A stretch of 64,000 nt of DNA, from positions 992,001 through 1,056,000 of the forward strand of contig NZ_BEWN01000001.1 in assembly GCF_002723955.1 (NCBI RefSeq). The letters are read 5' to 3'. This stretch comes from Gluconobacter frateurii. GTDB lineage: Bacteria > Pseudomonadota > Alphaproteobacteria > Acetobacterales > Acetobacteraceae. Position numbers and translations under genes: made by a program. Below the pieces are notes generated by a model. It did no database searches. It had not been told where the DNA came from and saw only the letters and a program-made list of their open reading frames with translations. This document shows, one piece after another, positions 1-64,000 of the stretch (position 1 is the stretch's first letter; every line of letters begins with the position of its first letter).

Positions 1-473
1 ATGTCTTTCTCGGAAAGGTTTAATCCCTTCCTGATCTGTGTCAGCAGTTCCGGCTCAAGCGGTCCTTTGCGGCGAAGTGTCGGAGCAGCAAAAGCCAGCC
101 TTCCATTGTCACGCCGGATCCTTACCAAGCCTGCTCCACATTCCTGCATGATGTCTCTCCCCGCGGGAAAATTCCGGGAAGATAACCAGACATGACAGCT
201 TCCGAGCGTAGGATGGCCCGCAAAAGGAAGTTCGCTGTAAGGGGTAAATATTCTTAGCCGATAATCTGCATCGGGGTGTTCAGGCTTCAGAAGAAATGTT
301 GTTTCGCTCAGATTGGTCCAGTTGGCGAACGCAGCCATTTTCGCTGCAGACAAAGCGTCCGCTTTTTCCACTACAGCCAAAGGGTTCCCTCGCAAGGGTA
401 CAGACGAGAATACATCAACCTGCTGGAAGTCCAGACTGGTTACTTCCGTCTGAGAAGAAATGTTTTCCGTCAT
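1..473 (-). CDS. PhzF family isomerase, partial (C-terminus outside window)
   Basis: This gene runs off the left edge; about 157 codons are visible, read from an ATG at 473. The product belongs to the PhzF family, soluble isomerases with a diaminopimelate-epimerase fold. Visible blocks are DVFSSVPLRGNPLAVV (residues 20-35), NLSETTF (54-60) with the family's conserved Glu at 57, and the signature FAGHPTLG (84-91). Relatives are usually 260-300 residues, so the second domain is missing from view. A weak ribosome site (TGAGGA) lies about 11 bases upstream of the start. The substrate cannot be named from sequence; phenazine production is not implied, because most PhzF-like proteins sit outside phenazine clusters. 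The following TetR gene is on the same strand. Confidence 0.85.
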   Translation of the reverse strand, partial: MTENISSQTEVTSLDFQQVDVFSSVPLRGNPLAVVEKADALSAAKMAAFANWTNLSETTFLLKPEHPDADYRLRIFTPYSELPFAGHPTLGSCHVWLSSRNFPAGRDIMQECGAGLVRIRRDNGRLAFAAPTLRRKGPLEPELLTQIRKGLNLSEKD

Positions 474-569
474 CAATTGATTAATCCTCAGATTGTTTCT
501 GTATGGTAATGTAAAATCTGGATTAAATCCGAAACCATGAAGGTGACGCCGCACTTTTGACGGCGGTCA

Positions 570-1223
570 TCATGGCGACATCTCGCAGCGCTCTTTTTCC
601 AAAGTATGAAGATTTTGTGCCAGTCCCTGTAGAGACATCTTCAGGCCGAAATGGAAACCTTCATCAGGGTCGCTCTGAAGGATCTGATGCCACGCCAAGG
701 CTGCAACCGGATAGCGTAACAGAAGAGACTGGAGATCCGGACTCTGGTTATGATCGGGGCGTTTTTCGGCAAATGCCTGCTCTTCGATCGTAAAGCCGAT
801 GACAAAGTAGAGCGTGGAAAAAGTCCCCCAGGTGGCTGTGCGATCATCTGCACCGGCTTCCTTAAGGCTGGAGATCATCTGGGAACTGATGCGGGCCACG
901 TTATCGGAAAGCGGATAAGTTCTTGCCAGAAAGCGGGCCCCGTCACGGTGAGCCAGCAATGCCTGCCTGACTTCGCAGGAAATTCTGAAGAACATTTCCT
1001 GCCATTTTTCCGCAACGACCGTGGTCGTTGCTACCTGTTCGAGAAGTGTGTCAGCCACCGCTTCGAACAACGCGTCCTTATTCGCAAAATGCCAGTAGAG
1101 TGAGGGAACCTGTACGTCCAGCATGTCTGCCAGCTTGCGCATTGTCAGACCTTCCATTCCCAGCATGTCCAGCAACTGCAGTGCTGAACTGATGACCTGC
1201 TCCCTTACAATTTTCGCACTCAC
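570..1223 (-). CDS. TetR family transcriptional regulator
   Basis: A 217-residue TetR-type repressor. The N-terminal helix-turn-helix spans about residues 26-47 (LTMRKLADMLDVQVPSLYWHF, with the usual SLYWHFANK end of the recognition helix region). The rest is an all-helical ligand and dimer domain of the tetracycline-repressor C-terminal type. It is divergently transcribed from the FAD monooxygenase at 1308. Two perfect inverted repeats lie between the two starts, so autorepression and repression of the monooxygenase is the natural inference. The ligand is unknown, probably an aromatic or polyketide-like compound if it matches the target enzyme's substrate. Confidence 0.9.
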   Translation of the reverse strand: MSAKIVREQVISSALQLLDMLGMEGLTMRKLADMLDVQVPSLYWHFANKDALFEAVADTLLEQVATTTVVAEKWQEMFFRISCEVRQALLAHRDGARFLARTYPLSDNVARISSQMISSLKEAGADDRTATWGTFSTLYFVIGFTIEEQAFAEKRPDHNQSPDLQSLLLRYPVAALAWHQILQSDPDEGFHFGLKMSLQGLAQNLHTLEKERCEMSP

Positions 1224-1253
1224 GGCGTCCTCGTCTCCTCCTTGTCCTTACAA

Positions 1254-1289
1254 CCTAATACCGTTAGGCTGCGAATCTAACAATGTTAG
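1254..1289. promoter_or_regulatory. Two inverted repeats, probable TetR operators
   Basis: Between the divergent starts are CCTAATACCGTTAGG (1254-1268, perfect 5-base arms) and CTAACAATGTTAG (1277-1289, perfect 5-base arms, with AA/TT extending the match further out). Both contain the same CTAA/TTAG half-site. They sit 19-54 bases upstream of the monooxygenase start and 31-66 bases upstream of the regulator start, where a repressor would block both promoters. Binding by the neighbouring TetR protein is inferred. Confidence 0.75.
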
Positions 1290-1307
1290 TTTCGAGGGGT
1301 GCAGACC

Positions 1308-2759
1308 ATGAAAACTTCGTATGATGTATTGGTTTGCGGTGCGGGCCCCGTGGGATTGTGGCTGGCCTGCGAGCTGAAACTTGCCCAAATCGATGTCGCA
1401 GTCCTCGACCGACGGCCGACCCGGACGGCGGAATCACGCGCACTGGCGATCCATGGGCGGACATTGGAAATGTTCGGTCTACGCGGTTGTGTGGAAGACT
1501 TTCTTGCAGCCGGACAGAAAATACCCCTGATGGAATACGGAGCCCTGGACACGCGGCTTGAATTTTCCTCTTTTGAAAGCCGCTTTCCTTTCACTCTGTT
1601 TCTCCGTCAGACCAAAACGGAAGAATTTCTGGAAAAGCGCGCCTTGGCACTTGGTGTACCTTTGCTCCGTGAAACGGAAGTCACTCAGGTCAAAGAGGAT
1701 GGGGCCGAGGTGCAGGTGACCACTTCCCAAGGGCAGTTCTCTGCCGCGTGGCTGGTTGGTGCCGACGGTGCACGCAGCCTGGTTCGGCATCAGGCGGCCA
1801 TCAACTTTGACGGCTTTGATGGGCGTATCACCGCGATGCTGGGAGATGTGGTTCTGGCGAAGCCGCCAGAGGGAGGCGGCGTGCTGTCGATGGTGACGTC
1901 TCGCGGCGCCCTCATGATGTCTCCCCTGGGCGACGGTGCGCATCATCGGGTCATCGCCATTGATGCGGAGCGGTCGTCGGTGCCAAAGGAGACACCGCTC
2001 ACCGTTGCAGAACTGGCGTCTGCTGCATTGAAAATCTCCGGCAAAGATTATGGAATGGGCCAAGCGTCCTGGCTGTCCCGCTTTACGGATGCCACGCGTC
2101 TTGCGTCTGCTTACAGAAAAGGGCGTATTCTGCTGGCGGGAGACGCTGCGCATATTCACGCCCCGATGGGCGGCCAGGGACTGAACGTCGGTCTACAGGA
2201 CGCGATGAATCTCGGCTGGAAGCTGGCCATGGTCGTTAAAAAACAGGCTCCTGAAAGCCTGCTTAATACCTATCATTCCGAGCGTAGACCGGTCGGTCAG
2301 ATGTTGTTTGACAACACGTTGGCGCAGGTTGCCCTGGCAACCAACTTTACGCCGCCAAATCTGTCATTACGAAATACAATGAATGACATCCTGTCTTTCC
2401 CTGACGTAAACCGCCGCCTTGCTTCAGAAATTTCGGGATTTGGTATCGCCTACGGATACGACAGCGTTGTACCCGAAACTCTACCAATGCATCTGGCTTC
2501 CGGTAAACGCGTTCCGGATGTCGACCTGATCGTCGAGAACCAGTCAGCGACACTCTATGGGTGCTTGGAAAAGGGTGAATGGGTGCATCTGGCACTTTCT
2601 TCCAAAGAACAGGATGTTTCAGAATTTCCTGACTGGCTGGATCCACATATCGTCAAACACATCACGGCGGATTGCGTTAATGACAGTCCCAGTTTGGCTG
2701 GTATTTCATCTGTATTGATCCGCCCGGATGGTTACGCCCATAGCGTGACAATGATCTGA
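1308..2759 (+). CDS. FAD-dependent aromatic monooxygenase
   Basis: A 483-residue class A flavoprotein monooxygenase of the PheA/TfdB/PgaE type. The N-terminal Rossmann motif is GAGPVG (residues 11-16). A DG motif lies at GADGARSLVR (151-160) and the second FAD motif is LLAGDAAHIHAPMGGQGLN (about 275-293). Such enzymes use NAD(P)H and O2 to hydroxylate phenols, anthraquinones or tetracycline-like rings in the cytoplasm. I chose the ATG at 1308 because GAGGGG lies 8 bases upstream; an in-frame GTG at 1299 has no such site. It is divergent from the TetR gene and followed after 95 bases by an alpha/beta hydrolase that may act on its product. The substrate is not predictable; tetracycline inactivation is possible but unproven. 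Confidence 0.9.
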   Translation: MKTSYDVLVCGAGPVGLWLACELKLAQIDVAVLDRRPTRTAESRALAIHGRTLEMFGLRGCVEDFLAAGQKIPLMEYGALDTRLEFSSFESRFPFTLFLRQTKTEEFLEKRALALGVPLLRETEVTQVKEDGAEVQVTTSQGQFSAAWLVGADGARSLVRHQAAINFDGFDGRITAMLGDVVLAKPPEGGGVLSMVTSRGALMMSPLGDGAHHRVIAIDAERSSVPKETPLTVAELASAALKISGKDYGMGQASWLSRFTDATRLASAYRKGRILLAGDAAHIHAPMGGQGLNVGLQDAMNLGWKLAMVVKKQAPESLLNTYHSERRPVGQMLFDNTLAQVALATNFTPPNLSLRNTMNDILSFPDVNRRLASEISGFGIAYGYDSVVPETLPMHLASGKRVPDVDLIVENQSATLYGCLEKGEWVHLALSSKEQDVSEFPDWLDPHIVKHITADCVNDSPSLAGISSVLIRPDGYAHSVTMI

Positions 2760-2773
2760 ACATAATACATCCC

Positions 2774-2786
2774 GGTTCTTAGAACC
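2774..2786. promoter_or_regulatory. Short perfect palindrome between monooxygenase and hydrolase
   Basis: GGTTCTTAGAACC is a perfect 13-base palindrome in the 95-base gap between the monooxygenase stop and the hydrolase start. No T-run follows it, so it is a poor terminator; an operator for the hydrolase is possible. Evidence is the symmetry only. Confidence 0.3.
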
Positions 2787-2854
2787 AGATAGTCCATGCA
2801 ACCTAAAACATTCCGCATAGACTAACATTATTCTTACTAGAGGCCAGTGTACGA

Positions 2855-4042
2855 ATGACAGATAAACCCAATGTCTCGGCATACTCTGAATTTGCAGATC
2901 ACGGCGTTTCCCGTTTTTTCCGCAATCAGACCTTTCATTTCCAGACTCTTCGCGCTCTGAACGACATCGTCGCCAATGGAGCGGATCTCAGCGAAGTGCT
3001 GACAGCCATAAGCTCCATCCCGGACGGTGATACAAACGCCTGGTTTGATGCCTTTTCCGAACTCGCCATCCGCACCGAAAAGCGTATCCCCACCTGTCTG
3101 GATCCGCTCAGCAATGGCTATGCCTGGCTCCGGTCCCACAATTACTGGCGTACTGCAGAATTCCTTCTACCTTCCGACGATCTGCGACGCAAAACTGCCT
3201 GGGCGCGGCAAATCGCCGCTTTCGATAATGGTCTAAAACTGGCCGGTATCGCTTATGAACGTTTCACCATTCCTTATGAAACCGGTCACCTCCGTGGCAT
3301 CCTTTATCCGGGTCCTGATGGGTGGCAGGAAAAGCCGCTTATCGTACTGGTTGGCGGCTACGATTCCACGCTGGAAGAACTGTATTTCGTTCTGGCCAAA
3401 GCGGCCTATGACCGCGGTTATGGTGTCCTCACCTATGAAGGCCCGGGTCAGGGGGGCGTTCTGCGCGAATACGGTCTCACTTTCACACCGGAATGGGAAA
3501 AACCTACTGCGGCCATTCTGGATTACTTTGAAGCCGCCTGGTTCCGTCCGGAGAAAACTGTTCTCATTGGCATGAGTATGGGGGGTTACCTTGCTCCTCG
3601 GGCAGCTGCCTTCGATCTACGCATCTCCGGCGTCGTTGCTTATGATGTCCTGTTCGATATGGGCAGTATCGCTGAACGCTACACTGCCCTCGCACAAAAG
3701 CCTGAGGCCGCAAAAAATCCGGATCTGGTCTGGGCTGTTGATAACGCCTGCTGGACTCTTGGAGTCACTACGCTGCCAGAAGCCGCCAAGGCTATGACGT
3801 CCTATACCCTCAGAGACGTGTCTCAAAAAATCACCTCCGACGTTCTGATCTTCGTCGGTGAAAACGACCACTTTGTTCCTGCCTCTCAGGCTGATGATTT
3901 CGCAAAAGCCTGCACCGGCGCACGATCCGTCGAAACGGTTACCTTTGACACTCTCTCGGGAGGGGCGGAACATTGCCAGCTCGGGGCCCAAACTCTCTGG
4001 CACGCCACGTTTTTCAGCTGGATGATCAGTAAGTTCAGCTGA
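2855..4042 (+). CDS. Alpha/beta hydrolase, FrsA/dihydropseudooxynicotine-hydrolase-like
   Basis: A 395-residue alpha/beta hydrolase with an extended helical N-terminus (about residues 1-130) as in the FrsA-like (DUF1100) and 2,6-dihydropseudooxynicotine hydrolase group. The nucleophile elbow is GMSMGG (Ser241), the acid is likely Asp338 in GENDHF, and the base His373 in GGAEHC. The oxyanion-region glycine block VGGYD is near 166-170. Members of this group cleave C-C or ester bonds in degradation of ring compounds. It follows the FAD monooxygenase on the same strand, so hydroxylation followed by hydrolytic cleavage is a reasonable inference. It could have its own promoter in the 95-base gap. 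Confidence 0.85.
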   Translation: MTDKPNVSAYSEFADHGVSRFFRNQTFHFQTLRALNDIVANGADLSEVLTAISSIPDGDTNAWFDAFSELAIRTEKRIPTCLDPLSNGYAWLRSHNYWRTAEFLLPSDDLRRKTAWARQIAAFDNGLKLAGIAYERFTIPYETGHLRGILYPGPDGWQEKPLIVLVGGYDSTLEELYFVLAKAAYDRGYGVLTYEGPGQGGVLREYGLTFTPEWEKPTAAILDYFEAAWFRPEKTVLIGMSMGGYLAPRAAAFDLRISGVVAYDVLFDMGSIAERYTALAQKPEAAKNPDLVWAVDNACWTLGVTTLPEAAKAMTSYTLRDVSQKITSDVLIFVGENDHFVPASQADDFAKACTGARSVETVTFDTLSGGAEHCQLGAQTLWHATFFSWMISKFS

Positions 4043-4106
4043 GGTACCCAATAATGTCACGTGAAGACAGGATTAAAAGTCTGCCGCTACGGAAGCCAAC
4101 AGGATG

Positions 4107-4670
4107 TTAGCGGAAAGCCTCCTCAACCAGCTGATCGATCGTAAGAGGCGCGTTGCTGTGCCGGATCAGCGGCGCAAGTAATCCGTCTATCGCAAGCACG
4201 GCCAGTCCATGAACCTTCGCCCAGAGAGAGGCCATGGCTGCTTCCGGGGAGATACCGGACTGGTCGGATGCCGGAAGAGCCGCCAGTCTGGCAAAAGCCC
4301 GGGCTGAGGCTGTCGCAAGGGCCGGATGATCCGGATCGATGGCATCACTACGAAACATCAGTGTGAAAAGTCCCGGATTGGCGATCGCAAAACGAACGTA
4401 AGCCAGCCCGACATCCCGAGGCTCTCTGGCGTGCTCGGGTGACATGGCTTCAGAAAGCTCATCGAAACCCTGTGCGGCCAAGGCACTCAGCAGGCCGGTC
4501 AGGTTGCCGAAATGCGGGGCTGCGGCCGTCGCAGAGACGCCGGCATTCCGGGTGATCGCCCTGAGCTTCAGGGACGCAATGCCGTCCTTTTCCAGCATAA
4601 GCCGGGCCGTGTTCACCAAGGCCTTTTGCAGATCTCCATGATGATAGCTGCTTTTCGTGGGCGTCTTCAT
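4107..4670 (-). CDS. TetR family regulator, YHHGDL/WHG type
   Basis: A 187-residue TetR regulator. It opens with the SYHHGDLQKALV block (residues 8-19) typical of the TetR subfamily with a WHG-type C-terminal domain. The helix-turn-helix covers about residues 36-57 (LKLRAITRNAGVSATAAAPHF); the usual LYRHF end is altered to AAPHF. It is divergent from the carotenoid oxygenase at 4766, and two palindromes with TTTAC/GTAAA arms lie between. Repression of the oxygenase operon is inferred. A regulator of the same subfamily is at 18857-19465. Confidence 0.9.
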   Translation of the reverse strand: MKTPTKSSYHHGDLQKALVNTARLMLEKDGIASLKLRAITRNAGVSATAAAPHFGNLTGLLSALAAQGFDELSEAMSPEHAREPRDVGLAYVRFAIANPGLFTLMFRSDAIDPDHPALATASARAFARLAALPASDQSGISPEAAMASLWAKVHGLAVLAIDGLLAPLIRHSNAPLTIDQLVEEAFR

Positions 4671-4690
4671 CCTGATCCTCCAGACGTAAA

Positions 4691-4751
4691 TTTACACTGT
4701 AAAAATAACTTGACGAGCACTTTCTTCATCCGTCATTCTTTACGATGTAAA
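4691..4751. promoter_or_regulatory. Twin TTTACnnnGTAAA operators before the carotenoid oxygenase
   Basis: TTTACACTGTAAA (4691-4703) and CTTTACGATGTAAAG (4738-4752) are two copies of the same palindrome with centres 48 bases apart. A poor sigma-70-like -35 (TTGACG, 4710-4715) lies between them. The second copy almost touches the oxygenase ribosome site GGAGA (4756-4760), so bound repressor would block initiation. Recognition by the divergent TetR protein is inferred from position and symmetry. Confidence 0.8.
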
Positions 4752-4765
4752 GACCGGAGAAAATG

Positions 4766-6049
4766 ATGGTGACCAATAGAGCGCCGATCGAGCAGGAAAT
4801 CGATGCCTGCGGACTTTCCGTACAGGGAAAATTGCCGGCTGGTCTGCGAGGGACGCTATATCGGAATGGCCCCAATCCTCGTCCGGGAACGCCGGAAGGT
4901 CACTGGTTCGTGGGAGATGGCATGATCCATGCCCTCTCGTTCGTGGACGGGCGATGTTCCTACCGCAACCGTTGGGTCCTGCCGCAGACAGAACACGCTC
5001 TTGGGAAAGCCAATACGCACGCCATTTTCCATGCGGGGTCACTGATGGCTCTGGAAGAAGCACACCCACCGGTGGCCCTGGCGCCGTCGACGCTGACACG
5101 TTCTGGCGCGTCTTACCCGTCTGGTCCTTTCACGGCACATCCGAAGCATGACCCTTTAACGGGGGAGCTCATCTTTTTTGGCTACGCTGCCGATGGGGCT
5201 GGATCACGTGCCATCCGTTGTGGAGCTTTGGACAGGTCTGGTTACCTGAGCTGGGAAACACGCTTTGAGGCGCCATTCAGCAGCATGATCCATGATGCAG
5301 CCGTGACGCCTCGACACATTGCCCTGCCGGTCTTTCCACTGGTCAGGGAGTCTGTCGAAACATTCAGCTTTGCGTGGCGTCCTGATCTGGGCAGTTATCT
5401 GGCTGTGCTGGAACGTGGAGGGGCTGGTGACACCGTGCGGTGGTATGAGGCACCGACCGTCTATGCCTTTCATATTGCCAATGCATGGGAGGACCAGGAG
5501 CGCCTCTATTTCGACCTGTTCGTGTATGACACGCCTCCACTGTTTCCCGGTCCGGACGGGCAGCCGCCCTCGCAGAGACGGGGTCGCCCCTGCAGATGGA
5601 GCGTGGCGCTCACCAATCACGCGCCGGTCCGCGTCGAGCCCTTGTATGATATGTGTGGCGAATTCGGACGGATCGATGATCGCCTCGCCGGAAGCCGGTA
5701 TGACCAGATCTACTGCACAAGCCGCGTTTATTCACAGCAGTCGGGCTTTCAGGCTATCGCACGGCTCGATCTGAGGCAGGGAACAGTCGATCAGTTCGAT
5801 TTCGGAAGGCAGGCTTCGGTCTCGGAACCGGTCTTCGTACCGCGCCACCCCTGTGCCAGATCGGATGACGGCTGGCTTTTGAGCGTGATCTGGCGACCCG
5901 ATTTTTCTTCGTCGCGCCTGGCCGTTTTTGATGCCGCCCATGTCGCCGATGGTCCGGTTGCTTCCGTAATCCTGCCGCAGCGTGTGCCTGACGGCTTTCA
6001 CGGTAGTTTCGTGCCGGATGTTCTTCTGGCCGGGGAGCTGTCGCGATGA
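4766..6049 (+). CDS. Carotenoid cleavage oxygenase (RPE65 family)
   Basis: A 427-428 residue non-haem iron oxygenase of the carotenoid/stilbene cleavage family, a seven-bladed beta-propeller. The N-terminal signature GLRGTLYRNGPNPRPGT is present (about residues 28-44), followed by GDGMIH. The four iron-binding histidines can be assigned as His126 (TAHPKHDP), His177 (MIHDAA), His237 (AFHIAN) and His413 (DGFHGSFV), counted from the ATG at 4763. That ATG and the next at 4766 are adjacent; GGAGA sits 5 bases before 4766, so I prefer the second. The gene overlaps the following membrane-protein gene by ATGA and is divergent from a TetR gene. It is shorter than cyanobacterial enzymes (about 480-490). 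The substrate may be a carotenoid, apocarotenoid or stilbene; no carotenoid biosynthesis gene is in view. Confidence 0.92.
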   Translation: MVTNRAPIEQEIDACGLSVQGKLPAGLRGTLYRNGPNPRPGTPEGHWFVGDGMIHALSFVDGRCSYRNRWVLPQTEHALGKANTHAIFHAGSLMALEEAHPPVALAPSTLTRSGASYPSGPFTAHPKHDPLTGELIFFGYAADGAGSRAIRCGALDRSGYLSWETRFEAPFSSMIHDAAVTPRHIALPVFPLVRESVETFSFAWRPDLGSYLAVLERGGAGDTVRWYEAPTVYAFHIANAWEDQERLYFDLFVYDTPPLFPGPDGQPPSQRRGRPCRWSVALTNHAPVRVEPLYDMCGEFGRIDDRLAGSRYDQIYCTSRVYSQQSGFQAIARLDLRQGTVDQFDFGRQASVSEPVFVPRHPCARSDDGWLLSVIWRPDFSSSRLAVFDAAHVADGPVASVILPQRVPDGFHGSFVPDVLLAGELSR

Positions 6050-6639
6050 GCCGGGCTGCTACTTTAAAGGCTCTTCTACTCGAAGCCGGCGGATTGCTGC
6101 TGTTCTGGGGCTGTGATGCGCTCGGCTATGAGCATTATGCCTCGATAGCAGTGCTGGCTTTTGTTCTGGCTGACGGACTACGTCGCTGGCAGGGTGCTCT
6201 GGGCTTTCCGCGGGTCTGGTATCTGTTCAACGGGCTGGCTCTGGCACTGGCCGCGCTGGACATCGTGACAAGACGAGTGGCTTGGCCTCCATTTGAGAGT
6301 GTTGCCGCCAACCTGCTGATTGCGGGCATGTTTGTCATCGGCGCACTTTGGCGCAAACCGTTGGTGCAGGACATTGCCGAACAGCGGCAGGGTAAACCCT
6401 TCCCGACAGACCGGCATGATCTGCAGACGTTTTTTCGGGCGTATACATGGGTCTGGGCCGCTTATTTTGCGGTACGGGCTTTTGTCTGGTTGTGGATGGC
6501 GCAGCAACTGCCTGTGGCAAGAGCCCATGCGCTGCAGGGTATACTCGGGCCGGTCACCCTCTTTCTCATGATCGCACTGAGTTTCCAGGGGCAGAAGTTG
6601 TTCCGCGGTTTGAACCGGCTGGGACTGTTCCGGGAATGA
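6046..6639 (+). CDS. Inner-membrane protein, YciB/IspZ (septation-like) relative
   Basis: A 197-residue, very hydrophobic protein with about six membrane segments (near residues 11-27, 30-42, 58-74, 87-103, 132-152 and 163-179). Spacing of the segments and the basic motif WRKPLVQD after the fourth helix resemble the YciB/IspZ intracellular septation family, but similarity is weak. Its ATG overlaps the oxygenase stop (ATGA, 6046-6049), so the two are translationally coupled and probably work together. A role in handling or delivering a lipophilic substrate or product of the oxygenase is a guess from context only. Confidence 0.7.
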   Translation: MSRAATLKALLLEAGGLLLFWGCDALGYEHYASIAVLAFVLADGLRRWQGALGFPRVWYLFNGLALALAALDIVTRRVAWPPFESVAANLLIAGMFVIGALWRKPLVQDIAEQRQGKPFPTDRHDLQTFFRAYTWVWAAYFAVRAFVWLWMAQQLPVARAHALQGILGPVTLFLMIALSFQGQKLFRGLNRLGLFRE

Positions 6640-6662
6640 ATTAGGCAATTATGCAAATATGG

Positions 6663-7565
6663 TCATCGAAAAGGGAGCGCGAGAAGAATATCGATGATGG
6701 TCGCGGCACATCGTCCTGTCGGATCTCGATCGGGATCATAAATCGTCAGGGTCATTCCCAGGCATCGCGCGCTGGATACAAGGGGAGAGAGGATCTGGAC
6801 CAAGTGTTGAGGTGACAGGCCAGGAGAGCCCGGGCAATCCACTGCGGGCATGATCGCCTGATCCATGACATCGACATCGAAATGGATCCAGAAGCTTTGC
6901 TCAGGTGCTCGAAGAAGCACATCATGGATCCGCTGAGATAGACCTGACGGACCGATCTTCTGGGCTTCAAAAATATCAACCTGTTCAATCGCCGTGTCTG
7001 CGATATCGGACCACGCAAAGTCGGGATCGTGACTCTCACGCTCACCAATCTGGATGACATTCACATCCGAAACCAGCGGACCTGACACGTTGGGCCAAAC
7101 AGTCAAAAGCGGTTCACCCCGCCCGGTTGCGAGCGCCAGATCCATACCGGCCGCACCGCTAAGAGCTACTGCGGGATCGTAATTCCCCGGGTGTCTGAAG
7201 TCGCTGTGTCCGTCGATATGGACCAGTGAAACAGGTCCAACCTGTCGGGCACCTACCAGTGCTCCAAGCAACAGGGAGCAGTCTCCCCCAATGACAAGCG
7301 CAAACTCACCTGAAGTGCAAATATCCCTGGTCGTTTCTCCAAGGGTGAGGGCATATGCACGAATGGCATGCCCGTTCCGAATACGCGTTCCCTCCTGAGC
7401 CTCAGGATGATAATCCGGTCTCGGAAGGCTATGGAGGTGGCTATAGTTTACGGCTTCCCCAAGACCAGCATCCATTAGGGCTTCGGGAGCGCGCCATGTT
7501 CCGGGCACATGCTCGTCATGGAGGGGACTCAGTCCAAGGTTTGACGGGGCGAGAACAAGCTGCAT
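6663..7565 (-). CDS. Arginase/agmatinase-fold hydrolase with Cys in a metal motif
   Basis: A 300-residue ureohydrolase-family protein. Motifs in order are GGDCS (93-97), DGHSD (118-122) and FDVDVMD (229-235). In classical arginases and agmatinases the first motif is GGDHS, whose His binds the A-site Mn; here Cys96 replaces it. The other ligands (Asp118, His120, Asp122, Asp230, Asp232) are kept. A GGDCS variant occurs in some family members annotated only as arginase-like. The enzyme may hydrolyse a guanidino or formimino substrate or have changed its metal use. It is convergent with the carotenoid-oxygenase operon and followed by fosA on the same strand upstream; no urea or arginine genes are near. 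Confidence 0.85.
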   Translation of the reverse strand: MQLVLAPSNLGLSPLHDEHVPGTWRAPEALMDAGLGEAVNYSHLHSLPRPDYHPEAQEGTRIRNGHAIRAYALTLGETTRDICTSGEFALVIGGDCSLLLGALVGARQVGPVSLVHIDGHSDFRHPGNYDPAVALSGAAGMDLALATGRGEPLLTVWPNVSGPLVSDVNVIQIGERESHDPDFAWSDIADTAIEQVDIFEAQKIGPSGLSQRIHDVLLRAPEQSFWIHFDVDVMDQAIMPAVDCPGSPGLSPQHLVQILSPLVSSARCLGMTLTIYDPDRDPTGRCAATIIDILLALPFR

Positions 7566-7612
7566 GAAATGTTCTTACGGCTTCGCAATGTGGCTGAACG
7601 AAGAGCGGTTTT

Positions 7613-8020
7613 TCAGAGAACCTGCACGTTTTTCGAGGGCGTGTTCAGGTAATGCTGTAATCGGCTCTCAAGTGAGCCGACGTGGATTTCGAGCCTATGT
7701 CCATCCGGATCCAGAAAATAGACCGAGTGTCCCTCGCTCCTGTTCTCTTTCCAGATCACGCTGTTGCTCATCAGTGTTTCGCTCATGTTTGCGAAAGCAT
7801 CCTCGGAAACGCTGAGGGCTATATGCGTATAGTCTGCATGCGGTGTCTGTCTCACATGACCATCGCGAGACAGGCATAACCAGAGGCTACCAGCTTCAAG
7901 GTATGCGCCTTTTGCCCAGATCGCGCGCACTCTGAAGCCCAGAATATCTCGATAAAACGTCAAGGATCGCTGGACATCCGCCACGGCCAGAGTGATGTGG
8001 TTCAGCCCCAGAACAGTCAT
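7613..8020 (-). CDS. fosA: Fosfomycin resistance glutathione transferase FosA
   Basis: A 135-residue glyoxalase/VOC-fold protein with strong FosA features. It opens [12 protein letters not shown] (residues 5-16) and carries LWLCLS (46-51), DYTHIALS (63-70), KENRSEG (91-97), YFLDPDGH (101-108) and LEIHVGS (110-116). The Mn ligands are His8, His66 and Glu111; Thr10, Lys91, Ser95 and Arg120 match the fosfomycin- and K+-binding residues of FosA. The enzyme adds glutathione to the epoxide of fosfomycin in the cytoplasm. I use the ATG at 8020, which has GAGGGCGGG just upstream and gives the usual FosA length; an upstream start at 8077 would add 19 atypical residues. It stands alone between an arginase-like gene and an ArsR gene. 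Confidence 0.9.
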
Positions 8021-8211
8021 GCCCGCCCTCATCAAATTATCGCACTGAAGTATGATCCGCTTTCGAGACAACGACAATCCGTTATGAAACGGATACGAAG
8101 GTTACTATATGGCGAACAACCGATGCGTATTTAGATAATGTTCACTTATGAGATCAAAAAAACAGCTTAACGTCCCACATGACGGCGAAACAGGTCTGTT
8201 TTCACCTCGTT

Positions 8212-8922
8212 TTAAAGGGGAAACATCCTTTCGAATGCTTTCTGGCCCGTTTTTGTGAACCGGATAACTCGGCTGCCGGGGGCTTGAAGCGCCCACCCCT
8301 GTTGAATGATGAAGTCCATGAGACTTCGGCCCAGTGGACCTCCAAGGTGATACCGGCGTTCACTCCAGTCCAGACAGTTCCGGCAATGCGGGGGATGCTT
8401 CTTCGATAAACCTGCCAGGTCCACTCCCAGTGAAACAAGAAAGCCTTCTCCCTGTTGCGTGAGGCTTAACGCGTCTCCATCGAGCACCAGAAACGCCCGA
8501 GCCAGAAGACTGTCGTACATCCGCACACCGGCTTCGCCTGCCAGATGTCGGTAGCAGATACGCGCCGCTCGGAGGGCGGGATCTCGAGGCCCTGGACGCG
8601 TTCTCAAATGCCCCTGAGACGCTGCAAATCCCATGATGACTTCCAGCAGGTTCGCAACGTGCGGACCGGCCAACTGGAAATAACGATGTCGCCCCTGACT
8701 GCACCCGACGATCAGACCACCATCCATCAGCTTTCGGACGTGACCTGAGACTGTAGGCGCTGAAATACCTGCTTCAGAGGCCAGTTCAGTCGCGGTCAGG
8801 GCCTTGCCAGACATGAGGGCTGTCAGAATGTTAGCACGTGCAGGATCACCAATCAGAGCAGCAATTCGCGCGATGTCTGGGCCGTCTTTCATGCTTTGAT
8901 CTGCACCGAAACATCCGGACAT
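8212..8922 (-). CDS. ArsR family transcriptional regulator
   Basis: A 236-residue winged-helix regulator. The N-terminal ArsR domain covers about residues 17-100, with DPARANILTAL (26-36) and the recognition helix in GISAPTVSGHVRKL (52-65). The extra C-terminal region ends with a CRNCLDWSERRYHLGG block, as found in a subgroup of long ArsR regulators; its two cysteines could serve redox or metal sensing. The start at 8922 has TAGGAG 6 bases upstream; the later ATG at 8892 has none. It is divergent, across 43 bases, from the ABM/ACT pair and presumably controls it. Confidence 0.88.
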   Translation of the reverse strand: MSGCFGADQSMKDGPDIARIAALIGDPARANILTALMSGKALTATELASEAGISAPTVSGHVRKLMDGGLIVGCSQGRHRYFQLAGPHVANLLEVIMGFAASQGHLRTRPGPRDPALRAARICYRHLAGEAGVRMYDSLLARAFLVLDGDALSLTQQGEGFLVSLGVDLAGLSKKHPPHCRNCLDWSERRYHLGGPLGRSLMDFIIQQGWALQAPGSRVIRFTKTGQKAFERMFPL

Positions 8923-8965
8923 CGCAAGCTCCTAAGATCATCCCGAAACAACCGGGAGACCCAGT

Positions 8966-9331
8966 ATGATCGCTGTTCTGTTCGAAGCATGGCCCACGCG
9001 GCAAGGAAAAAAGCAGTATGCATCGTTAGCTGCACATCTGAAGTCCGAACTTGAGACCGTGGAGGGGTTTGTCTCAGTCGAGCGCTTCCAGAGTCTGACT
9101 GACCCGGACAAGCTGCTGTCATTATCGTTTTTCCGGGACGAAAACGCCGTTGCAGCCTGGAGACGTCTGTCAGCGCATCGCATGGCACAGGCGGCAGGGC
9201 GGGACGGCGTATTTTCGGATTATCGTTTGCGGGTTGCGCAGGTTGTCCGGAATTATGGGCTGAGCGACCGGGAGGAAGCACCGTCCGATAGCAGGGCAGT
9301 CCATGCAGCCGTGGAGAATGATCATGTTTGA
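8966..9331 (+). CDS. Antibiotic biosynthesis monooxygenase (ABM) domain protein
   Basis: A 121-residue dimeric alpha-beta barrel protein of the ABM family. Visible features are the first strand MIAVLFEAWP, a GFVSVERFQSL segment (about 34-44), SLSFFRDENAVAAWRRL (51-67) and HRMAQAAGRDGVFSDYRL. Such proteins are cofactor-free monooxygenases of quinone-like substrates or haem-degrading enzymes. GGGAGA six bases before the ATG is a good ribosome site. The stop overlaps the next gene by 8 bases, and the ArsR gene is divergent upstream. Substrate unknown. Confidence 0.8.
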   Translation: MIAVLFEAWPTRQGKKQYASLAAHLKSELETVEGFVSVERFQSLTDPDKLLSLSFFRDENAVAAWRRLSAHRMAQAAGRDGVFSDYRLRVAQVVRNYGLSDREEAPSDSRAVHAAVENDHV

Positions 9332-9710
9332 TGTGGAAATTCTTCTTGAAGACTGTCCTGGCTCTTTGGGGCGGATGGGGACTGCCCTCGGCCAGGCAGG
9401 AATCAGCGTTGAAGGGGGCGGGGCGTGGGTGACCGAAGGCAGAGGCGTGGCGCACTTCCTCTTTGAAGACGGGGCAGCGGCCAGCAAGGCTCTGGGCAAC
9501 GCAGGAATAGCGGTCGGGCGTGTCCGGGAGGTTGTTCTTCTGCGTCTCAAACAGGCTGTTCCGGGGCAGCTTGGAATTCTGACCGGGCGCATGGCTGACG
9601 CAGGCGTTAATATCGAAACGCTTTATAGCGATCATGACCACCAGCTTGTTCTGGTTACGGACAGGCCTGAAGAAGCGCAACGGGTAGCCAACCTCTGGGC
9701 GTGTTCCTGA
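9324..9710 (+). CDS. Tandem ACT-domain protein
   Basis: A 128-residue protein made of two ACT-like modules: residues 1-60 (LLEDCPGSLGRMGTALGQAG) and about 66-128 (VPGQLGILTGRMADAGVNIE followed by QLVLVTD). ACT domains bind small ligands such as amino acids. No catalytic domain is fused, so this is a stand-alone sensor. I chose the ATG at 9324, with GGAG 7 bases upstream, over those at 9303 and 9318. The 8-base overlap with the ABM gene implies translational coupling. Pairing a free ACT sensor with an ABM monooxygenase is unusual; allosteric control of the partner is conjecture. Confidence 0.82.
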   Translation: MFDVEILLEDCPGSLGRMGTALGQAGISVEGGGAWVTEGRGVAHFLFEDGAAASKALGNAGIAVGRVREVVLLRLKQAVPGQLGILTGRMADAGVNIETLYSDHDHQLVLVTDRPEEAQRVANLWACS

Positions 9711-9719
9711 GAAAGGCTT

Positions 9720-10328
9720 TCAGCAGCCTGCACGAAAATTTCGACCTAAGGGGTGCGCATCGCCGAAGTATTCTCGAAAGATAAAGAAAAGGGGATGCCA
9801 GCGGCTAGTGTCGATGTGATGCGTCCCGCCGACGACGATATCGCGATGAGCATGAACGCGCTTTACCGTCAGATCGACGAGGACAAATCCCCGGGACTCA
9901 TCACCATGAAGCGCCGAAAGGCGGCACTCCAGTTGCAGAGGACATTCGGCGATGCGTGGAGCCCCGACCGCCTCGGAAGGCACGGGTGTAAAGCCTCCCA
10001 AAGCAAACTTGTCTGTATGGTGGACATACCCCATTGCAGCCTTGTCCGCGGGCACGGGCGAACTTCCCGTCGTTCGAGCAATCGCTTCGACTTTAGGCCA
10101 CAGATCAGCCGATGGAAGATTGATTGTACACTCTTCTCTTTCACGAATATTGGCGAGCGCGCATCCGGTTGTACCCAGCCCCAGCACAATGGTCTGTCCC
10201 AAAGCCCAGAGTGAAGAAACGGGCGAAATATTCGCGTTACCCTGGCTGTCTGCTGTGCCAACGAGTGCCACAGGCGTACCGAAATAGAGGACGGAGGGAG
10301 AAATGGTGAGCGTGTCAGGAAGCGACAT
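9720..10328 (-). CDS. Flavin-reductase-like (flavoredoxin) FMN-binding protein
   Basis: A 202-residue protein of the flavin reductase-like split-barrel family. It shows the family's N-terminal pattern PVALVGTADSQGNANISPVS (residues 19-38), then VLGLGTTGCALANIRE and ECTINLPS, matching the FMN-binding region of DIM6/NtaB-type proteins. Such enzymes reduce free FMN or supply it to two-component monooxygenases. AGGA 8 bases before the ATG at 10328 supports the start. It is convergent with the ABM/ACT pair; whether it serves a monooxygenase nearby is unknown. Confidence 0.82.
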   Translation of the reverse strand: MSLPDTLTISPSVLYFGTPVALVGTADSQGNANISPVSSLWALGQTIVLGLGTTGCALANIREREECTINLPSADLWPKVEAIARTTGSSPVPADKAAMGYVHHTDKFALGGFTPVPSEAVGAPRIAECPLQLECRLSALHGDESRGFVLVDLTVKRVHAHRDIVVGGTHHIDTSRWHPLFFIFREYFGDAHPLGRNFRAGC

Positions 10329-10376
10329 GTGAATATCCTGAAAAATAAATGGATAGCCGTCCCGTCTTACATCAGC

Positions 10377-10665
10377 TTAAGGAGCTGACGTTTTGCTCTG
10401 CGCCGAAATGTCGAGCAAGCCGTCGAGTATAGTGCGGACAATATTTATGTCCGCTTTGTCGGAAAAAAATAGATGGGTTGAATGCCCGGATTCAGGACGG
10501 TAGCCGTCTTTCAGAAGCTTGATCTTGTAAAACCCTGATAGTTCACGATGAAGCTCGTTTTCTGGAAAGCGAGGGTTTCAGATCAGCTTTTCCAACTTCT
10601 TCTATCATCAGGTCCATGACCGGCCACAGCTGGAAACCTTTGATAAGCCGTTCGCTGAAAGAGCG
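10377..10665 (-). pseudogene. Decayed reading frame, unrecognised
   Basis: The 421-base gap between the flavin-reductase-like gene and the GST gene holds no intact gene. On the minus strand a coherent C-terminal segment ending at 10377 can be read (ELSGFYKIKLLKDGYRPESG, then HLFFSDKADINIVRTILDGL). It is preceded by a stop and continues upstream only after a frame change (LIKGFQLWPVMDLMIEEVGK). This looks like the tail of a frameshifted gene. I do not recognise the family. Nothing else is visible in this gap. Confidence 0.4.
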
Positions 10666-10749
10666 CATCAGACGTCTCGAGCTGCATCACGGGACACCAA
10701 CATGGCCAAAAAAGCACCACGCCCTCGTGGCCTGAGGTCAGAATAATAA

Positions 10750-11421
10750 TCAGTGGAGTATCGCGCCATTCTCGAACAGATAGCGCTTAAAGCGGTCTCC
10801 ATAATCGATCCCCACAGCCTGTGCGACACTCGGCCGAATTTTCAAAGCCTGACGCCATCCTGACATCTTCGGCAGACCTTCAAACAAAGGGGCACCCACA
10901 GCGTCAGGCAGAACGTCGAAATAGCGAAAAATCGGTGCGAATACCGCATCTACAAGTCCAAATGTAGCACCGCCGAAATAGGGACCAAATCCCTGGAGTT
11001 GTTCCAGTCGGCTCAAATGACCCCGAAATGCAGCACCTTTGCTCTGCGCCGTTGGCACGTCTTTGGCATTCAGGAATTGCCATGCATCCGCCAGTACCCC
11101 GCTTCCATACTCGATCCAGGCTCGATGTTGCGATCTCGTAATGGGATCGGCAGGAAGCAGGAGCGGGGAGGACTGCGTTTCATCCAGATATTCACAGATC
11201 GCCACACTTTCGAAAAGCACGACATCTGGTCCGTCTGGCCGCGCCACCTTGAGCAGGGGAACCTTGCCCGTTGGAGAAATTGCAAGAAACCAGTCAGGTT
11301 TGGCCTTCAGGTCGACGTCAATCCGCTCGAAAGGCACACCCTTTTCAAGAAGCACAATCGCTGCGCGTTGAACAAAAGGGCAAAGTGCGTGGCTGATAAG
11401 GGTAAGCTTATGATCAGGCAT
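10750..11421 (-). CDS. Glutathione S-transferase
   Basis: A 223-residue cytosolic GST. The thioredoxin-like N-domain has LISHALCPFVQRA (residues 8-20) with Cys14 at the position used by omega/beta-type enzymes, then ISPTGKVPLL (49-58) and ESVAICEYLDE (71-81) that form the glutathione site. The helical C-domain follows. GGAGG 7 bases before the start supports the ATG at 11421. It is the last of a same-strand run (LysR, SDR, SDR, GST), so co-transcription from the upstream SDR genes is possible, although 189 bases separate them. Probable role: conjugation or reduction of electrophiles. Confidence 0.9.
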   Translation of the reverse strand: MPDHKLTLISHALCPFVQRAAIVLLEKGVPFERIDVDLKAKPDWFLAISPTGKVPLLKVARPDGPDVVLFESVAICEYLDETQSSPLLLPADPITRSQHRAWIEYGSGVLADAWQFLNAKDVPTAQSKGAAFRGHLSRLEQLQGFGPYFGGATFGLVDAVFAPIFRYFDVLPDAVGAPLFEGLPKMSGWRQALKIRPSVAQAVGIDYGDRFKRYLFENGAILH

Positions 11422-11610
11422 GGAAGGCCCTCCGGGTTACGATTGGGTGGATGACGGTCTTGAGAGGGTGGATGGGCGGGTATGGGCGGGAACATTAGAG
11501 AAGACTCACTTCTCTCCCATCCTGACTGATGATGTCGGCGCAGTCAGTGGTGTATCTGGCCGCACCTCTGAAAAATATAATCAGTTACGCAAAGGCGTCA
11601 GAACTATTCA

Positions 11611-12339
11611 TCAGAGTTCCTGTGCTGTCGGTCGAATGAAGATTTCATTCACATCGACATCAGCGGGTTGTTCAATGGCGTAACCAATAGCCCTTGCGAT
11701 GGCATCTGCGTCGATCGCAGTCGAGTAAATGGCTTTCATTGCCTCGGCGACCTGTGGGCTTGTGGTATGGTCTGGGAGTTCGGTTGTGACTGCTCCAGGC
11801 GAAATAATCGTACTGCGGATTGTGCCGCCCACCTCCTGACGAAAGCCTTCCGAAATCGCCCGCACGGCAAATTTCGTGCCGCAATAGACGGCAGCGCCCT
11901 TACCGACCCGGTGTCCGGCCACTGACGAAACATTGATGACATGACCGCTGCCCTGACGCTGCATGACCGGCAGCGTCGCGGCAATGCCATAGAGCACGCC
12001 TTTGATGTTGACGTCGATCATACGATCCCATTCGTCCACCTTTGTCTCTGCAAGTGGAGCAATCAACATGACGCCCGCATTGTTAATCAGGACATCAATG
12101 CGACCGAAGCGATTAACGGTGGTCTCGATAAAGGTCGTCATATCCTCCCGGCTAGTCACATCGAGTTTGACTGCCAGCGCTTCTCCGCCAGAGGCCTTGA
12201 TCTCGGACACAATTTTTTCCAGGCGCTCGACGCGACGTGCGCCCAGAACGACGATGGCGCCCGATCTGGCTAGGTGGCGTGCTGTGGCTTCGCCGATACC
12301 GCTGCTGGCACCAGTGATCGCGATAACTTTGTTCGTCAT
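11611..12339 (-). CDS. SDR family NAD(P)-dependent oxidoreductase
   Basis: A 242-residue classical short-chain dehydrogenase. It carries TGASSGIG (residues 9-16), NNAG (86-89), the catalytic Ser near 139, and YxxxK as Tyr152/Lys156 (YCGTK). The C-terminal QELxxG-like end is replaced by [15 protein letters not shown], typical of the SDR_c subgroup related to NADP(+)-dependent serine/3-hydroxyacid dehydrogenases. I chose the ATG at 12339 with GGAAA 8 bases upstream; an upstream in-frame start at 12414 would add an unrelated leader. It follows another SDR gene by 89 bases on the same strand. Confidence 0.88.
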
Positions 12340-12428
12340 GATGGTTTCCTGATTTGTCAGTATTCGCTCTTGGCGGGCATGTTTCTGGCGCAGATGAAAT
12401 GATGCGCCGGTCAATACGGTATTGAATG

Positions 12429-13268
12429 CTATCGAACTGGGTCGTAATCGGCGGAAAGCGCGATGTCTCTTTGTGCTTCCAGCGCCCCCAGTCGTTTACT
12501 AAGCCCGGCATGGACGAGCTTGTAGGCATCGCTGCCAAGCGTCAGTCTTTTCGGCGCGGGGCTTGTCCGAAGGGACGCCATCATCGCCAGGGCGACCTTA
12601 TCCGGGTCAAGGGCCGGATGATAATCGCCAGCGGCTCGCGCCTTCCGAAATTCGCCAACTTTCGTGTCTGTGTAGACGTCCATGCGCACGGCGTTATCCA
12701 TACTGCCATACGCAAAATTGGTGCGCGCTCCTGCAGGCTCGACCAATGTGACCTCGATGCCGAAGGATTCAACTTCCTGAATGACCGATTCAAAAAAGCC
12801 TTCAATTGCCCATTTCGTCGTGTGATAGAGACTTAATGCCGGAAGGCTGATCTGGCCGCCCATTGAAGAGAGTTGCATGCTCCGGCCTCCGCCCTGGGCC
12901 CTAAGGTGAGGGAGTGCCGCACGTGTTACCTGTATCGAGCCAATGATGTTGGTGTCGATCTGCCGACGGATCTGATCGTCCGTAAGTTCCTCGGCGGCAC
13001 CGAACAGCGCGTAACCGGCGTTGTTCACGATGACATCAATATGGCCAAGATCAGCAAACGCTTTGTCAACGCAGTGTCTGACGGCAGCCGTATCAGTTAC
13101 ATCCAGAGCTTCGATCCATAAAAGGTCGCCGAACGTTTTTTTGAGTTCGTTAAGTGCTTCCGGGCGACGAAGGGTGGCAGCTACACGATCGCCCCGTTCC
13201 AACAGCTTCTCGGTGAGAATTCTGCCGAAACCTGATGAGGTACCGGTGATAAACCATGTTTTTGTCAT
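12429..13268 (-). CDS. SDR family oxidoreductase
   Basis: A 279-residue SDR with TGTSSGFG (residues 8-15), [10 protein letters not shown] (about 81-90) and the active-site YHTTK. The C-terminal tail with LGSDAYKLV is shared with the SDR at 49511-50374, so the two are paralogues of the same subgroup. The likely reaction is NADP(H)-dependent interconversion of a carbonyl and an alcohol. It lies between a LysR gene (179 bases upstream, same strand) and a second SDR; LysR control is plausible. Confidence 0.88.
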
Positions 13269-13447
13269 GACGGTTCCTAGGTGCTGGAGCGTCTTTCCGC
13301 CGACAGACCGCTGGGTGAATACGACGGAAAGTGTATTTGTTCTTGCACCTAGTTAAGGTTGTTGGGCACTCACGACTATCGGTTCAAATTGGCACGGCTT
13401 AATGAAAAAAGAGCAGCAATCGGAAAGGCCCCCTAGCGAGGGCCTGG

Positions 13448-14368
13448 TCAGTCCCCGATGCTCAGCTGGGATTCTGTCTCGCGTAGGACGTCTACGAAAG
13501 CCCGAAGTCCGGGAGGAACAAGACGATGCCCGGGATAGTAAAGAACCAGGCCGGGAAATTTTGGACACCAGGAATCCAGCAGCCCCGTGAGCCGACCGGT
13601 TTCGATAAAGGGCAGGGCGGTCCGCTCCGGTACAAAAGCTATTCCCAGTCCAAGAAGTGCGGCTTCTGCCATGAGATCAACGCGGTCGAGCGTTAGGTGA
13701 CCGTTAACATCGACAGATATTTCCTGACCGTTCTTTTCGAATTCCCAGTGGAAGAGCTTGCCGCTCGGTAGCCGGAACCGGACGCAGTTATGTCCGGCAA
13801 GATCGTCCGGCGTTTGCGGTGTTCCATGCATAGCAAGATAGGAAGGAGACGCGACTGGAATAAGCCGGGCTGGACCACCAAAGCGAATGGCAATCATATC
13901 CTGCGGAACTGACTCCCCAAGCCTAATTCCCGCATCAAAACCTTGCGAGACAATATCTACGAACTTCCCTTCGGCGGCCAGATCCAGATGCATCTTGGGA
14001 TACCGATTGAGAAAAGTCGGAATGACCGAGCGCAGAAGCACAAGCGCGGCAATTTCCGAGGCGTTGATGCGCAAGATGCCGCTCGGTTGCCCGCTAAATT
14101 CGTCGACCTCGGCCAAGGCGATGTCGAGATCACGTAATATGGGTTGCAGACGGGCAAGCAGCATTTCGCCCGCGGCGGTCGGCGAGACACTGCGTGTGGT
14201 TCGATTGAGCAGCCGAGCCCCCATTCTGTGCTCCAGGGTGCGCATCATATGGCTGAGCGTGGAGGCAGAGAGCCCCAGGGCATCCGCCGCCTTTCGGAAG
14301 CTGCGCTGGGTGGCGATCGCAATAAATGCGGAAAGCTCGTTGAGCCCGGGACGGTCATTCATGGTCAA
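13448..14368 (-). CDS. LysR family transcriptional regulator
   Basis: A 306-residue LysR regulator. The N-terminal winged helix covers about residues 5-65 (FRKAADALGLSASTLSHMMR, residues 20-39, then RTTRSVSPTAAGEMLL). The effector domain begins near residue 92 (PSGILRINASEIAALVLL). The gene is divergent from a frameshifted SnoaL-like gene at 14514 and in line with two SDR genes and a GST. Any of these may be its targets. The effector is unknown. Confidence 0.9.
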   Translation of the reverse strand: MTMNDRPGLNELSAFIAIATQRSFRKAADALGLSASTLSHMMRTLEHRMGARLLNRTTRSVSPTAAGEMLLARLQPILRDLDIALAEVDEFSGQPSGILRINASEIAALVLLRSVIPTFLNRYPKMHLDLAAEGKFVDIVSQGFDAGIRLGESVPQDMIAIRFGGPARLIPVASPSYLAMHGTPQTPDDLAGHNCVRFRLPSGKLFHWEFEKNGQEISVDVNGHLTLDRVDLMAEAALLGLGIAFVPERTALPFIETGRLTGLLDSWCPKFPGLVLYYPGHRLVPPGLRAFVDVLRETESQLSIGD

Positions 14369-14513
14369 TTTTCAGTAGAGCATCCCGGATCGGACGACTA
14401 GTGCCAACCTGGGATCTGCGTCAGATTTCGCGGAACCAACCATTCGTGCGCAATCGGAATTCGTGACCGGATACGAAACAACGCAGTTACCTTATTATGG
14501 AAGCAACCAGCAG

Positions 14514-15028
14514 ATGAATACGAAACATCCAAGCCGACGAGCAGTGTTATCGGCAGCGGCCGTCTCAGTCGGAATGATAGGTTCGGTGGTTCACGCTAAA
14601 CCAAACGTTTCCACTAACCAGAGCAATAAAGATATTGTCCGCAATGCTCTTGAGGCATGGAGCCGGGGAACGAATGCGCCCTTTATCGCCCTCATCTCTG
14701 AGGATATTCGATGGACGATCGTCGGCCATTCGCTGATTGCCGGAACGACGAACGGTAAAGCCGAGCTCAACGAGAAGACAAACCTGCCTTTTGTTGCACG
14801 GTTCAACAGATCATCGACCAAGTTCAGGCCTGTGCGCATCCATGGGATTTATGAGGACGGGATATGGTGATCGTACATTTCGACGGTCACGGCATCGCTA
14901 ATGACGGTAAACCTTACGACAACAGCTACGCATGGTTTTTGACAATGCGCGGTGGTCGCGTCATCGCAGGAACTGCTTTTTTTGATAGAATCGCGTTCAA
15001 CGATCTCTGGACCCGGGTTCGGCCGTAA
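14514..15028 (+). pseudogene. SnoaL/NTF2-like protein with signal peptide, single-base frameshift
   Basis: Reading starts MNTKHPSRRAVLSAAAVSVG, a signal-peptide-like leader with an RR pair, followed by a SnoaL-like domain (NALEAWSRG, EDIRWTIVG). It stops early at 14868-14870. Moving one frame at the GGG run (14859-14861) restores VIVHFDGHGIANDGKPYDNS and a natural end at 15028. One extra G would give GD-MV across the junction, as expected for the family. So the gene is intact except for one base, either a young pseudogene, a phase-variable tract or a sequencing error. Wild-type members are small exported proteins with a ketosteroid-isomerase fold. It is divergent from a LysR gene. Confidence 0.75.
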
Positions 15029-15628
15029 CCGGCTTTCTTCTCCGTCGTTGAAGCAAATTGGCTTGGAAAGTTTTGTTCCGGTCCCCGTCGCGGCCCAGGC
15101 CTCATCGTTGAACGTTGTACGTTCAAGCTTTTCTTGGTTGTTTCGGTCGCTATCCGGCTCAGGCACCACACGTGGGGGGCTCGTCATCAACGGCTGCACG
15201 GACAACTTCTATCGTGATGGTCGTCGTGTGCATGGCTTTGGCAACAAATCTTATGGCCGTATGATGGCGGGTAGTCAGGACGGGTATGCGATTGGAATCT
15301 AGCCTACGGCAGCAACCGGCGACGAAACAATTGCAACCTCCGAGCAGACGCAAGGGTGTTTTCCTGTTCCCAAATTACTGGGCGGCCAGGAACAGATCAG
15401 TAGCTGTCTGGATTTTAGGTTCTCAGGCGGTCCGCTTTGCGGAAGATATATCTATAATCGGTGTATCGGAAATGCGGTATAAGCAGGCCTACCGTTTTCG
15501 CCCTTATCTCGCACAACGGGGGCATCTGAACGATCTCCGGAAAGCCGCCACAAGAGTATTGTTCCTATGTCGTAATCAGAATATCGATACAAGCTTATTT
15601 TGATATTACTCGAGACAGGATATCGGAC
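15029..15628. other. 600-base stretch without a supported gene
   Basis: Short open frames occur on both strands but none has recognisable domains or a good ribosome site. A plus-strand segment reading NGCTDNFYRDGRRVHGFGN (about 15187-15243) looks protein-like and may be a remnant, but I cannot name it. Confidence 0.4.
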
Positions 15629-16411
15629 TTGATTGGCATTGGAAAAGCAACGCAGCAAATGGCTCTTCCATATATCTATGGGATGATAGTCTTTCTTTCT
15701 GTGATCGTCGCTCACGCAGTCGATTTTTTCCTGCATGAATTCGCTCATTCATTCACGGCATGGGCACTCGGTTGGAAAGATAATCCTCTTGCTCTGAATT
15801 ATGGAAAGCCGACCATAGATAATATTCTCATGCAGCAGCAGATCGACGAAAACGTTCGTTACGCACCAATCTTCGCCGCACACAGTGGACTACAGGGAGC
15901 ATTAATCGCTGCTGCAGGCCCTCTAATTGCTAACGGTGGCGGCAGTATAATCTGTGGCCATGTTTTGCGCGCTATAGGCAAGCAACCTCTACAGACAGTC
16001 TGGAGTCTCACATGCATGTGGCTATTCACCTGGCTGGCGGCGTTTAATGTCTTCAATGTCTGGAGTTACGCTCCCCTTCGCGCAATGAGTTCGCATGGTG
16101 ATATGGCGCTCATTGCTGAAGGACTGGGCGTTCCGAATTGGCTTATTTTCCCCATTGTAACTGGCTTTGCGGTCTGGCTGGCACATTGGTACGTCCGGAA
16201 TATCCTCCCTAACGTTTGTAAGTATTTTTCTGACTTCCGTTTCGGAGCAGCCCTCGGAGGCACTGTCCTTGGAACAACAATCCCATTCTTCTCGATCGTT
16301 GGAATTACGGGAAATTATGGTCTCCCATCAGCTCTCATGTGTGTCGCCAGCCTATTTTTCTTTACACCCGCCATGCTGGCTATGTTTTACGTATCCACAG
16401 GGCGACCCTGA
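15629..16411 (+). CDS. Multi-pass membrane protein with HExxH motif (putative M50-like)
   Basis: A 260-residue polytopic membrane protein, probably six or seven helices. A HEFAH motif at residues 36-40 sits at the end of the first helix, as in site-2-protease-like (M50) metallopeptidases. A second M50-type motif (NxxPxxxLDG) is not evident; AFNVFNVWSYAPLRAM (about 138-153) occupies a similar place and lacks the expected Asp. It may therefore be a divergent or inactive relative. I take the TTG at 15629, which has AGGA 8 bases upstream; the first ATG, at 15659, has no ribosome site and would give 250 residues. It stands alone, with an AraC gene convergent downstream. Substrate unknown. Confidence 0.7.
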   Translation: MIGIGKATQQMALPYIYGMIVFLSVIVAHAVDFFLHEFAHSFTAWALGWKDNPLALNYGKPTIDNILMQQQIDENVRYAPIFAAHSGLQGALIAAAGPLIANGGGSIICGHVLRAIGKQPLQTVWSLTCMWLFTWLAAFNVFNVWSYAPLRAMSSHGDMALIAEGLGVPNWLIFPIVTGFAVWLAHWYVRNILPNVCKYFSDFRFGAALGGTVLGTTIPFFSIVGITGNYGLPSALMCVASLFFFTPAMLAMFYVSTGRP

Positions 16412-16646
16412 AAGGCGAATATAGGTCCATATGATCTAGATCCAAGTTTGGAGGCGCGTGTCAGCTGGCTGCTAAGCGAACAGGCAAAGTCAGCCCCAGC
16501 TCGGCTAAAAAAACACTGTGCCGCTTATGTCCGCTGTGCAGAAAGCTGTTCATAGGTATGTATGTCCGACATAACGGCGAGAGTTGCCGGTCGGACTTAT
16601 CGCCTCGGGGCCAAGTGTCTTCGACGAAAAACGAAATCTTTCGTTC

Positions 16647-17468
16647 TTAAACAGTCCGGCAACCGGACCATTCAACCTGGTCACGAAATCGACTGGGCGG
16701 ACTGCCGAGGGTCTTGCGGAATGCAAACGCAAACGCGGATGCCGTGGAATAACCAAGTGCGTGTGCGACCTCTCCAACTGGCAGGCCTGATGCCAGCATG
16801 CCAACGGCGGCCTGCATCTGCACCTGCCGACGATAATGACTGAAGCTCATGCCGGTTTCGACTTCAAACAACCTGGCCAGCGTCCGACTGCTGGCCCCAG
16901 CCACAGCCTGCCATTCGGACAGTGAGCGGCCATCCGCCGGAGAGGCCATCAGCGCATCCGTGACACGCCGCAGTCGTGTATCCGAAGGACGTGGTACACC
17001 CAGCGGTTCGGAATGTGCCGATGCGATCTGGTCCAGCAGCACCGTCACCATGCGCGACGCCGGTGAAGGAACGGGATAATCTGATGGGCATCTGGCAACC
17101 GCATCAATCAGTTCCCGCACCAACGTTGTAAGGGCAATGATGCGACAGGCTGGCAGAAAATCACGGCACATCTCCGGCGCAATCAGCACGGCACGCAGCC
17201 TGCTTTCCTTGGGGCTGTGAACAGCATGCACAATACCCGGTGGCAGCAGGAGTGCCCGGCCGGGGGGCACCAGACACTGGTTATCTTCGGTCGTGACGCG
17301 GATCACGCCATGTGTGGTTGCGAGAAGTTGCCCGAGATCAGCGTGACAATGAGGTTCGACATCCGCAGGTTCCACATGATGCTCCGCATGCACGCGCACT
17401 GGACGTAGCTCTGTGGGAGGCGTGGGATCAGCAAGACTGCTGGCCTGCAGGGATCGGAGTTGCTTCAT
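16647..17468 (-). CDS. AraC family transcriptional regulator
   Basis: A 273-residue AraC regulator with an N-terminal cupin sensor (VEPHCHADLGQLL near 37-49 and PPGRALLLPPGIVHAVHS near 67-84) and a C-terminal double helix-turn-helix (about 170-270; LPVGEVAHALGYSTASAFAF then FRKTLGSPPSRFR). The cupin histidines could bind a metal or small molecule. It is divergent from the CynX-like MFS transporter at 17541 across 72 bases, a common layout for AraC/efflux pairs, and presumably controls it. Confidence 0.9.
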   Translation of the reverse strand: MKQLRSLQASSLADPTPPTELRPVRVHAEHHVEPADVEPHCHADLGQLLATTHGVIRVTTEDNQCLVPPGRALLLPPGIVHAVHSPKESRLRAVLIAPEMCRDFLPACRIIALTTLVRELIDAVARCPSDYPVPSPASRMVTVLLDQIASAHSEPLGVPRPSDTRLRRVTDALMASPADGRSLSEWQAVAGASSRTLARLFEVETGMSFSHYRRQVQMQAAVGMLASGLPVGEVAHALGYSTASAFAFAFRKTLGSPPSRFRDQVEWSGCRTV

Positions 17469-17540
17469 CTGGCATATTTTCGACAGTTTATGGCATCCTG
17501 TCGAGCGCTGGATAAAAAATCAGCCTGTATAGCAGAGGGC

Positions 17541-18701
17541 ATGACACGTTCCGCCAAAACGCTTCTGCCCTGGCTGATGATCTTCGGTGCCGGTATCTGC
17601 CTGCGTACCGGAATTGCGTCCCTCTCTCCCATCCTCGACCGGATCGAACGAACTCTTGCCATCTCCAACGCAGAACTGGGCTTGCTGACCACACTTCCTG
17701 TCCTGTGCATGGGCGGCCTCTCTCCGCTCGGGCATATGCTGGAACGGCGACTTGGCCTGAAACGCTCCATGATAATGGCATTGGCGCTTCTGACGATCGT
17801 CCTGCTCCTTCGCTTTGATGGTGGCAGCTATGGGCTGCTGCTTTTCACGGCCGTCGGCGTTGGCGTAGGCGACGCGATCATCCGGCCATTGCTGTCGGGT
17901 TTCATCAAGGGTGAGTTTGCCTCCCGCGCGCCTGCGGCCATGAGCGTCTATGCCGCCAGTATGGGCGTGGGATCGGCCCTGGCCGCTTTCGGAACGCCCC
18001 GCATCAGTGACGCCACCGGGAACTGGCCGCTGGGTCTGGCTTTCTGGGCGCTTCCCGCGGCACTCGCCGGGTTCTGCTGGATACTATGGCGCGAGGATAT
18101 CCCCGCGCCTGCGCGCTCCGCGTCACAGCCCTCTCTCACGATCAGCCGGAGCGGCATTCTTGGACTGACGCTGTTCTTCGGTCTTCAGGCTGGGATCAAT
18201 TACGTCGCAATAGCGTGGCTGCCGTCCCTGTATGGTGCCCTGGGCTATTCTGACCATACTGCAGGGCTTCTTGTCGCCATCATGATGCTGTTCCAGACGA
18301 GCATCAGTTTTTGCATGCATGTCATCATGCGCGCTCTGAAACTTACAACCATCAAGGCAGCCCTAATTTTTTCCGGCCTCGCCATTCTGGGTACGCTCAG
18401 CCTGCTGCTCGCAAAGCCGCTGCCATGGCTGGCACCTTTGATGATCGGAATTGCGACGGGAGGCCTGTTCCCGATAGCGCTCCTCCAGCCTCTGGATTTC
18501 GCACACGGCAGATCAGAGGCGACACGGCTGGCCGGGCTAACCCAGACGGGCGGCTATCTGCTTGGCGGTATCCTACCGTGGGTTACAGGTCTGTTGATTG
18601 ATCAGATCGGCGTTGCCCTAGCACTCTTGACATTGCTGACTGGCAGCGCTGGCCTGCTTACCGTGGTTACGGTGCTGATCCAGCGCACTTATCGGAAATG
18701 A
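17541..18701 (+). CDS. MFS transporter, CynX/NimT type
   Basis: A 386-residue, 12-helix major facilitator protein of the cyanate/2-nitroimidazole (CynX/NimT) group. The pattern RTGIASLSPILDRI in the first helix region and the mid-protein loop before SGILGLTLFFGLQAG fit this group. It exports or imports a small organic anion or drug in the inner membrane. I start at MTRSAKTLLP (17541); longer starts at 17460 or 17487 are in frame but add non-hydrophobic leaders without clear ribosome sites. The AraC gene is divergent. Confidence 0.85.
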   Translation: MTRSAKTLLPWLMIFGAGICLRTGIASLSPILDRIERTLAISNAELGLLTTLPVLCMGGLSPLGHMLERRLGLKRSMIMALALLTIVLLLRFDGGSYGLLLFTAVGVGVGDAIIRPLLSGFIKGEFASRAPAAMSVYAASMGVGSALAAFGTPRISDATGNWPLGLAFWALPAALAGFCWILWREDIPAPARSASQPSLTISRSGILGLTLFFGLQAGINYVAIAWLPSLYGALGYSDHTAGLLVAIMMLFQTSISFCMHVIMRALKLTTIKAALIFSGLAILGTLSLLLAKPLPWLAPLMIGIATGGLFPIALLQPLDFAHGRSEATRLAGLTQTGGYLLGGILPWVTGLLIDQIGVALALLTLLTGSAGLLTVVTVLIQRTYRK

Positions 18702-18856
18702 CATAGCCCGCCACGACTGTCTGCTTTCCGGTCCATTCTGGAATGATCTGAATGTCCTGGGTGCCGGCGGAAGCGGTCAGTCCGTTTTTGCCTTCATGCT
18801 GATCATCAAGGAAAGCATTACCAGTTCCGAAAAGCGAACATCGTGTGGTAGCTCAA

Positions 18857-19465
18857 TCAATCGGGGCAGCACATCCCATCCAGCAATACGTCCAGTGCGG
18901 CCGGAACCGGCGCTGGCCCGACCTTCTCTTCAAGCAGTTGATGACTGATCGCCAGCATGGCCAGACCATGCACCTGCGCCCAACTGGCCGCCGCCAGCGC
19001 GTTGACGGCAACCGGCCGGAAGCTTCCGTCACATTGTCCTCTTTCCAGAAGACCCACAAGAATCCCGAAAGTGCTCATGGCCGTGGCGTGCAACTGCGGA
19101 TCAATCGTCTTGTCGGCATCGGAACTGAACATCAGCCGATAAAGACCGGGGTTCTGACAGGCAAACGCGATACAGGCCTGCGCTGCGGCCACGAATTGCG
19201 CACGCGTGGAAGGCCTGGCTGGGGACATGGCCTCTGTCATGGTCTCTCCAAGCCTGACGAAGCCGATCGAGGCCAGTTCCCGCAACAGCATCTCGCGATC
19301 ACGGAAATGCTTGTAGGGAGCCGCGTGACTGACCCCCGTACGCCGCGCCACTTCCCGCAGGGTGAAGGCCCAGTTCTGGTTTGCGGCCAGCATGGCAAGT
19401 GCCGTGTCGATCAGGGCACGGCGCAGATCACCGTGGTGGTAAGGGCGGTCGTTGGTTTCACTCAT
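18857..19465 (-). CDS. TetR family regulator, YHHGDL/WHG type
   Basis: A 202-residue TetR regulator beginning with RPYHHGDLRRALI (residues 7-19). The helix-turn-helix lies about 36-57 (LREVARRTGVSHAAPYKHF). Its C-terminal domain is of the WHG type (SWAQVHGLAML near 167-177). It resembles the regulator at 4107 in layout. It is divergent from an aldehyde dehydrogenase, with a promoter flanked by two inverted GTTTACAG copies in between; repression of the dehydrogenase with an aldehyde-derived inducer is inferred. Confidence 0.9.
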   Translation of the reverse strand: MSETNDRPYHHGDLRRALIDTALAMLAANQNWAFTLREVARRTGVSHAAPYKHFRDREMLLRELASIGFVRLGETMTEAMSPARPSTRAQFVAAAQACIAFACQNPGLYRLMFSSDADKTIDPQLHATAMSTFGILVGLLERGQCDGSFRPVAVNALAAASWAQVHGLAMLAISHQLLEEKVGPAPVPAALDVLLDGMCCPD

Positions 19466-19478
19466 TTGTGAGGCTCAT

Positions 19479-19553
19479 GTTTACAGAAGAAACTTTTATT
19501 GACACCAGATCGTCGTGCTCCATATTGTGCCCACACAAGTTTCTCCTGTAAAC
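19479..19553. promoter_or_regulatory. Promoter of the aldehyde dehydrogenase flanked by inverted 17-base repeats
   Basis: GTTTACAGAAGAAACTT (19479-19495) is repeated in inverted form at 19537-19553 with one mismatch. Each copy also has GTTT/AAAC symmetry. Between them lie a perfect -35 (TTGACA, 19499-19504) and, 16 bases on, CATATT as a fair -10. This layout suits a dimeric TetR repressor binding on both sides of the promoter. The TTTACA half-site is shared with the operators at 4691-4751. Confidence 0.75.
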
Positions 19554-19565
19554 ATGGAGGACGTG

Positions 19566-20972
19566 ATGTCCGATGTTACGCCTGCTGACCTGCACCGTAT
19601 TCTCGACCGCCAGCGTGCCGCGTTTCTGCGTGATGGACCACCCGACCTGAAACAGCGCCGGACCGATCTGCGGCGCCTGAAAGCCGAAATCCTGAAGCGG
19701 CGCGGTGACATCGTGCACGCCCTGAAAATGGATTTCGGACAGCGATCCGAGCGTGAAAGCGCCATCGTGGAACTCATCCCACTGGTGCAGTCGATCAATT
19801 ATATGATTACGCATCTGGGGCGCTGGATGAAGCCGGAACGTCGCCACGTCTCGGCCTATTTCCAGTGCGGTCGTGCCTGGGTGGTCCGGCAGCCGGTAGG
19901 TATTGTAGGCATTATCGCGCCATGGAACTATCCGGTCTCGCTGGCCCTTGTGCCGCTGGCAACCGCAATCGCCGCTGGTAACCGAGCCATGCTCAAGCCC
20001 TCGGAATTCACTCCAGCCACATCGAAGGTGATTGGCGAGATCGTGCGGGCCGCCTTTCCGCCGGAGCATATTTCTGTTGTCACGGGAAACGGTGAAGTGG
20101 GCGCTGCATTTTCTTCTCTGCCCGTTGATCATATCCTGTTCACCGGCAGCACTGCGGTCGGAAAGAAGGTTGCGGAAGCGGCGGCGCGTAACCTGACCCC
20201 CGTCACGCTTGAATTAGGGGGCAAGTCCCCCGTGGTGATTGAGCCCGGTTTTTCCATGGGGCGGGTGGTGGACCGGGTAGCATTCGGCAAGCTGACCAAT
20301 GCCGGGCAAACCTGCATCGCGCCCGATTATATGCTGGTCCATGAAGACGACAGGGATGCGTTCGCCACGGCTTATCAGAAGGCCGTGAAAAAGCTGCATC
20401 CGGGCGGGTATGCGGGATCTCCTGATTATACGGCCATTCTCAACCAGCATCACTATGAGCGGCTGAGCGGTTTGATCCGTGATGCTGAGGAGCATGGCGC
20501 CAAGATTATCCGGATGGGGAGCGATTCAGCCGCCAGCCATGTCCTTGCGCCGGTTCTCATACTGAACGTCAAACCTGAAATGGCGGTCATGCAGGAAGAA
20601 ATTTTCGGGCCTGTCCTGCCTGTGCTGACCTACAGGAACCTTGATGAAGCAATTGCCTTCATCAATGCGCGTCCCCGGCCTCTGGCCCTGTATTATTTTG
20701 GCGACAACCGTATTGAACGCGACAGGCTTTTGAAGCGCACAGTTTCGGGAAACGTCACGATCAACGGCACATTGATGCATTATGTGCAGGACGATCTGCC
20801 GTTTGGTGGCGTGGGGGACAGTGGCATCGGAGCGTATCATGGAAAGGAAGGCTTCATCGCGCTCACGCATGCCCGTGGTGTGTACCGGCAGGGCCGTTTC
20901 AATGCAGCAATGCTGCTTCAGCCACCATTCGGCAAACTCACCGATGCCATTACAAATCTGATACTGCGATGA
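19566..20972 (+). CDS. Coniferyl-aldehyde-type NAD(P)+ aldehyde dehydrogenase
   Basis: A 468-residue class 3-like aldehyde dehydrogenase, closest in style to coniferyl aldehyde dehydrogenase. Motifs include IIAPWNYPVSL (116-126), the cofactor turn FTGSTAVG (192-199), Glu216 in LELGGKSP and the catalytic Cys250 in NAGQTCIAPDY. It oxidises aromatic or fatty aldehydes to acids. GGAGG 5 bases before the ATG at 19566 fixes the start. It is divergent from a TetR gene. Its stop overlaps the start of a truncated NAD-binding frame (ATGA), which suggests a lost partner gene. Confidence 0.92.
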   Translation: MSDVTPADLHRILDRQRAAFLRDGPPDLKQRRTDLRRLKAEILKRRGDIVHALKMDFGQRSERESAIVELIPLVQSINYMITHLGRWMKPERRHVSAYFQCGRAWVVRQPVGIVGIIAPWNYPVSLALVPLATAIAAGNRAMLKPSEFTPATSKVIGEIVRAAFPPEHISVVTGNGEVGAAFSSLPVDHILFTGSTAVGKKVAEAAARNLTPVTLELGGKSPVVIEPGFSMGRVVDRVAFGKLTNAGQTCIAPDYMLVHEDDRDAFATAYQKAVKKLHPGGYAGSPDYTAILNQHHYERLSGLIRDAEEHGAKIIRMGSDSAASHVLAPVLILNVKPEMAVMQEEIFGPVLPVLTYRNLDEAIAFINARPRPLALYYFGDNRIERDRLLKRTVSGNVTINGTLMHYVQDDLPFGGVGDSGIGAYHGKEGFIALTHARGVYRQGRFNAAMLLQPPFGKLTDAITNLILR

Positions 20973-21082
20973 CAACGCACATTCTGCTTATCGGGGGCAC
21001 CAGCCTCATCGGGCGTCTCGTTGGTGCGGAGCTTGGCATGCGGCCTGATACCGCCGTCACTAGCATTCCCGCCACTAACTGA
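20969..21082 (+). pseudogene. Truncated NAD(P)-binding oxidoreductase start
   Basis: An ATG overlapping the dehydrogenase stop (ATGA) opens MTTHILLIGGTSLIGRLVGA, a Rossmann dinucleotide-binding start (GGTSLIG). The frame ends after 37 codons. No continuation is found in any frame downstream, so most of this coupled reductase or epimerase gene has been deleted. Confidence 0.6.
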
Positions 21083-21292
21083 CTGGTCTCGCATTGTAGG
21101 GTGGCGGAGACGATCGGACGGTGTTTCCTGGAGGTGACTTTTTCCGTGGACGAGGGCCTCCGGTATTCTATGCGATGGTAAGCTTTAAACTCTTGTGCTT
21201 CTCTGAATCCCACCATTGCTCTCTGAGGGGCTTTCTCCCGCTCAACGAAAAGCCAGCACGGCAGTCATTGTGGATCAAAATATCAGCTATTA

Positions 21293-22201
21293 TTAAGCCT
21301 CAGACGCATGCGAGCGAATGAAATCGACGAATGCGCGGAGCGGCGGAGGCAACTGGCGACGGCCGGAATAGTAAAGCATAGGCCCAGAAAAAGGGGTGGC
21401 CCAGTCTTCAAGCACCACGTCCAGCGCACCGTTACGGATGTGCGGAGCCAGCCAGTCTTCGAACAGACAGGCGATGCCAAGACCCGCTATGGCAGCCTCT
21501 ACCAGAAGATCGCAGGCCGATCCGGGTTGAACCAATAAGGGCCCTGGTGGATCGAGGCGAATAACCTCACCGTCTTTCTCGAACTCCCACATGGCTGACG
21601 CTCCACCGGAGAAGCGAAGGCGCAGACAGGCGTGTTCCAGCAGCTCACCTGGATGCTGGGGACGTCCTTTCATAGACAGATAGGATGGTGCGGCCACAGT
21701 CAGAAGGCGCTGAGTTCGCGGCCCGATGGGGACTGCGATCATGTCCTGTTCCAGACGCTCTTCATAACGGATACCTGCATCCGCGCCAGAGGCGAGGATA
21801 TCAACAAAACTGTCCTCGACCGTGACTTCCATGCGGATTTGCGGGTAAGCGATTAGGAAAGGCGACAGAATGCCCGGAAGTACGGTCCTGGCGACATTGG
21901 CCGGCACATTGAGACGGATCGTCCCCGCAGGCTGATCGGTTTGCGTATGAACCGTATCGAGTGCGGCGCTGATCTCGGCAAGCGCAGGCGAGAGCCGTTC
22001 GAACAGCCGGGCACCCGTTTCGGTGAGCGAAATGCTACGCGTGCTGCGATGAAGCAGGCGGGTACCAAGACGGGTTTCCAGTCGCCGTAAAGCGTCGCTA
22101 AGTCCCGATGCTGACGAACCTGAAACGCGCGCAGCCTCGCGAAAACCTCCCGCACGCGCAACGGCGACGAACGCCGAAAGATCATCAAGCTCGAGTGACA
22201 T
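21293..22201 (-). CDS. LysR family transcriptional regulator
   Basis: A 302-residue LysR protein with the usual N-terminal winged helix (FREAARVSGSSASGLSDALR, about residues 20-39, and LLHRSTRSISLTETGARLF) and a two-lobed effector domain from about residue 92. It is divergent from an aldo/keto reductase across 98 bases and likely controls it. Its layout and substrate-binding signature (DAGIRYEERLEQDMIAVPIG) match the LysR at 13448, so the two are related regulators. Confidence 0.9.
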   Translation of the reverse strand: MSLELDDLSAFVAVARAGGFREAARVSGSSASGLSDALRRLETRLGTRLLHRSTRSISLTETGARLFERLSPALAEISAALDTVHTQTDQPAGTIRLNVPANVARTVLPGILSPFLIAYPQIRMEVTVEDSFVDILASGADAGIRYEERLEQDMIAVPIGPRTQRLLTVAAPSYLSMKGRPQHPGELLEHACLRLRFSGGASAMWEFEKDGEVIRLDPPGPLLVQPGSACDLLVEAAIAGLGIACLFEDWLAPHIRNGALDVVLEDWATPFSGPMLYYSGRRQLPPPLRAFVDFIRSHASEA

Positions 22202-22299
22202 TGTGCGATTTTCCGTACAGCCCGTTCAGGTTTGACCAGCTTATCGATCATTTGAACGTAGTCCATGTTTGGTATGCACCCCTTATCAAGGAGATACCA

Positions 22300-23169
22300 A
22301 TGAGCAGTCGCGTCAATGCCGGAACCTTTATACTCGGCGACCGCGTTGTGAACCGTATGGGCTACGGAGCGATGCAGCTTGCTGGCCCTGGTGTTTTCGG
22401 GCCGCCGCGGGACCGTAAAGCTGCTGTTGCTGTGTTACGAGCTGCTGTCGAAGCTGGCGTTAATCATATCGATACCAGCGATTTCTATGGCCCACATATC
22501 ACCAACCAGATCATTCGCGAGGCGCTGCACCCTTATGGTGATGACCTTGTGATCGTGACCAAGGTCGGCGCGCTACGTGGTGAGGATGCATCATGGAAGC
22601 CAGCCCAGAGCGCTGAGGACCTGACCAGAGCCGTGCATGATAATCTGCGTAATCTGGGACTGGAACGGCTTGATGTGGTCAATCTGCGACTGATGGGAGA
22701 CATTCATGCTCCCAAAGAAGGGTCGTTGGCAGAACCGTTTTCAGCACTGGCTGTTTTGAGAGAGCAGGGCCTCATCCGCCATCTTGGCCTCAGCAATGCA
22801 ACCGCTGCGCAGGTAGCCGAAGCACAGACGATTGCGCCAGTTGTCTGTGTGCAAAACCATTACAACCTCGTCCATCGAAAAGATGATGAACTGATCGGCG
22901 TGCTGGCCGCACAGGACATCGCGTATGTTCCATTTTTCCCGTTGGGTGGGTTCAGCCCGATACAGTCCGATGCCCTGTCCAAGATCGCGGCCGATTTCGG
23001 AAGTACTCCGTTGCAAGTGGCACTGGCCTGGTTGCTGGCCCGGTCATCCAACGTGCTTCTTATCCCGGGAACTTCAAATCCCCTTCATCTGGCCGAAAAT
23101 CTCGCGGCGGCAACGCTGGAACTGTCCGCTGATGTTCAGGCGCGCCTTGACGCTATTGCTACCCCTTAA
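22300..23169 (+). CDS. Aldo/keto reductase
   Basis: A 289-residue AKR with a TIM barrel. The N-terminal RMGYGAMQL and NHIDTSDFYG (Asp50/Tyr55-type catalytic pair) are present, then the TKVG Lys, and VCVQNHYNLV in place of the usual His region. The C-terminal IPGTSNPLHLAEN forms the NADPH phosphate site. It reduces aldehydes or ketones with NADPH. AAGGAG 6 bases before the ATG at 22300 fixes the start. It is divergent from a LysR gene, and a strong hairpin follows 24 bases after the stop. Confidence 0.9.
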   Translation: MSSRVNAGTFILGDRVVNRMGYGAMQLAGPGVFGPPRDRKAAVAVLRAAVEAGVNHIDTSDFYGPHITNQIIREALHPYGDDLVIVTKVGALRGEDASWKPAQSAEDLTRAVHDNLRNLGLERLDVVNLRLMGDIHAPKEGSLAEPFSALAVLREQGLIRHLGLSNATAAQVAEAQTIAPVVCVQNHYNLVHRKDDELIGVLAAQDIAYVPFFPLGGFSPIQSDALSKIAADFGSTPLQVALAWLLARSSNVLLIPGTSNPLHLAENLAAATLELSADVQARLDAIATP

Positions 23170-23192
23170 CCTTCGAACCAGAACTATTTGAG

Positions 23193-23229
23193 ACGTGATA
23201 CTGCAGGCTTGCCACTTGCAGTATCACGT
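23193..23229 (+). terminator. Strong hairpin after the aldo/keto reductase
   Basis: A perfect 13-base stem (ACGTGATACTGCA pairing with TGCAGTATCACGT) with an 11-base loop begins 24 bases after the AKR stop. No T-run follows, so it is a stem-loop that could act as a Rho-independent-like terminator or mRNA 3' protector, or as a binding site. Confidence 0.6.
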
Positions 23230-23649
23230 ACCTAAAGGCAGCGGTGCGAGAAGAATAGAATATCCGTTCTTTAGCAACGAGAAAAAAGTAGATACCTCTT
23301 TCCGGAAAATTGCCTATATCCTGTCTTGTATATCACATTAAAATAGAGATTTCCTAAATTCCTCTTTTATATATTGGTCGAAATTTTCCTAAATATCTTT
23401 CCATACTGTCTGCTATGGATCTTTTTCCGGGAGGTATTCCATTTATTCACAAGGATAAATATAAGAGTGACTATAATACAATGACGTTTCTATTGATTGC
23501 AGAATATCCTCTTGCCCGCAAGAGAGGCGCTATAGGGCTATTTTTCGCGGCACAGGCGTGGCTTGTTCTGCAACATTCAATATCGATAGAACGACATTCG
23601 AAAAATCGTCCGGTATCAGCCGCTCCCCAGACACTTTTTTGAAGGTGGA
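23230..23649. other. AT-rich stretch without a supported gene
   Basis: About 420 bases, markedly richer in A+T than the neighbours around 23280-23480. No coding sequence with recognisable features is visible. The composition shift marks a likely junction or old insertion. Confidence 0.4.
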
Positions 23650-23835
23650 CACGAGAAGGGTGGCGGCCAGCTAGACGATCCGGCGAAACTCGCCGCGGCA
23701 GTGCTTCAGCTTGTTGCGTCAGACGCCCCCACCGCAACTTTTCTGGGGCAAAGATGCTCTCCGACTGGTTCGTGAACGTATCTCAAAAGATATTGCGGAT
23801 TGGGCAGAACTGATCCGTCCACGGACTGTTGGGAG
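23650..23835 (+). pseudogene. C-terminal remnant of an SDR gene, copy of 49511-50374
   Basis: The stretch from HEKGGGQLDDPAKLAAAVLQ onward matches the end of the intact SDR at 49511-50374 almost base for base in places (for example GATCCGGCGAAACT). A two-base loss in a C-run near 23733 shifts frame, then ALRLVRERI and IADWAELIRP follow in the new frame. The N-terminal four fifths are absent. It is therefore the broken tail of a paralogue. Confidence 0.8.
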
Positions 23836-23934
23836 CTCCAGGAAGTGGTAGTCGCTGTCAAAAAAACGAATTTCGCGAATTCATGTCGGCCCCGAAGGTG
23901 AAAGCTGTCCACGCGTTTGGTGTTGCGTTGTACA

Positions 23935-24582
23935 TCAGTGCTTTGGCGGAACAATTGCCAGTTGCTTCCGAACGCTCGGACGCTCTTGCATCCTCTCGAA
24001 CCAGGTTGAAAGTGCCACACATTCCTGCGGGATCGGCAATTCTACGATTGCTGCAAATATAAAACCCCCGATGACTGCAATGTCCGCCATCGAGAAAGCT
24101 TCACCGGCTATGAAGGGCTGTTTCCTCAGCACAGCGTCGAAGTAATGCATTCCGCGCAGAGCCTTGTCACGCTGACGAAGTCCCCATTCTTGATTCTGGT
24201 AGAGTTCCACATCGGGACCAAGACCAGGTGTGGCATGATGAAAATAGACACTGATGGCGTCCAGCATCTCGATCTCGGCGCGTTTGGTCATCATCTGGAT
24301 CACGCCTTTCTCAAGCGGCGTTCGACCAGTCAACATGGGGTCGCCGGCTAGCGCATCAAGATAGACCGTGATCGCCGTACATTCGGCGAGAACCACTCCA
24401 TTGTCCAGTTCAAGAACTGGCAATGTTCCGGAGTAATTTTTGGCGAGGAAACCGGACCTCTTGTGTTCGCCCTTCCACAAGTTGATCGGCACGAATTCGA
24501 CGTCGGACTGGAGATTCTTCTCTGCCAGCGCAATCCGAACACGAGCGGGATAGGGCCCTGTCGGCCAGTCGTAAATTTTCAT
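23935..24582 (-). CDS. Glutathione S-transferase
   Basis: A 215-residue GST. The N-domain opens MKIYDWPTGPYPARVRIALA and has SGTLPVLELDNG (about 51-62) and AECTAITVYLD (66-76) for glutathione binding. The C-domain includes KQPFIAGEAFSMADIAVIGG (153-172), the conserved N-capping/hydrophobic staple region. It probably conjugates or reduces electrophilic compounds. An AKR pseudogene lies upstream on the same strand and a decayed SDR downstream, so it may be a survivor of a larger detoxification cluster. Confidence 0.88.
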   Translation of the reverse strand: MKIYDWPTGPYPARVRIALAEKNLQSDVEFVPINLWKGEHKRSGFLAKNYSGTLPVLELDNGVVLAECTAITVYLDALAGDPMLTGRTPLEKGVIQMMTKRAEIEMLDAISVYFHHATPGLGPDVELYQNQEWGLRQRDKALRGMHYFDAVLRKQPFIAGEAFSMADIAVIGGFIFAAIVELPIPQECVALSTWFERMQERPSVRKQLAIVPPKH

Positions 24583-24632
24583 TGGAGCAGCCTTATTTAC
24601 ATCGAAAGCGAAAATGTCAGGCGTTCACGTAT

Positions 24633-25088
24633 TTAGCTGCCTGCCACATGATCTGGGGCTTTAACTGTCCACGTATAATTCTCTACTGCGTTGACTGAAA
24701 CGCCTTTCGGCCTTCTGCAGTCCAACACTGCGAAGTCTTCATTGGAGAGTGTGATGTCGGCCGCGGCGACGTTTGCTCCAGATGAGCGACCTTGTAGGAC
24801 CCCGGGATTGGCAGCATCACCTTGTTGCGTTTTAGGACCCAGACGAGGGCGATCTGGGTCGGATGCACGCCGTATTTCTTCGTCATAGGAATCAGCCGTG
24901 TCGATGAAGTTGACGCCGAGTTCCCGGAGGCGTCTCAGTATTCGGATGGCCTCGTTATGATCGGCAGGCGGCCCCCACATCCCCGGACCGGGAATGCGCA
25001 TGGCGCCAAAACCAAGCCGGTTGATGTCGAGATCGCCGCCGATCCTGAATGTGCCGGATCGGGAGGCGTTGGAAGCTGGGTGGAGCAT
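24633..25088 (-). pseudogene. Aldo/keto reductase with internal deletion and frameshifts
   Basis: The N-terminal AKR segment is clear ([17 protein letters not shown], then [17 protein letters not shown]). The frame then jumps directly to the C-terminal part, which is best read one frame over ([33 protein letters not shown]) and returns to the first frame at [18 protein letters not shown]. About 150-180 central residues are missing. The gene is dead. It resembles the intact AKR at 22300. Confidence 0.85.
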
Positions 25089-25136
25089 GGTCCTCGGTCC
25101 TTTTTGTCAGCAGGCTGTCAGGGATAAACCAGTCCG

Positions 25137-25850
25137 TCAGGCAGTGAAGCCGCCATCGATGTTATATGCAGCGCCAGTGATGATGCCGGCTTCTGGCCCG
25201 GCAAGATACGCCACCAGTCCCGCAATTTCTTCACCCTTGGCATGGCGTTTGATCGCCATGAAGCCGTGCATCACGTCCTTCAGTGGCCCTCCGGCAGGGT
25301 TCATGTCGGTATCAGTAGGCCCGGGCTGGATAACATTGACGGTGATGCCGCGCGCGCCAAAGTCACGTGCCAACCCCTTGGTCATACCCTTCAATGCGGA
25401 TTTGCTGGCACTGTAGGCAGCAAGCCCGGCCATCGGCATACGGTCGGCATTGGCGGAGCCGATAAAAATGATACGGCCCCCGTCGGGCATGGTCCGGGCA
25501 GCAGCAACAGCCGCGTGGTAAGGCGCATGGATGTTGATGCGGAAAAGTCGGTCGATATCATCCGGTGGCATGTTCAGGGGATCGCCCGCGCCAAGAATGC
25601 CCGAATTGACGACCAGCACATCGAGAGGGCCGAGTGACGCGATCAGCGCGATGAGAGCATCACGGTCAGCACTATCGACGCGCAGGGCTTCGCTTCCGGT
25701 TTCGGCAGCCAGCACCTGAGCTTCGTCAGGGGAAGACAGATACGAGAACACGACTTTTGCACCATCCGAGGCGAAGCGGCGCACGATTGCAGCGCCAATC
25801 CCGCGACTTCCGCCAAGCACGAGGACGGATTTGCCATAAAAACTGGTCAT
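25137..25850 (-). CDS. bdcA: BdcA-like SDR oxidoreductase
   Basis: A 237-residue SDR very close in pattern to E. coli BdcA: VLVLGGSRGIGAAIVRRF (residues 9-26), LDVLVVNSGI, DDIDRLFRINIHAPYHAAV, GRIIFIGSANADRMPMAGLA and YSASKSALKGM (active-site Tyr/Lys), then VQPGP-like VIQPGPTDTDMNPA. BdcA was described in E. coli as affecting biofilm dispersal through cyclic-di-GMP binding; its enzymatic substrate is unsettled. Here the gene overlaps the SRPBCC gene by ATGA and is the third gene of an apparent SDR-SRPBCC-bdcA operon, which argues for a metabolic role. Confidence 0.87.
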   Translation of the reverse strand: MTSFYGKSVLVLGGSRGIGAAIVRRFASDGAKVVFSYLSSPDEAQVLAAETGSEALRVDSADRDALIALIASLGPLDVLVVNSGILGAGDPLNMPPDDIDRLFRINIHAPYHAAVAAARTMPDGGRIIFIGSANADRMPMAGLAAYSASKSALKGMTKGLARDFGARGITVNVIQPGPTDTDMNPAGGPLKDVMHGFMAIKRHAKGEEIAGLVAYLAGPEAGIITGAAYNIDGGFTA

Positions 25851-26299
25851 GGCGATGGTGCATCTGAGGCCAGTATCTCAGCCAGTCTATCGAAGGCTGG
25901 CTGATAGATCTGTGTCGGCATCCGGGCCTCCATGCTGGCGGCCTGCTCGACAGGCGCCTCGAACTGCCCCCGCCACTGGATGAACGTGTGATCGCTCTTC
26001 GTTATGGGAAGAAGGCTGATCGTAGAGCGATAGTTCCGGATCGGCAGGGCTGATTCAACGATCGAGAACGTGACCGCATGATCCACATCGGACAGCGCCA
26101 GAAGCTGTTCACGGATGAGGCCGACATCGCCCATCTCAACACGGCGGATTGCCCCGACACGGTCACCGGACTCATCACCTTCAATCACGCAGCTGTGTAC
26201 GCCCGGCAACCAGCGTCCAAGGGCGCCGAAATCACGGACCAACTGCCAGACGGAGGGAACCGATGCAGGAATGACGCTGCTGGCCATAACATGGATCAT
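25847..26299 (-). CDS. SRPBCC (START/polyketide-cyclase-like) protein
   Basis: A 150-residue SRPBCC-fold protein. The pattern IPASVPSVWQLVRDFGALGRWLPGV (near residues 10-34) is the standard opening helix-grip region, followed by alternating strands and a long C-terminal helix. These proteins bind hydrophobic ligands such as polyketides or carry out ring-closing and dehydration. AGGAG 7 bases upstream supports the ATG at 26299. It lies 31 bases after an SDR gene and overlaps bdcA by 4 bases, so all three are likely co-transcribed. Confidence 0.85.
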   Translation of the reverse strand: MIHVMASSVIPASVPSVWQLVRDFGALGRWLPGVHSCVIEGDESGDRVGAIRRVEMGDVGLIREQLLALSDVDHAVTFSIVESALPIRNYRSTISLLPITKSDHTFIQWRGQFEAPVEQAASMEARMPTQIYQPAFDRLAEILASDAPSP

Positions 26300-26330
26300 G
26301 GGGCCACTCCTGGCTGTGAGTATCTGAATG

Positions 26331-27092
26331 TCATAGCGACTGACCTCCCGTCACCTCGATGCGCTGACCATTCACCCAGCGCATGTCGTCAGACAGAAGT
26401 GCACGGATTGCGGCACCAATGTCGTCGGGTTGTCCGACCCGCCCCAAGGGGGTGATCTCTGCAAGGCTTTTGTTGATCGTGGCATCGTCACGGACCAGAC
26501 CACCGCCGAAATCCGAAGCGATCGCCCCAGGGGCGACGGCGTTGACGGTAATCCCCCGTTCGCCCAGCTCTTTCGCCATATAGAGCGAGATGACTTCTGT
26601 TGCCGCTTTCATGGCCGAATAAGGCCCATGATCCGTCAGGTAGAAACGCGTCGCGGCGGAGGTAATGTTCAGAATGCGACCGCCATTCCGGATCAGGGGC
26701 AGGAGAGCCACCGTCAGCAAGTAGGGGCCCTTGAAGTGGATGTTATACTGGTTGTCGAGTTGTTCCGATGTCGCAGCATCGAAGCGAGTGTGAATGATAT
26801 TGCCCGCGTTCTGGACCACATAACTCAGCGTCTGCTGTCCGAATTCATGGGCAAGAAGTGCTTTGACCTGCTGGGCAAAATCCGCGAACGACTCATGGTC
26901 CGCGATATTCAGCCGCAGCATACGCAGTTTTGCGCTTTCGCCGACGAGGGCGGCTTCGGCAGCTTTCGCCTCGTCTTCGTTGGAGTGATAGGTCCCGATC
27001 ACGTTGATGCCCGAGGCAATCAGATGCTTCGCGATACTGTATCCGATGCCGCGATTGGCGCCCGTGACGAATGCAATGTCCTGTTTGCTCAT
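26331..27092 (-). CDS. SDR family oxidoreductase
   Basis: A 253-residue SDR with TGANRGIG (residues 9-16), an NAG motif, and YSAMK as the catalytic Tyr/Lys. The C-terminus GRVGQPDDIGAAIRALLSDD and RIEVTGGQSL is the complete cofactor/tetramer end of the family. I chose the ATG at 27092, with AAGGAA 8 bases upstream. It is the first gene of the three-gene set SDR-SRPBCC-bdcA, 154 bases downstream of a TetR gene on the same strand. A decayed relative is at 30803-30996. Confidence 0.88.
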   Translation of the reverse strand: MSKQDIAFVTGANRGIGYSIAKHLIASGINVIGTYHSNEDEAKAAEAALVGESAKLRMLRLNIADHESFADFAQQVKALLAHEFGQQTLSYVVQNAGNIIHTRFDAATSEQLDNQYNIHFKGPYLLTVALLPLIRNGGRILNITSAATRFYLTDHGPYSAMKAATEVISLYMAKELGERGITVNAVAPGAIASDFGGGLVRDDATINKSLAEITPLGRVGQPDDIGAAIRALLSDDMRWVNGQRIEVTGGQSL

Positions 27093-27246
27093 AACCGGAT
27101 TCCTTGGCCGAGACACGGCGATATGTTCCGGAATTTACTTCCGTACCGATCAGTCCATAATGCGCGTTCAAAGCAGGGTCAAGGAATTATGGATCGACCA
27201 GTACCGAAGATGCAGCTTTAAGACCCGAGTTGTGCCGGGATCGTTA

Positions 27247-27882
27247 TCATCTGTCTGACTGTTTTCCTGCCTCCGGTGTCACCGCATTGGCATCCCACAA
27301 CGTCAGAAGAGAGGTAATTGCCGCATCCAGATGCGTTGACGTCATCCCATCCCTGGCTTCGCACGTCATGCCATGGAAAAACGTCGCGAGAATACCGGGC
27401 AACGCCTCTGTTGCTGCGCAATCCTGCAACACGCCGTGGGCAATCGCCCGTTCCACGCAGGCCTTGATGCCAGCCCGCGTCCGCTGTCGCTCCTCCGCAA
27501 GAAGAACCTGAACAGGTTCGTTCTCGGGCGAGCAGTTGCTGGCACCCGATACGACCAGACAGCCAAAGGGATGCGTCCGGGCAGCCTGCATGCGCGCCGA
27601 CCCACGCAACGTCTGCTCAATTGCATCGCGCGGCGCCAGATTTTCGTCCCATAAGGGTGCCATGACCTGCCCGTAGGTCGCCAGATAATGCTGCACGACT
27701 TCGCGGAACAGGGTTTCTTTCGAGCCAAACGCAGCATAGAAACTTGCGGGCGAAATGTTGCCCATGCACGACTTGAGCTGCGTCAGGGAAGTTGGTTCGT
27801 AGCCTTGTGCCCAGAAGAGTGCCGTGGCGGCGTCAATTGCCTTGTCCCTGTCAAACTCACGAGGACGCCCTGTCCGCGCCAT
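27247..27882 (-). CDS. TetR family transcriptional regulator
   Basis: A 211-residue TetR regulator of the GRPREFDRDKAIDAA type (residues 5-19) with a helix-turn-helix at about 31-52 (ending SFYAAFGSKETLF). It resembles the regulator at 47764 (GRPRTFDRDKALQSA). It is divergent from the MFS exporter at 27988 and upstream of the SDR-SRPBCC-bdcA genes, so it may control both sides. A perfect 13-base palindrome (TGAAAGACTTTCA, 27897-27909) lies just before its start. Confidence 0.9.
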   Translation of the reverse strand: MARTGRPREFDRDKAIDAATALFWAQGYEPTSLTQLKSCMGNISPASFYAAFGSKETLFREVVQHYLATYGQVMAPLWDENLAPRDAIEQTLRGSARMQAARTHPFGCLVVSGASNCSPENEPVQVLLAEERQRTRAGIKACVERAIAHGVLQDCAATEALPGILATFFHGMTCEARDGMTSTHLDAAITSLLTLWDANAVTPEAGKQSDR

Positions 27883-27896
27883 GCTGCTGCTCCTTC

Positions 27897-27909
27897 TGAA
27901 AGACTTTCA
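27897..27909. promoter_or_regulatory. Palindrome before tetR, candidate operator
   Basis: TGAAAGACTTTCA is a perfect 13-base inverted repeat in the 105-base gap between the divergent tetR and MFS genes, 15 bases upstream of the tetR start. An operator for autoregulation is inferred. Confidence 0.5.
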
Positions 27910-27987
27910 TATTAAGTGATCCAGAAGTGATTGCCAAGATTTTGTAGTCCTTATATACATACCAATCGATCCATATATGAGAGCCGT

Positions 27988-29205
27988 ATGACCCTCAATA
28001 CGACACCACCCGGGCAGAGCGCCGATGACGGGCTGCCTATCGCTGGTCTGCTCGCACTGGCCATGACCGGGTTCATCTGCATCATGACCGAAACGCTCCC
28101 CGCCGGTCTGCTGTCCCAGATCGGGGCCAGCCTGCATGTTTCTCCTGCGCTGGCAGGACAGATGGTCACCGCTTATGCCCTGGGCTCCCTGAGCGCCGCG
28201 ATCCCCCTGACATTGGCCACGCAGCGCTGGCGACGGAGGCGGGTTCTCCTGCTGGCGATCATCGGCTTTGTGATCTTCAATTCAATCACAGCGTTTTCGA
28301 CGCATTACGGAATGATCCTTGTTGCCCGCTACGGCGCGGGTGCGGCAGCAGGTCTCGCCTGGGCATTGCTGGCGGGCTATGCGCGCAGGATGGTGACACG
28401 TTCTCAGCAGGGGCGGGCTCTGGCCATTGCCATGGTGGGCACGCCGATTGCTCTCTCGATAGGCGTGCCCGTCGGAACATGGCTGGGCGCTGTCGTGGGC
28501 TGGAGACTGGCCTTCGGGATCATGTCAGGGTTGACCCTCCTGCTGATCGTCTGGGTTCTGGCCTGCATACCGGATTTTCCGGGTGTCGCGCAACACGAGC
28601 GTCTGCCGTTCGGGCGTGTTCTTCGAACCCGGGGTGTACGGTCTGTTCTGGGCGTCGTGGTGACATGGATGCTCGCACATAATGTTCTCTACACCTATAT
28701 CGTGCCGTTCATCACACCGGCTGGGCTGGCAGGGCGGGCGGATCGCATCCTGCTGCTTTTTGGTCTCGCTGCTCTTGCTGGAATTTTGCTGACCAGTCGT
28801 ATGGTCGATCACGCCCTGCGTCTGTCCGTTCTGACCAGTCTCGCGATATTCGCTGCTGTTGCAGGTCTTTTTGCAATCGGGTCTACGTCGCCTGCGGTGA
28901 TCATGATCGGCGTCACAATATGGGGTCTGACATTTGGAGGGGCTGCGACTTTGCTCCAGACGGCACTTGCCGATGCAGCCGGGGAGGGCGCGGATGTCGC
29001 GTTGTCGATGAATGTCGTCGTCTGGAATAGCGCGATAGCCGGTGGGGGACTTCTGGGCGGTATGTTGCTTGAAACGTGGGGCGCTATGTCGTTCCCATGG
29101 GCTGTGCTGGGCCTCGCGGTTTCCGGGTTCCTGATCGCATGGCATGCCCAATCTCACGGATTCAGATCTGGTCACAGGCTTGGGCAAGGGGCAGGTGAGA
29201 ACTAA
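27988..29205 (+). CDS. MFS exporter, AraJ/NepI type (DHA1)
   Basis: A 405-residue 12-helix MFS protein of the DHA1 sugar/drug export group. The first helix ends TETLPAGLLSQIGASLHVS (about residues 31-49), as in AraJ/NepI-type proteins (TEF-PVGLL), then GQMVTAYALGSLSAAIPLTL and the motif-A-like loop QRWRRRRVLL. It sits in the inner membrane and exports a sugar, nucleoside or drug. The start is MTLNTTPPGQ at 27988, after GAGAG at 27979. The TetR gene is divergent. The protein is intact and not truncated. Confidence 0.88.
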   Translation: MTLNTTPPGQSADDGLPIAGLLALAMTGFICIMTETLPAGLLSQIGASLHVSPALAGQMVTAYALGSLSAAIPLTLATQRWRRRRVLLLAIIGFVIFNSITAFSTHYGMILVARYGAGAAAGLAWALLAGYARRMVTRSQQGRALAIAMVGTPIALSIGVPVGTWLGAVVGWRLAFGIMSGLTLLLIVWVLACIPDFPGVAQHERLPFGRVLRTRGVRSVLGVVVTWMLAHNVLYTYIVPFITPAGLAGRADRILLLFGLAALAGILLTSRMVDHALRLSVLTSLAIFAAVAGLFAIGSTSPAVIMIGVTIWGLTFGGAATLLQTALADAAGEGADVALSMNVVVWNSAIAGGGLLGGMLLETWGAMSFPWAVLGLAVSGFLIAWHAQSHGFRSGHRLGQGAGEN

Positions 29206-29565
29206 GAATTCGTTTTAGACGAACTGCGGATTTACCGAAGTGTTTTTACTTATCGCCTGAAGAGTTGTTCAGATCCTGTCTGATATTGAATTATGTTCAT
29301 CCATGAATGTCCATTATTATCGGGATAGGCACTTTATATCCAAAATGAAGCGGATGCCGCCTGTCCGGTGCTTATCTGGAATAAAATGCGTAACGCCGAC
29401 TGAGCGGAACGGCGGCCTCCAGTCCTCCCGATGTATAGGCTATTTGTTCAGCAGAGGCGTTGATCCTGCTCTATTGGCCCAAACCATGTCCCAGTGTCGG
29501 CTTCTTCTGGAACGCGGCTGAAGCAGATTGCCTCCTTGAATTCCTTCCGGTTTGAGGAAAAGAGC

Positions 29566-29594
29566 GTTCACAAATGAACATGTCGGACTAGTCC
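29566..29594. promoter_or_regulatory. Two palindromes upstream of the F420-reductase-like gene
   Basis: The 444-base gap 29206-29649 holds no gene. Near its right end are GTTCACAAATGAAC (29566-29579, perfect 5-base arms) and GGACTAGTCC (29585-29594, perfect). No intact regulator adjoins the gene at 29650, so the binding factor, if any, is encoded elsewhere or was lost with the LysR remnant at 30409. Confidence 0.4.
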
Positions 29595-29649
29595 TTGTCC
29601 GCTGGCGCCCCATATCGAAAACAGTGCTCAAAAACCGGGAGACGACGAC

Positions 29650-30345
29650 ATGAAGATCGGCATTATAGGCGCAGGCCAGATTGGTGGCACATTGGCGCGC
29701 AGGTTTGTGGCCTGTGGTCATGAGGTGAAGATCGCCAACTCACGCGGCCCACAGACCCTGACCGAACTGGCGAGGGAAAGCGGCGCGAAACCCGTTACCG
29801 TCGCGGATGCAGTCAGGGATGTGAACCTGATCGTCGTCACCATCCCCGAGAAGAACATTCCTGCCCTTGGCTACAGGCCGTTCGAACATGTTCCGGCTGA
29901 CGTGGTTGTCGTTGATACCGGGAACTATTACCCCCGCGAGCGGGATGGCCGCATCGCCGCCATCGAAGCGGGGAAGGTGGAAAGCGTCTGGGTCTCGGAG
30001 CAGATCAGCCGTCCGGTCATCAAGGTCTTCAACAACATCTATGCGAAGCACCTGCTGGAAAATGGAACCCCCGTGGGCACGGCGAACCGGATCGCGCTGC
30101 CAGTCGCGGGGGACGATGTTGCTGCGAAGAAAACCGTCATGGGACTGGTCGACGACATTGGATTTGATCCCGTTGATGCCGGGCCGCTGGCGGAATCTTG
30201 GCGCCAGCAGCCAGGAACACCGGTCTATGGCGCGGACCTGGACGCGGCGGGCGTAGCGAAAGCGCTGGCTTCGGCCAGTCCCGAGCGCACTGCGGGATGG
30301 ACGGCGACTGATCAAAGTCCTGGTAGCTTCGAAGCTCCAGTCTGA
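29650..30345 (+). CDS. NAD(P)-binding protein, F420-dependent NADP reductase-like
   Basis: A 231-residue Rossmann protein of the NADPH-dependent F420 reductase-like family (F420H2:NADP oxidoreductase fold). It opens MKIGIIGAGQIGGTLARRF with the GxGxxG turn, then VKIANSRGP for NADP selectivity, DVNLIVVTIPEKNIPAL, and VVDTGNYYP. In bacteria lacking F420 such proteins are thought to use another flavin or act as NADP-dependent reductases. It stands alone on its strand between an MFS gene and decayed genes. Confidence 0.85.
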   Translation: MKIGIIGAGQIGGTLARRFVACGHEVKIANSRGPQTLTELARESGAKPVTVADAVRDVNLIVVTIPEKNIPALGYRPFEHVPADVVVVDTGNYYPRERDGRIAAIEAGKVESVWVSEQISRPVIKVFNNIYAKHLLENGTPVGTANRIALPVAGDDVAAKKTVMGLVDDIGFDPVDAGPLAESWRQQPGTPVYGADLDAAGVAKALASASPERTAGWTATDQSPGSFEAPV

Positions 30346-30408
30346 TACGGCTGCACGCCGGAGGCTTCATTGGCCCGGATGAAGTCTCGGGCGGATAATA
30401 TCCATCAG

Positions 30409-30815
30409 TCAGTCGACTAAGACACGTACCTGCGGAGAAAGCTGTCGATTGCTTGGATATGGCACGGAGAGCGGTGAGGGCGTCGATGGAAGATCTGCCC
30501 GAACCTCAATCAGCCTGCCCCTTCTCGAGATCATTGATAAAGCGGTAACGTGGCGCCTGCACGAGGCGGAAGCCTTTCTGCGCAGCGGCGGCACTGGTTT
30601 CAACGCTACTGACCGAGAGCCGTGTCGGCAGTGTCACCTCGATCACCTCGTTTCCGCGCGTGAACTCCAGAGGCAGGGGGTAGCCAGTGCGCGACGACAC
30701 GAAGCCGATCATCTGATGGTCCTCAAGTGCCTCGGATGTTGTGGGCATTTCATGCCGTCCCAGCATGTCGCTGTCGGCGAGCGCACCAGCCCGCACGACG
30801 CAATCCAGACGGATT
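30409..30815 (-). pseudogene. LysR regulator, C-terminal remnant with frameshift
   Basis: The reading frame LDCVVRAGALADSDMLGRH, then HQMIGFVSSRTGYPLPLEF and AQKGFRLVQAPRYRFINDLE, is a LysR effector-domain tail. It shifts frame at about 30500 to finish as PYPSNRQLSPQVRVLVD. The helix-turn-helix half is missing. It abuts, head to head, the SDR remnant at 30803, so the divergent promoter and both N-termini were probably lost in one deletion. Confidence 0.8.
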
Positions 30816-30996
30816 TCTCGGGGGTCGTTATCCGGGACAATCCGGGGATGTTGCCCGGCACCTCGCGGAAGCGATCGTGCTCGGGTGCCCGAGATTGCCA
30901 GACGATATCGGCCCGATGATCGCCTCGCTGCTGTCCGAGGGCAATCGCGGGGTCAATTCGTAACGGATCGAAGTTTCCGGCGGTCAGGTCATCTGA
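30803..30996 (+). pseudogene. SDR C-terminal remnant
   Basis: Reading IQTDFSGVVIRDNPGMLP, then after a frame change HLAEAIVLGCPRLPDDIGPM and SLLSEGNRGVNS, a stop (TAA at 30961, one C-to-T change from CAA), and RIEVSGGQVI to 30996. This is the tail of an SDR of the same type as 26331-27092. The upstream two thirds are absent. Confidence 0.82.
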
Positions 30997-31073
30997 GCGC
31001 GAACTGATTTGTCTCGGGTTTTGTCGAGACGTTCTATCTGATCCAGGCAGCTCGCCCGTGGTTTCGGTCAGGA

Positions 31074-31907
31074 TCAGTCATGCGGCAGAAAACCCTTGAT
31101 TCTTTCCGCGTCCTCCGGTGTCGCGGGGTTGTAGACAACCAGCGTCAGATCCGGCCGGCCATCGACCGAGAATATCGAATGTTCGAAGGCGAAGGAGCCG
31201 AGGACCGGATGGTCAATGTGCTTGACGATGTCGACGGGTGTCTCGGTGACGCTGTTCTCATGCCACATCGTATGAAATTCGGGGCTGAGCCGGCAGAGTT
31301 CCGTCACCAGGGGAGTGACCTCATCCGCCGCGCCGGCGCGCGCTGTTTCGATCCGAAAAGCACTCACCACGTAGCGTGCCATGCTTTCCCAGTCGGGCTG
31401 CATGGCACGGGAGCGCGGGTCGAGGAAGATGATCCGCAGGATGTTGCGTTCCGCCGGCGGCAGGGCGCCGTAATCCCCCAGCATAATGGTCGCCGCCCGG
31501 TTCCAGGCCGGCACATCCCAGGTTGCGGTCCGGATCACCGCCGGGCTGGGGTCCAACGCGTCGAGCACACGTTGCAGACGAGGCGTGACGGTGCCGCTCT
31601 TGCGATACCGCGCATCGGGTGGGCGCCCGAGGGCGAGTAGAAACAGATGCTCGCGCTCGACGTCGGTCAGCATGAGGGCGCGGGCGATCCTATCCAGCAC
31701 GTCGGCTGACGGGGCACCACCACGCCCCTGTTCCAGCCAGGTGTACCAGGTCGGACTGATGTTGGCCCGCTGCGCGACCTCCTCGCGGCGCAGGCCTGGC
31801 GTACGGCGGCGTTCCGAGGGAAGGCCGAAGGCAGCCGGATCAAGCTTCGCGCGGCGATCTTTCAGCCAGGTACCGAGCCGCTTTTCAACGTGCTGGTGCT
31901 CGCTCAT
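31074..31907 (-). CDS. XRE-type regulator with MmyB-like sensor domain
   Basis: A 277-residue protein with an N-terminal XRE helix-turn-helix (residues about 9-80; RTPGLRREEVAQRANISPTW and TWLEQGRGGAPSADVLDRIA) and a C-terminal PAS-like MmyB ligand domain (about 105-270; DPSPAVIRTATWDVPAWNRA, then IFLDPRSR and HPVLGSFAFEH). MmyB-type regulators sense small, often fatty-acid-like molecules. It is divergent from the NAD-dependent epimerase-like gene at 32002, the usual arrangement for this family, and likely represses it. Confidence 0.92.
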   Translation of the reverse strand: MSEHQHVEKRLGTWLKDRRAKLDPAAFGLPSERRRTPGLRREEVAQRANISPTWYTWLEQGRGGAPSADVLDRIARALMLTDVEREHLFLLALGRPPDARYRKSGTVTPRLQRVLDALDPSPAVIRTATWDVPAWNRAATIMLGDYGALPPAERNILRIIFLDPRSRAMQPDWESMARYVVSAFRIETARAGAADEVTPLVTELCRLSPEFHTMWHENSVTETPVDIVKHIDHPVLGSFAFEHSIFSVDGRPDLTLVVYNPATPEDAERIKGFLPHD

Positions 31908-32001
31908 CCTGTTAATCTTTATAATACGATAAGGTCACTACTTTACCAGAATAGGGCATGGACCGAGATTTGTCTTCATCTGAAAACGGGAGACTTAGCT
32001 C

Positions 32002-32889
32002 ATGCGTATATTCGTCACCGGCGCGACCGGGTTCATCGGTATGCCGACCGTCAGGGAGCTGATTGCCGCCGGCCACGAGGTGCTTGGCCTCGCCCGTTCG
32101 GATGAGGGGGCTCAATCGCTTGCCGCCATAGGCGCTGAGGTGCAGCGAGGAACGCTTGAGGACCTCGACAGCCTGCAAAAGGGTGCGGCGGCTTCGGATG
32201 CCGTGATTCACCTGGCGTTTATTCATGACTGGTCGAACTTCCTGGCAAGCTGCGAAACAGATCGTCGCGCCATCGAGGCAATCGGGTCCGCGCTTGCCGG
32301 CTCCAACAAGCCGTTTCTTGCCACGGGAGGACTGGCGGGACTGGCGCCACCTGGCCAGGTGGCGACCGAAAAGGATGTTATTCCGTCGGACTTCCCATTC
32401 CCGCGCGTGTCCGAGCAGACGACGCTGGCGCTGATCTCGCAGGATATCCGCGCTTCAGTGGTGCGTCTGCCGCAGGTCCATGACCGAGCCAAGCAGGGGC
32501 TCATCACGCCGCTGATCGAGACGTTCCGTCGGAACGGCACCTGCGCCTATGTGGGCGATGGGAGCAATCTTTGGCCTGCGGCGCATGTGCTCGATGTTGC
32601 CCGTCTTTACAGACTGGCTATTGAAAAGGGGGCGACAGGCACCGCCTGGCATGCGGTGGCCGAAGAGGGGGTGGCGATGCGCGATATCGTCGAGACGCTC
32701 GGCCGTCGCCTGGACCTGCCGGTCCGATCAATCCTGCCGGATGAGGCACCGACTTTCTTCGGGCGCTTCGCGATGTTCGCAGGTTTCGACATGCGGGCCT
32801 CCAGCGAACTGACGCGGCAGGTATTGGGATGGGAGCCGACAGGTCCGGGACTGATTGCCGATCTTGTGCAGCTTGAAATCGCTGACTGA
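32002..32889 (+). CDS. Atypical/extended SDR, NAD-dependent epimerase/dehydratase-like
   Basis: A 295-residue extended-type SDR. It has TGATGFIG (residues 6-13), a LARSDEGAQSLAA acceptor loop, and a DAVIHLAF strand typical of the SDR_a5 group. The classical YxxxK is not obvious; RVSEQTTLAL occupies its place, which suggests altered catalysis or binding. The last part shows TGPGLIADLVQ typical of the family. It is divergent from an XRE/MmyB gene. A fragment of another such gene begins at 32915. Confidence 0.87.
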   Translation: MRIFVTGATGFIGMPTVRELIAAGHEVLGLARSDEGAQSLAAIGAEVQRGTLEDLDSLQKGAAASDAVIHLAFIHDWSNFLASCETDRRAIEAIGSALAGSNKPFLATGGLAGLAPPGQVATEKDVIPSDFPFPRVSEQTTLALISQDIRASVVRLPQVHDRAKQGLITPLIETFRRNGTCAYVGDGSNLWPAAHVLDVARLYRLAIEKGATGTAWHAVAEEGVAMRDIVETLGRRLDLPVRSILPDEAPTFFGRFAMFAGFDMRASSELTRQVLGWEPTGPGLIADLVQLEIAD

Positions 32890-32914
32890 TGCGTGCGGAG
32901 AAGGACAACGGTTT

Positions 32915-32962
32915 ATGACCGAAACGGGAATGGTGCTGATAACAGGCGGTTCGGGTTACTTT
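32915..32962 (+). pseudogene. Start of a lost NAD(P)-binding gene, fused to AKR tail
   Basis: After a good ribosome site (GGAGAAGGA, 32897-32905) an ATG opens MTETGMVLITGGSGYF, a Rossmann start. Coding similarity ends where the opposite-strand AKR gene ends (stop at 32956-32958). A deletion or insertion joined the two, leaving only 16 codons. Confidence 0.6.
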
Positions 32963-34017
32963 CTTTCGATGAGATCTGGCGTGTCCTTTTTAAATCCGCT
33001 TACCGTTTCCAGGATCCGGGCGAGCGCGGCCGGGTCGGATGTACCCTGGTCATCACGACGCGGCGTATAAGGAGCTTCCAATCGCTTCGCTTCATCGTCA
33101 GTGAGGGCGATTGAGAGCGCTGCGATAGCATCGTCGATGTGCTTGGGTTTGAGCGCTCCGACGATGGATGCGGCGACGACGGGCTGGCGGCGCAGCCAGG
33201 CAAGCGAGATTTCCGCCGGGCTGACGCTGCGTTCGGTTGCGATGGCGTTCACCGCATCGATGATCTGATGGTCGGCGGCAGCGGTGGCCTCATTCTGCTC
33301 AGCGCCTGCGGGCTCGGTCTCACTTCGCCTGGTGGTCGTTCCCCACGGACGCGCCAGGCGGCCGCGTGCCAGTGGGCTGTAAACGATGGTCTGTACACCC
33401 TCATCGGCGCAAAGCGGTAGCATCTCACGCTCTTCCTCGCGGGCGAGAAGGTTGTAATTGTCCTGCATTGAGATGAATCGCGTCCAGCCGTTCGTCTTTT
33501 GAAGATGCAGCGCCTTGGCAAATTCCCATGCCATCATCGAAGACGCGCCGAGATAACGCACCTTGCCGGCTTTTACGAGGTCGTGGAGCGCTTCCAGTGT
33601 CTCCTCCCAGGGGGTGGTCTGATCGCGGCGGTGAATCTGGTAGAGGTCAATATAATCCGTGCCGAGCCGTCGCAGGCTGTGGTCCACCTCGGTCATGATC
33701 ATCTTGCGCGACAGGCCGAACGCATTGGGACCGTTGTGCATGGGCGCGCACAGTTTGGTGGCGATCACTACGCTGTCCCGGTTGACGAAATCCCTGAGCG
33801 CCTTGCCAACGATCTCCTCACTGTTTCCGTTCGAGTAGAGATTCGCGGTGTCGAAGAAGTTGATGCCAGCTTCGAGCGCATGGCGGATCAGCGAGCGGCT
33901 GGCTTCTTCGTCAAGCGACCAGCGAGGATGACCCACCGCGGGGTCTCCGAAGCCCATGCAACCGACGCAGATGGGCGATACTTCAAGGCCGGAGTGACCG
34001 AGCTTCACATATTGCAT
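32956..34017 (-). CDS. Aldo/keto reductase, YajO-like
   Basis: A 353-residue AKR. It opens MQYVKLGHSGLEVSPICVGC and has GINFFDTANLYSNGNSEE (about 50-67, Asp/Tyr pair), then ATKL (Lys), DLYQIHRRD (His) and SMQDNYNLLAREEE. The C-terminal VAASIVGALKPKHIDDAI is the NADPH site. Length and motif order fit the YajO/general-stress AKR group. AAGGACGG before the ATG at 34017 supports the start; the frame is open further upstream without reason to use it. It is divergent from a TetR gene with strong palindromes between. Confidence 0.92.
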   Translation of the reverse strand: MQYVKLGHSGLEVSPICVGCMGFGDPAVGHPRWSLDEEASRSLIRHALEAGINFFDTANLYSNGNSEEIVGKALRDFVNRDSVVIATKLCAPMHNGPNAFGLSRKMIMTEVDHSLRRLGTDYIDLYQIHRRDQTTPWEETLEALHDLVKAGKVRYLGASSMMAWEFAKALHLQKTNGWTRFISMQDNYNLLAREEEREMLPLCADEGVQTIVYSPLARGRLARPWGTTTRRSETEPAGAEQNEATAAADHQIIDAVNAIATERSVSPAEISLAWLRRQPVVAASIVGALKPKHIDDAIAALSIALTDDEAKRLEAPYTPRRDDQGTSDPAALARILETVSGFKKDTPDLIERK

Positions 34018-34050
34018 GGGCCGTCCTTGCAGAGTAATTAAATGGACAAT

Positions 34051-34082
34051 TCTCCGCTTATTTATTAGCGGAGAGCTCTCCG
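34051..34082. promoter_or_regulatory. Overlapping inverted repeats, probable TetR operators
   Basis: An 8-base-arm repeat (TCTCCGCT at 34051-34058 pairing with AGCGGAGA at 34067-34074) overlaps a perfect 14-base palindrome CGGAGAGCTCTCCG (34069-34082). The unit CTCCG/CGGAG thus occurs several times between the AKR start (34017) and the tetR start (34100). Binding by the adjacent TetR protein is inferred. Confidence 0.75.
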
Positions 34083-34099
34083 TTTGGTCAAGGGGTATG

Positions 34100-34660
34100 A
34101 TGGCTGATCCTGACGTAAGATTGCGCGCCGACGCGCAGGCAAACCGCGACCGCATTCTTGACATCGCGCGCGATGCATTCGCCGCAGATCCGGGGGTGTC
34201 TCTCAATGCCATAGCAAAAGCGGCCGGGGTGGGCGCCGGTACGCTCTACCGCCACTTTCCAAGCCGGGAGGCGTTGTTGGTGGGTGTATACCGGAAGGAA
34301 ATCGACGAGTTGGTGAGTCTGGCCCCAGACCTGCTCGCCAACCACCCGCCGCTGCAAGCCTTGCGACTGTGGTGCGATCGCTTTGTCCAGTTCGGCGAGG
34401 TGAAGCACGGCGTTGCCGATACGCTGAGTTCGGCAATCTCCGAAAAGGATTTGCGGGAAACCTATTGGCCCCTGGTCGGCGCGGTCCACCAATTAATAGA
34501 AGCATGCGAAAAACGGGGCGAAATACAGTCGGGCGTCCATCCTGAGGATGTCTTGACGCTACTGGCGTTGCTACTACGAATTTCACCCACCTCGGACGGG
34601 AAGGCGCAGATAAGGCGAATTCTCGCACTTCTCTTTCGCGGCCTCGGTGCTGAAGCGTAA
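34100..34660 (+). CDS. TetR family transcriptional regulator
   Basis: A 186-residue TetR regulator of the RLRADAQANRDRILDIARDA type (residues 6-25) with helix-turn-helix at about 35-56 (AIAKAAGVGAGTLYRHF). This subgroup commonly controls an adjacent aldo/keto reductase or SDR. AAGGGG lies just upstream of adjacent ATGs at 34097 and 34100. It is divergent from the AKR at 34017; operators lie between. Confidence 0.92.
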   Translation: MADPDVRLRADAQANRDRILDIARDAFAADPGVSLNAIAKAAGVGAGTLYRHFPSREALLVGVYRKEIDELVSLAPDLLANHPPLQALRLWCDRFVQFGEVKHGVADTLSSAISEKDLRETYWPLVGAVHQLIEACEKRGEIQSGVHPEDVLTLLALLLRISPTSDGKAQIRRILALLFRGLGAEA

Positions 34661-34963
34661 CTGATTCCACACCACCAGCTTGCCACATGCTGCGTGAAAA
34701 CCAGTGCTGCAGACGGGGCAGATTTGCCGTCTCCTGGCCGATGGGGGCAGGACCCTGCGTTCACCATCAGGCACGCCGACGCATCGCTACCGGCAATGTC
34801 CGCTTTCCGCGCCCGATTAGAACGTATCGAATGGCCGGAATGAAGCGGACGTGCTGCTTACGCGTCATATGCGACCTTCATCATGGGTCGGGCGCGGAAG
34901 AGAAGCAGACATGTTCTCTTAGGCTAGCCATCAACCCATCTCCATGCTGGTATTGTAGGCCGC
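34661..34963. other. 303-base gap, nothing recognised
   Basis: Between the tetR stop and the convergent SDR stop. Open frames are short, and I see no domain, hairpin with T-run, or repeat. Confidence 0.4.
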
Positions 34964-35713
34964 TTACGAGGCTATGAGTGCCCGGAGCTGCGCATGCAGC
35001 CAAGGGTACAGTTCCTCGCCTTTCGTGTTGAGCCTTGCTTTCAGGTCGCGCGTCGTATCGTCGGCCAGAATTTCGAGCGCCCCTGCGGCAATGCCGTCAT
35101 AGGCCTGTGTCACGACGCTCGTCGCACTGCTTTTCGGAATATTCCGGTTCTTCGTCATCGGCGTGTCGATCATGCCGACCAGAAGGCCTGTCACCTGCGT
35201 CTTCTGTCCCTCCAGCGCCATACGCAACCCGTTGGTTGCCGACCACAGCGCCGCTTTCGAGGCCGCATAGGCCGTCGGTATGCTGATCCACGCCGCGGAT
35301 GACAGGATATTGAGCATCGTTCCTCCGCCATTGGCGCCGAGGACCGGTGCAAAGGCATTGGCAACGTTCAACGTGCCGAAGAAGTTCGTATCGAAGATGC
35401 GCCGTGTCTCCTCCTCGGGCTGAAGCAGGATATCGGCTTCCGGTGCGATGGCTGCGTTGTTGATGAGCAGGTCACAGTCAGGTGCGCTGGCGACAGCACG
35501 TGCGATGTCATCGGCCTTCGTGATGTCAAGCGGCAGCGGCACGATGCGAGCGTTATCCCAGGCCTTGGGCTGCCGGGCCGCCGCATAGACGCGGCTTGCC
35601 CCTCGTTGAATGGCCTGCCTGACAAATTCTTCCCCGAGACCACCATTAGCGCCGGTCACGAGCACGACCCGGTCCTCCAGCGTGCGGTGGGTCTTGTCGA
35701 TCGGCTGCGTCAT
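34964..35713 (-). CDS. SDR family oxidoreductase
   Basis: A 249-residue SDR with TGANGGLG near the N-terminus, LLINNAAIAPE, and YAASK (active site). The subgroup is like the SDRs paired with TetR in Rhizobiales. I start at MTQPIDKTHR (35713), which has GGAG 9 bases upstream; an ATG at 35728 is also possible. It is divergent from the TetR gene at 35794, and GGGGAnnnCCCC palindromes lie between. Confidence 0.88.
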   Translation of the reverse strand: MTQPIDKTHRTLEDRVVLVTGANGGLGEEFVRQAIQRGASRVYAAARQPKAWDNARIVPLPLDITKADDIARAVASAPDCDLLINNAAIAPEADILLQPEEETRRIFDTNFFGTLNVANAFAPVLGANGGGTMLNILSSAAWISIPTAYAASKAALWSATNGLRMALEGQKTQVTGLLVGMIDTPMTKNRNIPKSSATSVVTQAYDGIAAGALEILADDTTRDLKARLNTKGEELYPWLHAQLRALIAS

Positions 35714-35733
35714 CCTGTAGTTCTCCATCAAGT

Positions 35734-35769
35734 GGGGACAATCCCCGAAACACTATCCGGGGACTCCCC
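35734..35769. promoter_or_regulatory. Twin GGGGAC...CCCC operators
   Basis: GGGGACAATCCCC (35734-35746) and GGGGACTCCCC (35759-35769) are two inverted repeats sharing GGGGAC and CCCC arms, 23 bases between centres, in the gap between the SDR and tetR starts. Probable binding sites for the TetR protein. Confidence 0.72.
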
Positions 35770-35793
35770 CCGATTCGTCAAGCGAGGATATCG

Positions 35794-36435
35794 ATGACCG
35801 CCGAGCAGGACACAAGCCTGGCCATGCCGCGTCCCATGCGCGCCGATGCGCGGCGCAACCGGGACGCGATCCTTGCGGCCGCACGCGCCACATTTGAGGA
35901 GGAAGGCGTTCTCGCTTCCCTTGACGGCATCGCCCTGCGTGCGGGCGTGGGCAATGCGACGCTGTATCGAAACTTTCCGACGCGGGACGATCTGCTCGCC
36001 GCCGTGGCGTCGGTCAGCATCGAAGCTGCGCTGGCCGAAGCCGATGCGCTGTCCGGCTCGCTCGCCCCGAAGGAAGCACTGCTGGAATGGCTGATACGGC
36101 TCGCCTGGAGACTGCGCATCTGGCACGACCTGCCAACGTGTGTTGCTTCCGCCCAGGCAGATCCGCAATCGTCCATGGCGACGGCGTGCGCCGCGCTGGT
36201 CGACAGGACGGCGGTCTTTCTCCGGCAGGTAACCCTTTCTGGAGATGCCGCGGGCACTGTGACCGCGGCGGACGTGTTTGAACTCGTCCTGGCGTTGTCC
36301 TGGGCGGTCGACCGGTTCGGGGACGATGAACCGGCCGCACGCAGACGTGTCTCGATGGGAACTGTCGGAATTTTCGGGGCAATCGTCCTTGATGATGCCC
36401 GCACTGGTGCGCCAACAGACCATCATGCACGTTGA
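35794..36435 (+). CDS. TetR family transcriptional regulator
   Basis: A 213-residue TetR regulator with MRADARRNRDAILAAARATF (residues 15-34) and a helix-turn-helix at about 44-65 (GIALRAGVGNATLYRNF). It belongs to the same subgroup as the regulators at 34100 and 59742. It is divergent from the SDR at 34964. The ligand is unknown. Confidence 0.92.
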   Translation: MTAEQDTSLAMPRPMRADARRNRDAILAAARATFEEEGVLASLDGIALRAGVGNATLYRNFPTRDDLLAAVASVSIEAALAEADALSGSLAPKEALLEWLIRLAWRLRIWHDLPTCVASAQADPQSSMATACAALVDRTAVFLRQVTLSGDAAGTVTAADVFELVLALSWAVDRFGDDEPAARRRVSMGTVGIFGAIVLDDARTGAPTDHHAR

Positions 36436-36453
36436 GGCAGCCCCTAATCCGGC

Positions 36454-36609
36454 TCATTCCGATAAAACGCGCAAGGTTCGTTCGGCCACTTCCACCAGCG
36501 TACCGGACATAATGGGTTCAAAGCCCTTCAGCCAGGCTCGAGCGATTGCGGACACGCCCATTTCAGCCGCCGAAAAAGTCAAGGTAATCCCGAGCCATTG
36601 AGCGAACGA
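36454..36609 (-). pseudogene. Unrecognised C-terminal frame
   Basis: A minus-strand frame without start reads WLGITLTFSAAEMGVSAIAR, then GFEPIMSGTLVEVAERTLRV before a stop at 36454, and is cut upstream by a TAG. It looks like a real protein tail, but I do not recognise it. It lies between tetR and an SDR gene, another sign of deletion. Confidence 0.3.
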
Positions 36610-36649
36610 CCGCTATAGGCTGATAGAAGCAACTGCTTGCGTGCTCAGG

Positions 36650-37405
36650 CTATGGCCGTCCGGCCTCGCTCAGCCACTGTACCGCATCTTCGCCCGCAGC
36701 AATTTTGAGCGGTGCGCTCGGATCGGTGGCTGCCCGCCAGATCGCCGCTGCCACATCGGAAGCATGGGTCACCGGACCGCTCTCGTCGCGAAAGCTTGCG
36801 ATCATGCCTTCGATCATCGGCTTGTAGTCAGCGTTGTCCAGTCCCCGCAAATGCGGCATGGCATTGCTGCCAAAGCTTGTCTCGGGCGAGCGTCCCGGCA
36901 GGACGATATGCACACGCACGCCGAACGGCTTCATTTCGACTGCGAGGCTCTCGGTAAGTGCGTTCACGGCCGCTTTGCTCGCCCTGTAGACACCAACCAG
37001 CGGTAGAGGCTTGAGGGTTACGGTCGACGTAACGTTGATAATGGTACCGCTACGGCTTTGGCGGAACCTGGGAAGGATCGCCTGTATCGTCGCCAGCGTG
37101 CCGAGCGTGTTGGTTTCAAACAACAGGCGCGCTGTATCCGGTTCAATCAGTTCGATCGGCACGGCTGCGCCAATTCCTGCATTGTTGACCAGCACATCGA
37201 TCGCACCGGCTTGCTCGAACGCTTTGCTGATGCTGTCCGGATCGGTGACGTCGAGCGGCAAGACGGTGAGATTGGCTGACGCGGGCAGGATATCGGCCTT
37301 GGGCTGGCGCATCGTCGCGACGACGTGCCAGCCCTTCTCGAGAAACAGCTTTGCAGTCTCGAGACCGAAGCCCGAGGAACAGCCTGTGATAAGAACAGTC
37401 GGCAT
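36650..37405 (-). CDS. SDR family oxidoreductase
   Basis: A 251-residue SDR with TGCSSGFG (about residues 7-14), VNNAGIGAAVP, and YRASK (active site). The subgroup is the same G-F-G type as 12429 and 49511. GGAG 7 bases before the second ATG (37405) favours it over that at 37411. It is divergent from an AraC gene at 37505. Confidence 0.9.
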   Translation of the reverse strand: MPTVLITGCSSGFGLETAKLFLEKGWHVVATMRQPKADILPASANLTVLPLDVTDPDSISKAFEQAGAIDVLVNNAGIGAAVPIELIEPDTARLLFETNTLGTLATIQAILPRFRQSRSGTIINVTSTVTLKPLPLVGVYRASKAAVNALTESLAVEMKPFGVRVHIVLPGRSPETSFGSNAMPHLRGLDNADYKPMIEGMIASFRDESGPVTHASDVAAAIWRAATDPSAPLKIAAGEDAVQWLSEAGRP

Positions 37406-37504
37406 GGTCATGCTCCGAAGGTGTTTGTGGTCATCCAGATATGGCTATAAATCGACAGACCATCTATGCTTCTTCGTCTCGAATTCATTGGCGATAGTCC
37501 TGTT

Positions 37505-38410
37505 ATGACCGTTGATCCGCTCACTGAGATCGTGACCCTGCTCCAGCCTTCGGCCAGTTACTCCAAGCTTGTCGAGTACACCGGGCGATGGCGCATCCAC
37601 CGCAACATCGAGGGCAAACCCGTCTTTTTCGCAGTCCTGGAGGGCGAGTGCCGAGTGGTGTCGTCCGGTCGGCCACCAATCATCGTGCGAAAGGGAGATT
37701 TCGTACTGTCCCCGTCGACCAGCGATCACATCGTCGAAAGCATCGACGCGCCCTCGCATGGTATCGCAATGATGCCGACAGAGGTCGGCGAGGGGCGTTT
37801 TCGGGTCGGACCGCCGGACGGAGCCGTAAACCTCCGGATGCAGATCGGACTCTGCAGTTTCGCCTCACCGGACGCCGCGTTGCTCGTCTCCCTGCTGCCA
37901 GCGATGATCGTCGCCACCGGCAAGCCGCGGCTCGCACTTCTACTTCAACTGGTGGCGGATGAGACGCGCCATTCCCGCCCAGGACGGGAGGTGGTCCTGG
38001 AGCGCCTGCTGGAGGTGCTGCTCATCGAGGTATTACGGTGCGGGGCCGACGTCACCTCCATACCGAGTCTCTCCCGGGGGTTGGCGGATGATCGTCTCGT
38101 CGCTGCTTTGCGGGCCATGCATGCGCGGCCGGCGCACGGCTGGACCATTGCAGGCCTCGCCGCCGAAGCCGGAATGTCGCGCTCGGCGTTTTTCGCGCGC
38201 TTCACGCGTGTCGTCGGGCATCCGCCGATGGAATACCTGCTGGCATGGCGCATGGCTCTTGCCAGACGCCTGCTGCGCACCCGCGAGTTCGCGATCGAGC
38301 ATATCGCCACGCAAGTCGGCTATGGCTCGGGAAGCACATTCAGTACGGCCTTTGCCCGCCATGTCGGAATGTCCCCAATGCGATACGCCAGGGCCATGAG
38401 CACCAGGTAG
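37505..38410 (+). CDS. AraC family regulator (AraC_binding_2/cupin_6 type)
   Basis: A 301-residue AraC regulator. Its N-terminal cupin-like part carries VVSSGRPPIIVRKGDFVLSP (about 52-71), typical of cupin_6. The C-terminal double helix-turn-helix spans about 200-300 (WTIAGLAAEAGMSRSAFFAR then VGYGSGSTFSTAFARHVG). These regulators usually control an adjacent SDR or oxidoreductase. It is divergent from the SDR at 36650. An earlier in-frame start at 37466 is less likely. Confidence 0.92.
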   Translation: MTVDPLTEIVTLLQPSASYSKLVEYTGRWRIHRNIEGKPVFFAVLEGECRVVSSGRPPIIVRKGDFVLSPSTSDHIVESIDAPSHGIAMMPTEVGEGRFRVGPPDGAVNLRMQIGLCSFASPDAALLVSLLPAMIVATGKPRLALLLQLVADETRHSRPGREVVLERLLEVLLIEVLRCGADVTSIPSLSRGLADDRLVAALRAMHARPAHGWTIAGLAAEAGMSRSAFFARFTRVVGHPPMEYLLAWRMALARRLLRTREFAIEHIATQVGYGSGSTFSTAFARHVGMSPMRYARAMSTR

Positions 38411-38959
38411 CAGCGAGCGAACATCGAGATGCGTTGCCGTCGTCTGGACCTGAGAAGATTCAGAATCCTGCCGCGCGCTCAAAGCGCAGAACGCCGGCCT
38501 GCCGCTCCGGGTGGCTGATGTCGTTCGGATGATTGATCCCGTCCATCACCGGAACATCGGGAAAATCGAAAGGGCTAGTCCCGTCCAGACAGGCCATATT
38601 TACGCGTTCCCGATATCGGCTTTTCACATTCTCTGCTCACAAGCGGATAGACAGTTTACTCTCAAATTGGTCGTTTGCTCGGGTGAGAAGCAACTGATCT
38701 TGCAGACGCAAAGGCGGGTAGCTCGTGTCACGGTTCAGCGAGTGTCTTTCTGTCATTTCGGCTGGGTCTCGAATTCTCGCGATCCAGGGTATCGGATAAA
38801 CGTCGTAGGAACGGCTTCTGCGAAGATTCTTACACCCGCGACGAGCTGAAGTAGACGACGGACGCCATGATCGTCAGGTACTCTGACGGAGCGACAGGGC
38901 TGCTGCGAGACCATGCAAAAGTGCCATTCTGGTCCAGGAGAAATTCCCACAAATTTCCC
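38411..38959. other. 550-base stretch without a supported gene
   Basis: Between the AraC stop and the direct repeat at 38960. Open frames are short and without recognisable domains. It may hold decayed DNA next to the repeat. Confidence 0.4.
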
Positions 38960-39150
38960 GGCCTGATGGAAAAAGCCCTATGTCCGATAATGCTGGTAGC
39001 TTTACGGACATAGGGTTCTCATCCAAGAGAAAAAAGATTCTTGCATTTGAGTGTGTCAAACTTCTGGAAAGCGGGTCATTTGTGGTCGGATGAGGAGAGA
39101 GCATGGAAGATTTTCTCACGAAATCTGAGAAATAATGTTGGTAAACTGAA
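38960..39150. repeat. Direct repeat copy A, with 38-base resolvase-site-like core
   Basis: About 190 bases diverged-similar to 57005-57208 in the same orientation. The core, 38977-39014, has perfect 10-base arms (CCTATGTCCG and CGGACATAGG) around 18 bases. The left half-site TGTCCGATAATG resembles the TGTCYGATAA half-sites bound by Tn3/gamma-delta-type resolvases. Flanking matches include CAAGAGAA and TGAGGAGAG...CATGGAA. No resolvase gene is in the window. Function is inferred from similarity only. Confidence 0.6.
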
Positions 39151-39242
39151 ATAAAGAAATTTAATTTTGTCAAAATGGTTTGAATCCGGAATAATGACGC
39201 CTGATTTTTAGGGATTAATTAAATAAACTATACTTCAAATTC

Positions 39243-39540
39243 TTATATTTTACTTGCAAGACGATCCTGCGTCTTTGCCCTGAAATCGTAAGCATCATGA
39301 CCTTCATGGAACTGGCTTGAGAGTTCTCCGTATGTCCGGTTGACTATACGGCCACACTGAACGGCTGGTCGTTGCAGAAGTCGGTTTGCCCATGCCCTGT
39401 GCTGTGGATAGTCCTGAACGTTTAGGAACGTGGCCGCGTCATTATAGAGTCAGCCTTCTACGCCACGGGAAAAGGGCCATGTTGGCAATCGTATACTCTT
39501 CACCAGCTATGAAAGGGCTTTTGGCGAAGTGTCATGCAGC
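39243..39540 (-). pseudogene. YghU-like glutathione S-transferase, C-terminal remnant
   Basis: The minus strand reads FAKSPFIAGEEYTIANMALF, then after a frame change DAATFLNVQDYPQHRAWANR, RPAVQCGRIVNRTYGELSSQ and HDAYDFRAKTQDRLASKI to a stop at 39243. This is the end of a disulfide-bond oxidoreductase YghU/YfcG-type GST. The N-terminal thioredoxin domain is gone and one frameshift is present. Confidence 0.85.
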
Positions 39541-39819
39541 CCAATGGTGAGGCAAAGCCTAAAGCGTATCGGGTGTCCTCAATGCAACGGCGGCAACCCT
39601 CCCACAGATGCTACTTCCTGTAAGCAGAGGGACGACGTGGCAATTTTTATGGCCTGCCGGGAGATGAGGACATTGCTGAAACGATCCTGTTCGCGCTGAA
39701 AACACCTTTTCGAATGGAGGTTCCAGAATTGTTTGTCCTCCCGACTGAATAAGCTGGTGAAGAGAGCATGATTTGCAAGTCCAGGTCCCAAAACCGAGGC
39801 CCTGACGCCGAAAAAATGC
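39541..39819. other. Gap between GST remnant and LysR, nothing recognised
   Basis: About 280 bases. A 70-codon minus-strand frame is open but has no recognisable domain. Confidence 0.35.
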
Positions 39820-40713
39820 TTAAGTCGGAAATGCCTGCTGAAGCTCCGTTACGAATACTCGAAGCTTGGGTGCCATGACCGGGCCCGCGTTATAAAGCAG
39901 ATGCATGGGTCTGTCCGGAACTGTCCACTGAGGCAAAAGCCGGACAAGGCTCTTGCTCCTTATTTCTGGCAGCAGGGCCTGCTCATATCCCAGCAGGATC
40001 CCATCACCAGCAAGAGCCGCAGAACGCAGGACACTTGAATCATTACTGATAGTCTTGCCCGAGATGGTGACAGCTCGCGTCACGCTCCCTCGTGAAAAGT
40101 GCCACGTCGTTACAGGACCTCCGGCATTTTCGTACACGAGACACTGATGCGCGGTCAGATCTTCCGGCATATCTGGAATTCCATGTTTTTCCAGATAAGT
40201 CTGAGTGGCGCAGATGACGCGTCGATAGGGCGTCAGAGGACGACTGATGGCTGTGAGGTCCGTGTCCAGTTTGCCAATCCGGATGACGGCTTCATGTCCA
40301 TCCATGGTGGGATGGACCAGTTGGTCTGTCAGCGACAACTGGACCTGGACTTCTGGATATCTTTTCTGAAAGTCGTGAAGGAACGGAAGAAATACCGTTC
40401 GTCCGAAGGTAACGGGTACACTGACAGATAACGTTCCGCGCGGTGTACCAAGCGTATTGGCCGCCAGACTGTCCGCCCGATCGGCGCCCTTCAGCACAAG
40501 GCGACACTGCTCGCAGTAAAGTCGCCCCGTTTCTGTCAGGCTCTGACGACGTGTGGTCCGATGTAGCAGGCGTGCGCCAAGATGATGCTCCAGAGCTTCT
40601 ATATGTTTGGCTACCATCTGCGGCGACAGGGTCAGACGCTGAGCGACCGCTGCAAAAGAGCCCAATTCCACAACCTTGATGAAAATCTTCATGCTGGTTA
40701 GACGGTCAAGCAT
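39820..40713 (-). CDS. LysR family transcriptional regulator
   Basis: A 297-residue LysR protein with helix-turn-helix at FAAVAQRLTLSPQMVAKHIE (residues 20-39) and TTRRQSLTETGRLY after it. The effector domain starts near residue 90 (PRGTLSVSVPVTFGRTV). The nearest divergent gene is the MBL-fold hydrolase at 41211, but 497 bases separate them, so the pairing is less certain than elsewhere. A lost neighbour in the gap is possible. Confidence 0.9.
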   Translation of the reverse strand: MLDRLTSMKIFIKVVELGSFAAVAQRLTLSPQMVAKHIEALEHHLGARLLHRTTRRQSLTETGRLYCEQCRLVLKGADRADSLAANTLGTPRGTLSVSVPVTFGRTVFLPFLHDFQKRYPEVQVQLSLTDQLVHPTMDGHEAVIRIGKLDTDLTAISRPLTPYRRVICATQTYLEKHGIPDMPEDLTAHQCLVYENAGGPVTTWHFSRGSVTRAVTISGKTISNDSSVLRSAALAGDGILLGYEQALLPEIRSKSLVRLLPQWTVPDRPMHLLYNAGPVMAPKLRVFVTELQQAFPT

Positions 40714-41210
40714 TCATCATCCTCAGTTGTGACTGATGTCTCGTATAGACCATTTATCCTCGAAATAAGAGGAATATGCTGAACTCTCCGATTGATCGGC
40801 TAGCGCCTTCTCTGACAGAGAGCTTTGAAATGCTGTTTTTCTTTTTCGCATGGACCAGTCGGACGGCTCGGGGTGAGAGAAACATGGTGCGTCGCACGGG
40901 CTGTATCTCACGCGTCTGATCCAAGGAGACAATCTCTTGGCCTCCGGTCTTTTGAAGAACAACCACTGTAATCAGGCTTTCTGACCATGAAGGGTGACAG
41001 TTTTCAACGGATCGAAGCGATGATTGCTTGTAATTCTTTTACGTCCGAAGGCTTGATTTGTGATTTGCGGATTAGAGAACGGTCTCCGCTTTTCGATTGT
41101 CTGTCAGGCCGTATAGCTGGGGCCCCTTACCAGAACTGAAATCTCTTGTCCCCTTCACGATGATAGTGCCTGTTTCTTGCATAATCAAAACGAAAGAAAG
41201 CCCGATATTT
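40714..41210. other. 497-base gap, no supported gene
   Basis: Two overlapping minus-strand frames of 70-79 codons are open (around 40723-40966), but neither shows a known domain or a good ribosome site. No strong hairpin or repeat is seen. Confidence 0.4.
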
Positions 41211-42098
41211 ATGAACGCTCATCAATGGTATACTGTAGGTGATGCCCGTATCCTAAAAATTCAGGATCTGACGCTGTCAGCACTCTCCCCGGAACAACTG
41301 CTTCCAGACTGGGATGGCGGGCGTGCTCTTCAGGCTTATCCCCGACTGTCTGAAACGCTGGATGCTTCCGGAACGAAGATCCCGTTGAGCATTCATAGCT
41401 GGCTAATTGAGGATCGCGGCCGGAAAATTCTTGTCGATACGGGCGCCGGGAATAACAAGGCACGTCCTGCTGCACCGTATTTTGACCATTTGCGGACTGT
41501 ATGGCTTGAAAATCTGAGGCGCGCTGGTGTCCGACCGGAAGAAATCGATTTTGTTCTTCTGACCCATCTGCATGTCGATCATGTCGGGTGGAATACACGT
41601 CAGCAAGATGGGATCTGGGTTCCGACGTTTCCAAATGCTCGGTATCTCTTTTCCAAAGCCGAATACGATTTTTTCAGTGATCCCGCTCATGATACCACTC
41701 GCAATAAAACCAGTTTCATGACCCGCGAAGATAGCGTTGATCCCATTATTGCGGCAGGTCTTGCAGACCAGATTGACGTGGATGGGACGGAAATTCTCGA
41801 AGGATTTTCCTTTTACTCCACTCCTGGGCATACTCCACATCACGCATCTATTGTCCTGAGGTCCGGTACGGACTGCGCCCTCTTTACGGGGGACGTCATG
41901 CATCACCCTGTTCAGGTGAACGTTCCGGAATGGAATACCGTTTTTGACGCCGACCCATTGGCAGCCATTATGTCGCGCAAATGGGCCTTGAATTATGCCA
42001 TTGAGCATAACGCGACAGTATTCACAGCGCATTTTCCGATGACATCTGCTGGTAGAATAATGTCAGGCCACCAGAAAATAGACTGGTCTTTCCGCTAG
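41211..42098 (+). CDS. MBL-fold metallo-hydrolase
   Basis: A 295-residue metallo-beta-lactamase-fold hydrolase. The Zn motif is THLHVDHVGW (residues 118-127; His119, His121, Asp123, His124). Further ligands are His in TPGHTPHH and Asp in LFTGDVMHHP, with a late His in FTAHFP. The family includes AHL lactonases and other ester or lactone hydrolases; the substrate here is unknown. I start at MNAHQWYTVG (41211); the frame is open upstream but that part looks non-coding. A LysR gene is divergent at a distance. Confidence 0.88.
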   Translation: MNAHQWYTVGDARILKIQDLTLSALSPEQLLPDWDGGRALQAYPRLSETLDASGTKIPLSIHSWLIEDRGRKILVDTGAGNNKARPAAPYFDHLRTVWLENLRRAGVRPEEIDFVLLTHLHVDHVGWNTRQQDGIWVPTFPNARYLFSKAEYDFFSDPAHDTTRNKTSFMTREDSVDPIIAAGLADQIDVDGTEILEGFSFYSTPGHTPHHASIVLRSGTDCALFTGDVMHHPVQVNVPEWNTVFDADPLAAIMSRKWALNYAIEHNATVFTAHFPMTSAGRIMSGHQKIDWSFR

Positions 42099-42124
42099 CC
42101 AGAACACAACGCTTGTACAAGGCA

Positions 42125-42153
42125 GATGGCCGAGAAGAAGATATTCGGTCATC
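42125..42153. terminator. Hairpin between convergent genes
   Basis: GATGGCCGA (42125-42133) pairs with TCGGTCATC (42145-42153) through a G-T pair, with an 11-base loop, in the gap between the MBL gene and a convergent LysR gene. There is no clear T-run. A bidirectional terminator is possible. Confidence 0.35.
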
Positions 42154-42291
42154 TATCATAGCGTGTGTATTTCTTCTTCTCCGTCAGCCGGTCATATTCA
42201 GTTTCCTTACAGAGCCTGAATCAAAACCCATCTCAAAAAACAGTGGGTCCTGAGCGTAACTGGGAGCTGAATAGCCGCCAGGGGTCTCACT

Positions 42292-43221
42292 TTAAATCTG
42301 CCAGGTCGAAGGCAGGGCGGCAAGAAAGTCCATAACGATTTGCGTGCGTACAGGCGTATGGCGCTTCTCCAGACGTACGGCAGAAAGAGGCTCTTCAGCG
42401 ATCCGCCAGTTCTTTAATATCTCGACGACATGCCCACTACGAAGATCAGCTAGACCTAGCCATGCAGGTGCCCATCCGATGCCGAACCCGGCCCGAACCA
42501 TGCTCCAGGCCGCCTCACCATCGTCGAAGACATGCTTTGGTTGTGGAACATAACGTATGGCTTTTCCGTCCGCCGGTGACACAAAGCGCCAGTTTTGGAT
42601 TTGGCCTGTCCCCTTATTCCTGAAGCCGATCTGTTTGTGTCCTGCCAGATCCGCTGGTGTTTCTGGCACGCCGTGAAGCTGAAGATATTCGGGAGTGGCA
42701 CACGCTATCCAGGGGAACGAGTATAGCTTGCGGGAGATGTGGCCGGGTAGGCCGACGAGACTACCGGAACGGATAGCGAGATCAATGCCACGTGTAGCGA
42801 GGTCCGCCATTTCGTCACCGAGTTGGAGCTCGATATTGATTTCTGGATGTGCCTGCAAGAACGCAGGTAGTTCAGGCATGATACAGGCTCGCGCAAATGC
42901 TGTTGGAGCGGTGAGCCGGACACGTCCGCCGGCACTTTGGTTTCCCAATTCGGCAAGCGACGTTTCAATTTGTTCCAGACTGTCTAGCAAGTGACGACCC
43001 TGGCTAAGCAGTCGATCACCTTCGTCAGTAAGCGAGAGAGCATGTGTCGTGCGGTGCAGCAGACGAACACCATGCGTTTGTTCAAACCGGGCAAGAGCCT
43101 TTGACATAGCTGAGGTTGTGACGCCTGCCCGTCGAGCGGCCTCCGCGAATGAGCCCGCTTCGACGATGCGAACGAACCACAAAAGCTGAAGAAGGCCCGG
43201 AGACAGTGACGGTGTGGACAT
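42292..43221 (-). CDS. LysR family transcriptional regulator
   Basis: A 309-residue LysR protein. The helix-turn-helix is FAEAARRAGVTTSAMSKALA (about residues 25-44), followed by TTHALSLTDEGDRLL. The effector domain begins around 95 (GGRVRLTAPTAFARACI). I use the start MSTPSLSPGL at 43221; an upstream in-frame start at 43263 is possible. It is divergent from the small gene at 43308 across 86 bases and probably controls it and the DUF2000 gene. Confidence 0.9.
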   Translation of the reverse strand: MSTPSLSPGLLQLLWFVRIVEAGSFAEAARRAGVTTSAMSKALARFEQTHGVRLLHRTTHALSLTDEGDRLLSQGRHLLDSLEQIETSLAELGNQSAGGRVRLTAPTAFARACIMPELPAFLQAHPEINIELQLGDEMADLATRGIDLAIRSGSLVGLPGHISRKLYSFPWIACATPEYLQLHGVPETPADLAGHKQIGFRNKGTGQIQNWRFVSPADGKAIRYVPQPKHVFDDGEAAWSMVRAGFGIGWAPAWLGLADLRSGHVVEILKNWRIAEEPLSAVRLEKRHTPVRTQIVMDFLAALPSTWQI

Positions 43222-43307
43222 ACAGTCAACACTGACATGAACGCTGTTTAGCTTCAAGAACACCCTGATTGGTCACATATTAGTTCTTACTTAGGATGGA
43301 GAGAAAG

Positions 43308-43613
43308 ATGAAATACTTAGTCTTACTGACACCGGTCGCTGGGAAAACCCCCGATCAGTTCGCAGCCCACATGGTCGCCGAGATCAAACATGTGTGGGAG
43401 AGCTACACGGCTGGGGAACTGCGCGAATTCTACTTCTCGCCTGACCCTCAGGCGGTCACGCTAATTTACGAGATGGCCGATCGTGCTGCCGTCGAGCGCG
43501 AAGTGACGAGCCTGCCACTGATAAAAGCGGGACTCCTCGATGCGCAGATCGTCCAACTTGGATCCTTCCCGCAACTCAGCGTCCTTTTCGACAAGGCTCT
43601 GATTGCCCCCTAA
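43308..43613 (+). CDS. Small YCII/muconolactone-isomerase-like protein
   Basis: A 101-residue dimeric alpha-beta barrel protein. It opens MKYLVLLTPVAGKTPDQFAA and has LREFYFSPDPQAVTLIYEM, then LPLIKAGLLDAQIVQLGSF, a pattern seen in YCII- and muconolactone-isomerase-like proteins. No catalytic residue can be named. GGAGAG 5 bases before the ATG at 43308 is a good ribosome site. It is followed after 44 bases by a DUF2000 gene, and a LysR gene is divergent. Confidence 0.75.
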   Translation: MKYLVLLTPVAGKTPDQFAAHMVAEIKHVWESYTAGELREFYFSPDPQAVTLIYEMADRAAVEREVTSLPLIKAGLLDAQIVQLGSFPQLSVLFDKALIAP

Positions 43614-43657
43614 CTGCGGACATGGAAGTGAAGTTCTGTTCCTTATCGGAGTCAGAT

Positions 43658-44068
43658 ATGCAATTTGATACAAAGGTCGCCCTCCTTGTTCTCGACGATC
43701 TGGCGGTTTGGCAGAAGCTCAACGTCACAGCGTTTCTGGCAACCGGGATCGCGGGAGTGGCACCGGAGGCCATGGGCGAGCCTTACGAAGATGCGGCAGG
43801 CCGCACCTTCGCTCGCCTTCTCGGCCAGCCCATGATGGTTTTCGCAGCCACCCGCGCTGATCTTCAGCGTGCTCACCGCCAGGCAATTGCTCGAGGCTTG
43901 ACCACCGCTGTCTATGTAAAGGCGATGTTCTCGACTGGGCATGATGCGGCCAACCGCGCCGCATACCTGGCAGAGGACCCCGACGCACCGGAGTTGGTTG
44001 GGCTGGCGTTGCGTGGTCCAAAGAAGGACGTGGACAAGACCGTCAAGGGTGCGAAACTCCACCCCTGA
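43658..44068 (+). CDS. DUF2000 domain protein
   Basis: A 136-residue protein of the DUF2000 family (a peptidyl-tRNA-hydrolase-2-like fold of unknown function). It opens MQFDTKVALLVLDDLAVWQK with the family's LNVTAFLATG, EPYEDAAG, and ends LALRGPKKDVDKTVKGAKLH. GGAG 8 bases before the ATG at 43658 fixes the start. It lies 44 bases after the YCII-like gene and is likely co-transcribed with it under LysR control. Confidence 0.85.
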   Translation: MQFDTKVALLVLDDLAVWQKLNVTAFLATGIAGVAPEAMGEPYEDAAGRTFARLLGQPMMVFAATRADLQRAHRQAIARGLTTAVYVKAMFSTGHDAANRAAYLAEDPDAPELVGLALRGPKKDVDKTVKGAKLHP

Positions 44069-44109
44069 TCCCAGGCCCCTCGCACACCCATAACGCAGAT
44101 CGAAGTTCG

Positions 44110-44362
44110 AGCCCCATATTTGAGAAGCCAAGTTCCCAAGCGCTTGCCCCGTGATCTGCCTGATCCAGTACTTCGACCATATGCACCGGTCAAGGCGTGA
44201 TAGTCTTCTCGGATCAGATATCGCGGATCGAACCATGTTGTCCTTTGGCGCATGGACTGCCGCTGTGAATGGTCTTGTATTGGGGTCTTCAAAAGTCATG
44301 CAATCCCGGCAAGGGCGGGAAACCCCCATTCCCGTAAAGCCAAGTTTTACGCAATCTATATC
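44110..44362 (-). pseudogene. Aldo/keto reductase N-terminal remnant
   Basis: The minus strand reads VKLGFTGMGVSRPCRDCMTF, an AKR start, after which only scattered matches remain in shifting frames (for example IREDYHAL, QITGQALG). The catalytic barrel is absent. It lies between the DUF2000 gene and an MFS gene. Confidence 0.7.
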
Positions 44363-44382
44363 GTTACCCCTTAATGATCCGA

Positions 44383-45612
44383 TCAACTCGCTGCTTTGTG
44401 CAGAACGCGACACTTACCAATGCTCACGGCTAGAAATGCTGCTGCAACTCCAGCGGTGCCTGTCAGGACAAGCATGTCCTGGTAGCTTCCCTGCGCCTGT
44501 CGCAGCATACCCGCGAGAAATGCAGCACAGGCGGCTCCAATTTGATGCCCGAAGACGATCCAGCCGAACACGATCGGGGCAGAGCGCTCCCCAAACACCA
44601 TGTTGGACAGACGCAGGGTTGGCGGAACTGTTGCGATCCAGTCGAGGCCGTAGAAAATCCCGAAGATCGTCAGACTTTCAGGTGAGAAATCGATGAATGA
44701 CAGTGCAATCAGAGACAGCCCTCGTAACCCATAATAGGAAAAAAGCAGCCAGCGGGCATCCAATCGATCCGTCAGCCAGCCGGACAGCGTGGTGCCAACA
44801 AGATCTAACAGGCCCATCATGGCGAGATATCCCGCTGCCGGAACTTCTCCGATGCCGTGATCGGCACAGATGGCAATGAAATACGTGCCAATCAGCCCAT
44901 TCGTGGTGAAGCCACACACAAAGAAAGTGGCGAACAGAAACCAGAAGTCACGTTTCGGGGCGGCCGCCAATAGTGCTGCTATGGCCGATCGTAACGGGTT
45001 CTGATCCGTATATTGGAGCGACGTATGATCGTGCTCTGCCCCATGTGGTACCAGCCCACGATCCCCCGGATGCTCGGGAAGGAAAAGAGCCACAAAGGGG
45101 ACCAGTATCAATGTGACTGCGGCCACTGCCATGACAGGTGCCTGCCACCCGAAACGATGGACAAGTGCAGCAAGTCCGGGCAGGAACAACAGTGAGCCGG
45201 TTGCGGTGCTGGCGGCCAGCACGCCCATAATCGTGCCGCGTCGAGTCACGAACCAGCGGTTCACAACCGTGGCTCCGAGTACCATCGCCACCGCGCCCGT
45301 ACCGAAACCTGTCAGCACACCCCAGGTCAGAAAGAACTGCCAGGGCAGCGTCATGCCCAGTGACAGGAGTGCCGAAAAGCCGACCAGAAGAAGCGCACCA
45401 ATCAGAATGCGGCGGATGCCGAACGTCTGCATGAGGGCTGCGGAGAAAGGCCCAACGAGCCCGTACAGGAATATCCCCACGGCAGTCGAGACGGAAATGC
45501 TGCTGCGGCTCCACCCCAACGCATCCTGCAACGGCATCATCAATACCCCGGGTATAGCCTGGACACCGGCAGACACCAGCAACGAGAGAAACGTGAGTCC
45601 GACCACCAGCAC
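44383..45612 (-). CDS. MFS transporter, monocarboxylate/oxalate-formate-antiporter type
   Basis: A 409-residue 12-helix MFS protein. The run GVQAIPGVLMMPLQDALGWS (about 17-36) followed by RSSISVSTAVG, and WFVTRRGTIMGVLAASTATG (119-138), are typical of the monocarboxylate and oxalate/formate antiporter group. It moves an organic anion across the inner membrane. The frame opens only with GTG at 45612, with no ribosome site. An ATG at 45662 with AGG upstream is in another frame and would need a one- or two-base shift to join, so the N-terminus may carry a frameshift. Confidence 0.85.
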   Translation of the reverse strand: MLVVGLTFLSLLVSAGVQAIPGVLMMPLQDALGWSRSSISVSTAVGIFLYGLVGPFSAALMQTFGIRRILIGALLLVGFSALLSLGMTLPWQFFLTWGVLTGFGTGAVAMVLGATVVNRWFVTRRGTIMGVLAASTATGSLLFLPGLAALVHRFGWQAPVMAVAAVTLILVPFVALFLPEHPGDRGLVPHGAEHDHTSLQYTDQNPLRSAIAALLAAAPKRDFWFLFATFFVCGFTTNGLIGTYFIAICADHGIGEVPAAGYLAMMGLLDLVGTTLSGWLTDRLDARWLLFSYYGLRGLSLIALSFIDFSPESLTIFGIFYGLDWIATVPPTLRLSNMVFGERSAPIVFGWIVFGHQIGAACAAFLAGMLRQAQGSYQDMLVLTGTAGVAAAFLAVSIGKCRVLHKAAS

Positions 45613-45872
45613 AAAGACGTGGGGGCGCTGTGTTTTCTTGTTTTGGGGTATGGAATTTTCATATTACTGCCTGGTAGACTCTATTATCCCGACCTGCTGA
45701 TTGGTGGCCTGATCCTGTTGATGGAAAGCACCTACTGCCGACAGGTCTTCCTCTTCCGGACCCTGTGACACAACCTGGGAAACTGGCACGACTGCTGCTC
45801 AGTTCTGCATGCCACAGTGGATTGGAAAATTTAGTCAGCAGCCATCCGTGTGCCGTCCGGCCTCTTCAACCT

Positions 45873-46715
45873 TTAGAAACCGTGAAACCGGTTGATCTCC
45901 CGCGCGATCCATTCCGGTTTCTCATCGGGTACCCAGTGACCGCACTCCGGAATGACGCCACCCTGCACATCATCGGCCACCAGATTCATCGAGCGAAGCG
46001 GAATCTCGCCCATGCAATGTGATCCGCCATAGGCAAGGACTGGAATCGTTAGCTTCGTTCTCGCCAGTTCGCGACTTTGCACTGCGGTTTCCGGAAAGGC
46101 GCGATAGTAATTGAAACCGGCGCGCATTCCACCGAGGCCGCTGTAACAGCGGACATATTCGTCGATATCGGCTTCCGTGATCGAACGCGGGTCGAACGAG
46201 TAGCGCTTGAAAAAGAAACTAAGATACTCGCGCTCACGCCCGGCCAGCAGAAATTCCGGCAGGTCAGCCTCCTGATGGAAGCCGAAATGCCAATATTCCT
46301 TCGATGCATCATCGTCGCTTTCTATGCCAAGGATCTTGCTTTCAAGAAACACCAGACTCTTGACCTCGGCAGGATGGCGCGCGGCGTAGGCATAGGCCAC
46401 CCGTGCGCCGTTATCGTGCGCAACGAGGCGGATGGTTGTAAATCCAAGCTGCCGGACGAGCTCGTGTAATTCATCGGCGACGGTGTTGCTGTCGTAACCA
46501 CTGGCAGGGCGCGAGGAATCACCGGCGCCGCGCATATCGACCGCGATCACTTCATGGCCAGCCTCGACGAGGTGGGGAATGACGCGATGCCACTCGTACC
46601 ACGTCTGGGGCCAACCATGGACGAGCAGTACCGGCTCGCCTTGACCTGCGCGAACATAATGGAGGCGCATGTCGCCGATCTGGGCCATGGCGTGTGTCAG
46701 GGAAGGGTGGGGCAT
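45873..46715 (-). CDS. Alpha/beta hydrolase, epoxide-hydrolase/haloacetate-dehalogenase type
   Basis: A 280-residue hydrolase. It has the oxyanion motif HGWPQTWYEW (33-42), a nucleophile elbow VAHDNGARVA with Asp101 in place of Ser, and a late His in ECGHWVPDE. Asp-nucleophile members are epoxide hydrolases and haloalkane or haloacetate dehalogenases. It follows a second, related hydrolase by 17 bases on the same strand, so the two are probably co-transcribed. The TetR gene and its operator lie upstream. Confidence 0.9.
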   Translation of the reverse strand: MPHPSLTHAMAQIGDMRLHYVRAGQGEPVLLVHGWPQTWYEWHRVIPHLVEAGHEVIAVDMRGAGDSSRPASGYDSNTVADELHELVRQLGFTTIRLVAHDNGARVAYAYAARHPAEVKSLVFLESKILGIESDDDASKEYWHFGFHQEADLPEFLLAGREREYLSFFFKRYSFDPRSITEADIDEYVRCYSGLGGMRAGFNYYRAFPETAVQSRELARTKLTIPVLAYGGSHCMGEIPLRSMNLVADDVQGGVIPECGHWVPDEKPEWIAREINRFHGF

Positions 46716-46732
46716 GTCGTGTTTCCTGTCTG

Positions 46733-47689
46733 TCAGGCGTAGGGTGCGAGAAAGGCCTGAAGTGCTGCCAACAGGGCCTCAGGCTGTTCCTCGGCCGGGT
46801 AATGGCCGCTGTCGGGAATAATGACGGATTGCACGTCGTCGGCGACAGATCGGAGTGCCTGTTCGACCATATCGCCGCACGCCAGGGCGCCGGAGAAGGC
46901 GAGCACCGGCAGTGCGATCCTGCGCGCCATGCGCCGACGATATTGCGGGATCGAAGCATCAATTGCCCGATAATAATCGAAGCTTGCGCGGAGGGCTTTG
47001 GGGTCGCGACGCAGTTGCTCGATGTAGAAGTCACGCGCAGCGGCGGGGAGCGCCTCCGGCGAACCCGCCTTGGTGGCGAACTGGTAGCCAAAATAGATTG
47101 CTTCACGGCCCTGAACCAGAGCCTCGTTAACGCCAAGCGCACGGTTGAAGTTAAAGTGCCACAGGAAGTCGCTGGTGCGGCGGTCGTCGCTAATCAGTGG
47201 GGGCGATGCGGAGACACCAGGGATAATCGCCTCTCCCAGTGCGATGCGGGCAATCCGCTCCGGCCGGTCTGCGGCCATCGCGTAGCCAGTCCACATGCCG
47301 ATGTCGTGACCGACCATGGCGAAGCGTTGGTGGCCGAGCGCATCCATGAGCGCAAATATGTCGGCTGAAAGAGTATCGGCATCATAGCCATCGTCCGGCT
47401 TGTCGGAAAGGCCGACGCCCCGCGGGTCGACGGCAATAACTGTGAAGCGCTCGGCCAGCGGCAGCATGAGCGCGCGCCATGCAAACCAGTTCTGCGGCCA
47501 ACCGCCGAGTAACAGTAACGCAGGTCCTTGGCCGCCGATCACGGCATGCAAACGCACGGCGCCGATATCGACCAGAGAGCTCTTGAAAGTGTCGGTAAAG
47601 CCATGCGGTAAAAGGGGAACGCCTGTTACCGAACCAAAGCCAGAGACAGGTTCACGGATCGAAAACCCGGTAGGTTGCATGCGCATCAT
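46733..47689 (-). CDS. Alpha/beta hydrolase, epoxide-hydrolase type
   Basis: A 318-residue hydrolase with GGWPQNWFAW (62-71), the elbow VGHDIGMWTG with Asp129 as nucleophile, and a late His in PDSGHYPAEEQPE. The N-terminus is about 40 residues longer than its downstream neighbour and may include non-conserved start codons (ATGs at 47689, 47686 and 47680). It is the first of two hydrolase genes, directly downstream of an operator shared with the TetR gene at 47764. Confidence 0.9.
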   Translation of the reverse strand: MMRMQPTGFSIREPVSGFGSVTGVPLLPHGFTDTFKSSLVDIGAVRLHAVIGGQGPALLLLGGWPQNWFAWRALMLPLAERFTVIAVDPRGVGLSDKPDDGYDADTLSADIFALMDALGHQRFAMVGHDIGMWTGYAMAADRPERIARIALGEAIIPGVSASPPLISDDRRTSDFLWHFNFNRALGVNEALVQGREAIYFGYQFATKAGSPEALPAAARDFYIEQLRRDPKALRASFDYYRAIDASIPQYRRRMARRIALPVLAFSGALACGDMVEQALRSVADDVQSVIIPDSGHYPAEEQPEALLAALQAFLAPYA

Positions 47690-47693
47690 CCTT

Positions 47694-47713
47694 TATGTGA
47701 TGCGCAGCACATA
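47694..47713. promoter_or_regulatory. Operator copy before hydrolase genes
   Basis: TATGTGATGCGCAGCACATA (20 bases, with TATGTG/CACATA arms) lies 5 bases upstream of the hydrolase start. Its reverse complement, TATGTGCTGCGCATCACATA, matches the site before tetR at 48388-48407, TATGTGCTGCGTGATACATA, at 17 of 20 positions. The same TetR protein probably binds both. Confidence 0.8.
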
Positions 47714-47763
47714 TATTGCTCAGCGCTTATCGGCAACGATTCTGTGACAGTCAGCACATAATT

Positions 47764-48375
47764 CTAACGGGGCAGCAGGCGATCCACGAACAGCTCGGCC
47801 GCAGCGAGGAGCGTTGGCTGTGAGGTGCCGTCTACGGTTTCAATCGATATCCCATTGAGGAACGTCATGACGCAGGCCGCCAGCGCTTTCTCATCGGCTT
47901 CGGGTGCCAGTTCACCCTTCTGTTTCGCCTTTAACAAACGCTCTGCGAGCAGGACGCGGATGCGTTCCCGCTGGTCTCGCAGGAAGGTGCGAACGGGATC
48001 ACTGATAGGCCCGAGATGGCGCGCGCCGAGCACGATCAGACAACCGCGCGGTTCATCATGACGGGTAAAGGTCTGGATCGCATTGGCCAGCATGGATCGT
48101 AGCGCATTGCGTACGTCATCGTCAGCTGTCAGCGCCTGCATGGTCGAACTGCCATCGGAGGCGACGTACTGTTCAACTGCTTCGCGGAAGAGGTCTTCCT
48201 TGCTCCCGAAGGCAGCGTAAATGCTGGGCGAGTTGATTTGCATGGCGGCGACAAGCTGAGACATCGACGTACCATCAAAACCATGCTGCCAGAACACGTT
48301 CATGGCGCTTTGCAGTGCTTTGTCCCGATCAAAGGTACGCGGTCTGCCACGTCGTGCTGCAGGCGTTTTCGTCAT
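47764..48375 (-). CDS. TetR family transcriptional regulator
   Basis: A 203-residue TetR regulator with RRGRPRTFDRDKALQSAMNV (about 8-27) and a helix-turn-helix at about 37-58 (ending SIYAAFGSKEDLF). It resembles the regulator at 27247. The ATG at 48375 is preferred; a TTG at 48387 would add 4 residues. Unlike most pairs here it is transcribed in the same direction as its likely targets, the two hydrolases. Matching operators before both tetR and the hydrolases support this. Confidence 0.92.
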   Translation of the reverse strand: MTKTPAARRGRPRTFDRDKALQSAMNVFWQHGFDGTSMSQLVAAMQINSPSIYAAFGSKEDLFREAVEQYVASDGSSTMQALTADDDVRNALRSMLANAIQTFTRHDEPRGCLIVLGARHLGPISDPVRTFLRDQRERIRVLLAERLLKAKQKGELAPEADEKALAACVMTFLNGISIETVDGTSQPTLLAAAELFVDRLLPR

Positions 48376-48387
48376 CCTGGTCCCCAA

Positions 48388-48407
48388 TATGTGCTGCGTG
48401 ATACATA
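48388..48407. promoter_or_regulatory. Operator copy before tetR (autoregulation)
   Basis: TATGTGCTGCGTGATACATA has TATGT/ACATA arms and lies 12 bases upstream of the tetR ATG. It matches the site at 47694-47713 in reverse complement. Confidence 0.78.
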
Positions 48408-48537
48408 TAGGTGAGGCGTCTGAAGAAGAACAGAACTGCGCTTTCTAAAACCCGATTGGGCGGATTTACCAATCTGGACCATTTTTCAAATGTGATCGTT
48501 TTCGTAATGCTTCAAGTGCAGGATTTTCGCTTCAAGC

Positions 48538-49443
48538 CTAGGCCGGCTCCCCCAGATGTTCCCGCATCCACGCAGCCTCTTCGCTGGGACTGCGACGGAA
48601 ATGGCGCTTGAAGTCCCGACTGAACTGGGCGGGGCTGGCATAGCCGACTTCGGCGGCAATCGCAGCAATCGCTCCCTTACGCCGTGCGATCATCAGCCTG
48701 GCTTCGTGCAATCGTAAAGCCTTGATGTACTGGATCGGGGTGTTGCCAGTCAGGGCCTTGAAGCCGACGTGATAGGAAGGAACACTCATCCCGACCGTCG
48801 AAGCAAGCTCGGATACCGACAGGCCTTCATTATAGCGTTCGCGGATCAGCGACAGGCTTTGTACGATCCTGTCTGTACTGTCATTGCGACGCAACGCTGC
48901 CATAAGCGATCCCCCCTGAGGGCCGATCAGGATGTGATAATGCAACTCGCGTAGCATTCCAGGACCAAGAATAGCGAGTGCCTGCGGATGATGAAGAGCA
49001 CGAAGCAGGCGCAGGAGCACATCAGCAATGGCGGGTACCATCTGACTCGAGACCAGGCTTCTTGCCTGCGTCTTCTCCTCATGACTGAACTGGCCTTCCA
49101 GTGTGGTTACGATTTCAGCGGCGAGGGGCAAGTCGAAGTCGAAGTAGATGGCGAGTAGAGGTCGTTCAGAACTAGCCTGCGAGGCCATCCGAAAAGGCAC
49201 CGGGACCGAAACGGCGAGATAATGGTCGGCGTCATAGCGGTAAACCTCGCCATTGAGAAACCCCTGCTTGGTCCCTTGCAAGACGAAGACCGCACCGGGG
49301 CGATAAAGGACCGGTACATCTTCAAGGATGGTCTCGGAGCGCAGGATGCGGAGCCCTGGCATGGGCGTAGCGTTGTAGCCAGGTCGCGGTGCGAGCTCGG
49401 CGGCCAGCTCGAGGAGTGGAGAGGGTGTGGATCGAGAAACCAT
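48538..49443 (-). CDS. AraC family regulator, YqhC type
   Basis: A 301-residue AraC regulator with an AraC_N (YqhC-like) N-terminal domain (LRILRSETILEDVPVLYRPG, VFVLQGTKQGFLNGEVYRYD and YLAVSVPVPFRM) and a C-terminal double helix-turn-helix (LSVSELASTVGMSVPSYHVG, then VGYASPAQFSRDFKRHFR). YqhC activates an aldehyde reductase in E. coli in response to aldehydes. It is divergent from an SDR at 49511 and likely activates it. The start at 49443 (MVSRSTPSPL) is preferred over 49455. Confidence 0.92.
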   Translation of the reverse strand: MVSRSTPSPLLELAAELAPRPGYNATPMPGLRILRSETILEDVPVLYRPGAVFVLQGTKQGFLNGEVYRYDADHYLAVSVPVPFRMASQASSERPLLAIYFDFDLPLAAEIVTTLEGQFSHEEKTQARSLVSSQMVPAIADVLLRLLRALHHPQALAILGPGMLRELHYHILIGPQGGSLMAALRRNDSTDRIVQSLSLIRERYNEGLSVSELASTVGMSVPSYHVGFKALTGNTPIQYIKALRLHEARLMIARRKGAIAAIAAEVGYASPAQFSRDFKRHFRRSPSEEAAWMREHLGEPA

Positions 49444-49510
49444 AGGATTGAGCAAGAGAATCAGAGGAATTGTGATAGAGACTGCATCAATATGATATTA
49501 TTAATCAAGA

Positions 49511-50374
49511 ATGACTACAATCAAGCAGAGTAAGGCCATGTCAGGGCAGATTTTTTTCATTACCGGAGCCAATTCAGGGTTTGGTTTTGCCATCGCGCAG
49601 GCCGCCCTTGAAGCAGGCCATCGGGTGATTGGTACAGTCCGGTCGGAAACCGCACGAGCGTCCTTACTGGAGCGACTGCCAGATGTTCGCGCAGTCCTGT
49701 GTGACGTCACAGACTTCGACCGGATTCCCACCATCGTCGAACAGGCAGAGCAAGACCACGGCCCGGTCGATGTGCTCATCAACAATGCCGGTTATGGACA
49801 TGAAGGTATTCTAGAGGAATCTCCTCTCGAGGAAATGCGCCACCAGTTCGACGTCAATGTCTTCGGAGCTGTTGCGGTTGCAAAAGCCTTCCTGCCGCGT
49901 TTTCGCGAGCGCCGCAGCGGGTTTATCGTGAACGTGACCTCAATGGGTGGTCTGATCACCATGCCCGGCATAGCGTATTATTGTGGTAGCAAATTCGCTT
50001 TACAGGGGATTTCGGAAGTTATGCGCGCGGAAATGGCACCCTTTGGAGTTCATGTCACGGCGCTGTGCCCTGGATCGTTCCGCACAGACTGGGCCGGGCG
50101 TTCGATGGTCAGGACCGAGCGCTCAATTACAGACTATGATGCTCTGTTCAATCCGATCCGGGCTGCACGACACGAGAAGGACGGTAAGCAGTTGGGTGAT
50201 CCGGCGAAACTTGCCGCCGCAGTCCTTCAACTTGTTGCGTCGGACGCCCCCCCACCGCAACTCCTCATGGGTAGCGATGCTCTGCGTCTGGTTCGTGACC
50301 GTCTCTCTCGCATGGAAAGCGAAATCGCAGATTGGGAAGAATTGACCCGGTCGACGGACGGCTGCTTCTTCTGA
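49511..50374 (+). CDS. SDR family oxidoreductase
   Basis: A 287-residue SDR with TGANSGFG (about 17-24), INNAGYGHEGIL, an NVTSMGG strand with the catalytic Ser, and YYCGSK (Tyr/Lys). The C-terminal DPAKLAAAVLQLVAS and LMGSDALRLVRDRL tail is duplicated, in broken form, at 23650-23835. A later ATG (49538) has an AAGG very close; 49511 has only a weak ribosome site, so the start is uncertain. It is divergent from the YqhC-like AraC gene and probably reduces or oxidises an aldehyde or ketone. Confidence 0.9.
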   Translation: MTTIKQSKAMSGQIFFITGANSGFGFAIAQAALEAGHRVIGTVRSETARASLLERLPDVRAVLCDVTDFDRIPTIVEQAEQDHGPVDVLINNAGYGHEGILEESPLEEMRHQFDVNVFGAVAVAKAFLPRFRERRSGFIVNVTSMGGLITMPGIAYYCGSKFALQGISEVMRAEMAPFGVHVTALCPGSFRTDWAGRSMVRTERSITDYDALFNPIRAARHEKDGKQLGDPAKLAAAVLQLVASDAPPPQLLMGSDALRLVRDRLSRMESEIADWEELTRSTDGCFF

Positions 50375-50535
50375 GGATCGGTAGCGGTTGTCAGGAAGCT
50401 GATTTTCCCGACCCCTATGCCCGTAAGGAGGCGTAAGCGGACTTGCTGCTTACGCCTTCATATCAGACAATCTGAAGCACAGACGAATGGTCTCAAAGCG
50501 GACGACTTTGCTCACCCTCGCCTGAATGGCCTTAT

Positions 50536-51557
50536 TTACCCAGGTGTATCTCGAAGCCCGGTCAGATCGGGATGGTCCTGACTGCGTTTGTTTTCTGAAG
50601 GTTTGATGAAGCGCGTCGCGAGCAGCAGCGCGCCATGAAATGCTGCGAGCAGTCCGAATACCTCGGCGAAAGCCGTTGACGTCAAGCGCGGCTCGCCGAC
50701 TGCTACCAGTCTCCATCCGAGGAAGGTGGCGCACGCTGTAGTCAGTGTTGGGCCTCCAATCCTTTGCATGATGTTCAGTGCGGTCGTCGCCATCGGGATA
50801 TCTGTGCGTGCGATCGACGCGTATCCTGCGCTCATCGCCGGAATGCCGACGGCGCCATGAACAGGCCTGTCCGCTCGGGAGAGGCACCGCAGGCGTGGAT
50901 GAGCCAGTCTGGTAACAGCAGCTGACCAGCGAATGACACCCCGTTCGTCAGAAACATGATGACCGCCGACACCGAAAACGCAGGCACACGCAACAGGCGC
51001 AGATCGATCAGCGCGTCGTCCCCCTTGCGTCGCGCGGATCGGACATACAGGACGGCAAGGATAAAGGCCGCGGGCCCGACCGGGACATTGAGAAGAAAGA
51101 TCCAGCGCCATGACGCGACGGAGACGATGGCTCCTGCGACGACCGGCCCAAGAAGTGGTGCGAGCAGAACCGGTGCCGTCATCGCGCTCGCGACCCTCGG
51201 CATCTGCCGCCCCGCCACACGGGCAACCGTCATCTGCGTCATCGGCGCGAGCAAGCCCCCGCCATGCCTTAGCAGACGGAACGCGATCATCGACGGCGCC
51301 GACCAGGCCAGCGCGCATAGGCCTGATGTCAGCGTGAAGGCATCGAAGCACCATAAATAGACCGTTCGCCCCCCGATGCGGCTCACGAGCCATCCGTTTA
51401 GCGGCAGCGTCAGGGCGAGCGCCAGCAGATAGCCGCTGACCACCCACTGAATGCTTGAAAACGGTGCGCGCAGGGTGGCGACGAGATCGGGGAGCGACAC
51501 ATTGACGATCGTGGCGTCCAGTTGCGTCATGAAAGACCCGATCGCCGCGACGCTCAC
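50536..51557 (-). pseudogene. DHA2-type MFS drug exporter, frameshifted with internal deletion
   Basis: The N-terminal half is clear (SFMTQLDATIVNVSLPDL, GWLVSRIGGRTVYLW, WRWIFLLNVPVG, typical of 14-helix EmrB-like exporters) and ends at about 50832. The C-terminal tail resumes one frame over (VHGAVGIPAMSAGYASIART, LNIMQRIGGPTLTTACATFL). Around 70-90 residues between the two are missing, and the N-terminal start codon is also lost (a stop precedes GTG at 51557). The exporter is not functional. Confidence 0.88.
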
Positions 51558-51671
51558 GATTTTTCATGTGCCCGGAGGCAGCTTATCCGCGCCCTGCGAT
51601 GGTAGCGGCATTTGAAGTTTCATGGGCGGCCTTACTAAAAGCCCTAATACGCAATGCCGGACACCATGAGC

Positions 51672-52238
51672 TCACGCATCCAGTGCGATCGCGTCGCTCG
51701 TCGTCACGCGGCCAAGGCGGGGGAAGATTTCCTCTGAGGCAAAACGCTGCATCTCTTCCGTGAAGGTGGACATGATATCTTCGGCGAGCACGACGTTGTA
51801 CCCGTGCTCATGCGCCGCTCGAGCGGTAGATTCCACCCCCAGATTTGTCGCGATCCCGCCGAGCACGATCGTGGTGATCCCACGTCGCCGCAACTGGAGG
51901 TCGAGATCCGTACCGTAAAATGCCCCCCATTGCCGTTTCGTGACACGCAGATCGTCCGGTTCGGCAAGTCCGTCGACCAGTTCCGCCCAATCTGGCGCGA
52001 AGCCTCCCTGCGGGGAGAAGGAGCGGTCGACAACCGTATGCGCAGCGTCCGCAAAATCTGGCGCGAACGCGACGTTCACGAGAATGACGGGAGCACCGGA
52101 GGCCCGGAAACGCGCTGCAAGTTCTTTCGATCGTTCGACGACTGCTTCGCCCGATATTGGGGCCAAAGGCAGCCCCGTGATACCCTTCTGGAGATCGATC
52201 AGGACGAGGGCTGTTTTGGTTGCTTGAAGCGAAGTCAT
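51672..52238 (-). CDS. yecD: Isochorismatase-fold hydrolase, YecD type
   Basis: A 188-residue isochorismatase-like protein. It has VLIDLQKGI (12-20) with Asp15, VTKRQWGAFYGTDLDLQLRR (99-118) with Lys101, and VLGGIATNLGVESTAR (125-140). In catalytic members (for example nicotinamidases) the last motif holds a nucleophilic Cys; here Gly134 takes its place. The whole pattern, including KRQWGAFYGTDL and TN-x-GVESTAR, matches E. coli YecD, whose role is not established. It is divergent from a TetR gene. Confidence 0.87.
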   Translation of the reverse strand: MTSLQATKTALVLIDLQKGITGLPLAPISGEAVVERSKELAARFRASGAPVILVNVAFAPDFADAAHTVVDRSFSPQGGFAPDWAELVDGLAEPDDLRVTKRQWGAFYGTDLDLQLRRRGITTIVLGGIATNLGVESTARAAHEHGYNVVLAEDIMSTFTEEMQRFASEEIFPRLGRVTTSDAIALDA

Positions 52239-52312
52239 GATATGACCTTTCTCTGGGGATCATTGAACCGCCACTCCGCACCGCTGTCCGGTACATGCGG
52301 AGACGTTAAAAG

Positions 52313-52359
52313 TTGAGTGGATACTCAAGTAGGAGTATTATTTGAGTATGAGCTCAAAT
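52313..52359. promoter_or_regulatory. Two operators before yecD and tetR
   Basis: TTGAGTGGATACTCAA (52313-52328) is a perfect 16-base palindrome. A second repeat, ATTTGAG (52340-52346) and CTCAAAT (52353-52359), has perfect 7-base arms and covers the tetR start codon. TTGAGTA/TACTCAA is common to both. Repressor binding there would also hinder ribosome access. Confidence 0.8.
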
Positions 52360-53004
52360 ACGTCAAGAGCAAAACGAGCAACGCTTCAACCGCTGCGAGC
52401 AGCCGGACGTCAGCGTGTCGAAGAACTGCTGGCAGCCGCTTCGGATCTGATGGCAGAGCGCGGCTATGAGGCGACGACCATGGCGGAAATTGCAGCAAGA
52501 GCCGGAGCGAAGATCGGCTCGCTTTATCGCTTTTTTCCGAACAAGGAGGCGGTGGCGGACGCGCTAGTGCAGCGGCATGTCACCATTCTGGAGGAAGAAT
52601 ACGCAGCTCTCGCCCAACGGGCGGCCACGCTTTCTCCAGAAGCATTGGGGGATGTGTTGATCGAGTTGCTCATCGCGTTGCATCCAGGTGTGAAATCTCT
52701 GTCTGCGTTAATGGAGGCACGGACAGATAGCATGGAGATTCGCGAGCGTGCACGCGGGCATGCCATAGCCGGAATCGCGGCTGCGCTGCGTGTCTGCGCG
52801 CCGGGATTGGATGAGATGCTGGCGAAAGATATCGCGGCCGTCGTTCTGAACACCATGAAAGCCTTGCGCAGTATGCTCGCGAAGGAGGCCCCCACCACAC
52901 CTGGTGCTCCCGACGAGTTACGGCGGATGAACCGTCTTTATCTTTCGGACCGGCTGGAACCCTTCCGAAACATTGGAGCCAGTGCAATGGATACGAAGTC
53001 GTAA
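52348..53004 (+). CDS. TetR family transcriptional regulator
   Basis: A 218-residue TetR regulator with GRQRVEELLAAASDLMAERG (about 20-39) and a helix-turn-helix ending KIGSLYRFFPNKEAV (about 57-71). A C-terminal domain of the TetR_C_17-like type follows. The start is ambiguous: AGGAG (52331-52335) is 6 bases before a TTG at 52342, which gives two extra residues, but 12 bases before the ATG at 52348. Both lie within the operator. It is divergent from the YecD-like gene and likely controls it. Confidence 0.9.
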   Translation: MSSNTSRAKRATLQPLRAAGRQRVEELLAAASDLMAERGYEATTMAEIAARAGAKIGSLYRFFPNKEAVADALVQRHVTILEEEYAALAQRAATLSPEALGDVLIELLIALHPGVKSLSALMEARTDSMEIRERARGHAIAGIAAALRVCAPGLDEMLAKDIAAVVLNTMKALRSMLAKEAPTTPGAPDELRRMNRLYLSDRLEPFRNIGASAMDTKS

Positions 53005-53195
53005 TTTCACCGTTGATGAGCTATTCGACCCCCGATGTGAGAAGTCTGGCGCCTTCGCGAAAGGCAAGATGCTGTGGCAGCAATCGCCTCATTACGGCGG
53101 TTCTGCGCCCAACTACTGCACCTCTTAAGCGGTCGCTAGGAAAGCACCCGAAAGCAGCGCCGATGCATCCCGGTGCATCCGACGCGCTGCCACTG

Positions 53196-53945
53196 TCACA
53201 GTTTGGAACCGCCGTCGGCCCGGATGACGTCCCCTGTGATCCAACGGGCATCATCACCAGCAAGGAACACGGTCACCCCGGCAATGTCCTCCGGTGTCGC
53301 CACACGCTTGATCGCCTGGATACCCAGAGTGAATTCCCGGCCCTCCTGCGTTTCGACGAAGCTTGATGACATGTCGTTGGCGACGACACCCGGCGCGACC
53401 GCGTTGACGCGAATGTCCCGCGCGCCCAGTTCCGCTGCCAGATGGGTCACCAAGGTCGAGATTGCTCCCTTCGAGGCGGCATAGGCCGACAGTTCGCCGA
53501 CGGTTGTGCGGACCGCCAGCGATGAGGTGAGAATGATGCTGCTTCCGGCGTTCATGACAGGAGATAACTGCTGCACCAGAAAGAAAGGTGCTCTGACGTT
53601 AACAGAAAACATGTCGTCAAAGTCTTCGACTGTCGTGTCTTCGAGGCGGGCTGGCCGCGCAATTCCAGCATTGGCAACGAGAATATCGAGTTTTCCGGAA
53701 CAAATCTGACGAGTGCGCTCGGATAAGTCGAAAGTGCCTTGAATGTCACGCAAATCAGCCAGAATGGCATGGGCCTTGCCGCCGTTTCCTGCAATTTCCG
53801 CAACTACGGCCTGTGCCGCCTGCTCGCTTGAACTGTAATGGACCAGCACCTCGGCGCCGGCGCAAGCGAGAGCAAGTGCTATCGCGCGACCCATGCCACG
53901 AGACGCGCCCGTGACCAAGGCTTTCTTGCCATGAAGTTGAGCCAT
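53196..53945 (-). CDS. SDR family oxidoreductase
   Basis: A 249-residue SDR with TGASRGMG (residues about 12-19), DILVANAGIA, SSLAV (catalytic Ser), YAASKGAIS (Tyr/Lys) and the complete C-terminus WITGDVIRADGGSKL. AAGGAAG 7 bases before the ATG at 53945 fixes the start. It is preceded by the MoaF-like gene after 23 bases, so the two are probably co-transcribed; a LysR gene is divergent from them. The TetR gene at 52348 is convergent. Confidence 0.9.
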   Translation of the reverse strand: MAQLHGKKALVTGASRGMGRAIALALACAGAEVLVHYSSSEQAAQAVVAEIAGNGGKAHAILADLRDIQGTFDLSERTRQICSGKLDILVANAGIARPARLEDTTVEDFDDMFSVNVRAPFFLVQQLSPVMNAGSSIILTSSLAVRTTVGELSAYAASKGAISTLVTHLAAELGARDIRVNAVAPGVVANDMSSSFVETQEGREFTLGIQAIKRVATPEDIAGVTVFLAGDDARWITGDVIRADGGSKL

Positions 53946-53968
53946 GGTGTTCTTCCTTGTGTTATTAC

Positions 53969-54289
53969 TTACTCTGAGATCGTGCCGGACATAACGTAGA
54001 AGCTGCCGTCCATCATCGTGTAAAAGGAGCGGGTGGTCTTCGCTTCGAAGTTGTCGCAATGGACAACGGTGGATTTGTCCTCTTCCTGCCAGGAGAGCAG
54101 ATACGATCCTCCCTCCAGAGCCGTCCACTGGAAAGGCACTGTCATTTTGGCGCCTGTTTGCGGACCCTCAAGGAATTCGGCCGTAACGGTTGTGCCGTCA
54201 CCGGCATAGGTGTTCCGAAAGACGAGGCCTTTGCCATAATTCACAACGAAGGAGCGTCCGGAGTAGGGAAATAGGTTAGTCTGGTTCAT
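53969..54289 (-). CDS. MoaF-like small beta-barrel protein
   Basis: A 106-residue protein of the MoaF-like type (lipocalin-like small barrel). Visible blocks are SFVVNYGKGLVFRNTY (13-28), YLLSWQEEDKSTVVHCDNFE (about 64-83) and SFYTMMDGSFYVMSGTI at the end. MoaF is a small partner of unclear role in monoamine metabolism; members also accompany SDRs. AGGA 6 bases before the ATG at 54289 fixes the start. It is the first of the MoaF-SDR pair, divergent from LysR. Confidence 0.8.
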   Translation of the reverse strand: MNQTNLFPYSGRSFVVNYGKGLVFRNTYAGDGTTVTAEFLEGPQTGAKMTVPFQWTALEGGSYLLSWQEEDKSTVVHCDNFEAKTTRSFYTMMDGSFYVMSGTISE

Positions 54290-54446
54290 GCCATTCCTGG
54301 GAAAATGCTGGTGAATGTTGTTGAGGCGCATTACTCGACGACGCCACGTGCAACAGGATAGGCATTGTTCCAGAACCGAAAAACAGGCTCGAGTTCCGTT
54401 CAGATCGGACGTTTACGTCCGCAATTGTCCGATTTATGCTCTAAAA

Positions 54447-55337
54447 ATGGATAATCTCTCTGGCATTTCTGCGTTCGTCTCTGCAGCGGAGACCCTGAGT
54501 TTCGTGGAGGCTGGCCGTCTGCTTGGTGTTTCCGCATCGGCAATCGGGAAAACAATTGCCCGTCTTGAAGGGCGATTGGAGGTACGCCTATTCCACCGCA
54601 ACACCCGCAGCATGAAACTAACGGCGGAAGGGGCGCTCTTCCTTCAACGGTGTCATCGCATTCTGGGAGAACTGGATGCTGCCGAGCAGGAGCTAAGTGA
54701 TATACGGGCTGCGCCAAAAGGAAAGTTACGCGTGAGCCTTCCGGCGATCGGCACGTTGCTGTTACCAACGCTCTCGGAATTCATTCGGCGTTACCCCGAC
54801 GTTGAACTCGACATCGATTTTTCGGATCGAAAAGTGGATCTGATCGACGAAGGCTTCGATGCAGCAGTCCGCATCGGCGATACAGATGACACGCGATTGC
54901 TCAGCCGCAGGCTCGGTGTCTTTCATCGCAACCTCGTCGCATCCCCCAGTTATTTAAACAAGACAGGACGACCCAAGAACACGACAGAGCTACTGCACCA
55001 TACGTGCCTGCTCTACCGGTTTCCCACGACTGGAAAGATCGAATCATGGCCGGTGTCGGGGTGGGAGAGTATTCTGGGCAGCGGGCAGCTATCGACGGTC
55101 AGTTGTAACTCGATCGAGACGCTTATGTATTTTGCTCTTCAAGGACAAGGAGTTGCTTGCCTGCCCGATTTTGAGGTGAGATCGGCCCTCTCTGAGAACA
55201 GGCTGGAACGAGTGTTGGCCACAGAGACTTCCATGCCGCGTGCCATGACGATTTTATGGCCGACCAGCAAACAACTCGCGCCTAAGCTGCGCGCCTTTAT
55301 TGATCTCCTGACATCATGGCTTTCATTGAAGCCGTAG
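54447..55337 (+). CDS. LysR family transcriptional regulator
   Basis: A 296-residue LysR protein with VEAGRLLGVSASAIGKTIAR (about residues 20-39) and RNTRSMKLTAEGALFLQ, and an effector domain from about 90. It starts MDNLSGISAF at 54447; the frame is open upstream without a coding signature. It is divergent from the MoaF-like gene across 157 bases and probably controls the MoaF-SDR pair. Confidence 0.92.
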   Translation: MDNLSGISAFVSAAETLSFVEAGRLLGVSASAIGKTIARLEGRLEVRLFHRNTRSMKLTAEGALFLQRCHRILGELDAAEQELSDIRAAPKGKLRVSLPAIGTLLLPTLSEFIRRYPDVELDIDFSDRKVDLIDEGFDAAVRIGDTDDTRLLSRRLGVFHRNLVASPSYLNKTGRPKNTTELLHHTCLLYRFPTTGKIESWPVSGWESILGSGQLSTVSCNSIETLMYFALQGQGVACLPDFEVRSALSENRLERVLATETSMPRAMTILWPTSKQLAPKLRAFIDLLTSWLSLKP

Positions 55338-55628
55338 CGGCTTCGCTCATGACGTGCGCCGTGAATCTGATCGTACAACCTGACGCTTTATCCCGTAACC
55401 GCAACTAACCCCTGTCAATTCCGGAACCGATTAGCGGACTGAGCAGAGTCCCTCCTTATCCACCTACCTGCTTCGTTCATGTGGAACAGACAGACGGCCC
55501 TCGTCTTCATGTCGGACGTAAAGCTCATGAAATGGGCATCGGGAAAGCGGACGCAATGAGAAACATTATAACAAGATTGCACGGCGTCTTTGACTTGTCT
55601 GGAAGTCTGTCTTGTTCAACAAAGAGAA

Positions 55629-56825
55629 ATGACTGAAGCCTCTAGCACGTCTACTACCCATCTTCGACGTTTCCTAGGTTCACCCGCAAACGGTGCGTTC
55701 GTTCTCCTGCTCGCGTCTTTTTCTGGTCTTATCTTGGCAAATTCGCCGTGGGCGTTGGGTTATACAGCCCTGAAAACGACACCCATGACGCTTTCTTTTT
55801 TGAGAGCGCGAGGACCAGAGCACATCGACGCCTGGGTTTCTGACGGACTCATGACCCTGTTTTTTCTGGTAGTCATTCTTGAAATCAAGAAGGATATCGT
55901 TTCGGGGCACCTGTCATCACTACGCCGCATCGCCTTGTCGCTTATCGGAGCATTGGGCGGAATGATCGTTCCCGCCCTGACGTATCTTTTGGTGACATAC
56001 GGGCATCCGGAAGTGGCGCGCGGCTGGGCAGTGCCTGTAGCGACGGATGCTGCGTTCACATTGCCACTCATCCTTACTCTCGGAAGGCATGTCTCATCGG
56101 GAGCTAGAGCATGGCTGATGGCGCTTGCCATTTTCGACGATGTGCTGGGGATCATGGTAATTGCGCTGTTTTACGGAAGCGCTCTGTATTGGCCCGCGCT
56201 TACGATGGCCGCGATTATCATAGCAGCGTTGATCTTAGCGAACAGAGCTGGGATCAGAACCCTTTGGAGCTACGGTATTGGTGGCGTTCTGCTGTGGGGA
56301 ACGCTTCAAGAGTCCGGTTTGCACCCAACGCTGGCCGGGGTCATCACCGGTCTATGTCTGCCTGTAACCACGTTGGAAAAGAATGCCAAACAGGCTGCGC
56401 CTCTCGATCGTGTATCATCCGCATTGACGCCTTTCGTCACTTGGATCGTTTTGCCACTTTTCGGCTTTATGAACGTGGGTGTTTCGATGGCGGGGATCCA
56501 ACCATGCATGATGCTGGACGCTGTTCCGCTCGGTATCATGTTGGGGCTGGTTATTGGCAAACCTGTTGGCGTCTTTGGCGCGACATTACTTTCGACCCAC
56601 CTGAAGATCGCGACGCTTCCGGCTGAAACACCAACGGGAATGTTGTTTGGTCTTTCGCTGCTGTGCGGCATCGGATTCACAATCAGCCTGTTTGTAGCGA
56701 ACCGGGCATTTTTCGGATCCGATCTGGCTGTGCCAGCCAAGATGGGCATCTTCGCTGGTTCTATTTTGTCTGCTCTGCTGGGATGGCTTTGGTTGCGTTT
56801 TTCGTACCAGCGTGTCCGGGAATAG
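55629..56825 (+). CDS. nhaA: Na+/H+ antiporter NhaA
   Basis: A 398-residue inner-membrane antiporter of the NhaA family with about 11-12 helices. Functional residues match E. coli NhaA: Asp140 in PVATDAAF (Asp133) and the pair Asp170-Asp171 in LAIFDDVLGI (Asp163-Asp164). FFLVVILEIKKDIV (78-91) is the family's GLELKRE region with a changed motif. It expels Na+ (or Li+) in exchange for protons and contributes to pH and salt tolerance. I start at MTEASSTSTT (55629), with only a weak ribosome site; 55590 is also in frame. It stands alone, with no NhaR regulator adjacent. Confidence 0.93.
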   Translation: MTEASSTSTTHLRRFLGSPANGAFVLLLASFSGLILANSPWALGYTALKTTPMTLSFLRARGPEHIDAWVSDGLMTLFFLVVILEIKKDIVSGHLSSLRRIALSLIGALGGMIVPALTYLLVTYGHPEVARGWAVPVATDAAFTLPLILTLGRHVSSGARAWLMALAIFDDVLGIMVIALFYGSALYWPALTMAAIIIAALILANRAGIRTLWSYGIGGVLLWGTLQESGLHPTLAGVITGLCLPVTTLEKNAKQAAPLDRVSSALTPFVTWIVLPLFGFMNVGVSMAGIQPCMMLDAVPLGIMLGLVIGKPVGVFGATLLSTHLKIATLPAETPTGMLFGLSLLCGIGFTISLFVANRAFFGSDLAVPAKMGIFAGSILSALLGWLWLRFSYQRVRE

Positions 56826-57004
56826 AAAAGTACAACTCAGAGCCGACATTCCGTCAGCCGCAACACAGAGAAATGGTTCCAAGCCTGCGTGAGTTGAAAT
56901 GCCTCTCGCAGAGAGAGCCAGAGACGATCGGACAGTCTTTCCCGGAGGCGCCTTTATCCTTGGACGAACGACCTCGGTAAGCACATCGGAAAAGCTTTTT
57001 CAGG

Positions 57005-57208
57005 TCTTTTTTGTGCCTCCCTATATCCGATAATGCGAATAGTTTTACGGACATAGGTCGGCGCTCAAGAGAAGCGATCTTGGTATTTAGGTCCGAAGAA
57101 ATTTTGGAGAGCAGATCAACTGCGGCCGGGTGAGGAGAGGGCAGGCATGGAAAATTTTGGCCTCACAGAATTTGAGAACTCATGATGCCGAACTGAAATC
57201 CCAACATT
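57005..57208. repeat. Direct repeat copy B, with 38-base resolvase-site-like core
   Basis: Diverged copy of 38960-39150 in the same orientation. The core, 57020-57057, has 10-base arms (CCTATATCCG and CGGACATAGG, one mismatch) around 18 bases. The inner sequence ATAATGCGAATAGTTTTA differs from copy A at 4 positions. Downstream, TGAGGAGAG and CATGGAA blocks are shared. The 522-base gap between nhaA and the SnoaL-like gene contains this repeat and no supported gene. Confidence 0.6.
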
Positions 57209-57348
57209 TAATCGTTACAAAATCAGTTGCGAGGCGACTGCTGGCCGCCTGCTTAATAGACCTTAGAAACCGGGCAGTTTTTTGGAGGGAGAAACGGAAT
57301 GTCTGCTATCGACCGAAGAACGCAAAAGCGGACCTCGCCTTTCTCTTA

Positions 57349-57750
57349 TCAGGACGATGCGATGCGCTGCAACTGGAGCGGGTTCATATAATCCCGGATC
57401 AACGTCACCTTGCCGGCACGTCGGGTGATGAACCAGACATAGCTGATGTCTCGGGGAGCGCCATCCGAGATCCTGTGATGGTGGCCTGTGGCTTCCACGA
57501 TCAGTTCATCGCTCACTTCACGCACGTGCACATCGCTGAGCGAGCCGAAGCGAATGAACGTCGGGAGACGCTGCATGTATGCAGCGATAGCATCCCGTCC
57601 CGTCAAACGGGTCGGAGAGCCGTCCGGAGCAAATGGAAACTCATGCACGGCATCTGCATCATAAATCGACATCCAGCCGTCGATATCGCCACGTTCAAGT
57701 GCTTCAAATGCTGTTTCGAGCCAGTTAGGAAGGACAGATGTTGGTGACAT
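57349..57750 (-). CDS. SnoaL-like (NTF2-fold) protein
   Basis: A 133-residue protein with a SnoaL/NTF2-like cone fold: LETAFEALERGDIDGWMSIY (about 11-30), ADAVHEFPFAPDGSP (32-46) and VTLIRDYMNPLQLQ at the end, where an N/D-P-x-x-x-x motif is typical. Such proteins act on small hydrophobic compounds or protect from them. GGAG 8 bases before the start at 57750 is a good ribosome site. Only 29 bases separate it from the divergent TetR gene. Confidence 0.85.
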   Translation of the reverse strand: MSPTSVLPNWLETAFEALERGDIDGWMSIYDADAVHEFPFAPDGSPTRLTGRDAIAAYMQRLPTFIRFGSLSDVHVREVSDELIVEATGHHHRISDGAPRDISYVWFITRRAGKVTLIRDYMNPLQLQRIASS

Positions 57751-57779
57751 GCAGTGCTCTCCGGCATAAATTAAAGACT

Positions 57780-58400
57780 ATGAGTTCAGAGGCTTCACCT
57801 ATAACGGACCGAGAGTCCGAAATGCAACATAAACATCGGGGGCGGCCGCCAGTCGCCCTTCAAGGCATGCTGGAAGCCGCAGATATGCTGTTCGCTCAAA
57901 GTAAACTGCCGGGCTCGGTGACGATGGACGCTATCGCCGCAGCCGCATCTGTCGGGAAAGGAACCTTATTTCGAGCATTTGGTAACCGGGACGGCCTTCT
58001 GGACGCGCTGTGGGCCACAAAGCTCGCCATTCTTAAAGAAAGAGTGACGACCGGTGTCCCACCATTTGACGAAAGCGCTACCCCCCTGGACCGCCTTATT
58101 GCATTTCTCGATTCCATCTTGATGTTTAAGATTGCGAACAGGCACCTGATCCATGCCCGAGAAGCCACCGGGGGATTACTGCAATCTCCGCATTATCGAT
58201 GGATGCATGCGAAGACGAAAAACTTCATTATGGAGGCATCAAATCAGGTTGATGAAGATTATGCGATCTATAGTGCCCACGTCTTACTGTCTGCGCTGCA
58301 TATTGATCTTATCGATGAAATGCTGGCTCAAGGTCTCTCTGTTGACACAATTCGGCGACTTCAGGCTGCCCGAGGAAAAGGCGTCATCCGTATTGTGTAA
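57780..58400 (+). CDS. TetR family transcriptional regulator
   Basis: A 206-residue TetR regulator. The helix-turn-helix is at about residues 47-69 (VTMDAIAAAASVGKGTLFRA), followed by FGNRDGLLDALW. The leader EMQHKHRGRPP before it is typical of TetR regulators paired with SnoaL-like proteins. It starts at MSSEASPITD (57780). It is divergent from the SnoaL-like gene and presumably represses it. Confidence 0.9.
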   Translation: MSSEASPITDRESEMQHKHRGRPPVALQGMLEAADMLFAQSKLPGSVTMDAIAAAASVGKGTLFRAFGNRDGLLDALWATKLAILKERVTTGVPPFDESATPLDRLIAFLDSILMFKIANRHLIHAREATGGLLQSPHYRWMHAKTKNFIMEASNQVDEDYAIYSAHVLLSALHIDLIDEMLAQGLSVDTIRRLQAARGKGVIRIV

Positions 58401-58586
58401 GAAGCTGCCACTGGCGGCCTGTTTTGGAACTCTCTAGGAAAATCGACAGCTAAACCGGGAGGACAGGCTATCAGCTTGGAAGGATAGAGATCCGTAAGCT
58501 GACGTCCTACGGCCGACGAAAGGTTTTTTCACTTCCGCCTGAAGTGCCAGGACTGCCCAAGCTTCCGACAGCCCTCACACGCTTTC

Positions 58587-59654
58587 TCAGGCGACGGGTT
58601 TTACAGGAGGGTTTACCCTGGCGTCCAGGCCCCCGGTAATGAGGTCCTTGATCCGGGGATCGTCAAGCACGGTGTAGGGGTAGCTGCGCGGGGTCGCGCT
58701 CACTTCGTCAAGGCGCGCTACCTGCTCGGATGACAGCGCCAACTTGGTGGCGGCCAGATTGCTTTCGAGTTGGGCAAGTGTGCGAGGGCCGATAATCGGA
58801 AACGAGCCCTTGGCGGCTACCCAGGCAATGGCGACTTCTCCTGGCGTCACGTCCATCTCTGCCGCGACCTGAAACAGACGGTCAATAATGGCCGTGCGTT
58901 GTGGCGTATTTTCAGGCTGGAAGCCGGCGCCGGCCCAGGCCTCGTTGCGCCGCTCTGTAGCATCTTCTGCCCGATATTTCCCGGTCAGGACACCGCCACC
59001 AAGCGGCGAGAAGGCCACCACACCGAGGCCAAGCGCCCGGGCGGCAGGAATCAATTCATCCTCGGTTGCGCGCTGCACGAGGCTGTGTTCGACTTGGATA
59101 CCCGCAATTGGAACAGCGCCGCGAATCTCCGCGATCGTTGCAGCTCTTGCCACGCGCCATGCTGGGAAATTTGACAGTCCAGCATAGAGGATCTTGCCGG
59201 CACGTGCGAGGTCATCGAACCCCCGCACAATTTCTTCAAGCGGCGTAACACCATCCGAAACATGCGCCCAGTAGATGTCGATGCGGTCGGTCTTGAGCCG
59301 CTTCAGGCTCGCATCGACGGATGACACCATGGCCTGACGACTATTGCCAGTTTCAAGGATGCCGGACGTCGCATTGGTCTTTACTGAGTACTTTGTGGAC
59401 AGAACGAATTCGTTGCGTCGTCCCGCAAGCAGGTTTCCCAGAAATTCCTCGGACTGTCCTTCCTGATAACCGTTGGCAGTATCGATGAAATTCCCGCCCG
59501 CCTCAGCATAAGTGTCCAGAATGCGGCGCGCTTCGTCCGGGTCCGCACCATGTCCACCCCAGGCGCGGCCAAAATTCGCGGTCCCGAGCAGAAGCTCAGA
59601 AACCCTCAGGCCGGTGTGTTCGCCCAAAAGTCTGTATCGCATATTAACTGACAT
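58587..59654 (-). CDS. Aldo/keto reductase
   Basis: A 355-residue AKR with LLLGTANFGRAWGG, the catalytic stretch GGNFIDTANGYQEGQSEE (about 49-66), STKY (Lys), RIDIYWAHVSDG (His) and IAGIQVEHSLVQRATEDE. The C-terminal SFPIIGPRTLAQLESNLAAT is the NADPH site. AAGGA 7 bases before the ATG at 59654 supports the start. It is divergent from the TetR gene at 59742 with a long perfect inverted repeat between. Confidence 0.92.
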   Translation of the reverse strand: MSVNMRYRLLGEHTGLRVSELLLGTANFGRAWGGHGADPDEARRILDTYAEAGGNFIDTANGYQEGQSEEFLGNLLAGRRNEFVLSTKYSVKTNATSGILETGNSRQAMVSSVDASLKRLKTDRIDIYWAHVSDGVTPLEEIVRGFDDLARAGKILYAGLSNFPAWRVARAATIAEIRGAVPIAGIQVEHSLVQRATEDELIPAARALGLGVVAFSPLGGGVLTGKYRAEDATERRNEAWAGAGFQPENTPQRTAIIDRLFQVAAEMDVTPGEVAIAWVAAKGSFPIIGPRTLAQLESNLAATKLALSSEQVARLDEVSATPRSYPYTVLDDPRIKDLITGGLDARVNPPVKPVA

Positions 59655-59683
59655 TCTCATGTCCTTCCGCGAGCAATTACGCT

Positions 59684-59729
59684 ACAAGTGGTTCACTGGC
59701 CCAGATAAACGGACCACTGAACCACTTGT
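59684..59729. promoter_or_regulatory. 12-base perfect inverted repeat between AKR and tetR
   Basis: ACAAGTGGTTCA (59684-59695) pairs perfectly with TGAACCACTTGT (59718-59729) across 22 bases. Each arm includes AGTGG/CCACT elements, so two repressor dimers may bind. It lies between the divergent AKR and tetR starts. Confidence 0.82.
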
Positions 59730-59741
59730 CAAGCGGAACCC

Positions 59742-60299
59742 ATGCGAGCTGACGCCCGAAAAAATTACGACCGCCTTCTCTTGAGCGCACGTGAGGCCAT
59801 CGCAGAAGATGGTGTAAACGTCTCCATGCGTGACATTGCCCGTCGAGCGGGGGTCGGCTTCGCCACACTGTTGCGTCATTTCCCGACCCGGGAAACCTTG
59901 TTTGAGGCTCTGCTGCGAGCAGCTCTCGATGAACTTACCGGGACAGCAGAGAGGCTCGAGAAATCCGCTTCGCCTTCGAACGCCCTACTCTCGTGGCTCA
60001 GCGATGCCGTGAGATTTATGGGAGCCTACAATGGTGTCGTCAGCATGATGTCCATTGCCCTGGAAGACGAGAATTCCGCCCTCCATATCTCCTGCACCAA
60101 CCTGCGGTCGGCAGGCGCTCGGCTCCTTGCTCGTGCTCAAGCCGAAGGAACGGCGCGCAAGGATATCGATGGGACGGATTTATTTGGGCTGATTGGTGCT
60201 CTTGGGTGGCTGGGAGAGCAGCCTTCATTTGCGGCACGCAACAGCCGATTTTTCGATGTCATCACAACGGCTATCATGACCCCGAAAGCCCGCGGGTAA
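59742..60299 (+). CDS. TetR family transcriptional regulator
   Basis: A 185-residue TetR regulator starting MRADARKNYDRLLLSAREAI, with helix-turn-helix at about 29-50 (MRDIARRAGVGFATLLRHF). It belongs to the same group as 34100 and 35794, all paired with an AKR or SDR. The ligand-binding part includes MMSIALEDENSALH. It is divergent from the AKR at 58587. Confidence 0.92.
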   Translation: MRADARKNYDRLLLSAREAIAEDGVNVSMRDIARRAGVGFATLLRHFPTRETLFEALLRAALDELTGTAERLEKSASPSNALLSWLSDAVRFMGAYNGVVSMMSIALEDENSALHISCTNLRSAGARLLARAQAEGTARKDIDGTDLFGLIGALGWLGEQPSFAARNSRFFDVITTAIMTPKARG

Positions 60300-60535
60300 A
60301 TCAAACAGATTACGTGATGAGGTTAGGACAGCCGCTCGACGTCCCTGCGTAGGGTTTCATCGATTTTGGTCGGGGAAACAACAACCTTGCCACCCCACTG
60401 GACGAATCAAGGCGGTGATAAGCTTGTGAAGGCGCATCATAGCCCATCCAACGCTCTTCTAGCTTTTCCGCTGAACCTTTGTTTCAGGAACTGCTGTGCA
60501 AGGATCGCAGCTATCGACCGGGCCAAGCGGTTTTC

Positions 60536-61750
60536 TCAGCTGTTATCCAGTGCCTTGCGCCTTCGGCTCGTGCCGAGCAGCACGAGCGGCATAGCTGCCA
60601 GGTTGATAGCAGCTACCGCCAACCAGATCGCACCGGGCCATTGTCGATGCACCGTGAAGTAGAACGCCGTGAAGCCAAGTGGCGCGATGATCGATGCAAG
60701 GCTCACCGTCGAGGCGAGCAGGCCCTGCAACTGCCCTTGGCGGTCATTGTCCACGGCCCGGGTGGCGAGAGCCTGAAGGGCTGGCGTGCCGATGCTGCCC
60801 AACGCGAACACAGGCATGATCAGGAATACCATCCACCCGCGGGAGGCGAGCGCCAAGCCGGCCAAAGCGACACAGGAACAGGCGAGACCGGTCAATATCG
60901 CTTTGCGCTCGCCCAGTCGCTTCGTTGCCCGTCCAGGCAGCACGGCTTGAACCAGTGTCTGCCAAACGCCGAACGCGCCCAACGACAGGCCAATCCAGAA
61001 GCCATTCCAGCGGAAAGCGTCATAGCCCCACAGAGCCCAGCAGACGCCGTAAGCCTCGCCCGCGCCGCTCAGTGCAAAGTAGACGAGCACCAAAGGCAGA
61101 AGCCTCGGCATCGAAAACAGCCAGCGCAGGGGAGCTAAAGGGTTCAAGGCCCTCGGATCGAAGGGGGCCGTCGAGCGGGGGTGTGACTCAGGCAGGGTGA
61201 CGAATGCGAGCAGCAGGTTGGCGGCATTGAGTATGGCCGCTGCGATGAAAGGCAGGCGAACCCAGTATTCGCCGAGTACTCCGCCCAGGACCGGGCCGAC
61301 GATGAAACCGGCGCCGAACATTGCGCTCATCATGCCGAACCGGCGAGGGCGTAACTCTTCTGGCGTAATGTCCGTGAGGTAGGCCGTAGCGACCGATACG
61401 TTGGCGCTCGTTAGCCCCGCTACGGCCCTCCCGAGCAGCAGCATCCAGAACTCGAAGGCAAACCCCATTATGACGTAGTTGGCTGCCGTCCCGGCCAACG
61501 AGACGAGCAGGATTGGTCGCCGTCCCAACCGGTCGCTCAACGCGCCCAGAACAGGCGCGAAGACGAATTGCATCGCTGCGTAAAGGGATGCGAGCCACCC
61601 GACGCAGGCAGCGACATCGCCCGTGTGCGTCACATCCTGAATAAGCCGAGGCAGGATCGGAAAGACGACCCCGATCCCCGCAGCGTCAAGCGCGACCGTG
61701 GCATAGATGACGGTGAGCGAGTGTCGCGTTGCGCGCTGATCAGTCGACAC
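60536..61750 (-). CDS. TetA-type tetracycline/multidrug efflux MFS transporter
   Basis: A 404-residue 12-helix DHA1 transporter of the TCR/TetA type. It carries LDAAGIGVVFPILPRLIQDV (about 21-40), motif A GALSDRLGRRPILL (69-82), and GFIVGPVLGGVLGEYW (motif C). A GTG at 61750 gives an N-terminus matching TetA; the frame opens further upstream without coding pattern. The GTG lies inside the last 11 bases of the MDR oxidoreductase, so translation is coupled. Distant from plasmid tetA; drug specificity is unknown. Confidence 0.88.
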   Translation of the reverse strand: MSTDQRATRHSLTVIYATVALDAAGIGVVFPILPRLIQDVTHTGDVAACVGWLASLYAAMQFVFAPVLGALSDRLGRRPILLVSLAGTAANYVIMGFAFEFWMLLLGRAVAGLTSANVSVATAYLTDITPEELRPRRFGMMSAMFGAGFIVGPVLGGVLGEYWVRLPFIAAAILNAANLLLAFVTLPESHPRSTAPFDPRALNPLAPLRWLFSMPRLLPLVLVYFALSGAGEAYGVCWALWGYDAFRWNGFWIGLSLGAFGVWQTLVQAVLPGRATKRLGERKAILTGLACSCVALAGLALASRGWMVFLIMPVFALGSIGTPALQALATRAVDNDRQGQLQGLLASTVSLASIIAPLGFTAFYFTVHRQWPGAIWLAVAAINLAAMPLVLLGTSRRRKALDNS

Positions 61751-62651
61751 GAACGACCAGCTTGCCCGTGACGCTTCCGAATTGGCTTGTTTCCTGTGCC
61801 TGCCTGACCTGGTCGAGAGAGAAAGTCTTTTCGATGTGCAGCGTGAATGCGCCGCTTTCGCAGAGTTGCGCCATTGTGGTGAACAGGCGCGCAGGATCGA
61901 CGGGCGGCCCGTGCGAAAACTTCGCGCCATATTCCTCGGCCGAGAAGTCGGCGACCGAGAGGACATGAGAAGCGTCGCCAACGATGGTAATCAGCTCCGG
62001 GACGATCCCTGAGCCGGCAACGTCGATGGCGGCGTCTATCCCAAACGGTGCTAGCGCGCGAACACGCTCGGCAAGACCTTCGCCATAGGTGGTGGGGATC
62101 GCGCCGAGGCTGGCAAGATACTCCTGCTTGCCCGCGCTCGCCGTGCCGATCACGGTGATGCCGCGCAGTCCCGCGAGCTGAAGTATGGCCGTGCCGACAC
62201 CACCCGCGGCGCCACTCACCAGCAGGGTTTGATTCTCTTGGATGCCGACCTGATCGAGCGCGCGCGTCGCGGTGTCGGAGATGACGGGGAGACCCGCCGC
62301 AACTTCGAAGGAGATCACGTCCGGTTTCCGCGCCCAATGCGTCAGGATCGCCTGTTCAGCCATCATGGCATTGCCGAAACCAAACACGGCATCGCCGATC
62401 GCTACGTCCGTGACGCCTGGACCGACTTCGGTCACAACTCCTGACCCTTCCACGCCGAGGCCAGCAGGGAAGTGGACCTTCTCGAACGCACGATATTGCC
62501 CTTCGCGCCGCTTCCAGTCCGACGGGTTCACGCCGGCGGCATGGACCTTGATCCGGATTTCGCCTGGTCCGGGGCGAGGCATATCGACCTTGACCAGGCG
62601 TAGTACGTCCGGGCCACCATATTCATTGAACTCGACTGCCTTCATCTTCAC
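61740..62651 (-). CDS. NADP-dependent MDR oxidoreductase (quinone-reductase-like)
   Basis: A 303-residue medium-chain dehydrogenase/reductase. It opens with VEFNEYGGPDVLRL, has NPSDWKRREG in place of catalytic zinc ligands, and NADP-binding VSGAAGGVGTAILQLA (about 143-158). Zinc-free members reduce quinones or enones. GGAG 7 bases before the ATG at 62651 supports the start. It is coupled to the TetA-type gene by an 11-base overlap; detoxification plus efflux of a quinone-like compound is inferred. Confidence 0.9.
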   Translation of the reverse strand: MKMKAVEFNEYGGPDVLRLVKVDMPRPGPGEIRIKVHAAGVNPSDWKRREGQYRAFEKVHFPAGLGVEGSGVVTEVGPGVTDVAIGDAVFGFGNAMMAEQAILTHWARKPDVISFEVAAGLPVISDTATRALDQVGIQENQTLLVSGAAGGVGTAILQLAGLRGITVIGTASAGKQEYLASLGAIPTTYGEGLAERVRALAPFGIDAAIDVAGSGIVPELITIVGDASHVLSVADFSAEEYGAKFSHGPPVDPARLFTTMAQLCESGAFTLHIEKTFSLDQVRQAQETSQFGSVTGKLVVRVD

Positions 62652-63298
62652 GCTCCATCTGCCGCAGCATTCCAGACTGCGGATGAGGCCATTAGCCGAA
62701 GGCTGCTGGCGAGAGTTTTGGAGACGCTGGCCGGATCATCAGATGATCGACGTGTGCTTGGCTGCCTTATACACGCCGCGTGGCGCTGGCAGCCGCTTTT
62801 CGCGACGACTGATATCTAGCAGCGTCGGGCGGATGCAGCAATGTCCGGTACAGGTCTGTAGGGCGTCAGGAACCAGCTTGTCAGATTGCGGTTTATGCGT
62901 GCGATGAGCGAAAGGCGGCGGTCTGGACTACGCCGCTTTTCCGTGACCGCTGCTGTTCCTGAGTTGATAGCGTTTGTCGAACAGATTGATGACATCCACG
63001 CGCACTTTGATGTCGTGTCCGAGCTTGCGTCTAAAACATGCCCCTGACAGACGATGGTTGCACGCAAGCTCACACGCAGCTCATCTTCAGATGACCATAT
63101 AAAAAAGTAATACTCAAAATATGTATTTCTTATTTGAAAGAATGGGATCTTTGTTGCCTCATCACAACGGAAGCAGGTTGATGAACTTGGCTTTTCGAAG
63201 AATCTGCCGGTTTGCAGAGCTATCGAGGGCAGGTGGTTTCTTCCATATCGGAAGCGATGTGGAGAAATGGTTCTGAGCTGAAAAGAGGGAGGGCGGCC
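62652..63298. other. 647-base gap, no supported gene
   Basis: A minus-strand frame of 166 codons (62816-63316) is open but shows no domain and overlaps the ABC start. A plus-strand frame of about 50 codons (LIAFVEQIDDIHAHFDVVSE, near 62975) looks protein-like but is unrecognised. Confidence 0.4.
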
Positions 63299-64000
63299 AT
63301 GATACGTGATGATCATTTTGAAGTGCCGGACTCCCTGCAGGGCGGTTCAGGTCTGAATGATATGACAGTGAAGGGAGTGACTTCGCTGTCTGCGGGGTCT
63401 GGGGCTGAATGGGCCGCCAAAAGCCGGTCCCTCCGGAAAATTATTTTCCTGGGCAGGATTGCAGGTGCCTTTTTTGTATCGAAAGAATGGAAAAAAGCTT
63501 GGCCGCTTTTGCTGTTCTGCCTGACCATCCAGTTCGGTGCCGTGTATGTTTTTTCTTTAGAGACTGGCATCAACAAGAAGCTGTTTGACGCACTTCAGTA
63601 CAAGAACATCGCCGTCATCCCCCGGTATGCCATCGAATTCGTGGCAGTCGGATCGTTTGTCTACAGCCTGACCTATTTGGGGGTTTACCTCGAAAACGTT
63701 CTGGAGATGCTCTGGCGCAACAGGATTTCGGGACTGATTGCCGAGGAGTGGCTGAGTAACGACAGGTTCTATTTTATCGAGCGGGCCGAGCGCGTTGAGA
63801 ATGCTGACCAGCGTATTGCTGAGGACGTCCGGCTCGTTATCAGCGGCGTGTCCGGCATCTTCATGGGGAGCCTTCGGTCCCTTTACACTATCGTGGTTTT
63901 TACAGCCCTGCTGATCCACCGATCTGTGCCTGTGACGTTTCACCTTTTCGGGCATGAAATCACGACGCGCTACGATATCCTGCTTGCCGCTTATGTGTCT
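63299..64000 (+). CDS. ABC transporter, SbmA/BacA or YddA-like, partial
   Basis: The first 234 codons of a gene that runs off the right edge. The membrane domain is of the ABC_membrane_2 type (WPLLLFCLTIQFGAVYVFSL, TGINKKLFDALQYKN) followed by the conserved WLSNDRFYFIERAE and NADQRIAEDVRLVISG, close to SbmA/BacA and YddA-like peptide transporters. Whether an ATP-binding domain follows cannot be seen. GGAGGG about 6 bases before the ATG at 63299 is a strong ribosome site. Confidence 0.88.
   Translation, partial: MIRDDHFEVPDSLQGGSGLNDMTVKGVTSLSAGSGAEWAAKSRSLRKIIFLGRIAGAFFVSKEWKKAWPLLLFCLTIQFGAVYVFSLETGINKKLFDALQYKNIAVIPRYAIEFVAVGSFVYSLTYLGVYLENVLEMLWRNRISGLIAEEWLSNDRFYFIERAERVENADQRIAEDVRLVISGVSGIFMGSLRSLYTIVVFTALLIHRSVPVTFHLFGHEITTRYDILLAAYVS

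Follow-up and report, generated by a model that had tools for sequence, protein, structure and literature searches.

A chromosomal array of divergent regulator/target modules in Gluconobacter frateurii, probably built from horizontally exchanged units

The window, a 64-kb stretch of chromosomal DNA from Gluconobacter frateurii, contains 20 regulator ORFs: ten of the TetR, five of the LysR and three of the AraC family, in addition to one ArsR-like and one XRE-type protein (Table 1). This count, based on ORF reading, Pfam and whole-genome HTH searches, agrees with the twenty intact regulators claimed in the initial annotation. TetR domains are present in all ten TetR-type regulators, of which TetR 4107 scores under the TetR_N cut-off and has TetR_C_33 (Pfam). 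The AraC gene 37466, one of the TetR_N matches in the window, was left out of the TetR count. The LysR assignments come only from the whole-genome HTH search and the ORF listing.

Table 1. Modules, regulators and other features of the window. Positions are counted from its first nucleotide; strands are given in brackets.
Feature	Coordinates	Genes or description	Basis	Same-genus relatives (25 genomes)
M1	570..2759	TetR (570-1223, -) / FAD aromatic monooxygenase (1299-2759, +)	Pfam; all NCBIfam matches under cut-off	0/25
M2	4107..6639	TetR (4107-4670, -) / carotenoid/stilbene oxygenase (4763-6049, +), membrane protein (6046-6639, +)	Pfam	93% match, in G007 only
M3	8212..10328	ArsR-like (8212-8922, -) / ABM monooxygenase (8966-9331, +), ACT protein (9303-9710, +), flavin reductase (9720-10328, -)	Pfam	92% in G013, where M16 adjoins
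M4	13448..14870	LysR (13448-14368, -) / small ORF without Pfam match (14463-14870, +), putative target		0/25
M5	16647..18701	AraC (16647-17468, -) / MFS (about 17550-18701, +)	Pfam	0/25
M6	18857..20972	TetR (18857-19465, -) / aldehyde dehydrogenase (19515-20972, +)	Pfam, NCBIfam	7/25
M7	21293..23169	LysR (21293-22201, -) / AKR (about 22297-23169, +)		6/25, 83-93%
M8 block	25137..29205	SDR, SRPBCC, SDR, TetR (27247-27882), all (-) / MFS (27931-29205, +)	Pfam	TetR and MFS together in 11/25
M9	31074..32889	XRE/MmyB-like regulator (31074-31907, -) / extended SDR (32002-32889, +)	Pfam	86% in G019
M10	32956..34660	AKR (32956 to about 34020, -) / TetR (about 34094-34660, +)	Pfam	0/25
M11	34964..36435	SDR (34964-35731, -) / TetR (35794-36435, +)	Pfam	G013, G006 at 82-83%
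M12	36650..38410	SDR (36650-37411, -) / AraC with Cupin_6 (37466-38410, +)	Pfam	G010, G011 at only 64-65%
M13	39820..42098	LysR (39820-40713, -) / MBL-fold hydrolase (41097-42098, +)		4/25, 78-79%
M14	42292..44068	LysR (42292-43263, -) / muconolactone-isomerase-like (43296-43613, +), DUF2000 (43622-44068, +)		0/25
M15	45873..48411	two alpha/beta hydrolases and TetR (47764-48387), one strand (-)	Pfam	part 46680-48439: 89% in G014
M16	48538..50374	AraC (48538-49455, -) / SDR (49511-50374, +)	Pfam for AraC	8/25
M17	50450..53004	decayed EmrB-type MFS, isochorismatase-like hydrolase (51672-52238, -) / TetR (52342-53004, +)	Pfam	9/25
M18	53196..55337	SDR (53196-54128, -) / LysR (54315-55337, +; start uncertain)		G006 79%
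M19	57349..58400	SnoaL-like (57349-57750, -) / TetR (57738-58400, +)	Pfam	4/25, 66-67%
M20	58587..60299	AKR (58587-59660, -) / TetR (59742-60299, +)		0/25
TetR genes	570-, 4107-, 18857-, 27247-, 34016+, 35794+, 47764-, 52342+, 57738+, 59742+		Pfam, whole-genome HTH searches	
LysR genes	13448-, 21293-, 39820-, 42292-, 54315+			
AraC genes	16647-, 37466+, 48538-			
Other regulator genes	8212-, 31074-	ArsR-like; XRE/MmyB-like		
IS5-type element relic with both ends	42099..42259	between M13 and M14		
Two gene fragments	23436..23826	at a joint		
Repeated noncoding element	56853..57057	(+); its end has a hairpin resembling a terminator, and the palindrome CTAT(G/A)TCCGATAAT...ACGGACATAG		

Nineteen of the 20 regulators and their next genes are arranged head to head, the exception being TetR 47764, which shares a strand with its hydrolases. 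The earlier count of 18 facing their presumed target is accurate give or take one or two. The target in M4 is uncertain: the divergent neighbour of LysR 13448 encodes 135 aa, and two SDRs lie behind this LysR on the same strand. Most regulator-target gaps measure ~110 bp or less; the longer ones are LysR|MBL (383 bp to the ORF start, more with a later start) and SDR|LysR, where the start codon is uncertain. The window is not wholly made of single-gene modules, since 25137-29205 is a multi-gene unit. By hand count, a third or more of the window genes stand outside any regulator/target pair, and some are decayed. The array continues to the left as far as ~C1:977 kb, with five additional divergent regulators.

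The window represents 1.9% of the genome and contains 18 of its 68 TetR/LysR/AraC matches, with shares of 10/23 for TetR (expected 0.44), 5/31 for LysR (0.60) and 3/14 for AraC (0.27). Random placement yielded 18 in any 64 kb in 0 of 2000 trials; the clustering of regulators in the window exceeds chance. The GC content gives no island signal (0.564 against a mean of 0.562 for ten control stretches). Could this nevertheless be an ordinary accessory region, in which common divergent pairs are concentrated by chance? Outside the window, 20 of 25 LysR, six of eight AraC and four of 12 TetR genes of the same genome are arranged head to head, so this layout is ordinary for LysR and AraC here and commoner than elsewhere for TetR only. 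Moreover, ~60% of mycobacterial TetR genes are reported to be divergent (PMC4482099), and the common traits of neighbour regulators are already on record (PMC2395238). We nevertheless consider chance concentration improbable, given that the next densest 64 kb outside the window holds six such matches and that, among 26 genomes searched, this one leads in TetR_N matches (24, against 3-19 in the others); the scan statistic already weakens the chance reading.

At least seven gaps had been described as holding clear palindromes, a claim that stood only in part. Palindromes beat all 200 shuffles in three of the 20 gaps, at 1272-1294 (M1), 34051-34074 (M10) and 59685-59728 (M20, a putative double operator), and that at 52339-52360 (M17) reached p 0.02. 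Because the other 16 gaps, scored as single sequences, had p > 0.05, palindromes alone are a weak guide to operators here. Alignment with relatives backs three palindromes, those of M17, M20 and a long inverted pair at 19476-19556 (M6, aligned in eight sequences), and among the TetR gaps only these three modules have conserved ones. In M17, the motif TTTGAG-N6-CTCAAA is present in 10/10 aligned gaps. M15 has inverted repeats on both sides of TetR 47764 (47690-47714 and 48387-48411). The predicted operators of M6, M17 and M20, each conserved in position and shape and distinct from the others, support separate switches.

A module-by-module comparison with relatives, as proposed in the initial annotation, found the region as a conserved unit in none of 25 same-genus genomes. 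Any one relative has at most seven of the 20 modules, or eight of 21 blocks with NhaA included, whereas 14 modules recur within the genus, each in 1-11 of the 25 genomes. M1, M4, M5, M10, M14 and M20 have no same-genus DNA match, and the linkage figures cover the other 14. For these, both partners are present together in 58 of 60 genome-level cases; with weak matches counted, they occur together at 63 of 75 loci and singly at 12. In contrast, blocks that 66-523 bp separate in the window are contiguous elsewhere in 0 of 77 cases, or one with laxer spacing. Adjacent modules that are both present in a relative are contiguous in 3/15. M7 and M8 adjoin in two of the five genomes having both, and M6 and M7 lie close together in G002. 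All these counts are not independent, since the nearest relatives share ancestry. The right flank encodes SbmA-like (by eye) and PmbA-like proteins; its first 7.7 kb is matched in two of 25 relatives, and its genes, judged from these matches, are likewise accessory.

This pattern bears on whether the window is one stress-response or catabolic island, with the enzymes of a single pathway or programme inherited as a cluster and retained en bloc. Its enzymes do fall repeatedly into similar classes (SDR, AKR, MFS, GST). However, such an island is highly improbable, as no relative keeps the block, its neighbours are not kept elsewhere, and it bears 20 separate regulators whose readable candidate operators differ. 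The data instead support the proposal that the region collects single-switch units: they show modules gained and lost singly, with neighbours reshuffled and partners usually kept. Because partners ~100 bp apart stay together, unlike blocks separated by a few hundred bp, the unit of transfer appears to be switch plus effector rather than a stretch of DNA.

Compared with one core locus, module identity is higher in 60 of 71 pairs (by at least 8 points in 42) and not higher in 11; this measure shows that module DNA is often far more similar than the genomes themselves. Modules also occur on plasmids, some of them conjugative. K. xylinus plasmid pA carries M9 and M10 together (95%), and M5 is found at ~93% on K. 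xylinus E25 pGX5, where M6 and M7 are missing between M5 and the M8 block. M8 occurs on Gluconobacter (~83%) and Komagataeibacter plasmids; plasmids of Acetobacter and Gluconobacter carry M13 and M17. Outside the genus, the divergent AKR/TetR pair of M20 is present in eight named genomes of other genera, and its TetR was not found or only weakly matched at 12 of 20 AKR loci; there the pair is not inseparable.

Some joints between modules contain relics. In addition to the IS5-type element, one joint has two gene fragments, the first resembling the beginning of an ORF (C1:973.6-975.9 kb) that by eye looks like a TonB receptor, and the second the 3' part of SDR 49511. The repeated element, ~190 nt long, carries a dif-like symmetric palindrome (TATGTCCGATAA, about 6 nt, TTAACGGACATA). 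The element occurs at one joint and also marks the array's left edge, and two further joints have partial copies. In PLSDB it occurs on Gluconobacter plasmids only (8/8 records), adjoining toxin-antitoxin, transporter/regulator and TetR-linked genes. The exact palindrome pattern was found in 0 viral contigs, phage records gave no match, and neither did Rfam (five sources at the gathering threshold; 501 bases at E up to 1).

These features raise the idea that a dedicated cassette or site-specific recombination system built the array. Integron cassette arrays consist of small exchangeable units, and pdif modules of Acinetobacter plasmids are small plasmid-borne modules, frequently toxin-antitoxin pairs, that adjoin short dif-like sites. 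The window resembles the former in its exchangeable units and the latter in its dif-like site. Unlike integron arrays, however, it has divergent pairs with their own promoters, and no integrase was recognised in it; unlike pdif modules, the site is not on both sides of modules, and recombination there is hypothetical. Moreover, the element is missing from some joints, its spacer varies (6 nt in most copies read, longer in the two window copies and at C1:976 kb), and on the WSH-004 plasmid, which has three copies, these do not enclose modules from both sides. None of the 20 largest repeat families (repeats of at least 22 nt) is common to all joints, and no recombinase gene was recognised among the window ORFs, by eye or in the Pfam scans made. 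Such a system is thus hardly to be expected, and we strongly doubt that the repeated element is the recombination site or anchor of a dedicated route, unlike integrons, for gaining and swapping regulator/enzyme units. As regards an integrated plasmid or integrative element, the window has no tRNA and no backbone gene was recognised among its ORFs, the flanks being read by eye.

Altogether, we propose, with a probability of roughly 0.78, that the window belongs to an array of ~25 modules on the chromosome (~C1:977-1055 kb), made of regulator-led, horizontally exchanged “neighbour regulator” units. Each module would pair a one-component regulator with an exporter or a detoxification-type enzyme, the two transcribed head to head from a gap with the regulator's own operator. 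A TetR-type repressor would occupy operators that overlie the promoter of the enzyme gene and be released by a ligand; the enzyme families suggest a reactive carbonyl, quinone, phenol or drug-like compound. As switch, operator and effector would arrive together, a module might function at any landing site. Plasmids may deliver the modules and IS-mediated or short-homology recombination may join them, in which case a dedicated capture enzyme would be unnecessary.

In E. coli, neighbour regulators lie beside and mostly divergent from their targets and are acquired together with them by horizontal transfer, as described for “selfish regulons” (Price, Dehal and Arkin 2008, PMC2395238). The present modules are alike in having co-transferred specific regulators that adjoin or diverge from their targets. 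The E. coli units are scattered over the genome, whereas ~25 are packed here in one stretch, and linkage was measured both inside and between units. Similarly, pairs of the TetR and QacR type are divergent within 200 bp and have palindromic operators and targets beyond efflux (PMC4482099). The present array shares the divergent layout, the targets beyond efflux and, as conserved candidates in M6, M17 and M20, palindromic operators; only ten of its twenty units are TetR-type, with putative ligands and repression. Among the literature matches listed, judged by title and the start of the abstract, no paper describes such an array.

The joint transfer of specific regulators and their targets has precedent in E. 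coli; in this array the rule recurs at a high density, and the comparison contains its own internal control. The array offers a site for testing how regulator-effector units accumulate. It also provides a collection of compact sensor-enzyme pairs, some with readable operators, which are candidate biosensors in industrially used bacteria.

All 20 regulators counted in the window by the initial annotation were recovered through ORF reading, profile searches of the genome and Pfam, and its observation of divergent modules is confirmed. The genome (3.31 Mb in 10 contigs; the window is G000:C1:992001-1056000) yielded 23 TetR, 31 LysR and 14 AraC profile matches at E up to 0.001, excluding one TetR_N match to an AraC gene and including one TetR and one LysR match that score under the curated cut-off. 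The window holds 10, 5 and 3 of these, respectively, against 0.44, 0.60 and 0.27 expected. Such a density of 18 matches per 64 kb was reached in none of 2000 random placements, and the densest 64-kb stretch elsewhere, with starts within the array surroundings (C1:910-1060 kb) excluded, contains at most six TetR/LysR/AraC matches. The array extends to the left, where C1:977-991 kb adds five divergent regulators (AraC, TetR, AraC, LysR and LysR). Its count of 24 TetR_N matches is the highest of the 26 genomes searched in the genus (3-19 in the others).

The head-to-head arrangement in itself is ordinary in this genome. According to one automatic gene caller, 20 of 25 callable LysR, 6 of 8 AraC and 4 of 12 TetR genes outside the window are divergent within 400 bp (18/23, 4/6 and 3/11 without the five array members at the left), five more profile matches being uncallable. 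The same caller scored as divergent 8/9 TetR, 4/4 LysR and 3/3 AraC genes in the window, one of the LysR genes only at 1.26 kb owing to an uncalled adjoining small ORF; TetR 34016 and LysR 54315, which it overlooked, were placed by hand.

The whole window was compared as DNA in four pieces, the first against 24 same-genus and 16 other relatives and the other three against all 25 same-genus relatives; G041 was included for the last three pieces only, so its scores cover the modules of those pieces. Matches tend to end at module borders, such as 4090-6639, 8199-10496, 18828-21063, 21290-23265, 34964-36418, 39604-42098, 46680-48439, 48516-50434 and 53200-55339. Scored at the DNA level, which diverged homologues would escape, both partners were found for 14 of the 20 modules (numbered M1 to M20 from left to right), each in 1-11 of the 25 same-genus relatives, and M1, M4, M5, M10, M14 and M20 have no DNA match in any of them. 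The earlier proposal of a region that collects separate units is supported in its evolutionary part: the fullest relative, G019, carries only seven modules and the regulator-free NhaA block.

Within a module, the regulator and its partner usually travel together. A set of 109 hand-selected match rows gave 58 genome-level cases with both partners, two with just the regulator (each at a contig end) and none with just the partner. With 66 more rows, the per-locus count was 63 with both, 10 with the regulator only and 2 with the partner only. Three of these 12 single-partner loci are found at the end of a contig, two more are incomplete copies of M8, six are paralogue-like matches of 64-69%, and the last is the M6 TetR at 77% in G014, which has a complete M6 elsewhere. 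By contrast, in the control, which took adjacent blocks separated by 66-523 bp in the window, none of the 77 genome cases with either block present had the two contiguous (1/77 at laxer spacing), the NhaA block being involved in 27; where a relative has both adjacent blocks, they were contiguous in 3 of 15. Owing to the shared ancestry of the relatives, test values on linkage are descriptive only.

The units are also reshuffled. The ArsR module M3 adjoins the AraC/SDR module M16 in G013, 40 kb apart in the window, and the LysR/AKR module M7 adjoins NhaA in G002, G014 and G024, 34 kb apart in the window. On Komagataeibacter xylinus E25 plasmid pGX5, AraC/MFS lies within ~40 bp of a GST-...-TetR/MFS block, with M6 and M7 in between in the window. 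Against full independence, M9 and M10 occur together on plasmid pA, and the genomes G008 and G019 have M7 directly joined to M8.

As a yardstick for horizontal origin, we used one core-like locus (MCE-type transport genes, assigned by eye), which shows 70-76% identity with most relatives, 81% with G004 and 88% with G020. In 60 of the 71 module-genome pairs compared (NhaA rows included), the module is more similar than this locus, with a margin of 8 points or more in 42, for instance M7 in G016 (93% vs 70%), M2 in G007 (93% vs 74%) and M3 in G013 (92% vs 73%); the remaining 11 pairs involve M12, M13, M17, M19 and NhaA. Longer plasmid matches come from Komagataeibacter, Gluconobacter and Acetobacter: M9 and M10 are 95% identical to a piece of the K. 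xylinus conjugative plasmid pA, M5 is ~93% identical to pGX5, and M8 ~83% to Gluconobacter plasmids. Plasmids of other acetic acid bacteria carry smaller runs of such modules, as seen in annotated parts of pGX5, A. vaccinii plasmid unnamed2 and G. albidus pGS1191_1. For M20, which has no DNA match in the genus, AKR relatives at 78-80% identity (86% in the case of a gene divided over contigs) occur in Azospirillum, Allorhizobium, Rhizobium, Methylobacterium, Thalassospira, Izhakiella, Stenotrophomonas, Variovorax and a Burkholderiaceae MAG.

Joints, remnants and repeats in and near the window
Feature	Coordinates	Remark
IS5-type relic, both ends present	42099-42259	at joint
Fragment like start of TonB-receptor-like ORF, with SDR fragment	23436-23826	at joint
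Bit of SDR	near 39604-39763	at joint
Repeated noncoding element (~190 nt)	56853-57057	at joint
Its palindrome alone	38976-39014	
Its fragment	21098-21165	
Its other copies in this genome	C3:489903-490090; C1:976101-976210	
Second repeat (~270 bp)	39257-39528; C3:450094	several same-genus genomes, 74-83%
AKR	24633-25088	broken; internal loss versus longer plasmid copies
EmrB-type MFS	50450-51567	broken; internal loss versus longer plasmid copies
LysR remnant	30506-30796	weak match
F420-oxidoreductase-like gene adjoining the LysR remnant	29650-31004	may be one more module, now decayed

Left of the array, at C1:968.2 kb, an ORF resembling a transposase by eye lies in DNA matching both ends of the IS5 relic. 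We propose that modules were delivered by plasmids and joined via IS-mediated or short-homology recombination, which would account for these features. The broken AKR, the broken MFS and the LysR remnant indicate that modules also die. Part of the F420-oxidoreductase-like piece adjoins the AraC/SDR module in G006, G015 and G021. At the end of the conserved ~190-nt element are a hairpin resembling a terminator and a symmetric dif-like palindrome. Copies of the element occur across many genomes of the genus and, in PLSDB, on Gluconobacter plasmids alone (8 of 8 records), and an Rfam search gave no match to it. Together with the longer plasmid matches, this points to an acetic acid bacterium, probably Gluconobacter, as the host.

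M20 is the clearest case of how a module works. A TetR gene is divergent in 8 of 9 loci whose AKR is at least 77.5% identical to that of M20 (TetR identity 54-62%); just one of the other 11 M20-type AKR loci has a TetR match, a weak one. The gap in the window and the eight divergent loci contains TTGACA, a GGATCACTGATCC-like palindrome in the promoter spacer, a TTATAT-like box (both boxes read by eye) and a second palindrome. We propose that the repressor, sitting on these palindromes, would shut the AKR promoter until lifted by its ligand. In M6, the left arm of an inverted putative operator pair is identical in 8/8 sequences and the right arm differs at a few bases, and the M17 gap palindrome TTTGAG-N6-CTCAAA is present in 10/10 aligned sequences. 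The motifs of M6, M17 and M20 differ from each other, which fits separate switches, as these require different motifs. LysR/AKR, AraC/SDR and TetR/MFS gaps also hold conserved stretches, with no motif assigned. The substrates are predicted from enzyme families alone, and the chemical-response part of the earlier proposal is plausible. Reduction of patulin, aldehydes and quinones has been reported for Gluconobacter SDRs and an AKR (PMC11926874).

Several other genes lie in and around the window. An MFS exporter at 60536-61700 (-), without a divergent regulator of its own, comes close to the Tet(A)/Tet(B)/Tet(C) family model, at 424 bits against a cut-off of 475. From 63212 to C1:1060 kb, an SbmA-like transporter (by eye; NCBIfam gave only a weak ABC-transporter match) precedes a PmbA-like protease, another TldD/PmbA-like ORF and ORFs resembling thioredoxin; these genes, found in 2/25 relatives, possibly form a peptide import or processing unit. 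Right of the array, the run of phage-like ORFs (by eye) at C1:1076-1107 kb is probably a prophage. Left of the window, a cupin/PdxA-like/LysR unit (C1:988.4-991.4 kb) has a counterpart of the same gene order, compared by annotation alone, on the WSH-004 plasmid (NZ_MZ127818.1, 98085-101083).

A literature search found no account of such an array among the matches listed. In E. coli, neighbour regulators were mostly acquired along with their targets, as “selfish regulons” (Price and colleagues, PMC2395238). The window modules resemble these in the features open to testing; new in comparison with them is the packing of ~25 units in one stretch and the measured contrast in linkage inside versus between units.
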